NCBI GenBank assembly: GCA_029339195.1
Contig: JAPTJF010000136.1
Coordinates: 62,001-126,000 of the forward strand
Direction of reading: 5' to 3'
Length of the DNA: 64,000 bases
Source of the DNA: Micractinium sp. NFX-FRZ
Taxonomy: Eukaryota; Chlorophyta; Trebouxiophyceae; Chlorellales; Chlorellaceae
This document shows positions 1-64,000 of this stretch, in pieces. The translations under genes were made by a program, and so were the position numbers. The stretch's first letter is position 1. Each line of letters starts with the position of its first letter. The notes under the pieces are model-generated. The model had not been told where the DNA came from. It searched no databases and saw nothing but the letters and a program-made list of their open reading frames with translations.

Positions 1-384
1 ATGACAACCTCACCGCCCTCCCTCACGCCCTCACGCCCGTCACGACGCCCGCTGCGCCGCCAGCCGCCAGCACAGCCACCGGCCACCGCACCACGCCTGG
101 AACGCATCGTCGGGAGGAGCTGAGTGTGCAGTCTTGTTTTGAACTTCCCTTCACAAGGTAAGCGTGTGTTGCTTGCGAGCCGCATTCGCATTCGCATCAT
201 GGCAGCACGGCGGAGTGTTCCCTGTGCCTGCGTTCAAGCGTGTCTCGCAAACGACTGCAGCCGATCGCATGTGACCGTGCCATGTGCAGGCTGCCTTTGA
301 CGCCCGCCTCCCGCTGCCGCCGCCGACGAGGCCTTCGTCCAGGCAGTGCCGCTCGCGCCGTCATCCTGCCCCCACCACACCATC
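1..384. other. 5' flank of PSMG3-like gene
   Basis: This stretch has no gene I can support. It opens with a short ATG-started frame of 40 codons ending in TGA at 121-123; it is proline/arginine rich and probably fortuitous, though it could be the tail of a gene that starts outside the window. The remainder is CG-rich and presumably holds the promoter and 5' UTR of the chaperone gene at 385. Confidence 0.4.
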
Positions 385-762
385 ATGGCAAGCGCTCAGA
401 TTCCTCTGCATTCAGAGACGTTCTGTGCAGAGGTGGGCGGCCGCAGCACCGACTTCCTGATCACAGCGTACTCGGACCGCCTCTTGGTCGTTGCCACCCA
501 GCTAGGCACGCTTGGCACAATGCTGCATGCTGAGAAGGAGACAGTTCTTGGAGGGGGCACCACCTACCACGTAGACACCCTACTGGGACCTCGGGAACAG
601 CCGCTGCCGGAGCTGTGTGCGCGCCAGCTGGCAGAGCGGCTGGCAGCGGCCGGCTGCGACCGCCCGCTGCTGCTGTGCCTGGCAGTTGAGCGGGCGGCAC
701 TCACGCGGCAGGCAGTGCAGCAAGTGATTGATGTCGTACTGCAGCACCCGGTGTGGGCGTAA
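385..762 (+). CDS. PSMG3: Proteasome assembly chaperone 3 (PAC3/PSMG3-like)
   Basis: Single-exon gene of 125 codons. PAC3 pairs with PAC4 in eukaryotes and helps assemble the alpha ring of the 20S proteasome in the cytosol. The protein has the family pattern: an N-terminal strand region, then a segment around residues 20-45 (TDFLITAYSDRLLVVATQLG followed by TLGTML) that matches the conserved core of animal PSMG3, and a C-terminal ILLAVAV-like strand (PLLLCLAVE) followed by a helix and VW near the end. Length fits the family (about 120-130 residues). The frame is open upstream to 346, but the ATG at 385 gives an N-terminus that aligns with known PAC3 proteins. It is convergent with APC8. No TGTAA was seen just downstream; TGTAG occurs near 995 and 1009. 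Confidence 0.85.
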   Translation: MASAQIPLHSETFCAEVGGRSTDFLITAYSDRLLVVATQLGTLGTMLHAEKETVLGGGTTYHVDTLLGPREQPLPELCARQLAERLAAAGCDRPLLLCLAVERAALTRQAVQQVIDVVLQHPVWA

Positions 763-1117
763 CATGGGGCAGCAAACTGGCCAACGTTTATGTTGAGTCT
801 TGCCTTTCTTGATTCTGCTGCAAAGTTTCCTCCTCACTGCACCTGGTGCACGTCACCCTCGTCTTGCTCGCCACTTCATTGTCCTCCTCTGCTCAGTACT
901 GCTGCCGCTGCCACTTGCTCGATGCCCACCTCGCTCCTCTAGACTTCTGCCCCGCTCCTTTGAAACCTTACATTCTTGCACTGTACATGCAAAATGTAGC
1001 TGCACAATGTAGCTGTGCCAGAGGGGGGGTTCACACTACCAGGAGCCCCTCGCCAGCTGGCTGCTTGCCCGGCTGGCAAGCTGGCCACCCTCCCGCTACC
1101 GCCATGCCGGCTGGCTC
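763..1117. other. Convergent intergenic region between PSMG3 and APC8
   Basis: No gene. It holds the 3' UTRs of two converging genes. The minus-strand poly(A) signal of APC8 lies at 968-972. Confidence 0.6.
968..972 (-). terminator. TGTAA poly(A) signal of APC8
   Basis: TGTAA on the minus strand, about 146 nt past the APC8 stop codon. TGTAA is the standard chlorophyte polyadenylation signal. Confidence 0.6.
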
Positions 1118-2875
1118 TCAGTATGGGGACATGTCGGAGCCAGGGGAGGCGGGCGGGCTGTCTGGGCGCACCGGCGTCAGGCCCGGGCCCCCGCGGGAGG
1201 AAGCACCGGCCGCCATGAGCATGCGGATCTCCCGAAGCGAGCTCTTGGCCTGCTCCTTGCTGCCTGCCCCAAAGTCGAGCAGACGGGTGTAGTACTTCTC
1301 TGCCAGCTCATACTCGCCAGTGTCCTGTGTGTGAGCAAGAGGCAAGGTGTTTAGGCGTGCACAAAGAGTAAGGGGACGTGTGCATGTGGGTGGGTGGGAA
1401 TGCAGGGGGGAGGGCAGGCAGGGCAGGAACAGCAGGGGCGCGTAGCACGGGACAGTGTGGATAGGTGACAGGTGCAAAGCAGTCCGCCCCACAAGCCATG
1501 CGGAAGCCTGGAACGTCCTACCAAGCATACGTGCTCACTAGTTTCGAGAGGCGGTAACACACAAGGCACACCACACTTGACCCAGCACACACTTTATACA
1601 TTCTGCAGGACGGTGAGCGCCTCCTCCACACATCCTGCCCGCTGATGCCCTCCCCATGGCTGGCTTCCCACTTCCCTTCCTCCCCACACCTACCCTCCCT
1701 AGATACCTTGTGGAAATCTGCCAGGAAGGTGAGCGCCTCCACAGCGTCCTGCCCGCTGATCCCCTCCCCATCAATGCGCTCCAGGTTCAGCCTGTGGTAG
1801 TGTGCCGCCTCGGCACGCTGGTTCAGCCGCTCGTGCAGCTTGGCCTGCAGCATGCGGGGGGCAGCAGGGATGAGGCTTGAAGCACACATCACTTCATACA
1901 TTAATGAGGCACACAATGCATGTGGTAGTGCGCCGACTATGAGCGCTGGCCCAGCTCGGGCACTGCCAAGCCTTCAATGTGATGCGGTAGCGCACGCTGT
2001 TTGCACGCACCATGCTGCCGCTCTTCTTTGTATCACCTGACACAATCAGAAGCCAAGCCTCCTGATATAAGGCAGCACGTGGCATGTGCATCACGCTGCT
2101 GCCCAAGACACGCAGTGCCACAACCCTGCCCACCCTGCACCCACCAGTCCGTGCACCGCCACGCCCTCCTTGTCGTATGGCAGCGCGCGCCGGTGGCAGC
2201 GTATGGCGGCGTCCAGCAGACCCAGCTGCTCCTGCTGGTAGCAGTGCCCCATTGCGTTCCACATGCGCGCATCCTGCGGACGCAGCTGCACCGCCCTGCA
2301 GCAGGGTGATGAGGATAAGGTTGCACACAAACCCAAGCACTACCATGTGCGGCATTGATTCCATGTGGCAATCAAAGCGCGCAAACAGGCATGTTTCACT
2401 TGAAACGAGGCAATGGTGCCACCTGCACCAGCCCCACAATGTGTTGGCGCGCCAAGTAGCAAAGCGCACTGCCAGCATGTACATGCTGGAATGGTGGAAG
2501 GCATGCTGACACGGTAGCGCGCACTTGCCTGCGGAAGTAGTAGAGTGCGTAATAGGGCATGTTGACGAGCTCGTACGTCTGGCCCAGCCCATACCAGGCT
2601 CGGTAGTCACGCGGGTTGACATCCACGGCATGGCGGTACGCCTCTGCAGCAGTTGAAAGGGACATAGCTTGACTGCCGTGGCTGGAGGCAGTGCAGTTTT
2701 GATGTCATGTCTATGTCTGTTGAAGGCCTATATCAGGCGACAAGCCTCTGCAGCATTTGAAAGCAGGTCAGCCAGGAAGCTCATTAAAGGGAGCCAGCTG
2801 GCAAGGTGCAGTTATAAGCAAGGCCACAACACGGTAATCAAGAGGGGTGCGTCCATGGTGAGGCGGTGGGCCTCT

Positions 2876-2911
<36 letters not shown>

Positions 2912-5900
2912 AGCGAGTAGCAGCAACAGACAAGCGGCAGCTCAGAGAGAGAAGCAAAGATGCCTTTTGACGGATTGGTAGTGCACCTCTGCAACTGGGC
3001 ACAAAGGGAGTTGCGGCTCAAGGAGCGATGAGAGCAGCTGGCCAGGGCGCCGGTTGCAGCAGTGCAATAAGGAAGTGCTGAGGCTGGCCAGGGCAGTGGC
3101 ACGATGTTCTGTAGCACCCAGTTCACAGATTGCAGCAATTGCCAGCGGGGAAATGAGGCACAGGCAGGAGAGGCCACTGTGATCGGCGCACGGGGAATGA
3201 ATAAGGGCTCGCCAAAAGCTACCAGCAATATGTGTGAGGTCCACAAATCCCGTTATTGCAGCACTCCAAAAGCCATCACCGCGGCACATCAATCAAGCAC
3301 TGCCCAAGTGAAACCACCTTTTGGCAACCAACCCACCGATGGCTGCAGGCGGGTTCTTCAGCTCCACATACTCGTGCCCCATCAGGGTCCAGGCAGACAG
3401 GTAGGAAGGGTTGAGGCGCAGCGCACGGCGGAAGTACTGTACCGCACGCTCGTGCATGCCCCTGCGTGGGCGGGTGGATGGAACGGCACGGGTTGGTTTG
3501 ACAACAAACAATGTGAAGCTTGCCATAAGCGTTTCTGTCCTAGCATCACGCACTCACAGATCTGCCCATTGACCAGGCATTGCTGTTTCCTTCCACCCCA
3601 AGACTGCCATGCCTGGCACACCTGAGTGAGTAGTAGTTTCCTATGACGCAGCACGTCTCCGGGCGGTACTTGTCGGCGGTGGCGCAGCGGTGCGCCAACG
3701 CGCTCAGGGCCGCAAACTCTTCTTTGACATAGAGGATGTTGGAGTATATGTCCATGCCCTGCAAAAAGGAAGGGAGAACATGCGAAACTCAAGACAGAAA
3801 ACGGTCCTCCTTTACGTAGCTTTTAACTTATGTTGTTTTAATTTTCTTGCTCTACACACAGGGTGATCCAATGCAAGGAAACCTCACAGAGAGACCGCCA
3901 AAGAAGTCGTGACGGTCTACGGCGCGGGCAACAAGAGGCCAGGGGCCATCGGCCCACCTCTATGCGGTGCGGGTTGCGCTGCAGCAGCTCGTCAAACAGC
4001 TCCTGTGCCTCGTCAAAGTTCTGCATTTGGTGGGTAGGGCATGACGGACAGACGGATGGCAAGTAATGGGTGATAAACGGCGGTACCAAGAGGAAAGTCA
4101 CACTGGGAGGCCGTTCAATATGTGCCACCCCAGAAATGAAGCCTGGCCCCAACGCCCCGGAATGCAGATCACCACAGATACCGCAGCTGCATGTCTGCGA
4201 TGTACCTGCAGGTTGTAGTGTGCCAGTGCTGCCAGCTGGATGACGGCATCAGAGCGCGGGAAGTCGGCTGAGAGGCCCTGCGACATACGTGCGGAGTTGA
4301 TACAAACCATCAAACTAAACACTGCAACTTGGCAAGCTGGTGTGGGCGGGGGGCACAGACAGATCATAACATTGACAGGCAGCTCAGGCAGCATAGAAGA
4401 GAAGAAGGCAGCCTGCAGGCACCTGCATGCCAAGCAAACAACTGCATCTGCACATACTGCAGCATCCCCTGTGTCATGGTGCACTTCTACCGAAACCATC
4501 GGTACAGCAGAGTATGGGTACTGCAGATGGTCAACTGCTACAATGCAGGCACCCGAGAAGCTCACCTGCAGGTGCTGCAGCGCCTCTGCATTGTGGTGCA
4601 TGTCCACACAGAGGGAGGCGAGGAAGAAGCGGCGCATGAAGTGGTCGGGCAGCGCCAGCTGGCCCACATCACCCATGTCGCTGAACACGGACTGAAGCGC
4701 CTGCAGAGGGCGCAGAGAAACCACGCAAAGGGAGACGGCAATAATGCCTCCAAGGTGGCACGGACGAGGAGCGAGCTGGCGGATTGAATACAACCATGCA
4801 GGCAGGCAGGTACGCTGGCAAGCGCCGCCCTCTCACCAGCCAGGCGCCCCAGTTGCAGGGGTAGGCCGTGACCGAGGCCGCCAGCACCTGCCGTGCCTGC
4901 TCCTTCTTCTCCCTGCAAGCACAGCACGGAGCGTGCATGCAATCAGGATCTGTTGCCTCCACAGGACCCAGCTAGAGCAGCAAGCCCAATTCAAAAGGAT
5001 TGTATCAGGCATGAGACCTGCCAGCCCATCCGTCTGCCCCATACAAACCGCACACCTGCCAGCACTGTGAACCGCCTGCCCACCTGTTTGCCAGCACAAT
5101 GCCATCTGCCCGCCTACCTTTCTGCCAGCACCCAGCAGGTGGGGCAGGAAGTGCCTGTCCCTGCTGCCTCAGAACAAGCACAACCAGCAAAGCGCAACTG
5201 AAAGCCCAGCCTCCACACCTGTCTGCCAGCACCAAGCCCAGCAGGTAAAGCAGGAAACCATCTGCCTGCCCCGCCTGCACCAAACCCTGCAGCTCGCTCT
5301 CCAGCCCAGCCAGCTCCGGGTTGCTGGCCTCTGCTGCCTGATTGGCAGTCTTGCTCTCTATCCGCCCCTCCCTGCGGGGTGGGCACCAGCGCAGGCCCAG
5401 GGGCAGCAGGGAAGGTGGCCAGGGGAGCAGGGCTTGCGGGTTCGCCACTACAGTGCCAACATGCTGCAGCAGTGCTGCAAGACATACGCAGTTGCAACTG
5501 GCAGATCATGCTGCTGCAATAGAGAGCAAACAGCTGGAATGCCACCTGTGCAGAGGCTCAAGCTCCTCCACCCCCTCGTGCGCAAACCTTGCTCACTCTT
5601 TGCGCTTCTCTCCCGCTAGGTAAGTGGCGTAGTAGCGCAGGAAGAGGGACAGAGGGTCCTGGCTGTCCTGCAGCATGTGCGCTGCGCTGCGGTACTCCTG
5701 CGCACAGCTCGCACCAGGGGAAAAGCATGGGGTGAGTGTGTACCATTCAAGGCCAGCCGATGTCCAAGCTCATGCAACCCATGGAAAAAGACTCCGCGCG
5801 TGCTGCTAGCGCCATGCTTGCCCAAAGAAAGGAGAGCACCCACCTTCACATCGAACAGGCTCCTGGCCAGCTCATATGCTGGGCTGGGGGCTGCGCTGGC

Positions 5901-6035
5901 TGCTGCTGCTGGCGCACCGCCGGGCGCAGAGTCCTCTTCGGACAGGCCACACAGCGCCGCTGCCGCCCACTTGGCAGGCGCATAAAGCCCACGCAGCCGG
6001 CAGTCAGCCACCGCCTGCAGCAGCTCATGCGCCAT
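1118..6035 (-). CDS. APC8: Anaphase-promoting complex subunit 8 (APC8/CDC23), TPR protein
   Basis: About 13 exons, roughly 550 residues, typical for CDC23. The protein is a TPR scaffold of the APC/C ubiquitin ligase that drives mitotic exit in the nucleus. Exon 1 (5844-6035) starts with an ATG and encodes the family N-terminus ([18 protein letters not shown]). Later exons include 4565-4701, 3625-3761 ([14 protein letters not shown], the CDC23 signature, then [11 protein letters not shown]), 3340-3464 ([28 protein letters not shown]), about 2530-2650 ([30 protein letters not shown]), about 2150-2296 ([17 protein letters not shown]) and 1707-1846. The last exon (1118-1322) has a TPR-like [12 protein letters not shown] and a Ser/Pro-rich tail. 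Several introns carry decayed copies of neighbouring exon edges. An extra upstream exon is possible but not needed. Confidence 0.9.
1597..1656 (-). repeat. Exon echo in APC8 intron (copy of 1707-1770)
   Basis: The last intron contains a near copy of the 3' end of the preceding exon, with the shared core GTGAGCGCCTCC then CATCCTGCCCGCTGAT on the plus strand. Translated, the parent reads [19 protein letters not shown] and the copy GEGISGQDV before it falls apart. It spans the exon edge beside the donor site. Confidence 0.8.
2735..2884 (-). repeat. Two exon echoes upstream of an APC8 acceptor
   Basis: The acceptor and first codons of the exon EAYRHAVD (2625-2651) recur at about 2735-2763 and 2851-2884. 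The second copy still reads EAHRLTMD behind a CAG acceptor. That copy is fused to a run of about eleven GCA triplets (2880-2910), apparently an expansion of the CTGCTGCAG acceptor end. Confidence 0.7.
5084..5170 (-). repeat. Two exon echoes in APC8 intron (copies of 5217-5262)
   Basis: The donor-side end of the exon encoding [13 protein letters not shown] is repeated twice in the following intron (about 5118-5170 and 5084-5112), with shared CTGCCAGCACC and CAGCAGGT cores. Confidence 0.65.
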
Positions 6036-6760
6036 AGCTATGCGGTGCTGCCCCTTCTACAGGGCCCCTGCTGGGCTTGCTTGTGAAGGCGGTAGCGACC
6101 CCGCCGCAGCCGCGGCAAGGCAAGGCAGGCACCTGCGGTGGCGGCGGTGGGCGGAGTGCGGCAAAGGTTGGTTGGGCGACCCGCGCAGCACCTAGTATCG
6201 GGGAAGCGCTGATCGATGGGAAGGATGTTCAAGCAACATTGCCAAACAGGCGAGCTGCGCAGCCGTGTGCAGAGGCCGATGGCTGCTGACTGCAGCTCCA
6301 GTTCATCAAACATCTAAAAACTCAGTTCGAGTACAACCGGCACCTGACTTTCGCCCCTAAACGAAGAGCGACCCCCGATCACTTCGTGGCGACTTGTCCT
6401 GGGTGCACTCTAGGACTGGGCGCCCAGGGGTCGTAATTGCGCGCTGGCCGAATGCCCCAGAGCACCAGCTCTCACATGTGACGCTGGCAGTGACCGCCCC
6501 GCTGGCGCCTGTGACATGCCGTCGTCTGCCGTGCGTCAAGTAAACAGATCAAGTCCTGCTTCTTGTGCACCCGCTATGAGATTAGACCCACTGTCACCCT
6601 ACACGTAACACGCTACATTTACAGGGTGTGTGGGCAAAGATACAATTCAAGCACAGCAGAGACAGAACAGAATTCATCACCAACCCGTGCCAGCCGCCGC
6701 TGTTTCAAGTCTCAGGCTAGGGCCCCTGCAGGCCCTCCTGGGCCACTAGGTAGGCTTCAA
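6036..6760. other. Intergenic region between APC8 and the PH-WW gene
   Basis: No gene seen. It should hold the APC8 promoter and 5' UTR (right after 6035) and the 3' UTR of the next minus-strand gene, whose TGTAA signal lies at 6619-6623. Confidence 0.5.
6619..6623 (-). terminator. TGTAA poly(A) signal of the PH-WW gene
   Basis: Minus-strand TGTAA about 138 nt after the stop codon at 6761. Confidence 0.6.
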
Positions 6761-7281
6761 TCAAGCTGGGGCATTCCACTGGGTAACGCCGGTCTGCGAG
6801 TTGTAAAAGTACGGGCGGCCCTCGGCTGCAGAGGGCAGCGTTTCAGCAGCAAAGCCACCACCAGTCAGCAGCAGCAGAAGTAGATGACGCCCAGTGCATG
6901 CTGCATCTGCAAGAAATGAAATCAGACCAGGGCACATGTGCGACACTGCCCTGGCACCGCCCACTCAGAACTGACTCACCAGTGTAGTGGACCTGCCATG
7001 GGCTGCCAGACTGGGACTGCTGCGCAGCCTGCAGGGGGCGAGAAGGCCATGAGTATTTGCAGAGCCGCCTGCAACAGCCTAACACAGGGCGCAGCAGCCA
7101 AGAGAGGTGCGCGCTGCAAGTTCCCTAAGTGCAGGCATCACCCAGGTTGCGCACCTGGGGTGCAGTCACAGCATCCATCAGGTTGCCACTGCCATAGCCA
7201 GCCCCTGGCTGCTGGCCGTAGTCAGATGCCGCCACAGGTGCCTGCTGCTGCTGCTGAGGGTAGGCATACGCAGCGGCGGGG

Positions 7282-7320
<39 letters not shown>

Positions 7321-9945
7321 CCGTAACCATAGCCCCCGCCGTAGCCACCTGCTCCGCCGCCGCTCGTGGCGCCATAAGCACTGCCACTTGCAGCGCCATA
7401 ACCACCACCGTTGCTTGCTCTACCATAGCCACCGCCGCTGGGTCCGTATGCTGCCGCATGACCACTCTCTGGCACGGCATTCGCCCCTGTATACAACAGC
7501 CCAGTAGAGCAGGCTCAGCTTTCAGAAGTCGACAGTGGGAATCACTTGGCACCTTGCACAGATGTGCGCAGTCCCCCGCAGCGGCGTGCTCACACAGCTG
7601 TTCAACCTCACAACACCAGGCAGGCATCACAACGCACTCCAACAGCCCTTTGCTATGGCCAGGCGCAGTACTCTAAAGATCTTAAGCCACCAGACCCACC
7701 TGCGATGCTGCCATAGTCCACCGTCACATAGCTGTAGTCGCTGCTCCCGCCGCCGCCGCCGCCCCCGCCCCCGCCATAGCTGCCCGCGCGTGCGCCACTG
7801 CCGCCTGCGTGCCGTCCCGCGCCACCAGACCCGGCACCACTGGGGCCTTCGTAGTTCACAATGCTGACCATTTGAGACCTGGAAGAACCGCCTGCACTGC
7901 CTCCACCGCCGCCGCCGCCACCACCACTGCCGATGCCGGCAAAATCGCTGTCCCCACCGCCGCCGCGGCGGCTGCTCGAGCCGGAGCCTGTTCATGGCCA
8001 CGGGTGGAAGGGACCGGCAGGGGGTCTAGTCAGCACGGTTGCCAGGCTTTGCAGGGTGCAGTGCCTGTAATTGACTTTGTGTTTCTCGGAAGGCTGAAAG
8101 TGACCCGCTCCTCCCTACTGTCAGCCACACAAGGGTAGGCAGTACGCAAGCATTCACCCCAGCACCCAAGAGTCACCCGTTGAGGCGTGTGTGCGCTCTA
8201 GCCAAACTACAAGGTAACCAGCATTCAACTTACCCACTGAGGCATACGTGCGCTCCAGCTGCTCCGCCCAGCTCTTGGGCTTGCTGGCCGCGGGCGCAGC
8301 CTCCTCCTCATCCACCCCAGCAACTATTTTGATGATCTTTGCCACGGCACCCTCTAGCGCGCTGATCCACTCCACCTGGCGGCAAAAGCGGGGGCCAGGA
8401 GCGGCAGGTGAGCGGGCGGACAGTGTGCGGAGGCAGCACGTGTGCTAACTGATTGCTGTTCCAGGCATCGCGTTGAGCCACATCAGCCACATCAGGTCCC
8501 CGACAACCCGTGGACCTGAGCCCACCTGCGAGGTCTCATTCTCGCACAAGTAGCTGATGTGGCCGGTGGCAGTGGAGAGCTTGATGGAGTTGGGGCGGCC
8601 GGTGGTGGCCCCACCATCTGCAACATCTGTGACGGTAGACAGGTCCACAATGCCGCGCGCCTTGGACGACGGGCTCACATCGCTGCTGGCAAAGCGGAAC
8701 AGGAAGCCCTGCAGGTGGGGATACAGGAAGAAAAAGAAGAGCGTAGGATGATGAGACCCTGGGCAGGCGTGTGCATCATCCCACCGATATGAGCTGGCCA
8801 GCCCTCGCGCCCGTTTGCAAGGCTGAACATTTAATTGGGGAACAAGCAAGCAAGGAGTGCTGGGCCACTGCTTGATCGAGCTGCAGTACGGCCCAGGTAC
8901 ACTCGTGTTTGGGCATGGCCAAAACAACAAATGGGTGCCCACCTGCTTGAGGACAAACCACCGCTTGCGCCACGTCTTGATGTGCTCCCCCTGGCTGTGC
9001 ATCCACCCCGCCTTTTCGGGTTGGCGCCAAAACTCCACCTGGTCAGCAGTCAGCAGCTGCACACAAAACAGCGTACACACGAGGAGCGTTGAAGGGGGGC
9101 GGGGGGGGCTGCAAGGAGCTGCATGCCCCAACCTTCGGGCGGACTGGCAAGTGACCAAAGATTACGAGGCAGCCACAAGCGTTGCCACGCATTTCCCAGC
9201 TCACCGCTGGCTTCTTGCTCTTCTTCAGCAGCGCATTAAGCGAGTTGGCGGCCGCCTGCCCCGCGCCATCGGGGCCCTGCCCGTTTTGGAGCATCTCAGC
9301 CATCCTGCAGAGCGCGACCGGCAGGGCAAGCGCTTCAGTGCAATCAATGAAACCAGTCAATTCCAGCTTGCTGTGCAACGCATCGCATCTGGCTCCTGAG
9401 ATGCATGATGCAAGAGTCTGCTGCCTGCGGCTGGCGCCCACGCAGCACAAAAGCTAGGTGCTTACTGCATGCAGGAGCAGGTGAGCGTGTCCAGCACCGA
9501 GCGGATGGTGGTATCATCGCCTTGCAGCGTCACAGAGCGGTCCTCCACGTCCACCTGCAGGGGCAACAAGTCACGGACTCGGACAGCGGTGAACAGGTGG
9601 GCGAAGAGGTAGGGCCTACACATGGTCGGCACCAAGGAGCAGGCGGCGCGCTTGGCGGCGGCGCTGCCCATTGACGCACCGGGGAGCGCGTGAACAGTAT
9701 CAAAGACGACCCTCGAGCGCTCCATCTGCTGATGTGGTGCAGTGGGTACTTGCGGAGGTTGCGGGAACCCGAGGAATCGAGGATGTTGAAGCCCTCCAGC
9801 CCCACTTCAACAAGAACGCGCTCTCCCGCGCCGCTCCCCTCCTCTGGGAGCAACCGCACGTGGAAGCGCTCTCCCGGCATCCCCCTAGGTGGTGTGGCCG
9901 CGTTCCGATCGCCGCGTGACTCCTGCTTGACCAGTTGTCGAAGCG
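6761..9945 (-). CDS. PH-domain protein with Gln/Gly/Tyr-rich linker and C-terminal WW domain
   Basis: Multi-exon gene. Order in the protein: a PTB/PH-like N-terminal module (about 9530-9945; VLVEVGLEGFNILDSSGSR, KYPLHHISRW); a helical linker; a canonical PH domain (about 8300-9060; GWMHSQGEHIKTWRKRWFVL and GFLFRF, ending in a helix with EWISALEGAV); a long Gly/Ser/Tyr/Gln-rich region with poly-Gln (about 7125-7975); and a C-terminal WW domain. The WW reads WQVHYT then AEGRPYFYNSQTGVTQWNAP if the last intron runs from 6979 down to 6826. PH domains bind phosphoinositides and WW domains bind Pro-rich partners, so a membrane-linked adaptor is likely. The 5' end is unresolved: the first clear exon begins at an acceptor near 9945, and an ATG at 10364 (MASIGLPLPVASEAEAG) may be exon 1 with an unseen exon between. 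I do not know a named orthologue. Confidence 0.75.
7275..7320 (-). repeat. CAG repeat encoding poly-Gln
   Basis: A run of CTG triplets on the plus strand (CAG on the coding strand) encodes about twelve glutamines in the linker of the PH-WW protein. It is probably length-variable. Confidence 0.8.
8175..8205 (-). repeat. Exon echo in the PH-WW gene (copy of 8231-8265)
   Basis: The donor-side exon end encoding QLERTYASVG is copied once in the following intron as LERTHASTG, about 60 bp away. Confidence 0.7.
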
Positions 9946-10612
9946 CCTGCGTTATAATGACTGGTGTTTGTGCTCCCTACAACGCCGTCACGGAGGAACC
10001 CTCAGGTGGCTGGGGGTGCTGCATGCTGCTGCAGCGGCGGCGCCCAGTTGGCGTCCAACGGGGCGCCACCACTGGCGGCCACTTTCTCTGCTGTGCACAA
10101 CCTCCCGAGGGTTCTGCAAGGGTGAAGCCTTCCGCATTCAGCCCTCCTGGCCCTGGCCCCTTGCTTTGTCAATTAGCACGTGGCCGCATCCAGCGTTCCG
10201 CACGGCGCTGTCTGCCGGTGTTCCACCCCTGCCCACCTGGTGGCTCTTGCGTGCGGCCAGACACCCCACAACCTCTGTTCTACCCACGGCGACATTGATC
10301 TTCCGGCCGAGAGCTCTTGGTGCCCGCTTCTGCTTCAGAGGCAACCGGCAAGGGCAGGCCTATTGACGCCATTGGTGCACCAGCCCCATTTCTCCAGGAG
10401 CACCGTCCTCTCCTGTTCTTGATCTACTTATTTCACTGGTATTCTCTGGGAGTAGATTGTAATCTACATATGTTACACACCCTCACACAGTCAGGCCCAG
10501 GCAGGATATGTTCTTCTCAGCGAGGCTGCGTGTGGTGCCGAGGTCAAGAGGAGGTCAAGCGGGGCGGTGGGGGCCGCCCCAAAGCGGCGCGTCAAAATCT
10601 TGGGCCAGATGC
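9946..10612. other. Unresolved region between the PH-WW gene and LHCII
   Basis: It probably holds the first exon(s) of the PH-WW gene and the 3' UTR of LHCII. Long frames here on both strands are low-complexity and have no recognisable domain. Confidence 0.35.
10473..10477 (-). terminator. TGTAA poly(A) signal of LHCII
   Basis: Minus-strand TGTAA about 136 nt after the stop codon at 10613. Confidence 0.65.
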
Positions 10613-13045
10613 TTACGCCAGGGTGGAGGCGTAGTCGGCGTAGAAGTTGTTGCTGCCTGCACATGTGAGCCAGCGCAAGAGGGGGGAAACAAGGGTAGGT
10701 CAGAATGGCGCGGTGGCACAGCAATTCAAAATCGGGCAGATGGGCCACCACCCGACCACAAGGCCACATCATCTTCCCCGCTGTCTCATGCGGGCGCTGA
10801 CGGCTTACCGGGCTCCTCCAGGTGGGTCAGGAGGTTGTCCAGGGGGCCCTTGCCGGTCACGATGGCCTGCAGGCAAACGGGTGGAGTAAGGTTTAGAAGA
10901 GTGACAGGCTCTGGCGCATTAGAGGTGCCAGGCTGGCACGTCCTCTGCTGCCAGGGCACCACCCGCGGGCTGGTTGGTGGGCCCGCGAAAAAAGACTCGT
11001 CTGGCATGAACCACAGCAATTGCTGTAACGGCAGCACTGAAATGCACACCACCATGCCTGAAAGCGCACCTGCACGAAGAAGCCGAGCATGGACAGCATG
11101 GCCAGGCGGCCGTTCTTGATCTCCTTCACCTGCAGGCAGGAGGCAGGCAGGCAGGCAGCAGTAGGTGAGCCATGGCGAGAGACTCGAACAAGCAAGCACA
11201 TGAACCATGTGCTTCTGCCTTGCATGCTCTCGGCAAACACACTCTCCCTCAAGCACCCGTTGATTCTTCTATCACAACAACCTTGCGCTCACCTTGAGCT
11301 CCGACAGGGTGTCGGGGTCGTCAGCCAGGCCCAGGGGGTCGAAAGCGCCGCCGGGGTACAGGGTGTCCTGGCCCTCGCCAAAGCCGCCGGGGCCCTCGCC
11401 GTTGGCGCTGCAAGAGGACAGGGGAGACGCAAGGGCACCGGCACGGTGAGCATGCGGGAGATAGAGCAGAGATGCCTTGGTTGCAAGCAGCAGCGGGAAA
11501 AGCAGAGCTTGCCGGATGCGCGACCCTCGCCCTGCACACGACAGCATGCTCGGCTGCCGCATTGGTGCCCTTCTGTGCTGCGACATGCGCTTACCGGTAG
11601 ATCTCCACAGCGCCCATGAGCAGCACCTGGACCACCAGGGTGGCAACAATGGACTGCGCGTGCACCAGGCCGGGGTTGCCCAGGTAGTTCAGGCCGCCGT
11701 CAGCGAAGATCTGGGCGCCAGCCTGCGGGGAGAGAATGCGGCAGCAGCGGAGACATTCAACATCGTGCTCAGGATAGCTGCACTTTGTTCTTGGGCACTG
11801 TCAGCACAGCACAGCTTTACAACTGGGGCAGACACTTTGCCAGCAGCACCAAAGAAACTGCGGCACAGGGCGGCGGCAGAGCGCGGCGTTGAGGCAAGCA
11901 TGCCCGCCACCCACGGCCCGCGCACCTTGAACCACACGGCCTCGCCGAACTCCACGCCGCTGTACTTCTCCAGCACCTCGGGGAAGATGCTGCAGGCAGA
12001 AAAAGCAACTCATTACAGTCATGCTTCGACAAGCAGCAGCGGAACATGCGGCACAACGCGCTCTGCAAGTTGGGCACACCGCGCGTGTTCAAGGTCAATC
12101 ACCCAAGCTCAGCCGTCTGGTCCCCACCCCCGCCGAAACAACTGCCGCATGGCTCACCAGCCCAGGGCGCCGAGCATGGCCCAGCGAGCGTGGATGACCT
12201 CAATGGTGCGGTACTTCTTGAAGGTCTCGGGGTCGGCAGACAGGCCAGAGGTGTCCCAGCCGTAGTCGCCGGGGAACTCGCCAGTCAGGTAAGAGGGCAC
12301 CAGGCCATCAGAGAAGGGGCCCAGGAACTTGGGGCGGTCAGCACCTGCATATGGCAACAGTGGGTGGTTGAGCTGTTGCCTCTGACGGGTGCGGCAACAC
12401 GGCCGGATGGGCCTGCGATTGCCGTCGGCGGCGCGCGCCGCGCGAGAGCAGCCGGCGCCGCTGCAAGGATAAGCCCCGCTATCCCCGACCGTCGGGCTGC
12501 CTGCCTCTGCCTAGCCGCTGCTCACCGTACCACACGGAGTCGTTGCTCTTCACGGGCTTCGCCTGCATCACAGGGAGGGCAGAGCAGAGACAAGGCAGGC
12601 CGTCATCGAGCTGGCTCAGGAGGGGGTCCGAAAGGCTGCAGCTGTGCCGCTGCTTTGGCGGTGAATCTAGGTTGTGTGATCCATAAGACCGTAGAGCCAC
12701 AGGTCAGAGAAGCGAGCCGAGAAGGTCCCAGGCTAGCCGACCATCGACCGCGGCAGCCTTTCGGGTCAGGCAGGGTTCGCTGGCTCAGAATGGGTGCAGC
12801 GTCGACTGACCTTCACGGTGCGGCGCATGGAGGTCACACGGCGCTGCAAGAGGAGCAGGGGGCAGAGGAGCGGCCCTCAACATCAGGCATGTGTTTCGAG
12901 GGTTCCCGCAGGGCCAGGCTGCATCCGCACGCTGAATGGGTGCAGCACTCGGTAAGGAACGACCCAGAGGCATGCTCAGCCGGAAGCCTGCACCTACCGT
13001 CGCCGAGGCGACGACGCCGGTGCGGGCAGCGCAGACGGTCTGCAT
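10613..13045 (-). CDS. LHCB: Major light-harvesting chlorophyll a/b-binding protein (LHCII type)
   Basis: Ten exons (12998-13045, 12811-12843, 12526-12562, 12158-12344, 11926-11989, 11595-11722, 11293-11407, 11070-11129, 10809-10866, 10613-10656) join in frame to 257 residues, the usual LHCII length. It binds chlorophylls and carotenoids in the thylakoid membrane as photosystem II antenna. Visible: a plastid transit peptide ([16 protein letters not shown]), an [11 protein letters not shown] stretch like the phosphorylatable LHCII N-terminus, the trimerisation motif WYG, helix B entry [14 protein letters not shown], helix [45 protein letters not shown], and helix [21 protein letters not shown]. 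The C-terminus ([12 protein letters not shown]) departs from the usual NNAWAFATNF. I see no exon echoes in its introns, unlike most neighbours. Confidence 0.95.
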
Positions 13046-13112
13046 GGTGGCTGAAACGACGATGGGGTGATTCCAAAGCAAGCTAGGAATGCCCGCGCCG
13101 CCCACCTTCGCC

Positions 13113-13725
13113 CGCTATGTATTCATGAACGAGATCCTAGTTTATCGGTGCGCTGCGTGCTTTGCTGGCCAGGTGGGCCGAACTTCATCCTGGCTTTCTC
13201 ATCTGGACAAGCTTTAGGATACCCTAGGGCCGATAGGACGCAGTGGTAGCAGGGCAAAACTTGACGCCCGCCTCTCATGCTGAAGGGAGGGTTGCCGCCA
13301 CCGCTGCCGCCGCCGCCACTGCCGCCGCCACTGCCGTCAGCTAGAAAAGTTGCCCTCGAGCGTCAGTGCAAGAGAAGGCTGCACATCATTTTGGTTATAA
13401 TCTGAACAATTGTACTTGTTGTACACGGATGCTGGTGGAACAAACTGCAGCGGTGCTTTAGAGCGAGTAAGTTGCGTGTCTGTGGCTGTGCAGGCAAGCT
13501 CCCCGACAGAACGCTGCACCGTGCCTCAACTCAAGTGAGTCTCTCGCAATGTTTAACAACTTCAAATCAAGCAACAAAAACTGACAAAGTAAAACCAACG
13601 ATGATGTATTCTGCCAGTTTATACCAGCGCGGCCTGTGCGCGGCCAGCAACAGCTTGTTCAACGCCTGTCCTTCCTCATGCTGCGTCACACTGCCAAAAG
13701 CGAAACCGCCCTCAGGGCCTCAGGC
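13113..13725. repeat. Dispersed repeat, copy 1
   Basis: About 610 bp, same orientation as copy 2 at 21835-22432 and clearly alignable along its length. Shared blocks include GAGATC(C/T)TAGTTTATC, a (GCC)n/CTGCCGCC stretch, TTTAGAGCGAGTAAGTTGC and CCAGCGCGGCCTGTG. It sits right upstream of the LHCII start. No terminal inverted repeats or long frame are obvious, so it could be a non-autonomous mobile element or a copied 3' end of another gene. Confidence 0.75.
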
Positions 13726-14216
13726 CAGCTTAGAGGCTCTGGGCTGCCATCATCACTAGTAGGTCCAGCAAGCAATGGACAACAGTTTCTACCATGGAAA
13801 AAACAACATGCACAACCAACTATGCACATTCAGAGGTTGGATGCTCATCAACCTGCACAAGCGAAATCGGGCCATACTCAATCAATGACCAGTGAATTGC
13901 AATTGCACAATTCTTATAGCTTGGTGGCATATTGGACTGTGCATTTGCCGTGTGCTTTTGTGAGTGCGCAACTAGATACACATGTAAGTAAGTAGCTTGT
14001 GCTTGCTCACATGCCTAGCTACAAGCACATGCTACGTGGCGTGTGCCTTCCGACATGCACAGCCCCATGCACAGGCCACGTGGCGCTAGCAGGGCACAGC
14101 AGAGATATGCTTTTCCAATGTGGAAGTGCTGAAGAGCACTGTTTGTTTTCCCGGCCAACGACAGCTAGATATTTATTCAAAGGAGACCCGTCTGATCATC
14201 AGTTGTATACTGCACC

Positions 14217-14360
14217 GTGGAGGGACGGGGAGCGGAGGAGAGAGGGAGGCAGGAGGGCAGAAGGATGAGGGGACAAGAAGGGGAGGTTAACGGGAGGCAG
14301 GAGGGCACAAGCACGAGGGGAGGAGAGGGGAGGTGGGAGCGAAGGGAGAGGACAGGCACC
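14217..14360 (+). repeat. Polypurine tract
   Basis: About 140 nt of almost pure G/A on the plus strand (GGGACGGGGAGCGGAGGAGA and similar), with loose repeats of GGAGGCAGGAGGGCA. Such tracts can form triplex structures. Confidence 0.6.
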
Positions 14361-14605
14361 CCGGGGGAAGGGGGGTGCATGCTCTTGCAACCGGGGTGAA
14401 CACGACTCACTTGGCCGCCCAGCGGCGGTGGCAGTGATGATGGCAAGCCACCACCAAGGCCCCAAGGTGGCGGCAGTGTGTGAATGGGGCCCAGATGACG
14501 CCCCATTCGGGCCCCAGATTCGAGCAAGCCGCCTCGTTCTTCCTAGTTCTACCGCAGACTTCTGTGGCGCCACCCCGCATCGGCACACGCGCCGGGGCCT
14601 CTGCC

Positions 14606-15144
14606 ATGCGCGCCCGCCGTTTGGCCCACACATTCTCGTCGTTCGCCACCAACGCCTCGCAGGGTGCGGTGGGAGGGCCCCTTGGCAGAAGCTGCGACAG
14701 CCGCTCACGTCACCGCCGCTCACGTCACCGCCGCTGCCCCTTCACCCCGCAGTGCACCTCACGGGCCAGACCTTGGTGCTGGCCCTCGGCTGCGTGGCGG
14801 GAGCTTGGACGTTTCTGCAGCATTTTGACGCCAAGATCGACGCCCTGGGCGCCAAGATGGACGCCAAGATCGACGCCCTGGGCGCCAAGATGGACGCCAA
14901 GATCGACGCCAAGATGGATGCCCTGGGCGCCAAGATGGATGCCCTGGGCGCCAAGATGGATGCCCTGGGCGCCAAGTTTGACGCCAAGATCGACGCCCTG
15001 GGCGCCAAGATGGACGCCAGCAACATCAGGGTGGCGGAGTTGGCGGGCGCTGTTGGCGTTCTGAGGAACAACACAGACACGCTGCTGGGTGCGGTGATTG
15101 AGCAGCAGCAGCAGCAGCAGCACGGGCCTGCAGGCGACACGTGA
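14606..15144 (+). CDS. Small membrane protein with hendecad coiled-coil repeats
   Basis: Two exons (14606-14663 and 14753-15144) join in phase to 149 residues. The N-terminus (MRARRLAHTFSSFATNAS) looks like an organelle targeting peptide. It is followed by one membrane helix (LVLALGCVAGAWTFLQHF). Next come tandem AKIDALGAKMD / AKMDALG units (11 residues with shorter variants, DNA unit 33 bp), a non-repetitive helix (VAELAGAVGVLRNNTDTLLG) and a short poly-Gln run. The pattern predicts a coiled coil projecting from a membrane, possibly in mitochondrion or plastid. The frame is open upstream to 14480, so a longer N-terminus is possible. A TGTAA follows at 15384. I do not recognise the family. 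Confidence 0.6.
14827..15015 (+). repeat. 33-bp tandem repeat array
   Basis: Units of the type GACGCCAAGATCGACGCC plus CTGGGCGCCAAGATG are repeated with 18-, 24- and 33-bp spacing. They encode the coiled-coil units of the protein at 14606-15144. The antisense frames also stay open across the array. Confidence 0.85.
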
Positions 15145-17046
15145 GCGTAGCTGCACATGCGCGCACGGGCGCTTCCGCGCCCTCTCGCGTGCTTTGTCGT
15201 GTGCTGCTTCTGTACAGTATGGCTGCCAAGTTCCTCCTGCCGGCACGCCACCCTTGTCACCTCTTCTCACCTCACTTCTCACTGCACTGCCCCTGTAGTT
15301 GCCCTGTACCGACTGCCTCTGCCTTCACCAGTTGGCGCCGTATTCTCGCCCCGCTCTCCTTTCTGTGAGCTGTGAGCGCAGCATGTAATTCTGTCCAGAA
15401 GTGTCCGAGTCCTCCCTAAGGAGGGTGCCGTGGGCTGGGCCAGGTGCGGTGCAGGCCCGCAGCAGCCCGCCTTCCCCTCTCATCTGGCTGGAAATGATCT
15501 ACATCCACTGAGAGGGAGGGAGGGTGGCCGAGGATGCGCAGCCGGTGCGTGGAAACCGTTGACAAGGGGCGTTCGGTCGCAACATCGTGCCACCAGGTGA
15601 GTCGGCAGCTGTGCACCAGCTGCACGCTGGCCTCATGGCAACTTGGGACAGCCGGTGCCGGTGCCGCGACTGCAATCGCCCCCCGCCAGGTCACAGCAAG
15701 CGCTCCAGGAGTTGTGCAGCTTGCTGGCCCATCCAGACAGGAGTGGGGCCCACCCTGCTGCTGTTGCAGCTGCCGCCCGCCTCACCCTCCACCCTCCAGA
15801 GGCAGCTGGGGGCCTGGGTGGGCAGGCATGGGCACGCTCTAAGTGTGGGATTCCTGTACACAGGGCACTCACATATTGCAGAGCGTGTAAAACCCCCCAG
15901 TTTGGTCAGCCATCAAGGTAAGTCCAGCTTACGGTGTCCTCACAAACACCACCTGTGTGTCATACCAAAATACATTTGCTTGTCTGGACTGCTGTACCAT
16001 TTCTTGATTAACATGTGTGGATGCGAGCTGCACCATCGAACGCAACAACTAAGGATGACAGGGGACATCTTGGCTGAGAGGGAGTCAAAGAGCTGCAGAA
16101 AATGACATCCGTGGGGGGTAGAGGCGGAAAGCAGGCCAGGGGGTACAATCGGGCCATCCAACACAAGGTGATTGCAAGGCAGTACTGGGTTCAAAATGGT
16201 AGGGTGATCCATCATCAACAGTCATGAAGAATAGCTGAAGAGGTGGTCTGTGTTTGGCCACTGTACTGCATGGCACTTTGCTGTCATTAACTGTTGGCAC
16301 CAGGCTCACCTGCGACTGCTGCTGGCGCTTTTGTTGGTGCTCTAGGGCCGCCAGGGTGGGGAGAGGAGCCGCAGCAACAAGCACGACCCCACTGCCCGTT
16401 GCATCCCCACTTCTAATGGTGTCGCTGCTGCTGAAAGGAGAGGCTGCGGCTGCTCCAATGGACGAGGGCCGCAGCGAAGGCAAGGGCGGCGCGGCGCCAA
16501 GCGCCGGGCTTGTCACGCTGCTCCGCCGCCAAGGGCAACAGCCCTGCTGCACGGCCGCCAAAGGGGGACACTGTACCTGACCCAGGTCGTGCCCTGCTGG
16601 CCTGCCGCTGGCGCAGCATAGCAGCGTAAGCTTGAGAAGCCTGCCCAAAGGGCCGCACAATGAGCGAGCAAGGGGGCACCGCTGCTGCACTGGCAGGGCT
16701 GCCCCTGCTGGCAGCCAGGGCCGCCTGCTTCTGCCGCTGCTCCTCTTAGCAGTGCGCTGCAAGCCAGGACGGGTTGAGAGGAAAGGGGACATTGAGGGAA
16801 GCGGAAGGATGGAGCGGGAGGGTACATGGCGCTGGCAGCGTTAGCCTGCTGGCATGCTGGCGTTAGGGAGGGGTAGCCACCTACTTCACAAGCACAGGGC
16901 TCCCCAACATGCTACTATGCCTCAAAGTGCTAGAACAAACCTCAAACAAAGTGGTGCAAAGCGCAGCACATTCTTCCTCAGCATCCTACGGCCTTGCAAG
17001 GAAGGCCTGCGTCCCTTCCCCTCCCTGCCCCCCAGCCGCACCACCC
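15145..17046. other. Gene-poor stretch with one weak coding candidate
   Basis: No gene firmly supported. The TGTAA of the preceding gene is at 15384-15388. On the minus strand, 16240-16760 has coding-like segments (EEQRQKQAALAAS, RPFGQASQAYAAMLRQRQAS, LAALEHQQKRQQQSQ) with a good donor at the left edge, but the pieces lie in different frames. I could not join them in phase to a start or stop, so this may be a relic or a low-complexity gene. Confidence 0.3.
15384..15388 (+). terminator. TGTAA poly(A) signal of the coiled-coil gene
   Basis: Plus-strand TGTAA 240 nt after the stop codon at 15144. Confidence 0.55.
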
Positions 17047-17990
17047 AGTCGCACAGCTCGTCTGCTGTCACCGCCCACGACTTGACGTCGGTCTGCATGA
17101 TGAACAAACAAAATGCAGCTTGCATCAGTGTAATGTCGGGATTGTGACAAGTTCGTACTTTGCACTGCTTGCCCGGCTCGCGCTGTGCATGAGCTAAGCC
17201 AGGGTGAAGCAGGAGCGAGGGGAATGTTAGTGGCTGGGGCCTTTTAATGAAGGGGGTGGGGGACGTGACAGATTGTGGGAGGGTGAGCAACAGACTGCAA
17301 GCTGGTGGGAGCAGAGGTCTGCTTGCAGAATGCACGCACTTGCCACGGCCTAAACTGACTGTTTGACATTCAAACTGGATGTTTTACATCGTGATTTCGA
17401 TGAGACTGCTGGGCAGTGTCAAGCTTTCTGCTGCCCCAACAAGAGCATGCACAGATTCCTGCCCATGCCCACTGCTCACCCATCTTGCCTGTGTCGATTT
17501 GCACAGATCGCGGATGCTTGCACATGAGGTCCAATGCAGAATCTGCAGACGTGGAGGGAAGCATACTACGAATATTAAAAGGAGAAAGTGTGTAGCGCTG
17601 GTGCAGAGGGGGCAGCACAGGAGGAGGACAGCAGCACAAGAGGACAGCAGCACAGGAGAGACAGAAGTTCACAAGCAGCGCTTGCTGCACTCCTCCGCCG
17701 CCCCAGCAAGGCAGCGCCGCAAGTGCTTGCAAGACAGCTGCAACCCACCCGGCAGCCAGAAGCATGATGCGCAGCAGGGCGCTTCAGCGGCAGGGGAGGC
17801 CAAGGGGTGACGGGTGAAGGTGGGTCAGGGGTGGGGTACCCGAGTGGTGGGCGGTGCGGGCGGGTGGCGCAGCAGGGTGCAGGTTGAGCCATGCAAGCAG
17901 CGCAGCGACGGCTGCACGCTGCAAAGGGATGAGCACTTTTGCTTGAACTCAGTTGCATCTGGCACACTCGCATGCTGGCGCACAGTACAA
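17047..17990 (-). pseudogene. Decayed partial duplicate of the KH-domain gene
   Basis: This segment aligns along its whole length with 27218-28185, same orientation, including introns. It carries copies of the two KH exons. In the exon at about 17510-17553 one base is missing relative to the intact copy, so the codons for the GPSG loop run out of frame before recovering as ASIRDLCKSTQ in another frame. The second exon (TDVKSWAVTADELCD, about 17045-17090) loses similarity mid-exon, which marks the duplication edge. No flanking KH-gene exons are found on either side. Confidence 0.75.
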
Positions 17991-18691
17991 GAAGGCAAAG
18001 CCGCCGCGGTTGGCCGGTGCATTTAGAAGCAGTGCTAGCTGGCGCCCTACCAGCTGCTGCCTCGACACATTGCGAAAGCTGTTACAAACAGGAAGTCAGA
18101 TTCGGGAGATGGCGAAACACATACACGCTTTAGGGCAAGATGGACCAAAGAAAGCTAGAATACAAGCAGATGGCAGACTGTACATGCAGGAAACAGTTTG
18201 AGTGGGGGGGCCGCCTGTGCTCTCGCCGCGGGTTGGCCAGGCAGCGGCGCTACAAGCTCGTGTTGAGGCAATTTTTAAGCAACTGTGCGCGGTGACTGTG
18301 CACTGTGCCTTGGGCGGCAGTGCGGCCTTTAAAAGTGGGGGGCCATGGTTGCGCTGCAGGCCAGATGGTGGGCAGCCAGCAAGGGTGAGTGGGTGAGCAA
18401 GCAACAATGCAGCTGCCTGCCTTGGACTTGGGAATACTCTTGTGCAACCCTGCCCTGCACTTTTGGGCTGAGGCCAGCATGCATGCCGCTTACCCATGTT
18501 GTTACCGCAAGACTGCTCAAGGGCACGATTCAGCTGCAGGCCAGGGTAAGAGTGCGCGGCCAGATGAATGGAATGAAACAGGGACGCAGCCTTACAAGTA
18601 GAAATCGAGCAGCCTGCGCAGGCGACATGCCCTCCATTTCCACAAACGGCAGCAACAACCCGCCCACGGGTGCAAACCCTTCATCGCATAC
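17991..18691. other. Intergenic, no gene seen
   Basis: Short scattered frames only. The minus-strand TGTAA of the next gene lies at 18592-18596. Confidence 0.4.
18592..18596 (-). terminator. TGTAA poly(A) signal of the small membrane protein gene
   Basis: Minus-strand TGTAA about 100 nt after the stop codon at 18692, which supports that stop as the real gene end. Confidence 0.6.
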
Positions 18692-19356
18692 TCACAGCGG
18701 GCCAAACAGGACAATCAGGATGATCATCACAGGCAGGTAGGGGATGACGCCTGCCGAGTAGAGGAGGGCTGCCATGGCCAGCCACCCGCCGACCAAGAGC
18801 AGCTTGCCCGTCCAGGTGTGCAGCAGGAAGCCAGTGGCGTCGAGCGGCAATCCGGGGGAGCTCTGCGCAGGACAAAGCGGGGCGGAGCGGCGGTTGGAGG
18901 GCGGCTGCGGCAGGCTTCAGGTGCCGGCAACCAGCAAGGCAACCGCACATCGTGCCCAGGGCCCCGCCACGACGACCCACACAGGAGAAGGAGGAGACCA
19001 TGGCAGCAGCTTACGAGGCCCAGAGCCTGCCGAATCCGTAGCTCCGAGTAGGTGTAGGTCGGAGACGAGGTGGAACCATCATCAGTCTTGGTGGCCTCCT
19101 GCAGTGGCGCCCGCAGGGGCGGGGGCGGCGGGCCCACCCGCTGTGGCTCTGCCGCAGCGCGCGGGCGCAGGCCGATCTTGTGCAGCGGCTGGTGGCCTGC
19201 CGAGGAGGGTGGAGCGTGAGAGAAGGTAAGAGAGGAGGTGGGCGCCAGCCGGGGCACGTACCAGCCGAGCGAGCACGGCGCACCTGCACCTTGCAGGCCG
19301 AAAGGGCGGGCAGCGCCTGGAGGCAGCAGTGCTGGGCGGAAACCGAGAGCATACAT
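18692..19356 (-). CDS. Small putative plastid membrane protein of unknown function
   Basis: Three exons join in phase to about 138 residues. Exon 1 (start 19356) encodes MYALGFRPALLPPGAARPFG, which resembles a plastid transit peptide. Exon 2 encodes a Pro-rich, hydrophilic stretch (KIGLRPRAAAEPQRVGPPPP, later TYTYSELRIRQALGL). Exon 3 encodes a strongly hydrophobic C-terminus (GKLLLVGGWLAMAALLYSAG, then PYLPVMIILIVLFGPL), enough for two membrane helices. The stop overlaps a perfect donor-like GTGAGT, so a further exon cannot be excluded, but a TGTAA about 100 nt on favours this end. It is divergent from the gene at 20011. I do not recognise the family. Confidence 0.55.
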
Positions 19357-20010
19357 GTTGAGCTTCGGGCCAGCAAGCTACCGAGCTACCGATCTAGGCT
19401 GGGGCCGTTTGGAAGTTTAGGACTGGACCGTGAACTTGGACGCAAACGCCTGCATTGGCACGGAGAGGCGTGCCGGCAAGAGGCGTGGCCGGGGCCTGTG
19501 CTGCCCCGCTGGCGCAGCGCAGCGGTAGCGCCGCAGTGGATAATGAGGATTTCAGAGGCTGCTGGCCTCTCTCAAATCCACTGCTGCTCCTCGCCGTTGT
19601 GGGCGTGATTAAGATCAGGCTGAGTGCCAACCACAGAGCTGGGGAAGCAAGCACTGCTGCCTTGGTCCCCTTTGCCTGCCTGCCTGCCCATCTTCTCTCC
19701 ACAGCTACCCTTGGACTGAGGAGCTATGGCTGGAGTGGGCAACGGTCCTGCTGCATGCGCCCTGAACTCTGTGCGCTTGGTGGGCGGCGCCCGCCCCGGC
19801 CTCGCTGCTGGCGGTTCGCGGCACGGGTGCGCCCCCTTGTCCTGACGCCACGCCTCGCATGGGCTGTGCATGCACCGCTGCATGGTGACCCACCCCTCTT
19901 CCACCACCCCCTGAAGCTCAATTTCATACCTCCTGTTGCACAGGATCAGCCCTGCAGGCGTGCACCTCCGCGGCGGCTTGCGGCAGCGGTCAGACAGGCA
20001 TCTGTGCAGC
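19357..20010. promoter_or_regulatory. Divergent intergenic region between two membrane-protein genes
   Basis: About 650 bp between opposite start codons; it should contain both promoters. Frames in it are open but have no recognisable domain. The frame of the right-hand gene is open upstream to 19936. Confidence 0.4.
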
Positions 20011-21358
20011 ATGCTGGCTAGCGGGCAGGCGGGACTGCCGCCAATTGGGCCGGCAGCACAGCCGACAGTCCTGCCGGCCCTGGCAGCTGCCCGCTTCTAC
20101 CTGCCAGCAGCATTTGCTGCCCCTGTCAGTATGCTGCCTCTGTGGAAGCTGGTGCCGCTGGTGGTCGCTTGCACCGTGCTATCGGCGGACCAGTTCTTTA
20201 GGAACATTATATCTGTGGAGTGCGGCGACGGGAAACAGGTGAGCAGCGTGGCACGGTCTGGACAACCTTGCAAACCCCATGCATGGTGGCTACAGATGTA
20301 CGGCAATCCTGCTAGTTGGGCTTTGCACAGCTCACCACCCAACTCCCTGCCCGTTGCAGATGGCCGCAATCAAGAAGGAGCAGGCAAAGGCATTTGCCAT
20401 GCAGCAGGCGCAAGCCATGGCTCTGGGCTGCTACCTTGTGCCGGTGAGTGTTCTCTGCTACATCTTCAAGGTCTCTCCGGCCATGACCACCGCAGCAGAC
20501 GCAATCAGCATAGTCCTCCAGTGGGCTGCTGGCGGCTTGATGACAGTGTTTCTCTGGGACATTCTCAAGGCAAGGCGGCTGTTTAAGGTCGCGGGCATCA
20601 TGCTGGCAGCGAGCGAAGCAGACGCAGCAGACCCAGCAGCAACGGGCGCAGCAGGCCCAGCAGGCCCAGCAGGCCCAGCGGCGGCAGCAGGCGCAGCAGG
20701 CGCAGCAGACCCAGCAAGCGAGCAGTGCTTCTCCCTCAAGTCCTTTGGCTTCCACAAGGTGCGTGGAGGCCAGGAAGGGCGACGGGAAGTGGGGCAACCT
20801 GCACAGCCAGGCACTTAACAGGACGAAAGAAGGGGCTTGAGACATCCAAACGACTGCCATTGCTGAGTTTCTCCATGGTCCTTTTTCTTCACCACAGGAC
20901 AGCGCGGGGCGGCCCTCGGGCGCTGACCTGGTGCTGGTGGTGGGACAAGGTGCCCCTGGCAGCGGCAGCAGCGACCCGCTTCAGCTCACAGAGCACCTAG
21001 CACCAGCAGCACGCAGGATGGGTCTGAGCCTGGATGCCTTCTCAGGTGGGCATGGAGGTGGTCGGGCGGCTTGTGGGGATTCGGATGTGGAGATGGAAGC
21101 ACCTTGTGCCCATCCAGCTTGTGTCACTGCAAGCAATGTGGCATCCGCACTGGCCCGAAGTGCGGGCAGCAGGACGCCGTTCTTGCCTGTCCCCGACCCG
21201 CATCACCTACTGTATACTTGCCGTCCATCCCCACCCGTCTTCGTACTTGCCCTGCAGTGAGCGCCCCCAGTGGACAGGGTGCTGGGGCAGAGCTGCTCCT
21301 CAAGCTGGGCACCCCCATGAAGGAGCTGACGAGCCCTCAGCCAATGGCAGGCAGCTGA
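20011..21358 (+). CDS. Multi-spanning membrane protein of unknown function
   Basis: Four exons (20011-20238, 20360-20758, 20898-21045, 21258-21358) join in phase to 291 residues. There are hydrophobic segments at about residues 40-60 (LWKLVPLVVACTVLSADQ), 95-112 (ALGCYLVPVSVLCYIFKV) and 120-140 (ISIVLQWAAGGLMTVFLW). A short low-complexity stretch follows with collagen-like GPAGPAGPA triplets. The C-terminal third is soluble and includes SGADLVLVVGQGAPGSG. A Lys/Gln-rich helix (IKKEQAKAFAMQQAQAMA) lies before the second membrane segment. The start ATG at 20011 is the nearest in frame; 19936 is an alternative. Function unknown. Confidence 0.6.
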
Positions 21359-21834
21359 CCCCCCAGTTGCTGGTGCAGTTCGTCAGGAGCCTGTGAGCAG
21401 TGTGCGTTCGTTGCTCAAGGTATGAGCGAGCAGAGCAGCCTGGCGGGTGGCAGCAGAGAGTAGCGCCGGCGATTGGCGGGAGGCCAGAGGCCACCTTCGG
21501 CAGAGCAAGTAACACCTCGGTACACGTGTGCATGTAATGCGATTCATACGAGAATGTGATGATGTCGCTGGGGGCGCTTCCCAGGCTACAGTGTAGACAG
21601 CACGGCCACTGCACTGCTGCTAACCTCTGCTAACCGATGCTAACCCCCACCACCGCTGCCGCAAGCGCTGCAATTCCTGCAGCGGTGGCAGCCCGCTGTG
21701 CATCTGCCGCTGCAACCTGCCGCCGAGCTGCTTGAACAGCCAGCCACAGCGTGGGCAGCAGGAAGAGCCCGCCCACCTCCCCAGTCGCCAGCTTCGCCAG
21801 CGCTCCAGGGCACCAGTCAGAATGCCATGCACAT
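21359..21834. other. 3' region of the membrane-protein gene
   Basis: No gene. A TGTAA poly(A) signal lies at 21533-21537. Confidence 0.4.
21533..21537 (+). terminator. TGTAA poly(A) signal of the 20011 gene
   Basis: Plus-strand TGTAA 175 nt after the stop codon at 21358. Confidence 0.6.
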
Positions 21835-22432
21835 GCTATACATGTTCATAAATGAGATCTTAGTTTATCAGTGCACTGCGTGCTTTGCCAGCCATGTGGG
21901 CCGAATTTCATCCTGCCTATCCCATTTGGACAAAGCAATAGGACACACTGGAGCTGAGGAGGCACAGTGGTGGCAGTTAAAAATTTGGCGTTTGCCTCTC
22001 ATCCTGAAGGGACGGGTGCCGCCACCGCTGCCGCCGGCGCCGCCGCCGCCACTGCCCTCAGCGGGAAAAGTTGCCCTCGAGTGTCGGTGCAAGGAAAGGC
22101 TGCCCACCATTTTGGTATAATCTCAACAACTGTACATGGATGCTGGTGGCGCGAACTGCAGCGGTGCTTTAGAGCGAGTAAGTTGCATGCTAGTTCCTGT
22201 GCAGGCAAGCTCCCCGACTGCACCAGAGCTGTGCCTCAAGTGAGTCTCTCACAATGTTCAACAACATTATATCAAGCAACAACACTGACAAAGGATACAA
22301 CAACAAATCAGCAGCATTCTGCCTATTCATACCAGCGCGGCCTGTGCCCGCCGGCGACAGCTTGCTCAACGCCTGCCTTGCCTCATGCTGCATCACGCCG
22401 CCTAAACGCACAGCTGCCCTCTAAGCTGCCAT
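21835..22432. repeat. Dispersed repeat, copy 2
   Basis: About 600 bp, the partner of 13113-13725 in the same orientation. It lies between the convergent ends of the 20011 gene and the KH-domain gene. The minus strand carries an 80-codon frame (containing WDRQDEIRPTWLAKHAVH) that is not kept open in copy 1. Confidence 0.75.
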
Positions 22433-22454
22433 CTTTGCAACCGCTGTCTTGCTT

Positions 22455-25400
22455 TCAGAACATGGCATCCAGCATTCGGTCCACCTCACCCAGCACACCT
22501 CCAGCGCTGCTGTCCTGCGGCTCAGACACCGGCAGCAGGCTGCCGCCAAGGCGGCGGTGGGACGGGCTGAAAGCAGAACTAAACATGCTGCCTGTGGTGG
22601 TAGGGGGGACGGAACCGCTGCTGTCGCACGGTGCGATACCAGCGCCGGTGCCTTCGAGGGAGGCGCAGGGGTCCCCGGCCTCCCCGCCATAGCTGTTTGA
22701 GCGGGCGAGAAAGAGCAGGTCGTTGAGCCGGTCCAGGGGGGTGCAGCTGCCTGCATTGGTGGGATATTGGGAGGTGGATGTGGGCACAAAACAAGGCACC
22801 AAACAAGAAGAGCTTGGCGTTCAGGTGTACAATGGGATGCAGCTGCCTGCAGGCAGTTCATCCAGCAGGATGCAGCTGCCTGCACGCATTTCACAGACAA
22901 CGAGAGTCGACGACAGGGAGAGTCAGACTAGGCAGCCTGGTGTCTTGTGCTCAAGAATCCACTCAACTCATGCTATCAATAGGCGTGTCCAGCATGACAA
23001 CTAACTGATTGCCCCACCAAAGCAACGACCCCTTACCCTGGGGCCCGGGCACGGACGCAGCGCGCGCCAGAGCGGGGCCGGTGAGGAAGGGGGGGGCGGA
23101 GAAGGGGGTTACCTGGTCGATGGGCCCGCCCACAGGCTCGCCTCGGCCGGCCCCGCTCGACAGCAGGGCCAGGGCCGGGCCCAGGTCGCCAGGTGGGGCG
23201 GGGGCAAAGCGGGGCAGTGCACCGCTGGGAGGGCCGAAAGCAGTGGGGGCGCCTGCAACAGCGCTTGCAAAATCGCCGCCATGCTGTGCCGTCAGTGGGC
23301 CGGTGCCGTTGTCAGAGGCAAAAGCGCTGGCAAAGGGATTGCCGCTGGCGAAGGGATTGCCGCCGTGCTGCGGCGCCCGTGGGCCCGCGCCGGCGTCGGG
23401 AGGGGTGGACATGGCAGCAGCTGCGGTTCTGGGCTGCTCGGGGGTTGCAGGGCCGCCCTGCTCGTACTGACCAGCACCTGCCGCGCCCCGAGGGCTCCTG
23501 ACTGCACATTATGAGCGGAACAGGGGCGATCAGTGGGCCTAGGGTAAAGAGAAAGACAGACGCTGGTTCCCGATGGCTGCAGCCCATCCAGCTTCCTCAG
23601 TCCCACCAGTGATCACGATCAGAACCCGTGCTCTTGCCTGAGCCGAAGGGGGTGAAGAACGGGGGAGACTGGAAGGCAGACAGCGGCATGCGCTGCTCCT
23701 CAGGCACAGCCTCCTCTGGGACGCCCCCATAGGCATGGAAGCCCCCACGCTCCTCAGGTGACCCCCCAAAAGCAGGGAACCCGCTGTGGTGCATGGGTGG
23801 GCCAGCAGGGGGTGGGGCACGGGGGCCGGAAGGAGCGGGAGCTGCACGGGGTTCGCTGCCGCTGCCAGCGCCACCGGGGCCAGGCACTGGGCCCAGCAGC
23901 CCGGCGGCTGCCAGCTGCAGCAGGCGGTCGTTGGTGGCGGTGTGCTGCGCCTGGGCGCCCTGCGGGCAAGACGGGGATGGGGGCAGGCGGATGTGTTTGG
24001 TGGGGCACGCTGTAAGACAGTGCTGGTGCTCGGCCTCTGAGCGGGGTGCAAGGCGCCCCCCACTGGCCAGCCCTACCTGCCAGGCCGTCGCCACAGCAGC
24101 AAGCATGTCAGCGGACGATGCCAGGCTGTGTGCCGCCATCTGGGCGTCGGCCGCCGACATGAGGGGCAGCGCATGGGCCGGGCGGGCCAGGGGGGACAGG
24201 CTGGCAGGCAGCAGCACACCAGGTTCGCTCAGCTCGTAGCCACCGCGCACACCCTGCAGTGGCAGGTAGATATGACACAGGGACTACTCATACTGGAATG
24301 AATCAACCAAGGCTGGGGGAGTGCAAATCACTCGTCCAGCTCGTTGTTGCCTCCCATGCCCAGCATCACAGCGGTGCACACAAACAAGAAGGGGCTGAGG
24401 CATACACATTTTGTTGGACACCCATCAAGGGCTGCGGGAGCTTGGTGCAGGGTGCGTTTTGCGAGCCCAGAGGGGTGGCATGTGAAGAGCGGCAACGCGC
24501 ATCTTGCTGCGGGCGCAGGCCAGACGGGCAAAGCACGGGCACTCTGCTGCTGGCACATGCACACACCTGCTGGGAGGCCAGCGCCAGGGCATTTGATGCC
24601 TGCTGCTGCGCCTGCTGCAGCGTTAGCTGCTGCAACAGTAGGCCAATGTCAAACCTGCCTGGGGGGCCTGCACAGGAGGCGTGGCGCTGCTCCTGCACTT
24701 GCTGCTGCTGCTGCTGCTGCGCTTGGTGTGCCTGCTGTGCCTGCTCTGGCGATGCCTGCACGTCGTGGGAGCCAAACAGGGACCTGCAGAGAGGGAACCA
24801 CCGGGCAGTACGCTGTCACGCCTTGCCGGTAGGCAGTTACGCCGCTCATCAGCAGACAGCCTGAAGCAATGACAAAAAAAGTTGACTGTGTGATGTCTTG
24901 AGCAGCCACCCGAACAGGTGCAGGCATGAATGTGTTGAGCAGCCACCAAACAACGCTCAAGCATGATGTGTCCAGCAGCCCCGAACAAGGCGCAGGCACA
25001 CCCACCGCAGCACGTCGCCTTTGCCCAGCTTCTGAGCTGGCGCCAGCGGGGCTGCAGGCGGGCCGCCCTGCAGCTGCGCTGCGCGCACAGCTCCCGGCAC
25101 GAAGTCCGATGCTGCACGCCGCAGCTTGGAAGCACCGGGACGGGGGCAAGGTGCTGCCCCACCAAGACGGGGACCCCCCGTGAGGCTGCCTGGGCCACCA
25201 CCGCTGTGGGAGGGTGGAGGCGAGGCTGCATCACTGCCGGCTTCTGAGCAGGGGTCCTGGACGGTTTCCTTGCTGACGGCGTTGCGTGCAGATTCGCTGC
25301 TGCCGGCGTAGCCCGAGCTGCCTCCCGCGTGAGGGCGGTGGAGCGAGCCGCTGCTGGTGCTGCCCATGCTGCTGCTGGGCCGGCTGCCCTGGGCCGCGTG

Positions 25401-28400
25401 AGGCAGGGAGGTGCTGCGTGCGAGGGAAGGTGACGGTGCTGGGACTGTAGAGGCATCAGGCACTCCCACAGAGGCAGTGCGGCTGGGGCCGCTGCTCTGC
25501 AGCAGGGCAGGGGGGAAGCGGTTCTGTTGCCCCAACGTTGTCCCGGTTGGTGCAGCAAGCAAACAGCAGTGCAGATCACCGATGGGGCAGCCACACCCCT
25601 GCCTGCACCCATCCCACAGACCCTCAAGCCCAGCTTGCCTTCTGGCGGTGTGCCTGGGGACCTGTGGGCGGCTTGCCGCTGGGTGCCCCGCCCTGCTTGC
25701 CCCCAGAGCTCCCCTGGCGCCTGCAGCAGGAGATGCATGCCGAACCCGGGAGCTCGGCGGGCAGGCAGGGAATATAAGCCCACCAACCACAGGCAGCTTG
25801 CGCAGGGCTGTCCTGTAAAGTTGCTGGCTCAGGGCAAGGCTGACGCATGGGGTTCATCCTGCCAGCCTGCTGTGCTCTGCTGTGCGGTCAGTCCGGTGCC
25901 GGCCTCATTGCTTGCCTGCTAGTCTGCCCCTTCAGGGAGGCGGCAAAAGGCACGACAGAGCGAGGCGGTGGCTGGTAGTGGAAGTCCTGTGGCAAAGTAC
26001 GGAGGGAGAGCAGGGGGCACTTCACTGGTACTGCTTGCGGGTAAGAGACGCTGTTTTGTTAGGGAAGCGGCAGCTGGTCCTGCAGAGGAGGACTGGGGAG
26101 AAAGAGAAACATGCAGCAGCTAGGCACTCGTGTTTTGTACAACAACAAAAAGGGGCGAGGGAGGGACCATGTACCACGGTTTCCTGGGGACCAGATCTGC
26201 ACATGACACCCTCCCTCCACACACGCCACCACCACTCCAACACGGCTTGCGGCCGTTATGGCGAGTGCACAGACAATCACCAGACCAATCTCAAGTCAGC
26301 CAGCCGGAGTCAGCCTTGAACCTCAGACCCCTCTCACCACGCCAGATACGTGCTGGATGCGCGCAACGCTCTGCCCTGCAGAGCAGCACGAGTGGGGGGG
26401 CAGCTGACAGGGCAAGTGAGCAGCAGGGTTCACAGGCCTCGACCTGCTTGCAAGAGCAGAGCGACACTGGGAGAGACGCATAACATATAGCTCGCCTCAA
26501 GTTAGGCTCCCCATGCTGGCAACCTGCACCCAAGACAGGGATCGCCCAAAGCAGAGGAGCAAAGCACAAGACGTGCAAGGTGCCTTGCCTGCGTGCTTGC
26601 CCTCACACAGCTCCTTGTACCGCTCCACTGCATCGCACATGATGCCCACCTGCAGGCGGGGAAACAGGAGGGAGGCACGCAGCTCAATATGTTGCTCGCA
26701 CGTGTACTACTGCTCAAACAGAACTTCACAATACGGCCAACTTGCAGGCCGGAGGGTATCACAATGTGGCAACAGCGGTGGTGACAGCAGTCGCCTCAAT
26801 TATTGAGCCCTTGCAGAAGGTAGGCAGTTAGCGAGCCTTGGCAAAAGGTAGGCTGCGCAAGCGCCGACACGCGTGCACGCATACAGTTCCTGCCTGTGCG
26901 TGGGCAGCCCTGCCGCGTGGGATCCCCTCCCACCAGCCTAACCCTGGCTGCCAAAAAGCGGATGCAACCCACTCACCGCTTTGGCTACGCCGGCACGGGG
27001 GCCTTCTATCCTGCACAGAGGGGCGCAGGCCCCGGGCCCAACATTGAGATGTCAAGCAGTGGAGAGCGGGAGACAAACGCAGCAGGGGCAGCATGCCTTC
27101 CTGCACCCCCAGGGCATGCACGGTGGGCAGCCTTAGGGGGGCAGCCGGCTTCCTAGGTCCAGGGCACCAACCATGCTTAGCATAAGCGCAGGCAGGGCAA
27201 GCTTGCCTGAACACGCGGCAGCTGCGGTCGCACTGCTCGTCTGCGGGTGCCGTCCACGACTTGATGTCGGTCTGCATGATGAACAAACAAAATGCAGCTT
27301 GCATCAGTGTAATGTCGGGATTGTGTGACAAGTTCGTACTTTGCACTGCTTGCCCGGCTCGCGCTGTGCATGAGCTAAGCCAGGGTGTAGCAGGAGCGAG
27401 GGGAACGTTAGTGGCTGGGGCCCCTTAATGAAGGGGGGGGGGGGGGGGAACATGACAGATTGTGGGAGGGTGAGCAACAGACTGTAAGCTGGTGGGAGCA
27501 GAGGTCTGCTTGCAGAATGCACACACTTGCCACGGCGTAAACTGGCTGTTTGACATTCAAACTGGCTGTTTTACATCGTGATTTCGATGAGACTACTGGG
27601 CAGTGCCAAGCTTTCTGCTGCCCCAACAAGAGCATGCACAGATTCCTGCCCATGCCCACTGCCCACCCATCTTGCCTGTGTCAACTTGCACAGGTCTCGG
27701 ATGCTTGCACCTGAGGGTCCAATGCAGAATCTGCAGACGTGGAGGGAAGCATAACACGAATAATACAAGGAGAAAGTGTGTAGCGCTCACCACCAGGCTG
27801 GTGCAGAGGGGGCAGCACAGGAGGAGGACAGCAGCACAAGAGGACAGCAGCACCGAGAGACAGAAGCTTCACAAGCAGCGCTTGCTGCACTCCTCCGCCG
27901 CCCCAGCAAGGCAGCGCCGCAAGTGCTTGCAAGACAGCTGCAACCCACCCGGCAGCCAGAAGCGTGATGCGCAGCAGGGCGCCCCTGCGGCAGGGGAGGA
28001 CAAGGGGTGATGTGTGAAGGTGGGTCAGGGGTGGGGTACCCATGTGGTGGGCCGGCGAGCGGGCGCGCAGCAGGGTGCAGCTTGATCCATGCAAGCAGCG
28101 CAGCGACGGCTGCACGCTGCAAAGGGAAGAGCACTTGGGCTTGGGAACGGTTGCGTCTGGCACACTTGCGTGCTGGTGCACACTAACGGCAGGCGGCAGC
28201 CCACCCTGTGGGCGTGGCCGTCGCCAGCAGCACCGCCTGCTCGATGTCCTCGCAACCCTCGCCCGTCTGCCGGCGCCCTGCACAGCATAAGGCAGCACAA
28301 GCTGGGCAGGGTGAAACGGGGGTGAGAAGGAACTGGTTTATCCCACAGTGAATCTGCAAGGGTCTCATCTTCCGTTTTCCAGTTCCCCAGGGAGGGGCTC

Positions 28401-28944
28401 TCACCGCTGGGTTGGACCCAGGCCACACGGCCAGCGTTGCGATTGACGCCTAGGCCTCCCGCGGGCGGCGCTGCTGCCGCTGCCAGCAGGTCTGTTGGGG
28501 ACAGCAGCTCTGGGGCATTAAGCGGGTCAGGAGCAGTGGCGCTTCTCAGTAGGCCGCCGACGCTGCAAGTGGCGCCCCAGCCCGCCACGCCCGGGGCGGC
28601 AGTAGCCACCGCCTGCAGCAGACCCTCATCCAGCGAGTGGCGGTTGGAGTACGTCCTGCTGCAGAGTTTAAAAAGAGGAGGGATGATGCAGGGTAGGGGG
28701 TGTCTGGAAAGCTGGTGAGAAGGGACCTGCGCATGGGTGCAGCGAGTTGCCGCCAGGGCGGGCGACGCGGCCGGCATCCCCCAAGGCTGCCGCTGCCGCC
28801 GGTCCTAAGCTGGCACACCCACCTTCCGTCCTGCAGCCCCTGAGAGCTCTGCCGCAGCACGTCCAAGAGGGAGGCGCCTGGGATGGCCTCCTGCGTCGCC
28901 TCCTCAAAGCTCGGACCCCAGTCGGCAGCAAATGGGCTCTCCAT
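22455..28944 (-). CDS. KH-domain RNA-binding protein with Gln-rich and NPF-containing tail
   Basis: About 15 exons. Start ATG at 28944 (MESPFAADWGPSFEEATQEA). Exon at about 28190-28272 encodes GRRQTGEGCEDIEQAVLL. A single KH domain is built from exons near 27690-27735 (FCIGPSGASIRDLCKLTQ, with the GxxG loop GPSG), 27197-27262 (TDIKSWTAPADEQCD), 26977-27010 (IEGPRAGVAKA) and about 26593-26650 (VGIMCDAVERYKEL); all junctions keep phase. Exons at 26338-26375 and about 25920-25995 add SVARIQHVSGV and DFHYQPPPRSVVPFAAS. The rest is low complexity: Ser/Gly-rich, a poly-Gln stretch (about 24700), and two NPF motifs (GNPFASGNPFASAF). KH domains bind single-stranded RNA or DNA; NPF motifs bind EH domains in endocytic proteins, so the pairing is unusual. 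At least three introns use GC donors. A longer 5' end is possible. No TGTAA was found downstream. Confidence 0.75.
22833..22885 (-). repeat. Two exon echoes in the KH gene (copies of 22738-22755)
   Basis: The acceptor and start of the last exon (TGCAGGCAGCTGCA on the coding strand) recur twice in the preceding intron, at about 22833-22852 and 22867-22885. Confidence 0.6.
24905..25005 (-). repeat. Short tandem repeat in a KH-gene intron and exon edge
   Basis: Three loosely matching units with the core GAGCAGCCACC or CAGCAGCCCC followed by CGAACA or CAAACA run from the intron to the exon donor near 25003. Confidence 0.5.
27218..28185 (-). repeat. Intact copy of the duplicated KH-gene segment
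   Basis: This is the source-like copy of the segment repeated at 17047-17990. It lies within the working KH gene, keeps both KH exons in frame and includes the introns around them. It also contains a run of G residues (about 27428-27449) that is shorter and interrupted in the other copy. Confidence 0.75.
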
Positions 28945-29452
28945 CGAACCTGCCTCTGCCCTACCCCTGCCAGAGCCCCAGCAACGCTTCCTGGGCGCAG
29001 GGAGGGAGCACCAGGCCCAGTCAGCAAGGAGCACAGGCCCGGTGGACTGACTGCCGCGTCGCACAGGCTCACCAGTGCCCCCTTGTCGAGCTCCAAGACC
29101 CCAGAAAGCAGCCAGAGCCCCAAGGAGAGTGATCAGGCTGTCCGAGCACTTGGAAACAGAAATGGAAGTTGAGCTGCTGGGGTTTCTCTCTCCTAGATAG
29201 CTTCGCCTGATTGGGAATTGCCTTGGCCGGTCTCAATCAATGTTTGTCAAGTTCATCACGGGCTGAACAAGCGATTTAACGCAAAGGAGGGGACACATGG
29301 GGCGCAGGGGTCGTTTGAACCTGTGCACCAGGGGCGGCAAACCTGCGCCTCGCTGCGTGGCCTTGCACTGTGCATATATGAACCTTCCACCCTTGATGCA
29401 GATTCTCTTTGCGTTCAAAGATCGTAACGGTGGTTGAGAAGCTGACTTATCA

Positions 29453-29457
29453 TTACA
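29453..29457 (-). terminator. TGTAA poly(A) signal of the Maf gene
   Basis: Minus-strand TGTAA about 205 nt after the stop codon at 29662. It lies beyond the duplicated terminal exon, so it could serve either version of the 3' end. Confidence 0.5.
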
Positions 29458-29539
29458 TCGAGCGAAACATGAAGCCCGCAATCCACGCCACCATTCAGCC
29501 GCGCCGCCCGCCCAGCCGTCGACGACGCCATGAATGCGA

Positions 29540-29640
29540 GTGCGGCGGCGCACAGCAGGCGCAGCAGGAGGCCTGGTCCGTCGCCCTTCTCCAATTGCAT
29601 TGAGCTGCCCTCCAGACTGCTGTCGAGGTCATCGTAATAG
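29540..29640 (-). repeat. Copy of the terminal Maf exon
   Basis: The C-terminal codons GLLLRLLCAAA and the preceding codons (LDSS against GSLDS) occur here and again in the real last exon (29680-29750). The copy still reads GLLLRLLCAAALAFMAS in an open frame. It could be an alternative last exon or a decayed tandem duplicate. Confidence 0.65.
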
Positions 29641-29661
29641 CGAGACAGGAAATGACAGCAC

Positions 29662-31386
29662 TTAGCTGGCTGCGGCTGCAGCGCACAGCAGGCGCAGCAG
29701 GAGGCCCTTGTCCAGCCCCATCACCGAGTCCAGGCTGCCATCCATTCTTGTGACATGGGGCTGCACCAGATCGTGCTCTACCATCAGCCCGCCAGCACAC
29801 CAGAACACTTCCCCCTCGGCAATGAGCTGGTCCACCGAGGCGGGCGGGATCGCGTCAAAGTGAATCTGCAGAGGAAGGTGGGGCGAGGGCGGGCAGTGGG
29901 GGTGGAAGGCGATTCCGGGCCTCGGCATGTGCTGCATGGGGCAGCAAACCCAGGCACTCAAATGTGATTAGACAGTGAGGGGTGTGATGTGCCGCCTGGC
30001 CGCCAGTGACCTGCCCACATGCTCTAATAACCTTCCAGTGCACGAGGTCGGCCGGCGGCACCAGCCTCCTGCTGTGCCCATGCAAGGTTGCCAGCAGGCA
30101 ACTACACATCCAATCCTGAGGTGTGTTTATTATTGTAAAGTGCTAACTTAGCACGGCCCACCCACCGTTGCGACATCCACGCCCTCCCAGCTGCGTCCTG
30201 TCGCCAGGTCTGTGAGCACGACTGAGCCGACTGTGGAGGCGGGGGCACGTGCATAGCCCGCAATGTACTCCCGTGCCTGCAGGGGAGACCAGCGCAGCAT
30301 ATGCAGGAGCAGGGGAGTAGACCATGTGCAGCAGGAGAACCGCTGTGTTGTGTGCATGCACGCACGCTGGCAGGAAGGAAGAGCTGTGGCCAGCGTCTGG
30401 CCAGTCACTCAATTGGGAGCCTTCACAGCAGACCAAAATAGCACCCTGGCTCACCTGCGCCTCGTCCTCCGGCTTCTCTAGAATGGTTGCCTCATGCAGC
30501 ACCACCTGGAATGAAAGGAAAAACATTTGCAATGAAAGTGCATGTGAACCGTGCTGCATAAGTTACTTCCCTCATGCAGCATGGGCGGAGGAGTCGGCAT
30601 GTACGGGCAGCAGTACACAGTGCCAACGGCTGACGACCCTGCAACATGCGTGGCCAGCCTCTATCCTGCCTTGCCTGATCACCTGAGATAACACTTACGA
30701 CTGTGCTCCTCCCTGTGTCACATGCACGTAAGCACTGCCTGGTGCAGCAAACACTTGCCGGTGCCTCGCCCACCTCATGAATTTTGATCAGCAGCCCCAC
30801 CGCTGGATCCAAGCTTGGCAGCAATGGCAGCTGCTATGGCGCACCAAGAATCAAACTCTAAACAACACGCATTATTGCAGCGTTCACCTGATCACAGGTG
30901 ATGAGCAGCCCGTCAACGGCTGGCCCCAGCTTGGCGGCAATGGCTTCTGCTTTGGCGTGCGCCAAGCGCAGCACCAGATGCCGAGCATCCTCGTGCCGGA
31001 TTGCCTTCTCGTCAATGTCTGCTTTTGCGACTTCATAGGTGAAGCCATACTCCTTTGCCAGCTCATCCATTATGCCTGCCTTGACGCGAAGTGGGGGCCA
31101 TGATTTGTTATAAGGGTCCAGAAGGCGGCGGCACCTTTGCACTCGCAGCTGAGAACAACTGGGGGCAACCCTGTGCAGAAGGTAGCATACACCTGCAGCG
31201 ATTGTCAAACTCAAAGTTGCATGTACCTCTTCTGGAGCTGGAGGAGGTGCCCAAGATGATGCGCGGGTGCCGCTGCAAGGCCGCCGCCACAAGCTGGCCA
31301 CAAACCGCCCCTGCCGGGCCGCCCACTGCTGCCGGCACTGCCGCCGCTCCTCCAGCTGCTGCCGCGCCGCTGCCCTCAGCCCCCAT
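29662..31386 (-). CDS. Maf-like nucleoside triphosphate pyrophosphatase
   Basis: Five exons. Maf/HAM1-like enzymes hydrolyse non-canonical or modified nucleoside triphosphates. Exon 1 ends with the family N-terminal signature IILGTSSSSRR. Exon 2 (about 30893-31078) reads GIMDELAKEYGFTYEV, ADIDEKAIRHEDARHLVLRL, AKAEAIAAKLG and LLITCDQ (the catalytic D/Q region). Exon 3 has VVLHEATILEKPEDEAQ, exon 4 REYIAGYARAPASTVGSVVL, and exon 5 the AEGEVFWCAGGLMVEHDLVQ segment and VMGLDKGLL at the end. Start chosen at the ATG at 31386 (MGAEGSGAAAAGG); the same frame is open further upstream, so a longer N-terminus is possible. It is transcribed from just downstream of RPB2. Confidence 0.85.
30783..30846 (-). 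repeat. Exon echo in Maf intron (copy of 30896-30965)
   Basis: A 60-bp copy of the donor-side end of exon 2, about 77 percent identical by eye. The parent encodes AAKLGPAVDGLLITCDQ and the copy reads LLPSLDPAVGLLIK in a shifted frame. Confidence 0.8.
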
Positions 31387-31838
31387 CGAACTCGGGCGCT
31401 GCGACTCTCGCGTTCGCTGCGGGGTCACGCTTGGGAGACACCTGAATATCGCACCACTCTTTGCGGCTTGCTGCCACACGCCCGAGGGAGGAGCGAGGGT
31501 GGACTGGCAGGCGGGCCGTTGTGTGATGCCCCTGACAGCAGACAGCATCGCAACGGCAAGAAGCAAGGATAGCTGCGATGCCAAGAGCCCTCCCGCCACT
31601 GCGCTGTGCTGTGCCGTCCTGCCGCCGCAGCTTTTGCTGCGCCTGCAGTTGCTATACAATGATGCCTGTGAACGTTTTACAGGATTGCAGCTGATGAAAT
31701 TGGAGCACAAGGGACAGCAGGAAGAGCGGAAGAGCGAGAGAAATGCACGGGAAAATCAGAGCAAAGGGTACAGAGGCATCCAGGTTGCCAGGTTCGGTGC
31801 GGCGGCCTGCTGTCGGCAGCAAGCCGTGCAGCACATCA
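31387..31838. promoter_or_regulatory. Region between the RPB2 stop and Maf start
   Basis: It contains the RPB2 3' UTR with TGTAA at 31677-31681 on the minus strand, then the Maf promoter and 5' UTR. Confidence 0.45.
31677..31681 (-). terminator. TGTAA poly(A) signal of RPB2
   Basis: Minus-strand TGTAA about 160 nt after the RPB2 stop codon at 31839. Confidence 0.65.
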
Positions 31839-34800
31839 CTAGAACACCATGCGAGGCGCTGCAGCACACCGCAGGGAAGGCAGGGCAGCGCAAAATCAGT
31901 GGGTTGGCAAACGAGGAGAGCGCTGGCATACAAGCAAGCATTTGACAGGCTTGCTAACAATGCAGATTCGGCGCGCGCGCGCACACACACACACACACAC
32001 ACAGAGCTTGAACTTTGGGCACACGCACCAATGCACATGGCCATGAGCTCCTGGAAGAGCAGCTTGCAGGCGTAGGGAATGAAGACCTGAAACAGGGGAG
32101 AGGACGCAGAAATGCATAGTCAAAATAATAAACTTGAATACACGTAGCCTCATGCAGGTTTGGCAACACCGAACTACCCCGCACACTACGTGCCTGTGCC
32201 CAGCCGGCCCTCCCGACCCAAGCACCTGCACAATGCCCGTGGTGTTCTTGCAGGCTGTGCAGTAGAACTGGTTCTTCTTCAGGTTTGCCACCGCAATCAG
32301 GCCGCAGGTGCTGCAGACGTGCACGCGGTACGCGTCGCTCTGGTCGTACAGGCGCTCCTGCAAGGATGCACATGAAAGCAGGTGTAAGAGGATGTGCAAG
32401 TACCTTGGGCAAGGAGGGCACGTTGGGTACACACAGTTGAAACCATGCAGTCAGCAAGAGGAATGTGAGGAGAGCAGCGTCCTACCTTGAGGAAAGAGGC
32501 GGCACCGTGCGAGATGATGCAATCGCGCTCCATCTCTCCAAACCGCAGGCCGCCGTCGCGCGCGCGCCCCTCCACCGGCTGCCGCGTCAGGATCTGCACC
32601 GGGCCGCGCCCTCTGCGGAGCAGCAAGAGAGACACACCCGTGCTCAATCAGGGAGCCAAGTCCACAGACAGTGGACGGTACCAGGACACCAATTGCAAGA
32701 GTTTTTTTGTTGTTTTTATAGAAGCTCAGACACACTGCGCAGGCAGCCGTGCCAGGCGGGCCATGCAGCATGAACGTGACCTCTCGTGGCTCAACACAAG
32801 GACGGCACACACGACAGCACAGCAACAAGCGAGCTGGCACGCCCGCCAACCCCACTCCACAAAGCGCATGTTTTTGCTCACCGGGAGTGGATTTTGTCGT
32901 CCACCATGTGCTTGAGCCGCTGGTAGTACGTTGGGTTGAGGAAGATTTGTGCCTGCAGCTGCCGCCCAGTGTGTCCATTGTACATCACCTCCCACCCACG
33001 GCTCTGGTAGCCGCACCTGCTCAAAGGGTGGCAGCAGCGAGACAACGCAGCAGGGATGCAGTCAAGTGTTGCGCGCACAATGCAAGAAGGCAGCGGCAGG
33101 CAGGTGGAAGAAACACGTTGATGGCAAGCGACGAGAGGCTCCCACTCCCTGGACGATGGATCAACAGCCGCTGCACAGGCGCCCACGTGCGCCTGATCAA
33201 CCTCATGTACTGTGGCCTCAAAGCCCACGTAGGGAAACAACATCACTCACCTATGCAGCGCTGCCGAGATGTTTTCCACTGTGACTGATGTGAAGGGGGT
33301 GGCATCGCCCTCCTTGCCCATGAGGGACGCCACCTGCAGGCCCAGGGGCAGGTCAGTGCTTGGATGTGTGTGATTGCACAGAGCCTCAGTACAGCCATCA
33401 GCGCCATCTACAGTTGGTTATCTCCCATTTCCCTGTATTCTCTACAGCAAAACCCTCGCTCCAAACCCATCTAGCACCCTTCCTCACCCTCCTCCCCCTC
33501 TGCCGTGATCTATGTATCATGTGGCCCCCGTGCTCGTCAGCACACCACTTGTGATACTGTCTCAAGTTCCATGCTCCCCCGCGCATCCACGCCCCCCCCC
33601 CCCAAACCTCTCCACCCGCCCCCACCTTGCTCATCAGCGCCTCCACCATGTGCCCGATGGTCATGCGGGACGGAATGGCATGCGGGTTGATGATGAGGTC
33701 GGGGGAGATGCCGTCAATGCTGAACGGCATGTCCTCCTGCAAGGCAAGAAAAAGGCACACACGTAAAACACGGGCCTAATTCAAAGCTTGCTGATGAGGC
33801 GTGGGACGATGCCATACGATGCTGAACAGCAGCAGATCATTGTGCTTGGTCATGCTGCAGAAAGCAAAGAGACACAGAGCCACAGCGCCTGTCGCAGGAT
33901 TTTTGCAACACTCAGGAAGGCGGCACATGCAGTTGCAGCTACTCGGCATGCATGCGATAAGCACAGCAAACCAGCAGGGAGCCGAGCATCCAGAGCCAGC
34001 ATTCAGGTATTCATGCTGCAAATGGCAGCATGTGTCCGGGCCCCCAAAAAGGTAGGCCGAGGGATGCGCCACCGGCGTCCATGCTCCCAGATGTTTGCCC
34101 AGATTGCCGCCAGGGGAAACACCTGCTACTTCGATTCCTGCTGCTGCTGTAAGCCACAAACCTGCGTGTACGTGATGCCAATGGTCCCCTTCTGCCCGTG
34201 CCGAGACGCAAACTTGTCTCCTACTTGTGGGATGCGCACCGACCGCACCTGCGCATGTGCACACAGGATAGGACCGGCGGCAAGGTCAGCGCTCAGAAAA
34301 GAGGAGCAGGCAGGGTCCCACCAGGGGCCCGGATTGCCGATGCACCGCCAAGGGCACACAACACATGCATTCAACATGTCACCAAGCAACGGCTCCTGTC
34401 TGCAACGTGAGCAGCCCCAGCACGTGTTTCTAAACGTCGCAGCAAGGGATGCCAACCCACCCGCATCTTCACGAAGCGCTGTCCATCTGAACCGGTGGTG
34501 ACCAGCACTGAATCAATCATGCCGCTCTCACTGTGTCGCAGCGCAGTAGACGCATCCTGCAGGGTAAAGAAAGGTTACAGTCTTTTGAATGAGAACATTG
34601 TCACGCAGCCACAGAATCATAGTTGTCGTTCGTGCATACTTCAGCGTGGTGTGAGTGCATCCTGCAGACTGGTGGGGAGTTCAAAAAGAAGTTCACACAG
34701 CGTTTGAACCAACCCACAAGGCTGGAAGTCATGCTCCTCATTGTGCCACAGTGCAGTGACACATTGTGCGGGTGATGAGGTTCCCAGAAAGTCAGGGTTG

Positions 34801-37800
34801 GATAGCGGAATCAACATCCTCTCTACATTCTGGTCATCTTGCCACCGTTGATCAACACTGAAAGAAAAGCATGGCACTTGTGCGGCGGGCGGCGCCACAC
34901 CGCACCTTCTTGCTGTACCGCTGGGGCATGCCGCTGCCGTCGTCTGCGATGGGGCTCGTCTTGCCAATCACAATGTCGTCGCCTGCAGATGGTGCACAAG
35001 TGGGCGGCAAAACTTGAGAGATAGGCAGCCAATAGGTGTGCCATTGTGCTGCCGCGGTGGCAGCGAGCAAAGGAAGCATGGCAGCATGGGTGCCAACATC
35101 AGCTACACACTCAATGTGAACAATGAGCCTGCAAGTGTCTCTCTGTACACCAGCACGCACACCCAGCTTCGCAAGGCGCCCAAAGAGCTAACAGCACAAA
35201 GCAGCCAGCAACACACAAAACGGAGCTCATCCCGACAGCGCACGCCAGGTGACACGATGTTGTCTCCGTTGAGCAATTCAGGTAGAAACAGAGGTGTCAA
35301 ACCAGGAAGGCCAGCAGCACACGGAGTGAAGCGCACCGGACACGCGCGTGCCAGGTGGCGCGATGCCATCATCGTCCAGCTTGTCATACGTGCCATGCCG
35401 CACGCCCGCTGTGATCTCGCGGTTGGGCCGCTCGATTGACTCCTGGATCAGCGACCCCTGCTTCTTCTCCTCAGTCTGCAGAAGGGAGGCAACAGGGAGA
35501 GGAGGGCAGGCAGGCACCAACAGGGAGGTTAAGCACGGGTGATAGGGCCAACAGATGTGCAGGTGCAGGGGTCTCTGCTTGGCATCGCCTAAAACAGTAA
35601 TGCTTCTCCATGCTACTCCGCTCCCACCACCGCCGCCCACCAGCCGGCAAGCCTATACGTGCTGCACCCTAGCGGCCGCACGATGAGCTCAACACCTTGA
35701 AGCTCACCTTGTATGAGCGGTAGAAGATGGAGCGGAAGATGCCTCGGTCAATGGACGACTGGTTCATCATGGTACTGTCCTCCTGGTTGTACCCCGAGTA
35801 GCAGGCAATGGCCACAATGGTGTTGATGCCTGCAGGGAGAGACCACATAAGCAGGCCCAGTGTTGAGGGAGGAGTCTGCTGCGCTGTGTAATCTCAGAGG
35901 ACACTCCCCAGCACGACACGGCTGCATCCTTCACTTGAAACTGATCTTGTGCATCCTGCCCCGCCCTGCATGCACCACGGCGCTTTTCTGCCGAGCGCCA
36001 AGGCCTAGGTCGCCAGCAGACACTAAGCCTGAGACTGCTGGCTAGCTCAAATCCACCCACACACCCACCCACCTGCAGGCTGCCCCTCAAAGTGCAGGGT
36101 CCCCATGTTGTGTGCAGTGACCAGCACCACTTCTTGGGGCCCTCCAGTGTCCCCCCCTCCCCCTGCCCCTTTCCCTCTCCAAACCACACCCATGACTCAC
36201 CGGCAGGCAGCTCCCGGAAGTGCAGGTACTCCATGTTGCGAGTGGTGACCAGCGGCTTCTGCGGGTAGTACAGCACGTAGCCCTGGGTGTCCATACGCAC
36301 CTGGTAGTTGGTCACGTACATGCCTGCAGGAAAGAGGTGGGTGCCAGGTGCATGGTGAGGCAACACAAGCAGGGTACTGCGCTGAAACGGCTGCGTGGGT
36401 GGCCTCAAGCTGCTGGTGCTCTACACACGCAATCCACCACATGGCACATCACGCACATCCCCACGCTGGCAAACCCAAACTGGTGCACCCCCGACAAAGT
36501 CCTCGGCATGCCTGAGCTCCTCCTAACCGCGCAAAACGGGCCACCAAGCATGCCAGCTCAAGAAACCACCAGCCACTGGGTCTCCTCGACCGCCTCACCC
36601 ATGGCCTGCTTGCCCATGGCACTCTGGTACGTGTTGCGCGGCGACTGGTTGTGGTCGGGGAAGGGGACGATGGAGGCGCAGACGCCCAAGATCATGGCGG
36701 GGTGGATCTCGCAGTGGGTGTACATTGCGATGCTGCTGCCGCCATCCTCGCCTGCGCATACCAGAGAAGCACCGCAGTGAGCAGGGAGTTCAAGAAGCAT
36801 GGAGGCAAATGGTGAAGCTCGACTGACAGCTGCCTTGTCGGCAAAAAACATTGCATACTCTAGACATGCTAGGGTCGTCGCATTTACTCGAGTTCTGACA
36901 CCTTCCAGTTCACCTGTGCAAGCCAGGCACATGATGTTGTGAACGTCAACCATAGCAACCTGCTGGCCACCCCTAGCCCAGTTGCAGCTTCACACCAAAT
37001 ACTGCCATCGCACCGCACCCACCCGTGCGCGCCAGGCGCAGGTCGTTGATGAACATGGCAATCATGGTGGTCTCCTCCTCCTCCACATCCACATACCTAG
37101 GGGGTGGGCAGGCAGGAGAGAAGGAAGACAGGAAAGGGTCAGCACATGCAGCTCTGGCACGTCTTATTTGAATTTTCGTATCCCGCCTCCTCCACATCCA
37201 CATACCCAAAGGCATGCGGGTTAGGAGCAAGGGGCGCTTGCAGGAGGAGTACATCACCAGGCTAGGATAACCCTGTCATGCATGTATGCTCCACGGCTCC
37301 TCACTGTACACCTGCTCTGCCTACGGCACTGCTCGCCTGATGCACACCATCTTAATCATGCTCCTGCTGTCAGTATGCTCGACCCCCAACCACCCCCTTG
37401 TCACTATCCTCTTAACACTCGCCCTGTAACTGCACACTGCGGCCAGGATCACTCACTCGATGTACCCTGCCTCGATCATGCTCTGCCATGTGAAACCAGT
37501 CTCCTCCCGGTTCTGCAGGTTGATGATGTCACCCTTCTTCACCTGCACAACCACAACGAGTTGCAGAGGCCGTCGGAGAAACGGGTAATCAGCATACGGC
37601 AACAGAGTCCAGCATTGAAACAAGCAGCATGTAACGGTTTGTGCTACGCGTAACCTGCCCATAGAATGGCCAGCCCCGTAACTGCTTGCCTTGATCGCCT
37701 GATCCTCCACGATGAACAGCGGCCGGCAGCAGCGCCCATAATCGGTGTACAGCCGCAGCTCCTGAAGGGAGGGCGAGCGAGATGGGGAAAGGGGGGCAGA

Positions 37801-40800
37801 GACGGTTATGTCGCCTCATTACCATCACCACCTCCTGCGCTTGATAGTGCTCTACCCGAAATGGCCGAAATGCAAGTGGTCATCCATTCGGTCCCTTTCC
37901 CCTGCATCTCCAACAGCCTGTCACCTCTCACCTGCGGGCGCAGTGAGCGCCATACACTCATGATTGGAACCCTTCCTTCCCCCTTCCCAGATTTTCTCAT
38001 TATCGTGCATGTCCCACCCCCTCCCTTCACCTCTTCTCTCACCTGCAGTCGGATGTCGTGCACCACCCCCACCTCCGTGCTGACATCCACCTGGCGCCGC
38101 ATCGCGCGCAACGTGTCCACCAGCGTCTGAGGGTCGCGGTGGATGCCCACCCACACGCCTGCGCCATGGCAAACAGGTGAGGGGCAGGTGGGCACCAGAC
38201 AGCCAGGATAGTTCACTCGCAGTCCACATTGCCAAAACCTCGCCTCAGAATTGCAGGCTGCTGTGCCAACATGTCAAGCCGCAAATGCCATTTCAAACAG
38301 CACATACCAGCCGCCTGCGTCCTGAACCTTTGCTCACCGTTCACAAAGATCTTGGTGGCCTTGGGGATGACTGAGGGGGAGATCTCCTCCAGGTCCTCTG
38401 TGGCCCACTCCTGCAGACACCATGGGGCAGTTGCGCAAGATACAGATTGCAGAATCCTCATTGCAGGGAGCAGCGGAGAAAAGAGCGAGAACAATAACTT
38501 ATGCAGTTCCTGCGTGACCCACGCTGAAGCCAGGGCAGCGCCACGGGTAAGGTGCGGAACTGAAGCAGATGCACGATCTCGGGCACAGAGCAGGGAGCAC
38601 ATTGCAGGGAGCACACTGCAGGCTGAGATTTGGCACACACAAACCAATGCCCAACCCAGCGTCCGTGCCTGCTCACACACGCACCTGCAAGAAGTCAAGC
38701 ACCGGGTTGCTCGCACAGCCCACAGAGATGTATGTCATGAGCGCCAGGTTCTTCACGAGGCCGCACGCCTGCCCTTCGGGCGTCTCTGCCGGGCAGATCA
38801 TGCCCCACTGCGTGTTGTGCAGCTGGCGGGGCTTGGCGATCTTGCCTTCCCGCCCGATGGGGGAGTTGATGCGCCGCAGGTGACTCAGCATGGACGCGTA
38901 GGACAGGCGGTTGAGCACCTGGAGAGGGAAGAAGGTGGGTGGCATGAGGATGAGGTAGGAAGAGTGAGATTTTGGAAGCTTGAGCGACAGAAAGGGTCCT
39001 GCCTGATGAGGAGCAGCAAGCAGGCCGTGGGCAGTACTTTGGTTGCGTCCCGGCAGCGGCCCCTACAAGCTGAGACGCACGCACCTGAGACACGCCCGGC
39101 CGGATCTCGCCCGCGCCCACCACGCCCCAGTTGCCTGTGGCTAGAGAGTATCTGCATGGGGTTCAGGGGCAAGGAGGAGAGGTCAACTCACTATGAGAAC
39201 ACAGCATATAGCGCAGATGATCTTCCTTGCCACGCAAGCAAGCAGCCAGGATCACAGCATCAAAGAATATGCAAAACAGCTGCCAGCACTCCATTCAAAC
39301 ACTGAAAAACCCTAGCAGCCCCCACAACCCCACCTGAGCCCTCGCGAGATGGTGTCCTTGTTGATGGCTGACGTGAGGTTGATCTCCTTCCCCTTGTCCA
39401 CACACTTCTGCACGTAGCCGCGCACATCCTTGCTCAGCTTCCTGCAGCATAGGCCAAGGGTGTTTATCAAGCAAAGAGGCATGTCGAGAGCCTGATCCAC
39501 ACGCTTCTGCTCGTAGCTGCGCACATCCTCGCTCAACTCCCTGCAACATGCAGAAGCAGTGGCAGACCCGCGGCAGACCCCAGTACCGTTTAAAGCTCTC
39601 ATCCGGTAGTTCAGGATAACTGGCAGCCTGACGCACTAGCTCGCGCAATGCCATACAAGCACAGGGTGGCTGTATGACCAGGCACATGCTGTGCCCATGT
39701 TGTAAGCATTTGCTTGCCAAAGCCTCCGGCCCACCTGAAGAGCTGGCGGAAGAGGTTGGCCAGCAGGGGTCCTCCCAGGTCGAGCCGCTTGTTGCCGTAG
39801 TGGTCACGGTCATCCTCTTCCCGCCGCCCCAGCGCCACCAGCAGCAGGCGGTGGATGACGTAGCCAAAGAAGTAGGCCTGTGGATGCGGAAGAACGTGTA
39901 ATGAGGCAACGATGGAGGGGCTCAAAAGGTCGGTAGATGACGTGCCTCAGGCCGTCAACGGGGACCGAGTGAGGAGATTGCATAAGCTGGATTGTATGCG
40001 AAGAAAGGGCAGTCTGGGGGGGCTGATGGCACGTGCAATTTGCTTAATTTTAACTAAATTCATTAATTTAATCTTTATATGGCCAGCCTGAAAGAGAAAA
40101 GTACCCGCTGCTGAAGCGCGCAATGCGTTACGCCGCTGCCAAGCCAGGCCGGCACAGCCCCACCTTCTTTGTTTCGCAAAACTCCTCCATGCCAATGTGC
40201 GGCAGCAGCTCCTTCTGCAGCAGCTCCCGCGCGTACTGGATGCGCGTCTCCTTGGTGGCGCCAATCGTGCTGCCGCGCTTGCCAATGTAGTCCAGCGCAA
40301 CCTCCTGCACACGGGGAAAGGGGGAGGGACATTTGTAAAAGCAGCTCCTTGGTGGCACCACTCAAGCTACTACGCTTGCCGATGTAGTCAGTTGCAAACC
40401 CCTGCAGATGAGGAGTGCGTCACACAGGTGGGGTGTGATAACTAAAACAGTGCCCTGGGTGGCGCCAACCGTACTGCGGCGCTTGCCAGTGTAGTAAGCG
40501 CAACCTCAAGATGGCAAATGTACACAAGCGTAAGCGCAGCAAAGGCGTTCGTGCCCATCTAGTCCAGATCACCTTCTTGCCTGGCAAGCCCCAAGCTCAA
40601 CAAGCAAGCATGTGCCCGCCCACGTGACATTGGAAGGCAAATGCCTCCTCGATGCACTAAGTCGAAACCATGCCTACCCACCAGTGCATCCCTTACTTGT
40701 GTCCCCCACCTGGCGAAAGCCTGCCTCCCCCCCTGCCTCAGCAACACGCCCCTGGCAGCGTGTGTGACCAAAGTATGGCGAAAACACTTTCACAACTCTG

Positions 40801-43247
40801 AATGGGAACCGCTTCTGCACAGGAGGGCCTCAACAGAATGCCCACACCCAGCACTTGGCGATGAGTATCGCGTTCACAGCTCTTACCTGGCTCTGGATGG
40901 GGAAGGCCTCCTCGATGGAGGGGCGCAGCGCTTCCATCATGCCCGTGTCCCCAAAGTCGTACACAATGTGCTCCAGGATGTCCTTGTCAGCCTGGCGGGT
41001 GGCAGTAAGAAACAAGTAGCGCTGGGTGGGTAAGCTGGTGTTGCACTGTGCTACAAACACTTCCGTGTTCGAAAGTGTCCGCGCCTGCCTGGCAGGCAGG
41101 CAGGCAGGCATAGAAGGCAGCGGGAGCAGCAGTCGGGCAGAGCAGTCACACCACACCAGCTGCGCATCCCCTGCAGCTGTCCGGCTGTGCCACAGCCGCG
41201 TGCGGACTCACCACAAAACCAAGTGCACGGAAGATGATGAGGATGGGGATGTCTGCTCGTACGTACGGGATGGAGGCACGGATGCACTGCCCCGCGCCCT
41301 TCTGCCCCGCACGCGACAGCATCTTGACCTGCATCGTGCTCACAGTGCGCGTGCTGCCCTCCACCACCGACCTGCAGAGATGGAAGGAGGATGACAGCAG
41401 CCGTGGGGCGAAGAAGCAGAAGGCAGCAGGCAAGCGGGCAGGCCGCCCTTTCGACACATGCGTCCCAACCCCTTCATTAATTCCTTTTCTGTCAGTTATA
41501 ACTCATCTGGCTTGCCCCACTATACCCTCCCAGCCCAGCAACTTTGCTCACCTGCACTCCCCAATGTAGGCATACTTGGAGGGCTGGCTCTTGCGGAACA
41601 CATACACGTGGTTGTTGGCCATGCGCTCCTGCAGGCCAGCGCAGGCAAGTGCAGGTAGAGGCAGGTGCAGAGTGATGAAGAGGCGGTGCGGAAACCATGG
41701 TTGTGCAGGCAATCCTATCAGCAATCAAGTCCTGCAGGCAAGTGCAGACGAGAGAAATGATCTCCATGCCAGAAGACTCCTTATTCCAGCTCACCTGCGC
41801 AATCAACACCTTCTCGCTGCCATTGATCACAAAGTAGCCGCCCTGGTCGTAGGGGCACTCCCCCAGGTCGCACAGGTCGCGCTCGCTCTTGCCGCTGAGG
41901 TTGCAATAGTCGGAGCGCAGCATGATGGGGACCTACAAATGTATAGGAGTGCAGGAGGTGAGGGAAAAGGGGTTGACGTGGTTGGGAGTGCAGCAGAATT
42001 GGGGATCTACACAGTGATGCAACGCGTGGTGGATGAGTTGCGATCGACATGGTAGGCATGGGCAATGATGCGGGACAGCGCAGCCCCTCGACAGCGCACG
42101 CATGCCATCAGCCCTCTCCCCACCTCCGCAAAAAACCTCATATCTCCCACGTAGAGACTGATGTCCTCTCCTCTCTGATCGCTGCCCTAGCTCCCTAAAT
42201 CCTCGCCCAATCCCCGCTGCTTCCCCGAACTCACATCTCCCAGGTAGATCTTGGGGTAGGGGATGACCTCCACCTCCTCGTTCCCGTCTGGGTGCAGGAT
42301 CTTGTCCCGCCGCTCCAGGTCCACATACAGCGGGGCTGCGTATGTCAGGTTGCGCAGGCGCGCCTCCTTGGGAAAGAGGACAGCTGTCTCGCCGTCTGCC
42401 TCAATAAAGATGGGCTTGGACAGGTAGATCTGCCCAAATTCAATCTGCTTGTTTCAATTGATGACAGGTGGCACGGAAGCAGGAGAAGAGGTCAAGAGGG
42501 TGAGGGCGGGAGCCGCCAAGCCTGTCGGCAGTCGAGATCCTTTGTTGCCAATGTTCTCTCATTCCTGGGCACCTGCGCAGCACGCTGCCTTTGGCAGTGT
42601 CGCCCGCCGGCCAAATTGTGCCCTTCAGCACCCCCCTGGCTTCCTGCCGGCACATGCTACGTCTGCAGCGCCCGCCAAGCCACTTTGCCTCCTGGCCCTC
42701 GCCTCCCCAGCCCCAAAGGCCGCACTCTCACCTCGTACGTCTTCTCCACCTCGTCATCCACCTGCACCCCCGGCACGTGCTGGCTCTGCGGCTTGATTGT
42801 GATCAGCTTGTTCTCATCCACAATCTCCTGAAGGGAGGTGTTGATAAAGTCATTGAACGAGTCCAGCTGCTGCCGCACCAGGCCCTTCTCCTCAAAGTAG
42901 GCGGAGATAACGGCCCTGCAGAGGAACAAAAAAGGAAAGGCACGAGTGGGCATTGGATATCAAGCGGCCCCTTTACCTGTTCCCCCTGGCCAATGGGGGA
43001 GTGCAGGTGGTGCGCCGCGGCCACCGCACCAATGCCAGCAGCCGCAGCCTGGATGCCAAGGCCCCTTACACATTCAGGGTTTCACAGCGACCACTTTGAA
43101 ACTTCCCCAGGCCTACGGCACCATCACCCTCCTGCTGCCGGCCCCAGAGCAGACCCACCATGCGTCGTTCTCGTCAATCTCCGCCTCCTCCCGGCTCGTC
43201 TCCGCAAACTGCTGCTCCTCCAGCTCATCCTCCTCTATACCGTACAT
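31839..43247 (-). CDS. RPB2: DNA-directed RNA polymerase II second-largest subunit RPB2
   Basis: About 31 exons encode roughly 1,180 residues, the normal RPB2 size. It forms half of the Pol II active-site cleft in the nucleus. Start ATG at 43247 ([14 protein letters not shown]); exon 2 reads [20 protein letters not shown]. Other landmarks: [20 protein letters not shown] (41796-41933), [19 protein letters not shown] (40164-40306), [40 protein letters not shown] (38686-38920), [18 protein letters not shown] (about 35750), [20 protein letters not shown] (34162-34248) and [20 protein letters not shown]. The C-terminal zinc site is CSTCGL with YCTACKN (32225-32356). The last two exons (32029-32086, 31839-31858) give [20 protein letters not shown] and a stop, matching the Pol II C-terminus, which separates it from Pol I and Pol III subunits. 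Many introns carry exon echoes. Confidence 0.97.
31972..32004. repeat. (GC)n(AC)n dinucleotide repeat
   Basis: Alternating purine-pyrimidine run in the last intron of RPB2, about 25 nt from its donor site. Such a run can adopt Z-DNA. Confidence 0.85.
34715..34765 (-). repeat. Exon echo in RPB2 (copy of 34515-34560)
   Basis: The parent exon start encodes [14 protein letters not shown]; the copy about 200 bp upstream in the intron reads [12 protein letters not shown]. Confidence 0.7.
35236..35282 (-). repeat. Exon echo in RPB2 (copy of 35343-35388)
   Basis: The parent exon end encodes [16 protein letters not shown]; the copy about 107 bp further on reads [17 protein letters not shown]. Confidence 0.75.
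37182..37208 (-). repeat. Exon echo in RPB2 (copy of 37078-37103)
   Basis: CTCCTCCACATCCACATACC is shared exactly between the exon start (YVDVEEEE) and the intron copy about 100 bp upstream in the gene. Confidence 0.75.
39478..39545 (-). repeat. Exon echo in RPB2 (copy of 39388-39445)
   Basis: The copy keeps the acceptor (TTGCAG) and reads [15 protein letters not shown] against the parent [15 protein letters not shown]. It could in principle be used as an alternative exon start. Confidence 0.8.
40333..40510 (-). repeat. Two exon echoes in RPB2 (copies of 40228-40310)
   Basis: The parent exon start encodes [20 protein letters not shown]. Copy 1 (about 40333-40404) reads [17 protein letters not shown] behind a CAG. 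Copy 2 (about 40443-40510) shows the same DNA with more changes. This gives three tandem units at about 105-110 bp spacing. Confidence 0.85.
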
Positions 43248-44126
43248 GGCACTGCGCGGCCCACCGGCCCGGCGCGCCTACTAGGAGGCCCCGAGGAGGG
43301 CTGAGCGGGGTGCGGGTCGTGCAAGGCCGCCTGCACGGCGCGGCGGGCAGGCAGCGGTGGGCAGCAGGCGCGGGCAGCGGCGGCAGGCCGGGCGAGGCGG
43401 CGGGGGGAGGCCTGGCGATCGTCGCGGGCTGCTTCGCTTGCAGCATAGCGGTGGCGCAGCACTATCGCGCGCCGCAAGAACAGCAGAGCCGCGAATTGCC
43501 GGCCAACGCTCGAGTGGCCGGGACGCACGGCGCAATACTGGCGTAGCAGCGTCCATCCACGCACCTGAGAGGCACTGCCCGCACACGCGGGCAGCAGGGA
43601 AGCGCCGGCTGCGACGCTGCGCAAGTTTGGTGATGATCGAAGTGCAGTGGAGTGTGAGCGATCCCAGCACCTGTTCTCGGCAGCCAATTCAACGGCAGCG
43701 CGAAATTCCTCAGCAGAAGGACCTTTGCCCCGCTGAGCTGGCGTGGCGGCAGCGGCGGCGGCCCGCGGCGGGACTTGGATGCAGGCTGCAGCCCACAGGG
43801 CGAGCTGCTCAGGCATGGCGATGGCTGAAGCAGGGTTGCACCATTGCTTTGATGTATGTGTGTAAATGCGGCAGGTCGGCACCAGATCAGAGTTGCCCTG
43901 TGTGCCCACAGACGCCTACCGCCCCTGCATCTGCTGCCGCCCTTCCTTCCCTCCCCAGTGGGTCGTTGCACTCTGGCTCTTGGGCATGCATGGCATACAT
44001 ATGCGTGTTGAATCAACTTACACAACTCAAAACGCGCCACATGATTGCCAAAGGCATGCCAACTCATGCCGCTGACGCCAGGCCGCCAGCAGCATGCTGA
44101 CAGCTGTCGTGCGCCCATCATGGTCA
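43248..44126. promoter_or_regulatory. Region between the ALG9 stop and RPB2 start
   Basis: It should contain the RPB2 promoter and the ALG9 3' UTR (TGTAA at 44028-44032, minus strand). The GC-rich part at 43260-43700 has long open frames on both strands without recognisable domains. Confidence 0.45.
44028..44032 (-). terminator. TGTAA poly(A) signal of ALG9
   Basis: Minus-strand TGTAA about 95 nt after the stop codon at 44127. Confidence 0.6.
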
Positions 44127-47100
44127 TCACTGCTCCTGGCGCTGCCTCAGCAGCACATAGCCCAACAGCTTGTTCCTCTTGGGGGACAGCAGGGGCACGT
44201 AAAAGGCTCGGAAAAGGGGCGGCGACTGTGCGTTGTCCACAAATGGCAGCGCCGCAACCTCCTCCCACGCCGACGCGTCTCCTGCACACGGAACACACAG
44301 CAGGCAGTGGCTGGCACTCATGTGTCTGACAGGCGGCACTCGAGAACCAGCATGTAACAGTCAAGCTGCGACAACGAAGCGCTCGTGCTGTGCACGGCCG
44401 GCATGGCGCTATGCACCGTGCCTGGTGCCTTGAACAACTGCCTGCGCTCCGTGCCCTGAGAGGCCTGCTAAGCGTGCCCCGCCCCCGGACAGTGAGTGGG
44501 CACACCACTTCCCACTGCATGCCCTGCCACGCACCTAGATCTCCCACATCCACAACCGCCCTGGGTCCTCTGTCCTCAAACTCTTGCCCATGCGGCACAT
44601 GTGCCCATAACCCGCATTCGTTGAATGACAAGTCCTGCACCCACCTATCTCGTCAATCACCGCCCCGTTCCTCCTGTCCCTCAGGGTCACCACATAGCTG
44701 CAGTTGGCGGCCGTGGGCCAGTAGTTGGCTGGCTCCTCGCGGTTGCGGTCGTTGAAAAATGGGGGTGCAGAACGCGTGCCGCCCTACAAATCACGGGGCT
44801 TGAGCAGGCAGGCAGGTGATTGCAAGGTGGGCCCACAGGTGGCGGATGTGCTATGCTGTGCGATCTCTGAAGCACATAGGTGTCGCACGTGCCGTCCTTG
44901 GTGGGGGTGGAGTGCGGGAGGTGTAAGAAGCGGAGGTGTGGGGCAGGCAGGCGCGCTGACAGGTTGGCAGGTGATGCAGGTGTGAATCTTCCAGTGGGAA
45001 ACAGACGTGGAAGGCCTGGGTGTCAAGTAACCATTTCAACGCTGGTTACTGCCACAAACAAGCACGGAGCTGGTGGCAAAGCCCAGGTGTAGTGTTGTAG
45101 CGTTGTCAGGCTGCAATCACGCACTCCACTGTTGATTCTCGCTGGCACGCAAGAAAGGCCGCAAAGGCAGAAGTAATGGCGGACACCGATACGCTGGGCA
45201 CCCGCGCCAGGCTGCAAGTATACTTCCCTGCTGCATCATTCCCGCTGCCCACAGTGCACTCACCGCAGCCTGGTCAAACTGGCGAGGGAGCAGGCCACTG
45301 AAGCCCGATTTGATAAAGTGCAGGCGGTACCGCGGGCCCGGCAGGAAGAAGGCGGAGGGGAAGCGGTACCACTCGGCTCCAGTGCACACAGCGATGGGCG
45401 CGCCCTGCCCGACCACCTGCAGGCCATAGGCAGGCCCGAGGTAGCGTTGGGGCAGACAGGCATGGATGATTAATATGTACATTGAGGTACACGTACAGGG
45501 GCATGCATGCCCAACAGAGATGCTGCGCCTGCAGCCTGCCTGCCATGCTGCGCTAGAAGGAAGCTGCCAGCGCACGCAGGCACAGCACCTCCACAACGCA
45601 CAGGCAGAATGAGCTGCAAACTGACCTCTGGCAGGTGGCTGTAGATTTGCATGGGGGCTCCGTAGTTGAGCACCAGTGCTGCCGAGCGGCTGAGCGCCAG
45701 CAGGCAGGTGCCGCCCAAGAAGAGAGCGGCGCCGACCTTCACGGCGCCTGCAGTCAGGCGCTGCGGCAGCACCATGCCCAGCAGCCGCCGGCCCAGGGAG
45801 CACAGCGCAACAAAGCTGGCAGCGGCTGCCAGGCAGACCTGCGAACAAGCGAGGCGTAGTAACAACACAATGGTGAGCCTTGGCTGCAAGGAGGCAATAA
45901 CAGCAGAATGCCAGGGCAGGGAACATGGCATGCCAGCTTGCACACAAAGAAGCAAAGCATCCCTCTGCCGTTGCCAGCCTCTCACCAGTGGGTACGCAAC
46001 GTACAGGAAGCGCTCCTCCTTGTGCGGTAGAGCCGTGATGGCCGCCAGCCACACATACAGCGGCGACACGCACACTAGCAGGCGCAGCAGCAGGCCTCTA
46101 GGGCTGTTGTTGACGCCACCACCGCCTGTTGGGGCACTCAGGCTGGCGGCCCCTGCGACCGCTGCCAGCAGCGGCATGGCCAGGGCTAGGGGGAGCAGCA
46201 TTTGGAAGTTGTTGAAGCCGTTCCGCAGGTAGTAGGTGGGGCCTTCCACGCCATAGAGCGCGCTGTCACCGCCCCCCACCACATTGTATTCGATGAAGTT
46301 CCACAGGGAGGCCTGAACGTGGTTCAAGGGATGGCAGGATGGAAGGGAAAAACTAAACACTTGTGTTGACTTGTGAGGCATACGGAGATTGCATTTGGTA
46401 AATTGGTAAAGTTTTGCAGGGAGACCCTGCAAGGGTTGGTGCAAACAGGTTGAGAGCAAAACAATGCACAGTGAAGTGAGAAGAGGAAGGCGTACACGTG
46501 TGCAAGGGGTTGTAAAATCAGGCCACGCAGTCAAAAGAGCCAGTGCTGCAGCGGCTTGTTTGTGGTTTCCCCGTTTGTCATTGCCCACTTTTGCCATAGT
46601 GCCCGCTCCACTGCTCACCGTCCAGCGGCCAAAGGAGCGCCGGTCTACCAGCACCGCACGTTGCACTTTGCTGAATCATTGCCCTGTATGACGTTCTCCA
46701 CCAATGATACATAAAAGAAATTCACGCACTCACCGTCCAGCGGCCATAGTAGTGGCGGTCAACCAGCACCAGGGGTCCCAGCGTGCCCAGCAGGCACAGC
46801 AGCAGCACGCCCACAGCCTTGAACAGGGGCGCGGCAGCCAGGACGTAGAGAGCAAAGGGGAAGAAGGCAAAGCCCGCCACGCACCAGCCCCACACCACGC
46901 CTGCATGCGGGCAGGGGCAGCAGAGGAATCTCTTGATAGCTGGCCATTTTTTAGGAGAGGAGCACCACGAGGGCGTACCACAAGGGAGGAAATGCTCTTC
47001 ATTAGTAAGGATGCCAGCCAGGGCCAGGGTTCAAGGGCGGGCAGGTCATAACCAGCAGTCTAACTGGGCCCTTGTGCCATGCTGGATATACCACAGGGTG

Positions 47101-48524
47101 GCAGCGCCACCCACCTATCACTGCCGCAGCAATCACTGCATAAGGCCGGCCCTCCATCATGGCAGCCGTTGCCGCTGTGAGGGCATACATGGTGAAGCTG
47201 CAGGGAGGCAGAAGGGTAAGGGACAGAGGACAAAGATTGAACAGGTGGCTGACAAGTATGCCAGCGGGATGTTGCACACCATCAATAACAGGTCTTGTTG
47301 TTTTGTTGCGGCTAGAACGAAAGATCTATAACATTTGGCCCTGAGCGAAGGAGCCAGGAGCGGTGTAGGCACCCTTGGCCGGGGCCGCCTGTGCTGGCCA
47401 CCGTGGGTAGGGGAAGATGCCCAGTGACCTTGCAATCCCTTGCAGGGCAATACACGTCCCACCTGTATGGGCTGTGAAGTGACCACCATCTCACCTTGAG
47501 GGCAGGACGCTGGTCGAGGCCGCAAACATGCCACTTGTGCAGCACAGGAAGAGGAGGAGGCAGTGCGCCACGGTTGGGCGGTAGCGTTGGGACACGGCCC
47601 TGCAGGAGAAGCGGGAGGCAGAACGTGTAGGGGATGGGGCCAAGAGCGGGTACAGCAGGCCAGGTGCAGGCCCTGTGCATCAAATGCAGGGGGTAGCACT
47701 GGGGGCAGGTTGCCTGAAGATGCCCTTGCCCCAACAGGAGGCCGCAAGATGCCCTTGCCCCAACACGTGCAAATGACCTGCCTTACCGGTACAACCACGC
47801 CTCTGTGCCTGCCGACGCCAGGCCTAGCACGCACTTGATGAGATAGAAACCAACCAGCTTGCCTGCAGCAGTGGGCCTGTCTGTGAGTGAGGCAGAAAGA
47901 GCACAAGGAACCAGGCACTGCACGTCCTACCCCTGTGCAGCAGAGTTCAGGTGCAAAGCTCAACCTAAGCCTGGCCAGGCTAGGCCGTTCATCGCAGGTC
48001 AGGCCCACCAGGCAGCAGAGGCAGAAATCTCACCCTTGGTGGCGCCCAACAGCATCGCGGGTGCAGCTGCCACGGCATGCAGCAGCAAGTAGAGGTAAGA
48101 GCGCAGCGCATACTGTGCGCTGTACTCCCACGTCTGCATGCCGCTGCCATACAGCAGAAAGTGCAGGGGCTCCAGATAGTTGTACACTTCATCGCAGTCA
48201 TGGATGATGTTGAAGCCTGCGCTGAGCAAGCGCGCCGCCAGCAGCAGCGCAAATCCGGCGGCGGGGGTGATGGCGGCGGCGGCAGTCCATCTCGGGCGGG
48301 CGAGCGCCCTGCAACAGCGGGAGGGCAGCAGAGCACTGTTCTGCGCCCGTGCTGGTCGTTTACATCGGCGGGCCTCCGACCAGCACTCCCATCCTCACTT
48401 CGTCTGCTCACTGGCGCCCCCCTTTTCCGGGGGCCCCTGCTCCTCCACCCTCCTCCGCCGCAGCTCCATTGCAGCATACGATTCTTCCTTCTGTCCCGCC
48501 TGCTCCTTTTGACAACGGACCCAT
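44127..48524 (-). CDS. ALG9: Alpha-1,2-mannosyltransferase ALG9 (ER N-glycan assembly, GT22)
   Basis: Multi-exon membrane protein that adds mannose residues to the lipid-linked oligosaccharide in the ER lumen. Exon 1 starts at the ATG at 48524 (MGPLSKGAGGTEGR) and joins in phase to ALARPRWT. The first luminal loop reads FNIIHDCDEVYNYLEPLHFL and GSGMQTWEYSAQYALRSYLY, the conserved GT22/ALG9 motif. Further exons give KLVGFYLIKCVLGL, SGMFAASTSVLPS, WGWCVAGFAFFPFALYVLAA, GPLVLVDRHYYGRW, ASLWNFIEYNVVGGGDSALY, and the GT22 signature PHKEERFLYVAYPL (about 45985-46026). The soluble C-terminal part has CTGAEWYRFPSAFFLPGPRY, then NYWPTAANCSYVVTLRDRR and the end RAFYVPLLSPKRNKLLGYVL, all as in ALG9. The start lies only about 130 bp from the stop of the next gene. 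Confidence 0.93.
46614..46664 (-). repeat. Exon echo in ALG9 (copy of 46734-46782)
   Basis: ACCGTCCAGCGGCCA followed by GCGGTC or CGGTCT and ACCAGCACC is shared between the exon end (YYGRWT) and an intron copy about 120 bp away, including the donor edge. Confidence 0.75.
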
Positions 48525-48654
48525 GATGTGCTGGCGCCGCGTCACCAGAAGCGGCTTTGAGGTTCAACCATTGAAAGTTTCTCTGCTCGTGTATACATAC
48601 ATCTTATGTTACAAAGCCGGACCTGCAATACATACAAGCAGGGCCGTGTGTGCA
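48525..48654 (-). promoter_or_regulatory. Very short ALG9 upstream region
   Basis: Only 130 bp separate the ALG9 start from the stop of the upstream gene on the same strand. The TGTAA of the upstream gene (48609-48613) lies inside it. Confidence 0.5.
48609..48613 (-). terminator. TGTAA poly(A) signal of the PGP phosphatase gene
   Basis: Minus-strand TGTAA about 42 nt after the stop codon at 48655. Confidence 0.6.
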
Positions 48655-50564
48655 TTATTTCCACTCGTCTGGGTGCCGCAAGAATGCTGCTGCTGCTTCT
48701 GCATTCGCCACCAGCGGGTGCGGCGGTGCCTGCACACCCGCCCGCTGCCACCGCCCCACAAAGTTCTCCTCTACCGCCCGTGCCTGCATCAAGGAGGTTG
48801 CACACACACAACAGATGGAATTGCAGATCACCTGGCAGATAAAATCCCCACAAGCCCCTCAGTTGTGGCGGCCCGCCACTGCCCTGGCCAAGAGGGCTTC
48901 CCCTTGCCCTTCGCCTCTTCCCAAAGGAGGTCATTCTCACCAGCAGCACCGCTTTGGGCTCTCCTCGTGACGTGAAAGGCGCCGGCCGTATCGTGAGCAT
49001 GCCATTGCGGTTGCCAAACACGACATCTGTGAGGAACCGGTCTCCTATCATGATCAGCTGCTCCGCCTTGCACCTGCGGAGCTGGACCAAGTTACGTCAG
49101 GCCAAGCAAGCACGGCTTCTTGTTGCACCTGTTTCACCCCTTCCTTGCACGATGCTACATCACTTCCTTTCTCGACTGCAGCTCAGCTGGCTAGCTCACC
49201 CAAAGTGCTGCTCCATGTCGTCGCTGCCGCCAGCTGGCTTCTTCTCTCGATGCCGCAGCACAGGGATGCCCAGCGCAGACTCGAGCGCCTCCGCCTCCTT
49301 GCCTGCAAGGGGCGATACGCGACTTCCGGCTAAGACAAACAGTTGCAAGGTTGCCTGAGGATGCCCAGCGCAGCCGCAGGGTCTCCGCCTTCCTGCCTGC
49401 ACTGGGGGGTAAGCATGATCAGGCGATTACCTGCCGTAGTGGACAGCTGAAGTTCCTGTGGGGCTGAACTGTTGGTGCACGCCGACCTCACTCAGCAGAA
49501 AAGACAGCGACAGGAAAGCAGCAACAACAGCATCCTTGCAGCGGCGGAAACGACAGGGCATGGAAAGGCAGCGGGCCCCGCCCTCTCACCCTCTGGGTCA
49601 AACTGCTGCAGCCCCGCTGAATTGCTGTAGAGCACCAGTTTGCCGTCAAACGCCCGCTTGCATTCTGCCAGGCTATCACGAGCGTGGGGGTGCAGCTCCA
49701 GGCTGTAGGGCTCTGCAAACAGCAGCAGCGAATAGGGGCATGTATACGCAGCGTGTGCTGCTTAAACTCTGCCAGGCTGTTGGGGTATGGGGGAACAGTT
49801 CCAGGCTGTAGGCTCTGCATGCGTTGAATGGACCAGACTGTTAGGGATCTGCAGGCAGTAAGCGGCAGGCAGTGTGTGGTAGCTCCAAGCTGTCAGGCCT
49901 CGCAAAGCAGCAATGGCGGCCGCTCATGTGCTAGACTACGCATGACAAGCAGAGGAGGCCTCCCATGCCTGCTGCAGCAGGTGAGCAAGTGTGGCGGCTG
50001 TAATCAGGAACATGTCTGCCTTGAGAGGTGGGCCCCACATAGCTAGGATTCAAGGCGCCACTGCCTACCTGTGAGAGTGTTGTCTTTGTCAAAGACGCAG
50101 CCCTGGAAGCCTGCTGCACGCAGGGCTGCCCAGTTCACCCAGCGTATGTCGGCCACTGCTAGGTGAGGTAGCGCCAGCGGCTGGTCACTCTGCATCGGAG
50201 CAGGGTTCCACGCAGGTGTTGGACAGTAAGTTGGAGGCATATCAATTCGACCCAGCTTGAGTCAGCACGCGAGCAGAATCCAGGGAGTGCAAGCGCCAAG
50301 TGGGACAGCGGGCGGTTGCTCTGCAAAGAGGGGAAGGGTTGCATGGAGAAGGGTGGAAGTTGGAGGCACGGGGTTGACCACTCTTGGTCCAACATCAACA
50401 GGATGTGTGCAATCGTAGATTAGGAAAACAACAGGCGCTGAGCAGGCAGCACGGAGGGAGCACGGCTCAACGAGAGCTCTGCCTGCCAGCCGCCACACCA
50501 TGGCCACTCGTGCGAAAAGCGCTATCCCTGCCGAGTTGAAGCTCTGCCCAAGGCGCTGCATCAT
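48655..50564 (-). CDS. PGPP1: Phosphatidylglycerophosphate phosphatase (HAD family, PGPP1/Gep4 type)
   Basis: Six exons. The enzyme dephosphorylates phosphatidylglycerophosphate to phosphatidylglycerol in plastid or mitochondrial membranes. Exon 1 (50499-50564) gives MMQRLGQSFNSAGIALFARV, matching the plant PGPP1 N-terminal QRLNVAG-like segment. Exon 2 (50069-50189) has DIRWVNWAALRAAGFQGCVF and the HAD motif FDKDNTLT (nucleophile and acid Asp). Exon 3 has PYSLELHPHARDSLAECKRA and LVLYSNSAGL (motif II Ser). The next has KEAEALESALGIPVLRHREK with KPAGG (motif III Lys). Exon 5 has LIMIGDRFLTDVVFGNRNGM (motif IV). The last exon ends AFLRHPDEWK. Several introns hold exon echoes, including one of the exon 2 start. 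Confidence 0.92.
49355..49410 (-). repeat. Exon echo in the PGP phosphatase gene (copy of 49248-49312)
   Basis: GGATGCCCAGCGCAG and TCTCCGCCTTCCTGCCTGCA repeat the start of the exon encoding KEAEALESALGIP, including its acceptor, about 100 bp upstream in the gene. Confidence 0.75.
49764..49905 (-). repeat. Exon echoes in the PGP phosphatase gene (copies of 49665-49716)
   Basis: The acceptor and start of exon 3 (CAGAGCC-TACAGCCTGGA on the coding strand) recur at about 49764-49818 and, more decayed, near 49880-49905. Confidence 0.65.
50275..50330 (-). repeat. Exon echo of exon 2 start, PGP phosphatase gene
   Basis: The parent reads CAG then SDQPLALPHLAVAD; the copy about 130 bp upstream reads CAG then SNRPLSHLALALPG. 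Both keep an acceptor, so splicing to either keeps the frame for a short way. Confidence 0.75.
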
Positions 50565-51034
50565 GGTGCGTTCCTGAAGTTTACGAGAATGCAGGGGGCA
50601 CAGTTATGGGTTAGGATCAGAAGAAGTTGCTCGGCTTGCAGCGGGCTTGCAGCGAGCGGCGGCAGGTGGGAGCGGCAGCTCGATGGCTCTTCCTTGCCTG
50701 GGTGGCCTCTATAGACATGCTGCGCACCACCAACGCCTTCCTAGGCGACCGTGATCCCGTGGCGGTCACTACACACGGCCGCAGAGAGGCAGGGCGCAGA
50801 GACAGGAGTTCCATACGCAAGGGCAGGGAGTCCCAGCCTCCTTCAACACCAGTGTGCAAGGCAGGCTATGTGTGCTCGCAATTTACGAGATATTGAGCCT
50901 CCGAGAAGCACGGGACAGTAAGTAATTGCCGCGTAGCAGGCATCGCAGCCGCCACTCCCCACAATTCGGCCTCCGGAATACGACAATCACCAGTGCACAG
51001 AGTTTGTGTCAAGGTGCACATAATTATAAGAGCG
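50565..51034. promoter_or_regulatory. Divergent promoter region, PGP phosphatase and GAF-PAS kinase
   Basis: About 470 bp between opposite start codons; both promoters should lie here. No other gene seen. Confidence 0.5.
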
Positions 51035-54000
51035 ATGGGGGGCTGTAGCTCGAAGCCCGGCCTGAAACCCTCAAAACTCGACGCCGATGGCGGCCAGGCA
51101 AGGGCGTCGGAGTCTCGGGCGACTGTGGAGGTGAGCAAAGATTTCGTGAGCCGGCCAGACCCGCACTGCACCGCAGGATTGGCCCCAACCAGTGCTCGTC
51201 GCTTCTTGCAGGCCCAGCCTTCGCCTGCCGCCCAGGAAGGCCCCGAGGATCGTCAGGCTTTCGCATACTCTGGGGCCCCGGCGCCGTTCAACGAGAGCGA
51301 GGTGGGCAGTGGTACCTGCCCAGCAGCTGGTTGCCGCTCGGTGGGGTCGCCCGCTCGTGCTGCCTGCTCCTGCCGTCCGTCATCGCTTGGCTCTGCTTGC
51401 ATCACTGCCGCTGCTTTTGGCGCCTATGTTCCAGCCCTCTATGCTGATCAGCATGCGCTGCTACTGCGCCCCTGCCCCCCGCAGCGGCTGGGCCTGCTGC
51501 GAGCGCTGGGGGTGCTGGACAGCGAGCAGGGGCCCGACCAGTTCGACGCAATCACCAAGCTGCTGTGCGCCGTCTTTAACGTGCCCATAGCACTTGTATC
51601 GCTAGTGGATGCAGGTAGGAAGGCATAACAAGCAGCCAGGGGGCAGGAGCATGTGTGTACCAAGCCAGCCAGGGAGATGTACGGGACTGCGACAACTGGG
51701 ATACCTGCCAAGCAAGGAAACCCCACACAAACCCCTCACCGCTTACCCTGATGTTGATTTCTCCTGGGTACTTCCAACTTATCTGGCCCGCAGAGCGGCA
51801 ATGGTTCAAGTCGGTGCAGGGGCTGCCAGGCTGCTCGCAGACGGGGCGGGACGCCTCTTTCTGCGCATGGACGCTGCTGCCAGAGACCCCTTATGTGCTG
51901 GTGCGCCCGGGACGTGGGCTTTCCGTGCCAGCGATGCCTGCAACGGTTGTGTTGTTGCATGGGGCAGTCCAGTGCCACACTCCTAGGTAGGGGCAGGGGG
52001 TCGTGAACGCATGTGCCCTGTGCCGGCTTTCTGCAAGCCTGTCCTCCCCCATTTCTTTCGTAAGCATGACCGCCGAGCTCTTTGCATGCTCTCCCGTCCC
52101 ATTTGGCTTGCGGACTACAGTCTTGCTTACTTCAGGAGCGCGCGCTGGAAGGACAAGCGGTTCATTTATCCTCAACCGTCCCATCCAACCCCTCTCTTGC
52201 CATTGCTTCTCTTCACATCTTCCTCTCAAGTTTGTGGAGGGTGCCTCGGAGGACAACACCTTTCACGGGACCTTGCTTGTTTTGTTTTGCCTCCACGCCA
52301 ACCCGTCTCTCTCCTCCATTCTGCCTTCCTGCAAAACTTGTGAGCGGTTCAGCTGCCATTCTGCACAATTTGTTCTGGACAAGCGCTTCAGAGACCACGC
52401 TCACAAAGGGGCCTGTTACGTTTCAAACCCCCTCTTCCTCACATGTTGCCTGTTCAGATTGTGGAGGATGCCTTGGAGGGCGAGCGATGGCCGGAAGAGT
52501 GCGCTGGCGCTGCTCCCTTGCTCCCTCTTCTTTCTCCTCCGAACTCCTCACTCATCTTTGATTTCTGTTTGTACAGATTGTGGAGCATGCTTTGTAAGAC
52601 AAGCAGCGCCCCTCTGTTTAGCTGCGTCGCCTCACTCCTGCTTTCCCTGCCGGACTCTTCAACCTGTTCAGATTGTGGAAGATGCGATTGACGACCAGCG
52701 GTTTCGGAACAACCCTCTGGTTGTTGGTCCGCCAGGCATTCGCTTCTATGCAGGTGCAGACTGCGGCCTGAGCGGCGGTGTGGCACCTGCTGGCTGCGCA
52801 GCACGAGGATGCTGGCCGCGTGTTGCGTATTTGTGTCGCCCACCACTGCATCGTCTCGTGTGCTTGCCAGCACCTGCGCCCCGCCCGTGTTCCTCACGCC
52901 CATCCCGCACCACTCTCACATCCCCCGCTGCAGGTGCACCTCTCATCTCCTCAGCCAACGGCTACAGATACGGAACCGTGAGTTGCAAAAGTATTGAGCA
53001 GTTGCGAGGCAGAGCAGTGTTGAGGGTGTGCGTGGCCAGAGGCGGCCGCTATGGCTTGTTCTATAGCTCTAAGCTTGTGAGAGGGAGGAGGTGCTTGCCC
53101 TCCTCCTCAGCCATCGGCTATCGACATAGCTTGGTGCGTGTGGTCTCTGTAAGTAGCTGTGCGTGCTGTGCTGGGGCAGAAGCAGAATAGTCTTAGTTAC
53201 TCTTCTCTGCCAACGCCTGCCGACACGGCATGGTGGGCATTTGGTTGGCGCAGGCCTTGTGGCCGGCAGCATGCAGCGCAACCACCCTGAAAAGAGCGGC
53301 TTTGCCGCCTATTTCCCGCCACTGTGCTCTTGCAGCTGCGCATGAATCACACCAAGCCCCACTTGCCTCTCGTCATGCCTTTTGCAAACAGCCCCTCCCC
53401 TTCCCGCCTTGCCCCCTCGTGTTCCGTCCTCTGCAAGAAGCCTCACCGTCCGCCTCAATCCCTTCCCTCTTTTCCCAAACACTGCAGCTGTGCGTGATTG
53501 ACACCAAGCCCCACCACGAGTTTGCGGCAGAGCAGTACAACATGCTCATACAGTTTGCGGAGCTGTGTGTGCGGGAGATTGAGAAGGACAAGGTGGGGCA
53601 GGCAGGGAGCAACAACGCTCCATGTAGGGCAGCATGCATGGCACAAATTGTGCAGCCGTGCTTGCGGGGACTGCAAAAGAGATGGCCAGAGGTCAAGCAG
53701 GCTGGCTGTGCGGAGGACTGCCAAGGGAAAGTTTGGTTGAGCGGGCAATGCACTGTGAACCCAAAGGCGGCTCACAGCGCCAACTATGCTGGCTGGCTCT
53801 GATGTAGTTGCGCCACGCTCCACCTGACCTGTCGGTTCTTCTGTCTCCCATCACCATTCACATTCTCCTGCAGCTGACAACGCTGCAGCGGCTGGTTCAG
53901 TCGGCAGGTGGGCGCAGCGAAGGCAGCATCTCCCCGCTGGCCTCGCTACGCACCAGCGCAGCGCCCAGCGTGACTCCCACGCCTTCGCTGGCGGCAGCAG

Positions 54001-57000
54001 CTTTGGAGCACCCTGCGGCCGCTGGCGGCGGCGGCGGCGGGGGCGGCAACGTAGGCCAGTGGGGTCTCACACGTGCAGCTGACTGTTTCAGGTAACAGAG
54101 CGCATGAGGGAACAATGATATGAAGGAGCATGGTAAACTCAGGGTTGGTGCCCGGTGCTGTGCCAGCCCTGTGCACGCACTGCTTGCAGACGGATGAGAT
54201 GAAGCGCATCCACCGCTGAACTGCCGCTTTGCTGACGTCACTTTCTGCATCATGTGTTTGCTGCCGCAGGGAGGGCGTGATGCTGGTGGACGTTGCCAGC
54301 CCTGCCTGGAGCGTGCTATACACCAATGAAGCCTTCACGGCTTTCTCGGGTGTGCCTCTGCCTGCTTGTTGCATGCTTGGAGGAGCATGAGGAGGCTTGC
54401 GGGGGGAGCGTCATTGCGCTTGTGTGGCATGCATGCAAGGCCCTGTTTGTGCCGAGGAAGCCTACTCAAAGTCCGTTCCAGATGTCGTCTCACAGCCTTG
54501 CTTCAGTTGCCGCAGATGTGCCACGGCGCGAAGCTGCATCGCTGGGCTTCTGGGAGCTCTTCAGCGGGCCAGGACTGGGCCCTGCATCTTTCCAGGTGGG
54601 CTGCGCCCCCTGCAATGCACTGTTGCCCAGGTTGTGGAAGCACATCCAGCATGCCGTTGCAATCAACAATGCAATCAACATCGAAATCTGAGCACTACTT
54701 TTGCGATTGTTTTAAAGCAGGGCTCGTTCGAGCACTGGGAAGTAACGCCTTCTCCTCTTCAGGGGCACCGTCTTCTCCTTGCATCGCTCGCTCCCTGAGC
54801 CGCCCCTCCTCTCTGAAACGGCCTCAATGCTGCAGGAGAGCATCTCTGCAAACCAGCCCTTCACCACCAAGGTTGCCCTGCAGCGCGGCTTCTGTCAAAC
54901 CGCGCAGCCCACAGCAATCGACTTCAGGTACGCGTGTGGGGTGGCAAGAGGCACGGCCAGGCCGAGAGACAGGCAGGCTTTCACCAGACCATCTGACCCC
55001 CAAAGGCCACCTCTGCTTCATCACTGGGCAAAGCAACGCGCTGGATATGCTGCACATGTTCTGTTCACCCTGGTGATCTCCCGTTGATTATCAATATCTT
55101 TCCGGATCCTGCCATGTCAACCTGTTGCTGCGCAGAGCCCCACTCATCTCCTCTCCAAGTCAACCTCGTCCCCATTGCTGTCTTTTTCTTTTTCTTTTTC
55201 TTTTTGTTAGTGCAGGCCACCAGGCACAGGCGAAACGCAGGGCCAATGAGGGCTGGTGGGAATTCCCGCTGAGGTGACCCCCCATCCACCACAAGTGAAT
55301 CAACCCCGTTGCTGTCTCTTGTGTGCAGGCCAGCGGCCACTGGCCAGGTGGGAGGGCATTCCGAGCTGGTGGGCATCCCTGCTGACGTGGAGTCCAACAC
55401 AATTGACCAGCAGCTGGGAGGGCAGCAGCCACTGGGACCCAAGTGAGTACAGCAGTAGTGCCTGCGGCCCTGCCGGCTGGGATGCCTGCTTGTGCTCCCA
55501 AACCCCTGCATGAGGCACGTCCAGGGCGACTATACTGCACTCAAGGGTGCCCTCTGCCTGACTGCTTGCGGCCGCGTGTCGACAGCACGCCACACAATTC
55601 CCTGACCCTGTGGCGCTCCTGTGCCACACTCCTTCTGAACACGTGTCAGCAACCCCGTTGGTACTGCTGCAGGTACTACTTTGCAATCATCCGGGCAGAT
55701 GACAGCAAGCAGGCGCCGCTGCCCTCCCCGAACGGCTCAGCAGCAGCAGCGGCGCCTGCTGGCCCCCCACTGACCAGGCTGGCCGTCCCGGCACCAACAG
55801 CTGTGACGCCCACTTCCCCGTTTGCCGTCATGCCGGCTTCCGTCTCGCCGCCGGAGAGCGGTACCGTCTCTCCCATGCCCGTGGTCAACTCTGCTGGGGC
55901 GTGCCAAGCTGCCGCTGGGCAGTACAACCAGCAGTACAACGGGCGTGCCAGCATGGAGAGCGAGCGGTCCGTGACTGCCATGCCTGCTTTCAAGCGTGCC
56001 ATGCCCTCAGCCTTCACCGACGTTCGGCTGGGCCCACTCATCGGCCGGGGCGCGTACGGCAGGGTGCGCGGGAGGCAAGCTTGCAAGCTGGGGAGGGTTG
56101 TTGGGAGGGGAAGGCCGAGGGCAGGCAAGCGTACGACAGTAGCCGCAGTCATTTGCTATTAGCGCCACAGTTGCTGAACGCATGTGTGGCTGTCCCCAGG
56201 GCAGCCAAAGCGGGCGGGCATCTCGACTTTGTTCAACCTCTTGTCTCTCCTCCCCTGCCGTGGCTGCCTGCCCGACTCCCTTTCTCTCCCTCCTGCCTCC
56301 CTCCTGTTTGGGTCCACCACGGCTCGCAAAGCAGCACGCGTTAAACTGCCTGCCTCCTGAAAACTGTCCCTCTGCTCCCATGCAGGTGTACCGCGGCTCG
56401 TGGAACGGCACCACCGTGGCGGTGAAAGTGATTGAGACCACTGAGCCTCTGGAGGAGGGGGAGGGCCTGGCCCCAGGTGCGTGCTTCACAGCGTTTGCCG
56501 TGTGTGGCTGTGGGTTGGTTGAACGAGGGGCTCAGAGGCAAGGATGGCTGAGACAACAAAAGAGCTTGAGAAAGGAGGCCCGGCCCCAGCTGTGCACGGT
56601 ACCTGCCTCACAGCAGCAACAGCAGTGTGGGCTGCCAGCGTTTAGTGCGTACTGAAATCGATTTTGTTTGCGCTTGGAGCACATTGCTTGGCACTGCCAT
56701 CAACTCGACAGCCCCCTTTGTCCCTGCTGCTGGTTACTGCAGGCAACGGCAGCTCTTAGGATGGTGCTGTCCAGCGTTGTCTTCCGGTTCTTCCCTCTTG
56801 TCTGTGAGCATCTGTCTCTTCATATGTGTAAGCCCTCTCCTCCCCCGTTTCGTTTGTGCAGGCAAGAGCGGCATCTTTGAGGCGGTGCTGTCATCCAACC
56901 TGAGCCACCCCAACATTGTGCACACTTACCAGTATGCCTTCCGCCCCGTCACGGTGAGTCAATGGTGACAGTCTGATGTGTGGTAGTGCGGGCGTGGCTG

Positions 57001-60000
57001 CCAAAGTTGTGCACCCGGGAGTGAAACGGCGGGTTGTGCACAGCAGTTCCCCAGCTTCCGCCGTGAACACTCTTTCCACGCACTGGGCATGCCTTGCATT
57101 CTGTCGGTCCCCCTGCTGTTTTGACACGTTCAACACTCTCTGTGCGTTGCAGCCTGTGACAGGATTGCTGGTTGGCACCACTCAACTTGCGGGCACCTTG
57201 CCAGGCCTGTGTTATATTTTTCTTCCTGTGCAGGTGGAGGAGCCTGGCCTGAGGAGGGTCAATTGTCCTCGCAACTTCCAGTGACTTCGTTTTTGTATGA
57301 CATCCTCGTTCTACTGTGTGCAGGCAGAGGAGCACGAGGAGGGGCGGGTGTCTTCTGGTTCTCAGGGCAGCAGCCTCAGCATGCCCCCCAGCCAGGGCAG
57401 CAAGGTGAGGCGGTGGTTGCGTAGTGAGGGTGTGGGTTGAGTGGGAAGGGTGCACGGGCCCAGTGGCGGGACAGGCGCGTGCCTCAGGCAAGGGATGCAG
57501 TAATAGGCGGAGGGAAGGAGTGCATGAAAAGTTCCAATGCCTTGCGCCCAAGCCCCCGGCGTCTGCTCTGTCTTTGCCCTGCGCTCGTGCCCCCCCTCCT
57601 GCTCACCTCCCCTGCGTTCACCTGCCCCTGCGTGCACCTCCCTTTGGCCTTCACTGCAGCCTGCCACCGAAGTGTGGCTGGTCAGCGAGTTTTGCAACCG
57701 GGGGCCGCTGCTGACGGCCATTGAGCGGGGCGCCTTCCTCACGCAGCCCTCCAGCCAGTATGGGCAGCCCAACCTGATCTCGGTGCTGCAGGTGAGTTGT
57801 TTGAAGTGTGTTTTTCTCGTTTGCATGGTGGAAAATCTGTCTGTTTTGCTCCTCTTCAGAGACAGCGCGCCCAGCGCGGCCTCAGCTGGGTGCCTCACGT
57901 GAACAGTGCCCGCAGAAGTGAGAGCTGCAAGGAAAGCACGTGATGCAATGCGATGCCCACAGCTAGCAGCCAAAAAGCTGTGCAGGCCATGGCCATTGGT
58001 TTCTTTCAAGCAAGCTCTCCATCGTGACCCCTCTTTCCCCACCCCCCGCCCACCCCCCCCCCCCCCCCCCCCCCCGCCCCTACTTGTTGGCCCTCTTCTT
58101 CCTCACACCTCAAATTACGCCTCTACCCCTTTCACCTACACTGCGCCCTCCCCTCCCGCCCTCCCTTCCTGAGGCAGACCCTGCAAGAGATTGCAGCCGC
58201 CCTCCAGTACCTGCACCGCAACGACGTGCTGCATGGGTAGGTTGAATGTGGTATTGACAAGAAAGCCAGGGAGATGCAGCATGAAACATGGAGAGTTGCC
58301 TGGTCTTGCTGACGCTGACAAGCGCATGGAGAGTGCGCGACGGTGCAAGCTGCGCTTATCACTTGCACGGTACTGCCAGCAGCGTGGCCAGCCGGCTGTT
58401 TGACAAGGTGTGCCCGAGCTGACACCCTCTTTGCATGCCCGTGTATGGACTGTACCACGGCCGCGGTCTTTGTTTGCAACCTCCGCACTGTCAACTGGAA
58501 CCCGCTTCCGCCTGTGTTCTGTGTGCAGCGACCTCACGGGCGGCAACGTCCTGCTAACAGCATCGGACAAGGACACGCGCGGCTTCTCTGCCAAGGTTGG
58601 TGCATGTTTGTTGCACGGCGTTTTATTGCGATCTTGCTATTTCCACCCCAACAGCTGTGCACCATGAGACCAGGTTTGCTGGTCGCATTGCTTGCTGTCC
58701 TAAGCCCATCAGCAGCGGTGGATTAATGTGCCAGCGCGTGCAGTAGGGAGGGCTCCTTCTGGACTATGGAAACCTGTCGTCGGCCACGAGGTCCATGACC
58801 TTCTTTCCTTTGCATTAGCACAAAAAAAACTCCCAACCCCTGCATTCCCTCTTCAGACCACCTCATACCTTGATCATGTTAATCCCTTTTCGACCCCTCC
58901 TCTTCTTCAGATCGTGGACTTTGGGCTGAGCAGAGTGTGCTCCGGTGACTACCTGCGCACCCGCACGCTGGGCTGCGCCGAGTACATGTGAGACTCAGTG
59001 CTCAGAAGGTTACATGTTGACTGCTGTGGAAAACTGCTGTGCTGCGCCGAATTCGTGTGAGAGTGGCTGCTGAGGTGTCAAAGGGACAGGCCTGTCCTCA
59101 CCCCTCCTCCGCTGCCCCTGGGGCTGTTGTAGCAGCAGCCGCAGAGTGCGCTGCAATTTTATTTGGAGCCTCACACGCAGACTTGCCAGTATCAAGCACC
59201 TTGTATTCGTGCTGCTTGCTCTAATGTAGGCCGCCTGAGCTCATTACCGAGGGAATCCTGACTCGCGCCGCCGACGTGTATGCCTTTGGGGTCATCACAT
59301 GGGAGATCTACGTGGGCAGGTGCGTTGCTCGTAGCACAAAGGAATATGTAGTAGTGAAGCATGCCGTGGGGGATGGTGGCAGGCGGTGTCGGCTGTGGTG
59401 GCTGCACAGGTAGCAGCTTCACCTTGCCCCTCTTCCCGGCCGCCAACCCCAGTGCCAGTTTCTGGACCACACCAGCCGCAATCAGCCTGTGCTCCCTGCC
59501 TTGCACCCCCACAACAACCCACGTGTTCTGCCATGTTCCTGCACTCTCGCACAGGCGTGCATGGGATGGCTTGAAGCCCACCGAGGTGCTGAGGAAGGTG
59601 GCCTCCAACACCAAGCTGGAGTTCCCGCCCCAGACGCCACACCGCCTCAAGGTGTGGGCACGTGGGGCCGGTTTGGGCCCTTGACGGCACTTGTTGGAGT
59701 TCACGTTCATGTGCAAGTTGTGCAACCACGCCCAGGGGTCTGCACGTGTGCAAAGCATGCCTGGACTGTGGCGCTCCGGACCCCCCACCACCCACACACT
59801 GCCACCGCTGCTGCCGTGCTGTTGCTGGCCACGCGTGCGCTTCTGTGCAGGTGCTTGGGGAGCGCTGCATGGAATACGTGCCTGCAGCCCGGCCCACCAT
59901 GGACGAGGTCCTGTCAGGTGCGTGTAACTCTTTCCCCCGCATGCGACACATATAGGCAGTAGGTTCCTGTCTCATGTGTTGCACATGCGCCCATCTGCCA

Positions 60001-60416
60001 CACCTGCCGAGCAGTCGGCTGCGAGGGCTCAGCTTCAATCCACACTCTCCGTTGCCTCATGTCGTACTCTCGCCCTGCACGTTCGCCCCGTCTCACCGCT
60101 TCCTCTGCTCTTGTTGTTGGGTTCCAGCGTTGTGGGCGGCGCGGCACAATGGGCGTCTTGAGCAGTTCCTGCAGTGCCCCCTGCAGAGGTGAACAGCAGC
60201 TTGAGCGGCACGATGGGCAAATTTTACAGCTGCGGCTCTGCCTACTTACTCTTTGCTAATTGTTTTGGTGGGCTTCCTTGCTTTCCTGCAGAGGTGAACA
60301 GCATCCTGAGCGACACGATGGGCATCCTGCAGCAGTTCCTAGCTGCCAGCACGGCGGCTGCGGCGGGCAGCAGCGGCATGCCTCCCATCCTGCAGCCCTC
60401 CGACCCCTTCCAGTAG
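51035..60416 (+). CDS. GAF-PAS-protein kinase with N-terminal acylation signal
   Basis: Twenty-three exons (first 51035-51301, last 60292-60416) join with every phase consistent to 895 residues. Residues 1-8 (MGGCSSKP) fit N-myristoylation plus palmitoylation. A GAF domain spans about 90-245 (ALGVLDSEQGPDQFDAIT, NVPIALVSLVDAERQWFKS, SFCAWTLLP, GIRFYAGAPLI, YRYGTLCVIDTKP). A PAS-like domain spans about 318-440 (REGVMLVDVASPAWSVLYTN, GFWELFSG). After a Ser/Pro/Ala-rich linker, a TKL-type kinase runs from about 555 to 865: glycine loop GRGAYG, VAVK (Lys584), catalytic loop HGDLTGGN (Asp723, Asn728), DFGLSR (Asp747), GCAEYMPPEL, DVYAFGVITWEIYVG and ARPTMDEVL. HGD replaces HRD, so it is a non-RD kinase. 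The design suggests a membrane-anchored sensor kinase whose GAF/PAS part controls the kinase. The introns are full of exon echoes. Confidence 0.92.
52223..52612 (+). repeat. Three exon echoes before GAF exon 4 of the kinase gene
   Basis: The exon start IVEDAIDDQRF (parent 52666-52712, behind TTCAG) is preceded in the same intron by three copies: about 52223-52258 (TTTGTGGAGGGTGCCTCGGA), 52457-52494 (CAGATTGTGGAGGATGCCTT) and 52576-52612 (CAGATTGTGGAGCATGCTTT). Two keep the CAG acceptor and a pyrimidine tract. Confidence 0.9.
53098..53140 (+). repeat. Exon echo in the kinase gene (copy of 52936-52978)
   Basis: The parent encodes ISSANGYRYGT before its donor; the copy reads SSAIGYRHSLV in the following intron. 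A weaker third copy may lie near 53205-53235. Confidence 0.75.
53333..53375 (+). repeat. Exon echo in the kinase gene (copy of 53486-53528)
   Basis: CAGCTGTGCGTGATTGACAC is echoed as CAGCTGCGCATGAATCACAC, both followed by CAAGCCCCAC. The copy lies about 150 bp upstream and keeps its acceptor. Confidence 0.85.
55160..55280 (+). repeat. Long exon echo in the kinase gene (copy of 55295-55400)
   Basis: Intron end, acceptor (TGCAGGCCA) and over 60 nt of the following exon are duplicated; GAGCTGGTGGGCATCCCTGC matches GGCTGGTGGGAATTCCCGC. The copy also holds a TTTTTC repeat. Confidence 0.8.
56739..56790 (+). repeat. Exon echo in the kinase gene (copy of 56858-56905)
   Basis: GCAGGCAAGAGCGGCATCTT is echoed as GCAGGCAACGGCAGCTCTTA, followed by the shared GGTGCTGTC block, about 120 bp upstream. 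Confidence 0.8.
57229..57272 (+). repeat. Exon echo in the kinase gene (copy of 57318-57350)
   Basis: TGTGCAGGCAGAGGAGCACG is echoed as TGTGCAGGTGGAGGAGCCTG, about 90 bp upstream with its acceptor. Confidence 0.7.
58053..58075 (+). repeat. Poly-C run in a kinase intron
   Basis: About 23 consecutive C residues lie roughly 100 nt upstream of the exon starting at 58178. Confidence 0.85.
59035..59068 (+). repeat. Exon echo in the kinase gene (copy of 58962-58995)
   Basis: Exon end GGGCTGCGCCGAGTACATGT is echoed as GTGCTGCGCCGAATTCGTGT about 73 bp downstream, donor included. Confidence 0.8.
60178..60225 (+). repeat. Exon echo before the last kinase exon (copy of 60286-60330)
   Basis: CTGCAGAGGTGAACAGCA is shared exactly between the two copies. 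The copy continues GCTTGAGCGGCACGATGGGC against TCCTGAGCGACACGATGGGC. Confidence 0.85.
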
Positions 60417-60750
60417 CGAGCCGAACCTGTTGTCCTCCATGTCTGCATCTGTCGCACACCACAACCAACAGGAGACAAGCGCCAACCCCACACTGCCTTC
60501 GGCATGGCCTTTTGCGCTACATGTCTGCATTTTCTGAACTCCCCAACCTCCATCACACCTACTGCCGTCCCTGCTGCTGCTCCGTAACTGTTTGCACCCC
60601 ATGTTTCATGCTGTGTCATTTTTCAAGCGCGCCGGGTCAACAATTTGTGCGTTTTGCCCGTTGCCCGTCACCGTCTCTACACAGCCCGCTTTGCTTTGTT
60701 CTGGTTGGTGCATGTGCTCTGCACCCTGCCTGTGGCAGACATGCAAAACC

Positions 60751-60755
60751 TGTAA
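60751..60755 (+). terminator. TGTAA poly(A) signal of the kinase gene
   Basis: Plus-strand TGTAA about 335 nt after the stop codon. Confidence 0.55.
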
Positions 60756-61059
60756 TACACTCCCGCTGCGTGCTTCTCAACGCAGACGCTATCAAGTGCC
60801 ACCAAGCACACGTTTTGGTTCGGCAACCTTCCGCCCTGGATACTGCCGCCGGTGGCACCAAAACAGGGCACAGCAGACCAGTCGGTGGGCCGCATGGCAG
60901 GGCCGAGGGCGCAGCTATGTCGATGTCCAGCGCTGCTGCCATGCAGCGGCCATCATGTGCTGACAATTGTACACCTGCTGGATGAGACAATTGCAGCTCT
61001 GAGGCACCTGCAATGCTGACTCGCATCACCACACACAGTGTGGCCACAATCCGCAGCGT

Positions 61060-61127
61060 TGTGGAACTGGGGCAGCAGCAGAGGTGGCAGCTGTGTGGAA
61101 CTGGGGCAGCAGCAGAGGTGGCAGCTG
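61060..61127. repeat. 34-bp exact tandem duplication
   Basis: TGTGGAACTGGGGCAGCAGC and the following 14 nt occur twice head to tail, with no differences seen. Confidence 0.9.
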
Positions 61128-61181
61128 TGTGCATCGGCCCCCCTCCATATCACACGCACCAACATTCGTGGTGTGTGGGTC

Positions 61182-61186
61182 TTACA
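61182..61186 (-). terminator. TGTAA poly(A) signal of AMMECR1
   Basis: Minus-strand TGTAA about 275 nt after the stop codon at 61460. Confidence 0.5.
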
Positions 61187-61459
61187 GGATGCGGCCACCC
61201 TGGCAGGGCGGGCCAAAGAAGACTTTGTTGAGTGGGGCGCCGCCCGTTACGGGCGTGGGAGCTTTGTACAAGCATACAACAGAGATTGCAGGGTACAGGG
61301 GGCATGGGGGTGCAGGGAGCGAGTTTGACAGAGGAACGAATACACCGAGTTAGCCAGGGGTGGGACGAAAGTGTGCCTGAGCAACGGTAAACCGTCTGCA
61401 CTTCATTGAGCAAGGTGTGCCTGATGGCTGGGTGAGACTGGCGGGCGTGCGTACGGAGG

Positions 61460-62943
61460 TCAGTCGCCCGCAGCTACCGCCACCATCTGCTGCTGCTTCT
61501 TCATCTTCAGCGGTTCCTGCGAGGTCTGCTTCACCCAGTCCTCGTAAGAGAGAGAGTAGGTGGTGGACTGGTAGCGTGTGACTTTCAGGCTGGCGCTGCC
61601 ACGCACCACCACTGCCGCACCGCTGTAGCCCGCCTTCCGAATCAGGTGATCCAGCGTCTGCGGGCAGAAGCACAGCGCAGACACAAGCGGTAGGAGTAAG
61701 CTGCCTGACTGTCAGGGCGCATCAGGGAGGAAGAAGACGGGGCATGCCGCCATCCAGGGAGCACGGCTGGCAGGCGGTGACGCCTCTGCAAGAACATGGT
61801 GCTCCCCTCCCTGCTTCCTGCACTCTACCAGCTGTCCTGAGCATGTGGACACATCCCGAGCAATGCACCCAGGACACCGCTTGCCTGCTGCTTGTTCCAT
61901 CCCTCGTGCGCGGCGACCTCTGGCAAGAAGGTGGCGGTGCGCCGGCTGCCGCTGTGGGGGTCCAAAAACTCTATGACCAGGCCTGCGGCATTGGGGTGAA
62001 CACGGTGGGCAGCCAAGCCGCTACCGCACGTAAATTCGACCAGCCCGCAGTGCAGGCCCCACCCACCGTGCGTGCCAATGTCCCAGTCCTCCCAGCTGGC
62101 AGCAGGCTCAAAGCAGCTGAGCAGGGAGACGGTGCAGCGCAGCTGGGGAAGCTCCTTGGCCTCGATTGGGGGGAAGCGCTTGTCACGCAGTGCGCTGCAG
62201 GGGGTGGGAAGGGGTGAGGATCGGAGGGGCAAGAGAGCTTTGATGGAAGGGAGGCACTTGCAGCAGCATGCTGTAGGCAGTGGGGGACAAGGAGCTGGGA
62301 GACGGGGAGGCAGCGGGCATTGCGGCTGCCACGGAGTACGCCAGCCCACCAGCACCCATGCTTGCTGCGCTGCACCAGCCGCTCGCGCCCCACCGTCACC
62401 ACAAGGCGCTTATCGCAACTTCGCCTCCTTCTTCTTAACCTGCCTGCTGGTGCAGCCCACCTTGTGAGAGCGTAATCCGTGAGGGCAGTGCGCAGCGGCC
62501 GTGCCTCCAGCGTGCCTATGCACCCCCGCAGGCGGCTGTCCCCGCCCAGCCTGCTGCGCTTGTGCCAGCTGACAAACAGTGGGCTGCAGGTGCGAGAGCA
62601 TGGAAGGTGCCAGTGGCGCTCACGGAAGCAGCAAGCTGGCAAAGGCAGTGGTGGGAGGCAGCGACAGCGACGGCAGGTTGGGCACGCCTGGCAGCGGCGA
62701 CTGCCGGTGAGTCGCTGGGCTGCCAGGGCCCAAACGCAGCTGCAGTATCAAGCCGGAGGCTAGGATCAGATATGGGGCGCTGCAAAGGCGGAGACGCTGG
62801 CCCACTCACCAGAGCTCGTCCGGAAATTCGAGCTGCTGGGGGAGGCTGCTCCCCATTAGGTGGCTGGCGAGTGCATCGAATGCCGCGACGACATGCGCCA
62901 CCCCGGCAGTGAGGGGAGTGGGGGAGGCTGCCGCCGAGGCCAT
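61460..62943 (-). CDS. AMMECR1: AMMECR1 family protein
   Basis: Five exons, about 220 residues. Start ATG at 62943 (MASAAASPTPLTAGVAHVVA). Exon 2 reads PLFVSWHK and SRLRGCIGTLEARPLRTALT, the invariant LRGCIGT motif of the family. Exon 3 has DKRFPPIEAKELPQLRCTVS and SLLSCFEPAASWEDWDIGTH. Exon 4 has VIEFLDPHSGSRRTATFLPE and VAAHEGWNKQQ. Exon 5 has LIRKAGYSGAAV, LKVTRYQSTTYSLSYEDWV and a short charged tail. The family is conserved in archaea and eukaryotes; its biochemical role is not settled. It is divergent from the gene at 63247. Confidence 0.93.
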
Positions 62944-63246
62944 TGACGGAGCTCCTAGCCCACTAGCAGCGGTGGGGATTGAGGAGCAGCGAAGTTATGA
63001 TCTGAAACAACGTCAGGACAGGGGCACCCCGTCACATGGCATCATCCTGCTGCGCTGTGCGTTGCCGAGGCTCAGCGAGACCACCCCGTTGCACCAACTT
63101 GTGGGTTTGTGGGTTCTGCGGCCTGACCTTTCCGGTCCCTCGCCGAGCACTGCACAAACCCCTCCGGCCGTCGTTAGCCGCCGTTGCACAACCCGCCAAA
63201 GTAGGGAGGGCGGCACCGCCCACGTGACGCAGCCTCGCGCGGCAGG
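62944..63246. promoter_or_regulatory. Divergent promoter region, AMMECR1 and ankyrin-like gene
   Basis: About 300 bp between opposite start codons, expected to carry both promoters. Confidence 0.5.
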
Positions 63247-64000
63247 ATGGCGGGCAATGACCTTGGTGTGCCGCAGGATTCCATGCTCCTGGACCAGGCG
63301 GGACTGGGCATTCGTCCTAGCGCGCTGCCGAGCAACGGGGAGCAAAGCGACGGGGACACGCACCACTCCTCCAAAAATACGGCTATGCAGAGCATACATG
63401 GAGATTCGGTGAGTGAGCACAGCCCAGGTGCCGGCTTGCTGCCACCGCCGCCGCCGCCGCCTGCCTGCTGCCTGCCGCCCACCAACTGTGGCCTTCGCCG
63501 CACCTGAGCAGCCAATGCAGCTCATGTCCATTTGCTATATGCTTGCCGCAGGCAGCGCGGAGGCGAGCCATCACGGAGCTGCTGTTCTTTGCCAGTGTCG
63601 GTGACATGCGGCGCTGCCAGCGCATCGTGCGTATATGGAATCTGCAGGTATGTGGTGCGTGCGGCGTGGGTTGGCATCGGCTGCCGCATGGCTCGCCTGT
63701 TGGCCTCGGTTGTTGCCCTAGTTGTTGGCCTGTCGTTGGCGTGGTACACGTGCACAGCGCATTTAGATCTGCAGCAGCAGGAGAGTGGGTGCATGCACCT
63801 GCCGTGTCTGGTGCAGCAGCATGAGAGGCAGCGCGGGGGAGAGCTGGCAGCATGGGAAAGAGCTGGCAGGGTGAGAGGCTGCGGAAGGGAGATCAAGTAG
63901 AACAACAGCAGCGGGAGAGGAGACAGCTCTGGAAAGATGTGCAAACGGGTGGCTGTGGAGAATTGTTTGGAGCTTGGGAGGCAACGCCGGGGAGAGCTGA
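63247..64000 (+). CDS. N-terminus of a probable ankyrin-repeat protein (partial)
   Basis: Two exons are visible (63247-63408 and 63552-63647), both phase 0, and the gene runs off the window. Exon 1 encodes MAGNDLGVPQDSMLLDQAGL and a polar stretch. Exon 2 encodes RAITELLFFASVGDMRRCQR followed by IVRIWNLQ. The pattern ELLFFASVGD plus a basic helix is the usual lead-in to an ankyrin repeat array, as in plant ankyrin-kinases, with the DYDxRTPLHLAA unit expected in the next exon. No further exon is clear before 64000. Product type is an inference from this short segment. Confidence 0.55.

Follow-up and report, generated by a model that had tools for sequence, protein, structure and literature searches.

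The introns of the window (the whole 64-kb stretch analysed, bases 62001-126000 of contig 136 in an assembly of 66.07 Mb and 838 contigs) seem to repeat, in blurred form, the edges of the exons beside them, and this has led us to wonder what such copies are and how they came to be there. We favour, with a probability of roughly three in four, the reading that they are the remains of short same-strand tandem duplications spanning an exon-intron junction. The sample comprised the window and 25 further 10-kb stretches (26 sequences, 314 kb); the window and 20 loci formed a first set, while five new loci were held out, with the gene finder and the threshold frozen.

Exon models are the foundation of any such comparison. 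Long open frames are mostly not genes (only 3 of 20 gave a Pfam match), and for this reason we built a home-made hidden-Markov gene finder, self-trained on the window and the 20 10-kb loci, where it yielded 47 genes and 473 introns with a median intron of 249 bp. The Pfam scan covered seven window models, the other three, KH gene included, lying outside it, and gave matches for APC8, PH and WW, LHCII, RPB2/Maf, PGP phosphatase/ALG9, GAF kinase and AMMECR1; the fused RPB2/Maf and PGP phosphatase/ALG9 models are gene-finder errors. The ALG9 model aligned without gaps to three orthologues at its copy-bearing junction, and the identity of the predicted protein to two Micractinium proteins (77%) and one Chlorella ohadii protein (68%) places the alga near Micractinium and Chlorella. 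Compared with the solved RNA polymerase II RPB2 chain 5flm_B, the RPB2 model was gap-free at copy-bearing junctions up to about residue 1007, with gaps elsewhere. Its exon 40887-41084 carries about 30 extra residues (283-312) without counterpart in the solved RPB2, probably the result of a wrong acceptor picked by the gene finder.

Repeats in the window were scanned with a 32-base window and at least 24 matches, low-complexity windows being removed, and in a separate edge test each exon edge was aligned to its own intron at a score of at least 16, with the inverted edge, shuffles and other introns as controls. Low-complexity matches, introns below 90 bp and exon edges below 30 nt (or below 25 nt in the second edge survey) were removed before counting, and a pair was counted only if its lag, score and identity lay within the bounds set for the test in question. 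A blastn self-comparison was rejected as the main detector, as it masks repeats near the diagonal and is blind to very short lags; its apparent lag floor near 100 is partly due to this masking.

In the first set, 73 of 840 exon edges reached score 16, the window contributing 20 of its 239 edges and the loci 53 of their 601. Among the controls, this score was reached by none of the 840 inverted edges, by 0.08% of the 2520 shuffles and by 0.28% of the 2520 comparisons with other introns; edge similarity thus exceeds that of both shuffled and other introns, the check proposed along with the original prediction. At lags 15-1000, the scan of the window gave 45 repeat clusters, among them both exon-intron pairs and simple tandem repeats, versus a single one at lags 3000-3985, and inverted copies at the same distances were almost absent from the blastn self-comparison of the window, in keeping with the claim that the copies always lie on the same strand. 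The five held-out loci gave 3 of 165 edges, with no inverted match and 0 of 825 shuffles, a rate above chance yet well below that of the first set (p=0.001). As for the 22 coordinates at which decayed exon-edge copies had been named, 18 beat all 400 neighbourhood shuffles (Table 1), which confirms the copies themselves and most of a list said to exceed 20 loci. Seventeen of these 18 pair with sequence overlapping the modelled neighbouring exon and 14 reach or cross its edge; the partners of 1597, 30783 and 53098 end short of the edge by 27, 11 and 13 nt (for the first of these coordinates, a doubtful 10-bp exon is modelled at 1593-1602), and 52223 pairs with another copy of its own family, not with an exon. 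The other four are weak or failing: 55160 has p=0.005 with a partner that is not a modelled exon, 50275 and 57229 have p=0.03 each, and 8175 has p=0.43, although the ungapped scan still lists 8171-8202 at lag 57 with 24/32. These four coordinates, together with the minisatellite rows that GC-rich introns yield, are what could be said for chance similarity, low complexity or assembly artefact, an explanation to which, given the near-empty controls, we attach almost no credence. An artefact is unlikely for most copies because they are diverged, and a duplicated assembly would not give such graded divergence; the stages of decay that had been described are indeed seen.

Table 1. Copies of exon edges in the window, with the LHCII gene. 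Positions are those of the window; the copied sequence is followed by its modelled exon in brackets.
Feature	Position	Strand	Copied sequence (exon)	Lag or spacing (bp)	Match	Shuffles
APC8, donor-side copy	1602..1657	-	1717-1771 (1690-1844)	115	score 36	0/400
APC8, acceptor-side copy	1918..1955	-	1790-1827	128		
APC8, acceptor-side copy	2736..2763	-	2632-2659 (2511-2643)	104		0/400
APC8, second acceptor-side copy	2832-2882	-	same edge (2511-2643)	231		
APC8, donor-side copy	5116..5180	-	5217-5291 (5219-5371)	101	score 23	0/400
LHCII, no exon-intron pair found	10613..13045	-			10 modelled exons, Pfam Chloroa_b-bind	
Maf (RPB2/Maf model), donor-side copy	30785..30848	-	30899-30966 (30888-31075)	114	score 31	0/400
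RPB2, acceptor-side copy	34737..34778	-	34527-34570 (34461-34556)	210	score 18	0/400
RPB2, donor-side copy	35231..35274	-	35336-35380 (35337-35475)	105	score 17	0/400
RPB2, donor-side copy, absent from the original prediction's examples	36060..36125	-	36185-36253 (36201-36323)	125		
RPB2, acceptor-side copy	37183..37206	-	37074-37097 (37023-37096)	109	score 22	0/400
RPB2, acceptor-side copy	39491..39549	-	39392-39450 (39334-39441)	99	84.7% over 59	0/400
RPB2, acceptor-side copy	40345..40402	-	40248-40305 (40164-40304)	97		0/400
RPB2, second copy	40454-40507	-	same edge (40164-40304)	204		
ALG9, donor-side copy with GTGAG donor	46614..46655	-	46729-46770 (46734-46900)	115	37/42 identical	0/400
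PGP phosphatase, acceptor-side copy	49359..49414	-	49264-49320 (49200-49302)	95	score 31	0/400
PGP phosphatase, acceptor-side copy	49760..49819	-	49656-49717 (49590-49712)	104	score 30	0/400
GAF kinase, three successive acceptor-side copies	52222-52259, 52449-52486, 52568-52605	+	52663-52700 (52672-52753)	227, 119, 95		
GAF kinase, donor-side copy, short	53103..53120	+	52947-52964 (52934-52977)	156	17/18 identical	0/400
GAF kinase, acceptor-side copy with TTGCAG	53331..53362	+	53483-53514 (53488-53592)	152	28/32 identical; direct 24, inverted control 16	0/400
GAF kinase, acceptor-side copy	56733..56771	+	56852-56892 (56862-56953)	119	score 18	0/400
GAF kinase, donor-side copy	59036..59074	+	58967-59005 (58911-58987)	69	score 21	0/400
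GAF kinase, acceptor-side copy with CTGCAG	60180..60219	+	60285-60324 (60292-60416)	105	37/40 identical	0/400

Across the 26 sequences, 60 of 563 modelled introns (about one in ten) hold a copy of an adjacent exon edge at lag 60-160, and in a further 15 all pairs are intron-intron. The 314 kb contain 100 exon-intron pairs at lags 15-1000, with 67 at 60-160 and 37 at 94-119; 45 of the 100 fall within 90-134 bp, the mode being about 95-120 bp, and a smaller bump near 200-240 often represents the second copy of one edge, some junctions bearing two or three copies. Donor-side and acceptor-side edges both occur, as had been reported (36 versus 31 of the 67 pairs). At the level of single genes, the KH gene, counted earlier among the copy-bearing ones, offers a single acceptor-side match, and a weak one (score 16, lag 96), and LHCII is without copies as stated, a lack that may be chance in a gene of 9 introns; no relative of this LHCII gene was found in the viral contigs searched for one. 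That the process is genome-wide holds insofar as 19 of the 26 sequences contain at least one exon-intron pair at lag 60-260, but seven contain none and the pair rate is markedly uneven among sequences (chi-square 81.9, 25 df). Introns with a pair at lag 60-160 are longer than those without (median 365.5 versus 231 bp), as expected if duplications lengthen introns, although the comparison is confounded, a long intron having more space for a pair. In the 54 kb that lack a gene model there are 9 pairs at lag 60-160, versus 30 intron-intron pairs in 167 kb, and the process is therefore probably not confined to introns; three of the 9 come from one repeat, possibly a missed gene.

The recent cases reveal the anatomy most clearly. 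Contiguous head-to-tail arrays of at least two direct copies cross junctions at L017:3111-3282 (unit 96), L018:3675-3812 (unit 79) and L021:2983-3046 (unit 113), and another lies inside an intron at L008:4262-4424 (unit 133); homology in these arrays extends over the full unit, which supports the claim of local tandem duplication across junctions. Under the tandem-duplication reading, a unit mostly of about 60-160 bp would happen to span a junction, and, with the donor or acceptor duplicated, the original splice site would persist intact on the outer side. The mRNA would then be unchanged, with the intron longer by one unit; such duplications would be harmless because the spliced exon is unchanged. 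The inner copy would then decay like any intron sequence, its exon half staying recognisable longest because the other copy is held by protein selection and its intron half blurring faster because both copies change. To judge from gene models and orthologues, splicing probably uses the outer site. By analogy with small tandem duplications of human and mouse, the event itself may be the repair product of a staggered break, by overhang fill-in and then end joining. PMC8355091 describes small tandem duplications from break repair in mammalian cells, involving 3-prime overhangs, CST, Pol alpha-primase and end joining; those duplications resemble ours in being short, direct and head-to-tail, whereas the copies described here are mostly decayed, occur in an alga, have a mode near 100 bp, are concentrated at exon-intron junctions and are known from sequence alone. 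An introner or other mobile element was also considered and is not supported for the units searched: two units, one of them the ALG9 unit at 46614..46655, were searched in the genome and gave one match each, so these two are not mobile elements.

How contiguous the older units were is less simple to read. In 30 pairs, the intron flanks beyond the splice site resemble each other more than unrelated flanks do (mean z 1.7, SE 0.18), with 13 above the control 95% level, and 10-23 of the 30, by indel rate, fall under the 5% level of the tandem simulation. It is tempting to think of spaced local copying, in which template switching would copy the 40-70 bp around the splice junction and insert them about 50 bp away, without any contiguous unit. 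Homology spans shorter than the lag accord with it: at least 90% of the lag is spanned in 0 of 12 pairs with a best window of 28-29 and in 2 of 7 with 30-32, while tandem simulations give 10-56% and 63-89%, respectively, by indel rate and age. The exon part is moreover rarely above 60 nt, and cases of the type of L021:1072-1138 show a near-identical core with weak flanks. Raising the simulated indel rate nevertheless removes much of the span gap, and young intron repeats do have a high measured rate (39 indels to 70 substitutions); in addition, several recent arrays are contiguous and the intron flanks are homologous on average. Free insertion would also often copy the exon interior, yet of 77 matches, 37 stop precisely at the junction and 51 no more than 5 nt from it. 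We thus regard spaced copying as rather improbable.

The copies decay neutrally. In 65 pairs, mismatches at codon positions 1, 2 and 3 amount to 151/847, 154/851 and 179/846 (17.8, 18.1 and 21.2%), an evenness that argues against any coding constraint on the copy. Pairs picked for reaching the junction keep GT in 13 of 20 donor-side and AG in 14 of 17 acceptor-side cases, as might be expected of decoy splice sites or alternative exon ends under selection; yet once the last six exon bases played no part in the choice of pairs, donor-side copies retained the inner splice dinucleotide in 9 of 15 cases and acceptor-side copies in 9 of 19 (counting as lost the one that extended past the end of its stretch), as in the neutral simulation (54% and 55%). 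Lags of exon-intron pairs also ignore the reading frame, 27 of 87 being divisible by three, and with mismatches indifferent to codon position it seems very unlikely that the copies are functional. Among exon-exon repeats, 37 of 41 lags are divisible by three (26/26 in L005 and L026, 11/15 elsewhere); L005:5279-5850 and L026:5370-6800 contain many in-frame internal repeats, which dominate these exon-exon counts.

A neutral tandem model at constant rate does not fit the data fully. We simulated tandem duplications at random places and constant rate, with indel rates close to the measured value. In the data, pairs that span a junction exceed those confined to introns by 67:30 (60 versus 15 introns), whereas the simulation gives a ratio of 0.8-1.0; in exons of at least 100 nt, a copied exon part of more than 65 nt occurs in 8 of 47 observed versus 250 of 462 simulated pairs. 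Recent copies, too, are fewer than a constant rate predicts, with only 7 of 67 pairs at 30/32 or better versus about half of those simulated, so that the description of the process as continuing is borne out by the existence of fresh arrays but not by their number. A cohort near 15% divergence (p=0.15) fits the pair ratio (1.9) and the identity distribution better than the constant rate does, its share of pairs at 28/32 or better being 0.31 as compared with 0.28 observed. It misfits in the exon part (median 42 versus 31 seen), in the fraction of pairs without intron part (0.53 versus 0.18 seen, an excess partly due to the simulation having let the conserved splice site decay) and in expecting shorter intron parts than seen. 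From these shortfalls, it would follow that duplications were commoner in the past or that young ones are removed, and that long exon parts are removed or not made. One tentative inference, which we hold possible without preferring it, is that the junction itself is where duplications arise or survive: units would copy about 25-60 nt of exon with some 50-80 nt of intron, either through breaks or repair patches positioned at junctions by chromatin or transcription, or through splicing that purges duplications with exon enough for the inner site to compete. If so, a single signature would unite the excess of junction over intron pairs, the shortness of the exon part and the scarcity of recent copies, and introns would be a readable record of splice-site competition.

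The copies had also been linked to intron gain, and this link was not borne out. If tandem duplication of an AGGT-bearing exon segment gave rise to an intron, similarity is expected at a lag equal to intron length. This distance, rather than AGGT, was tested in 470 introns of 60-400 bp: at score 15, 2 of 470 introns showed it versus 4 of 1880 offset tests (p=0.34), and at score 13, 4 of 470 versus 7 of 1880 (p=0.25). Similarity at such a lag is present in L010:8928-9053 and L025:2083-2193, but without significant excess over the offset controls, and the copies sit inside longer introns at lags below intron length, which makes their being remains of intron birth hardly tenable. L010:8928-9053, a 126-bp intron whose start resembles the downstream exon start, is a possible single case of birth by tandem duplication. 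This route to new introns is well described (PMC3443670, PMC2891723; also PMC4974935). Both systems include splice-site sequence in a tandem duplication. In the known route, what is duplicated is a piece of exon containing AGGT, and an additional intron as long as the duplication may result; in our case, the duplication takes in a junction that is already present, and instead of a gained intron the old one would become longer. The ingredients are known, and among the papers listed in the literature searched, judged by titles and abstract starts and over a limited range of journals, no description was found of their combination, decayed junction-spanning duplications as a widespread intron feature. 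Tandem arrays within introns are otherwise familiar as intronic minisatellites. The units described here are likewise tandem in introns, but hold exon sequence and a splice site, with few copies and a locus-specific unit.

Each copy can be regarded as approximately a one-sided clock, because one partner is a constrained exon. Such copies could date duplications, reveal how substitutions and indels accumulate neutrally in introns and show the stepwise lengthening of introns in a small genome; with a record in about one tenth of the sampled introns, the size spectrum of small duplications becomes measurable without experiment, as does the way in which a duplicated splice site affects survival. 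They are also a warning, since gene finders may mistake copies for exon ends. Three further observations deserve mention. L021:1072-1138 repeats an acceptor and the beginning of an exon almost identically (best window 32/32), 113 bp upstream, and is modelled as a separate 27-nt exon; it may be used as an alternative exon. Outside the modelled genes of the window, a coding-like 12/33-bp tandem repeat at 14821-15019 may be part of a missed repetitive protein gene. At 61053-61120, just outside the modelled AMMECR1 gene, a 34-bp unit occurs twice with 94% identity.
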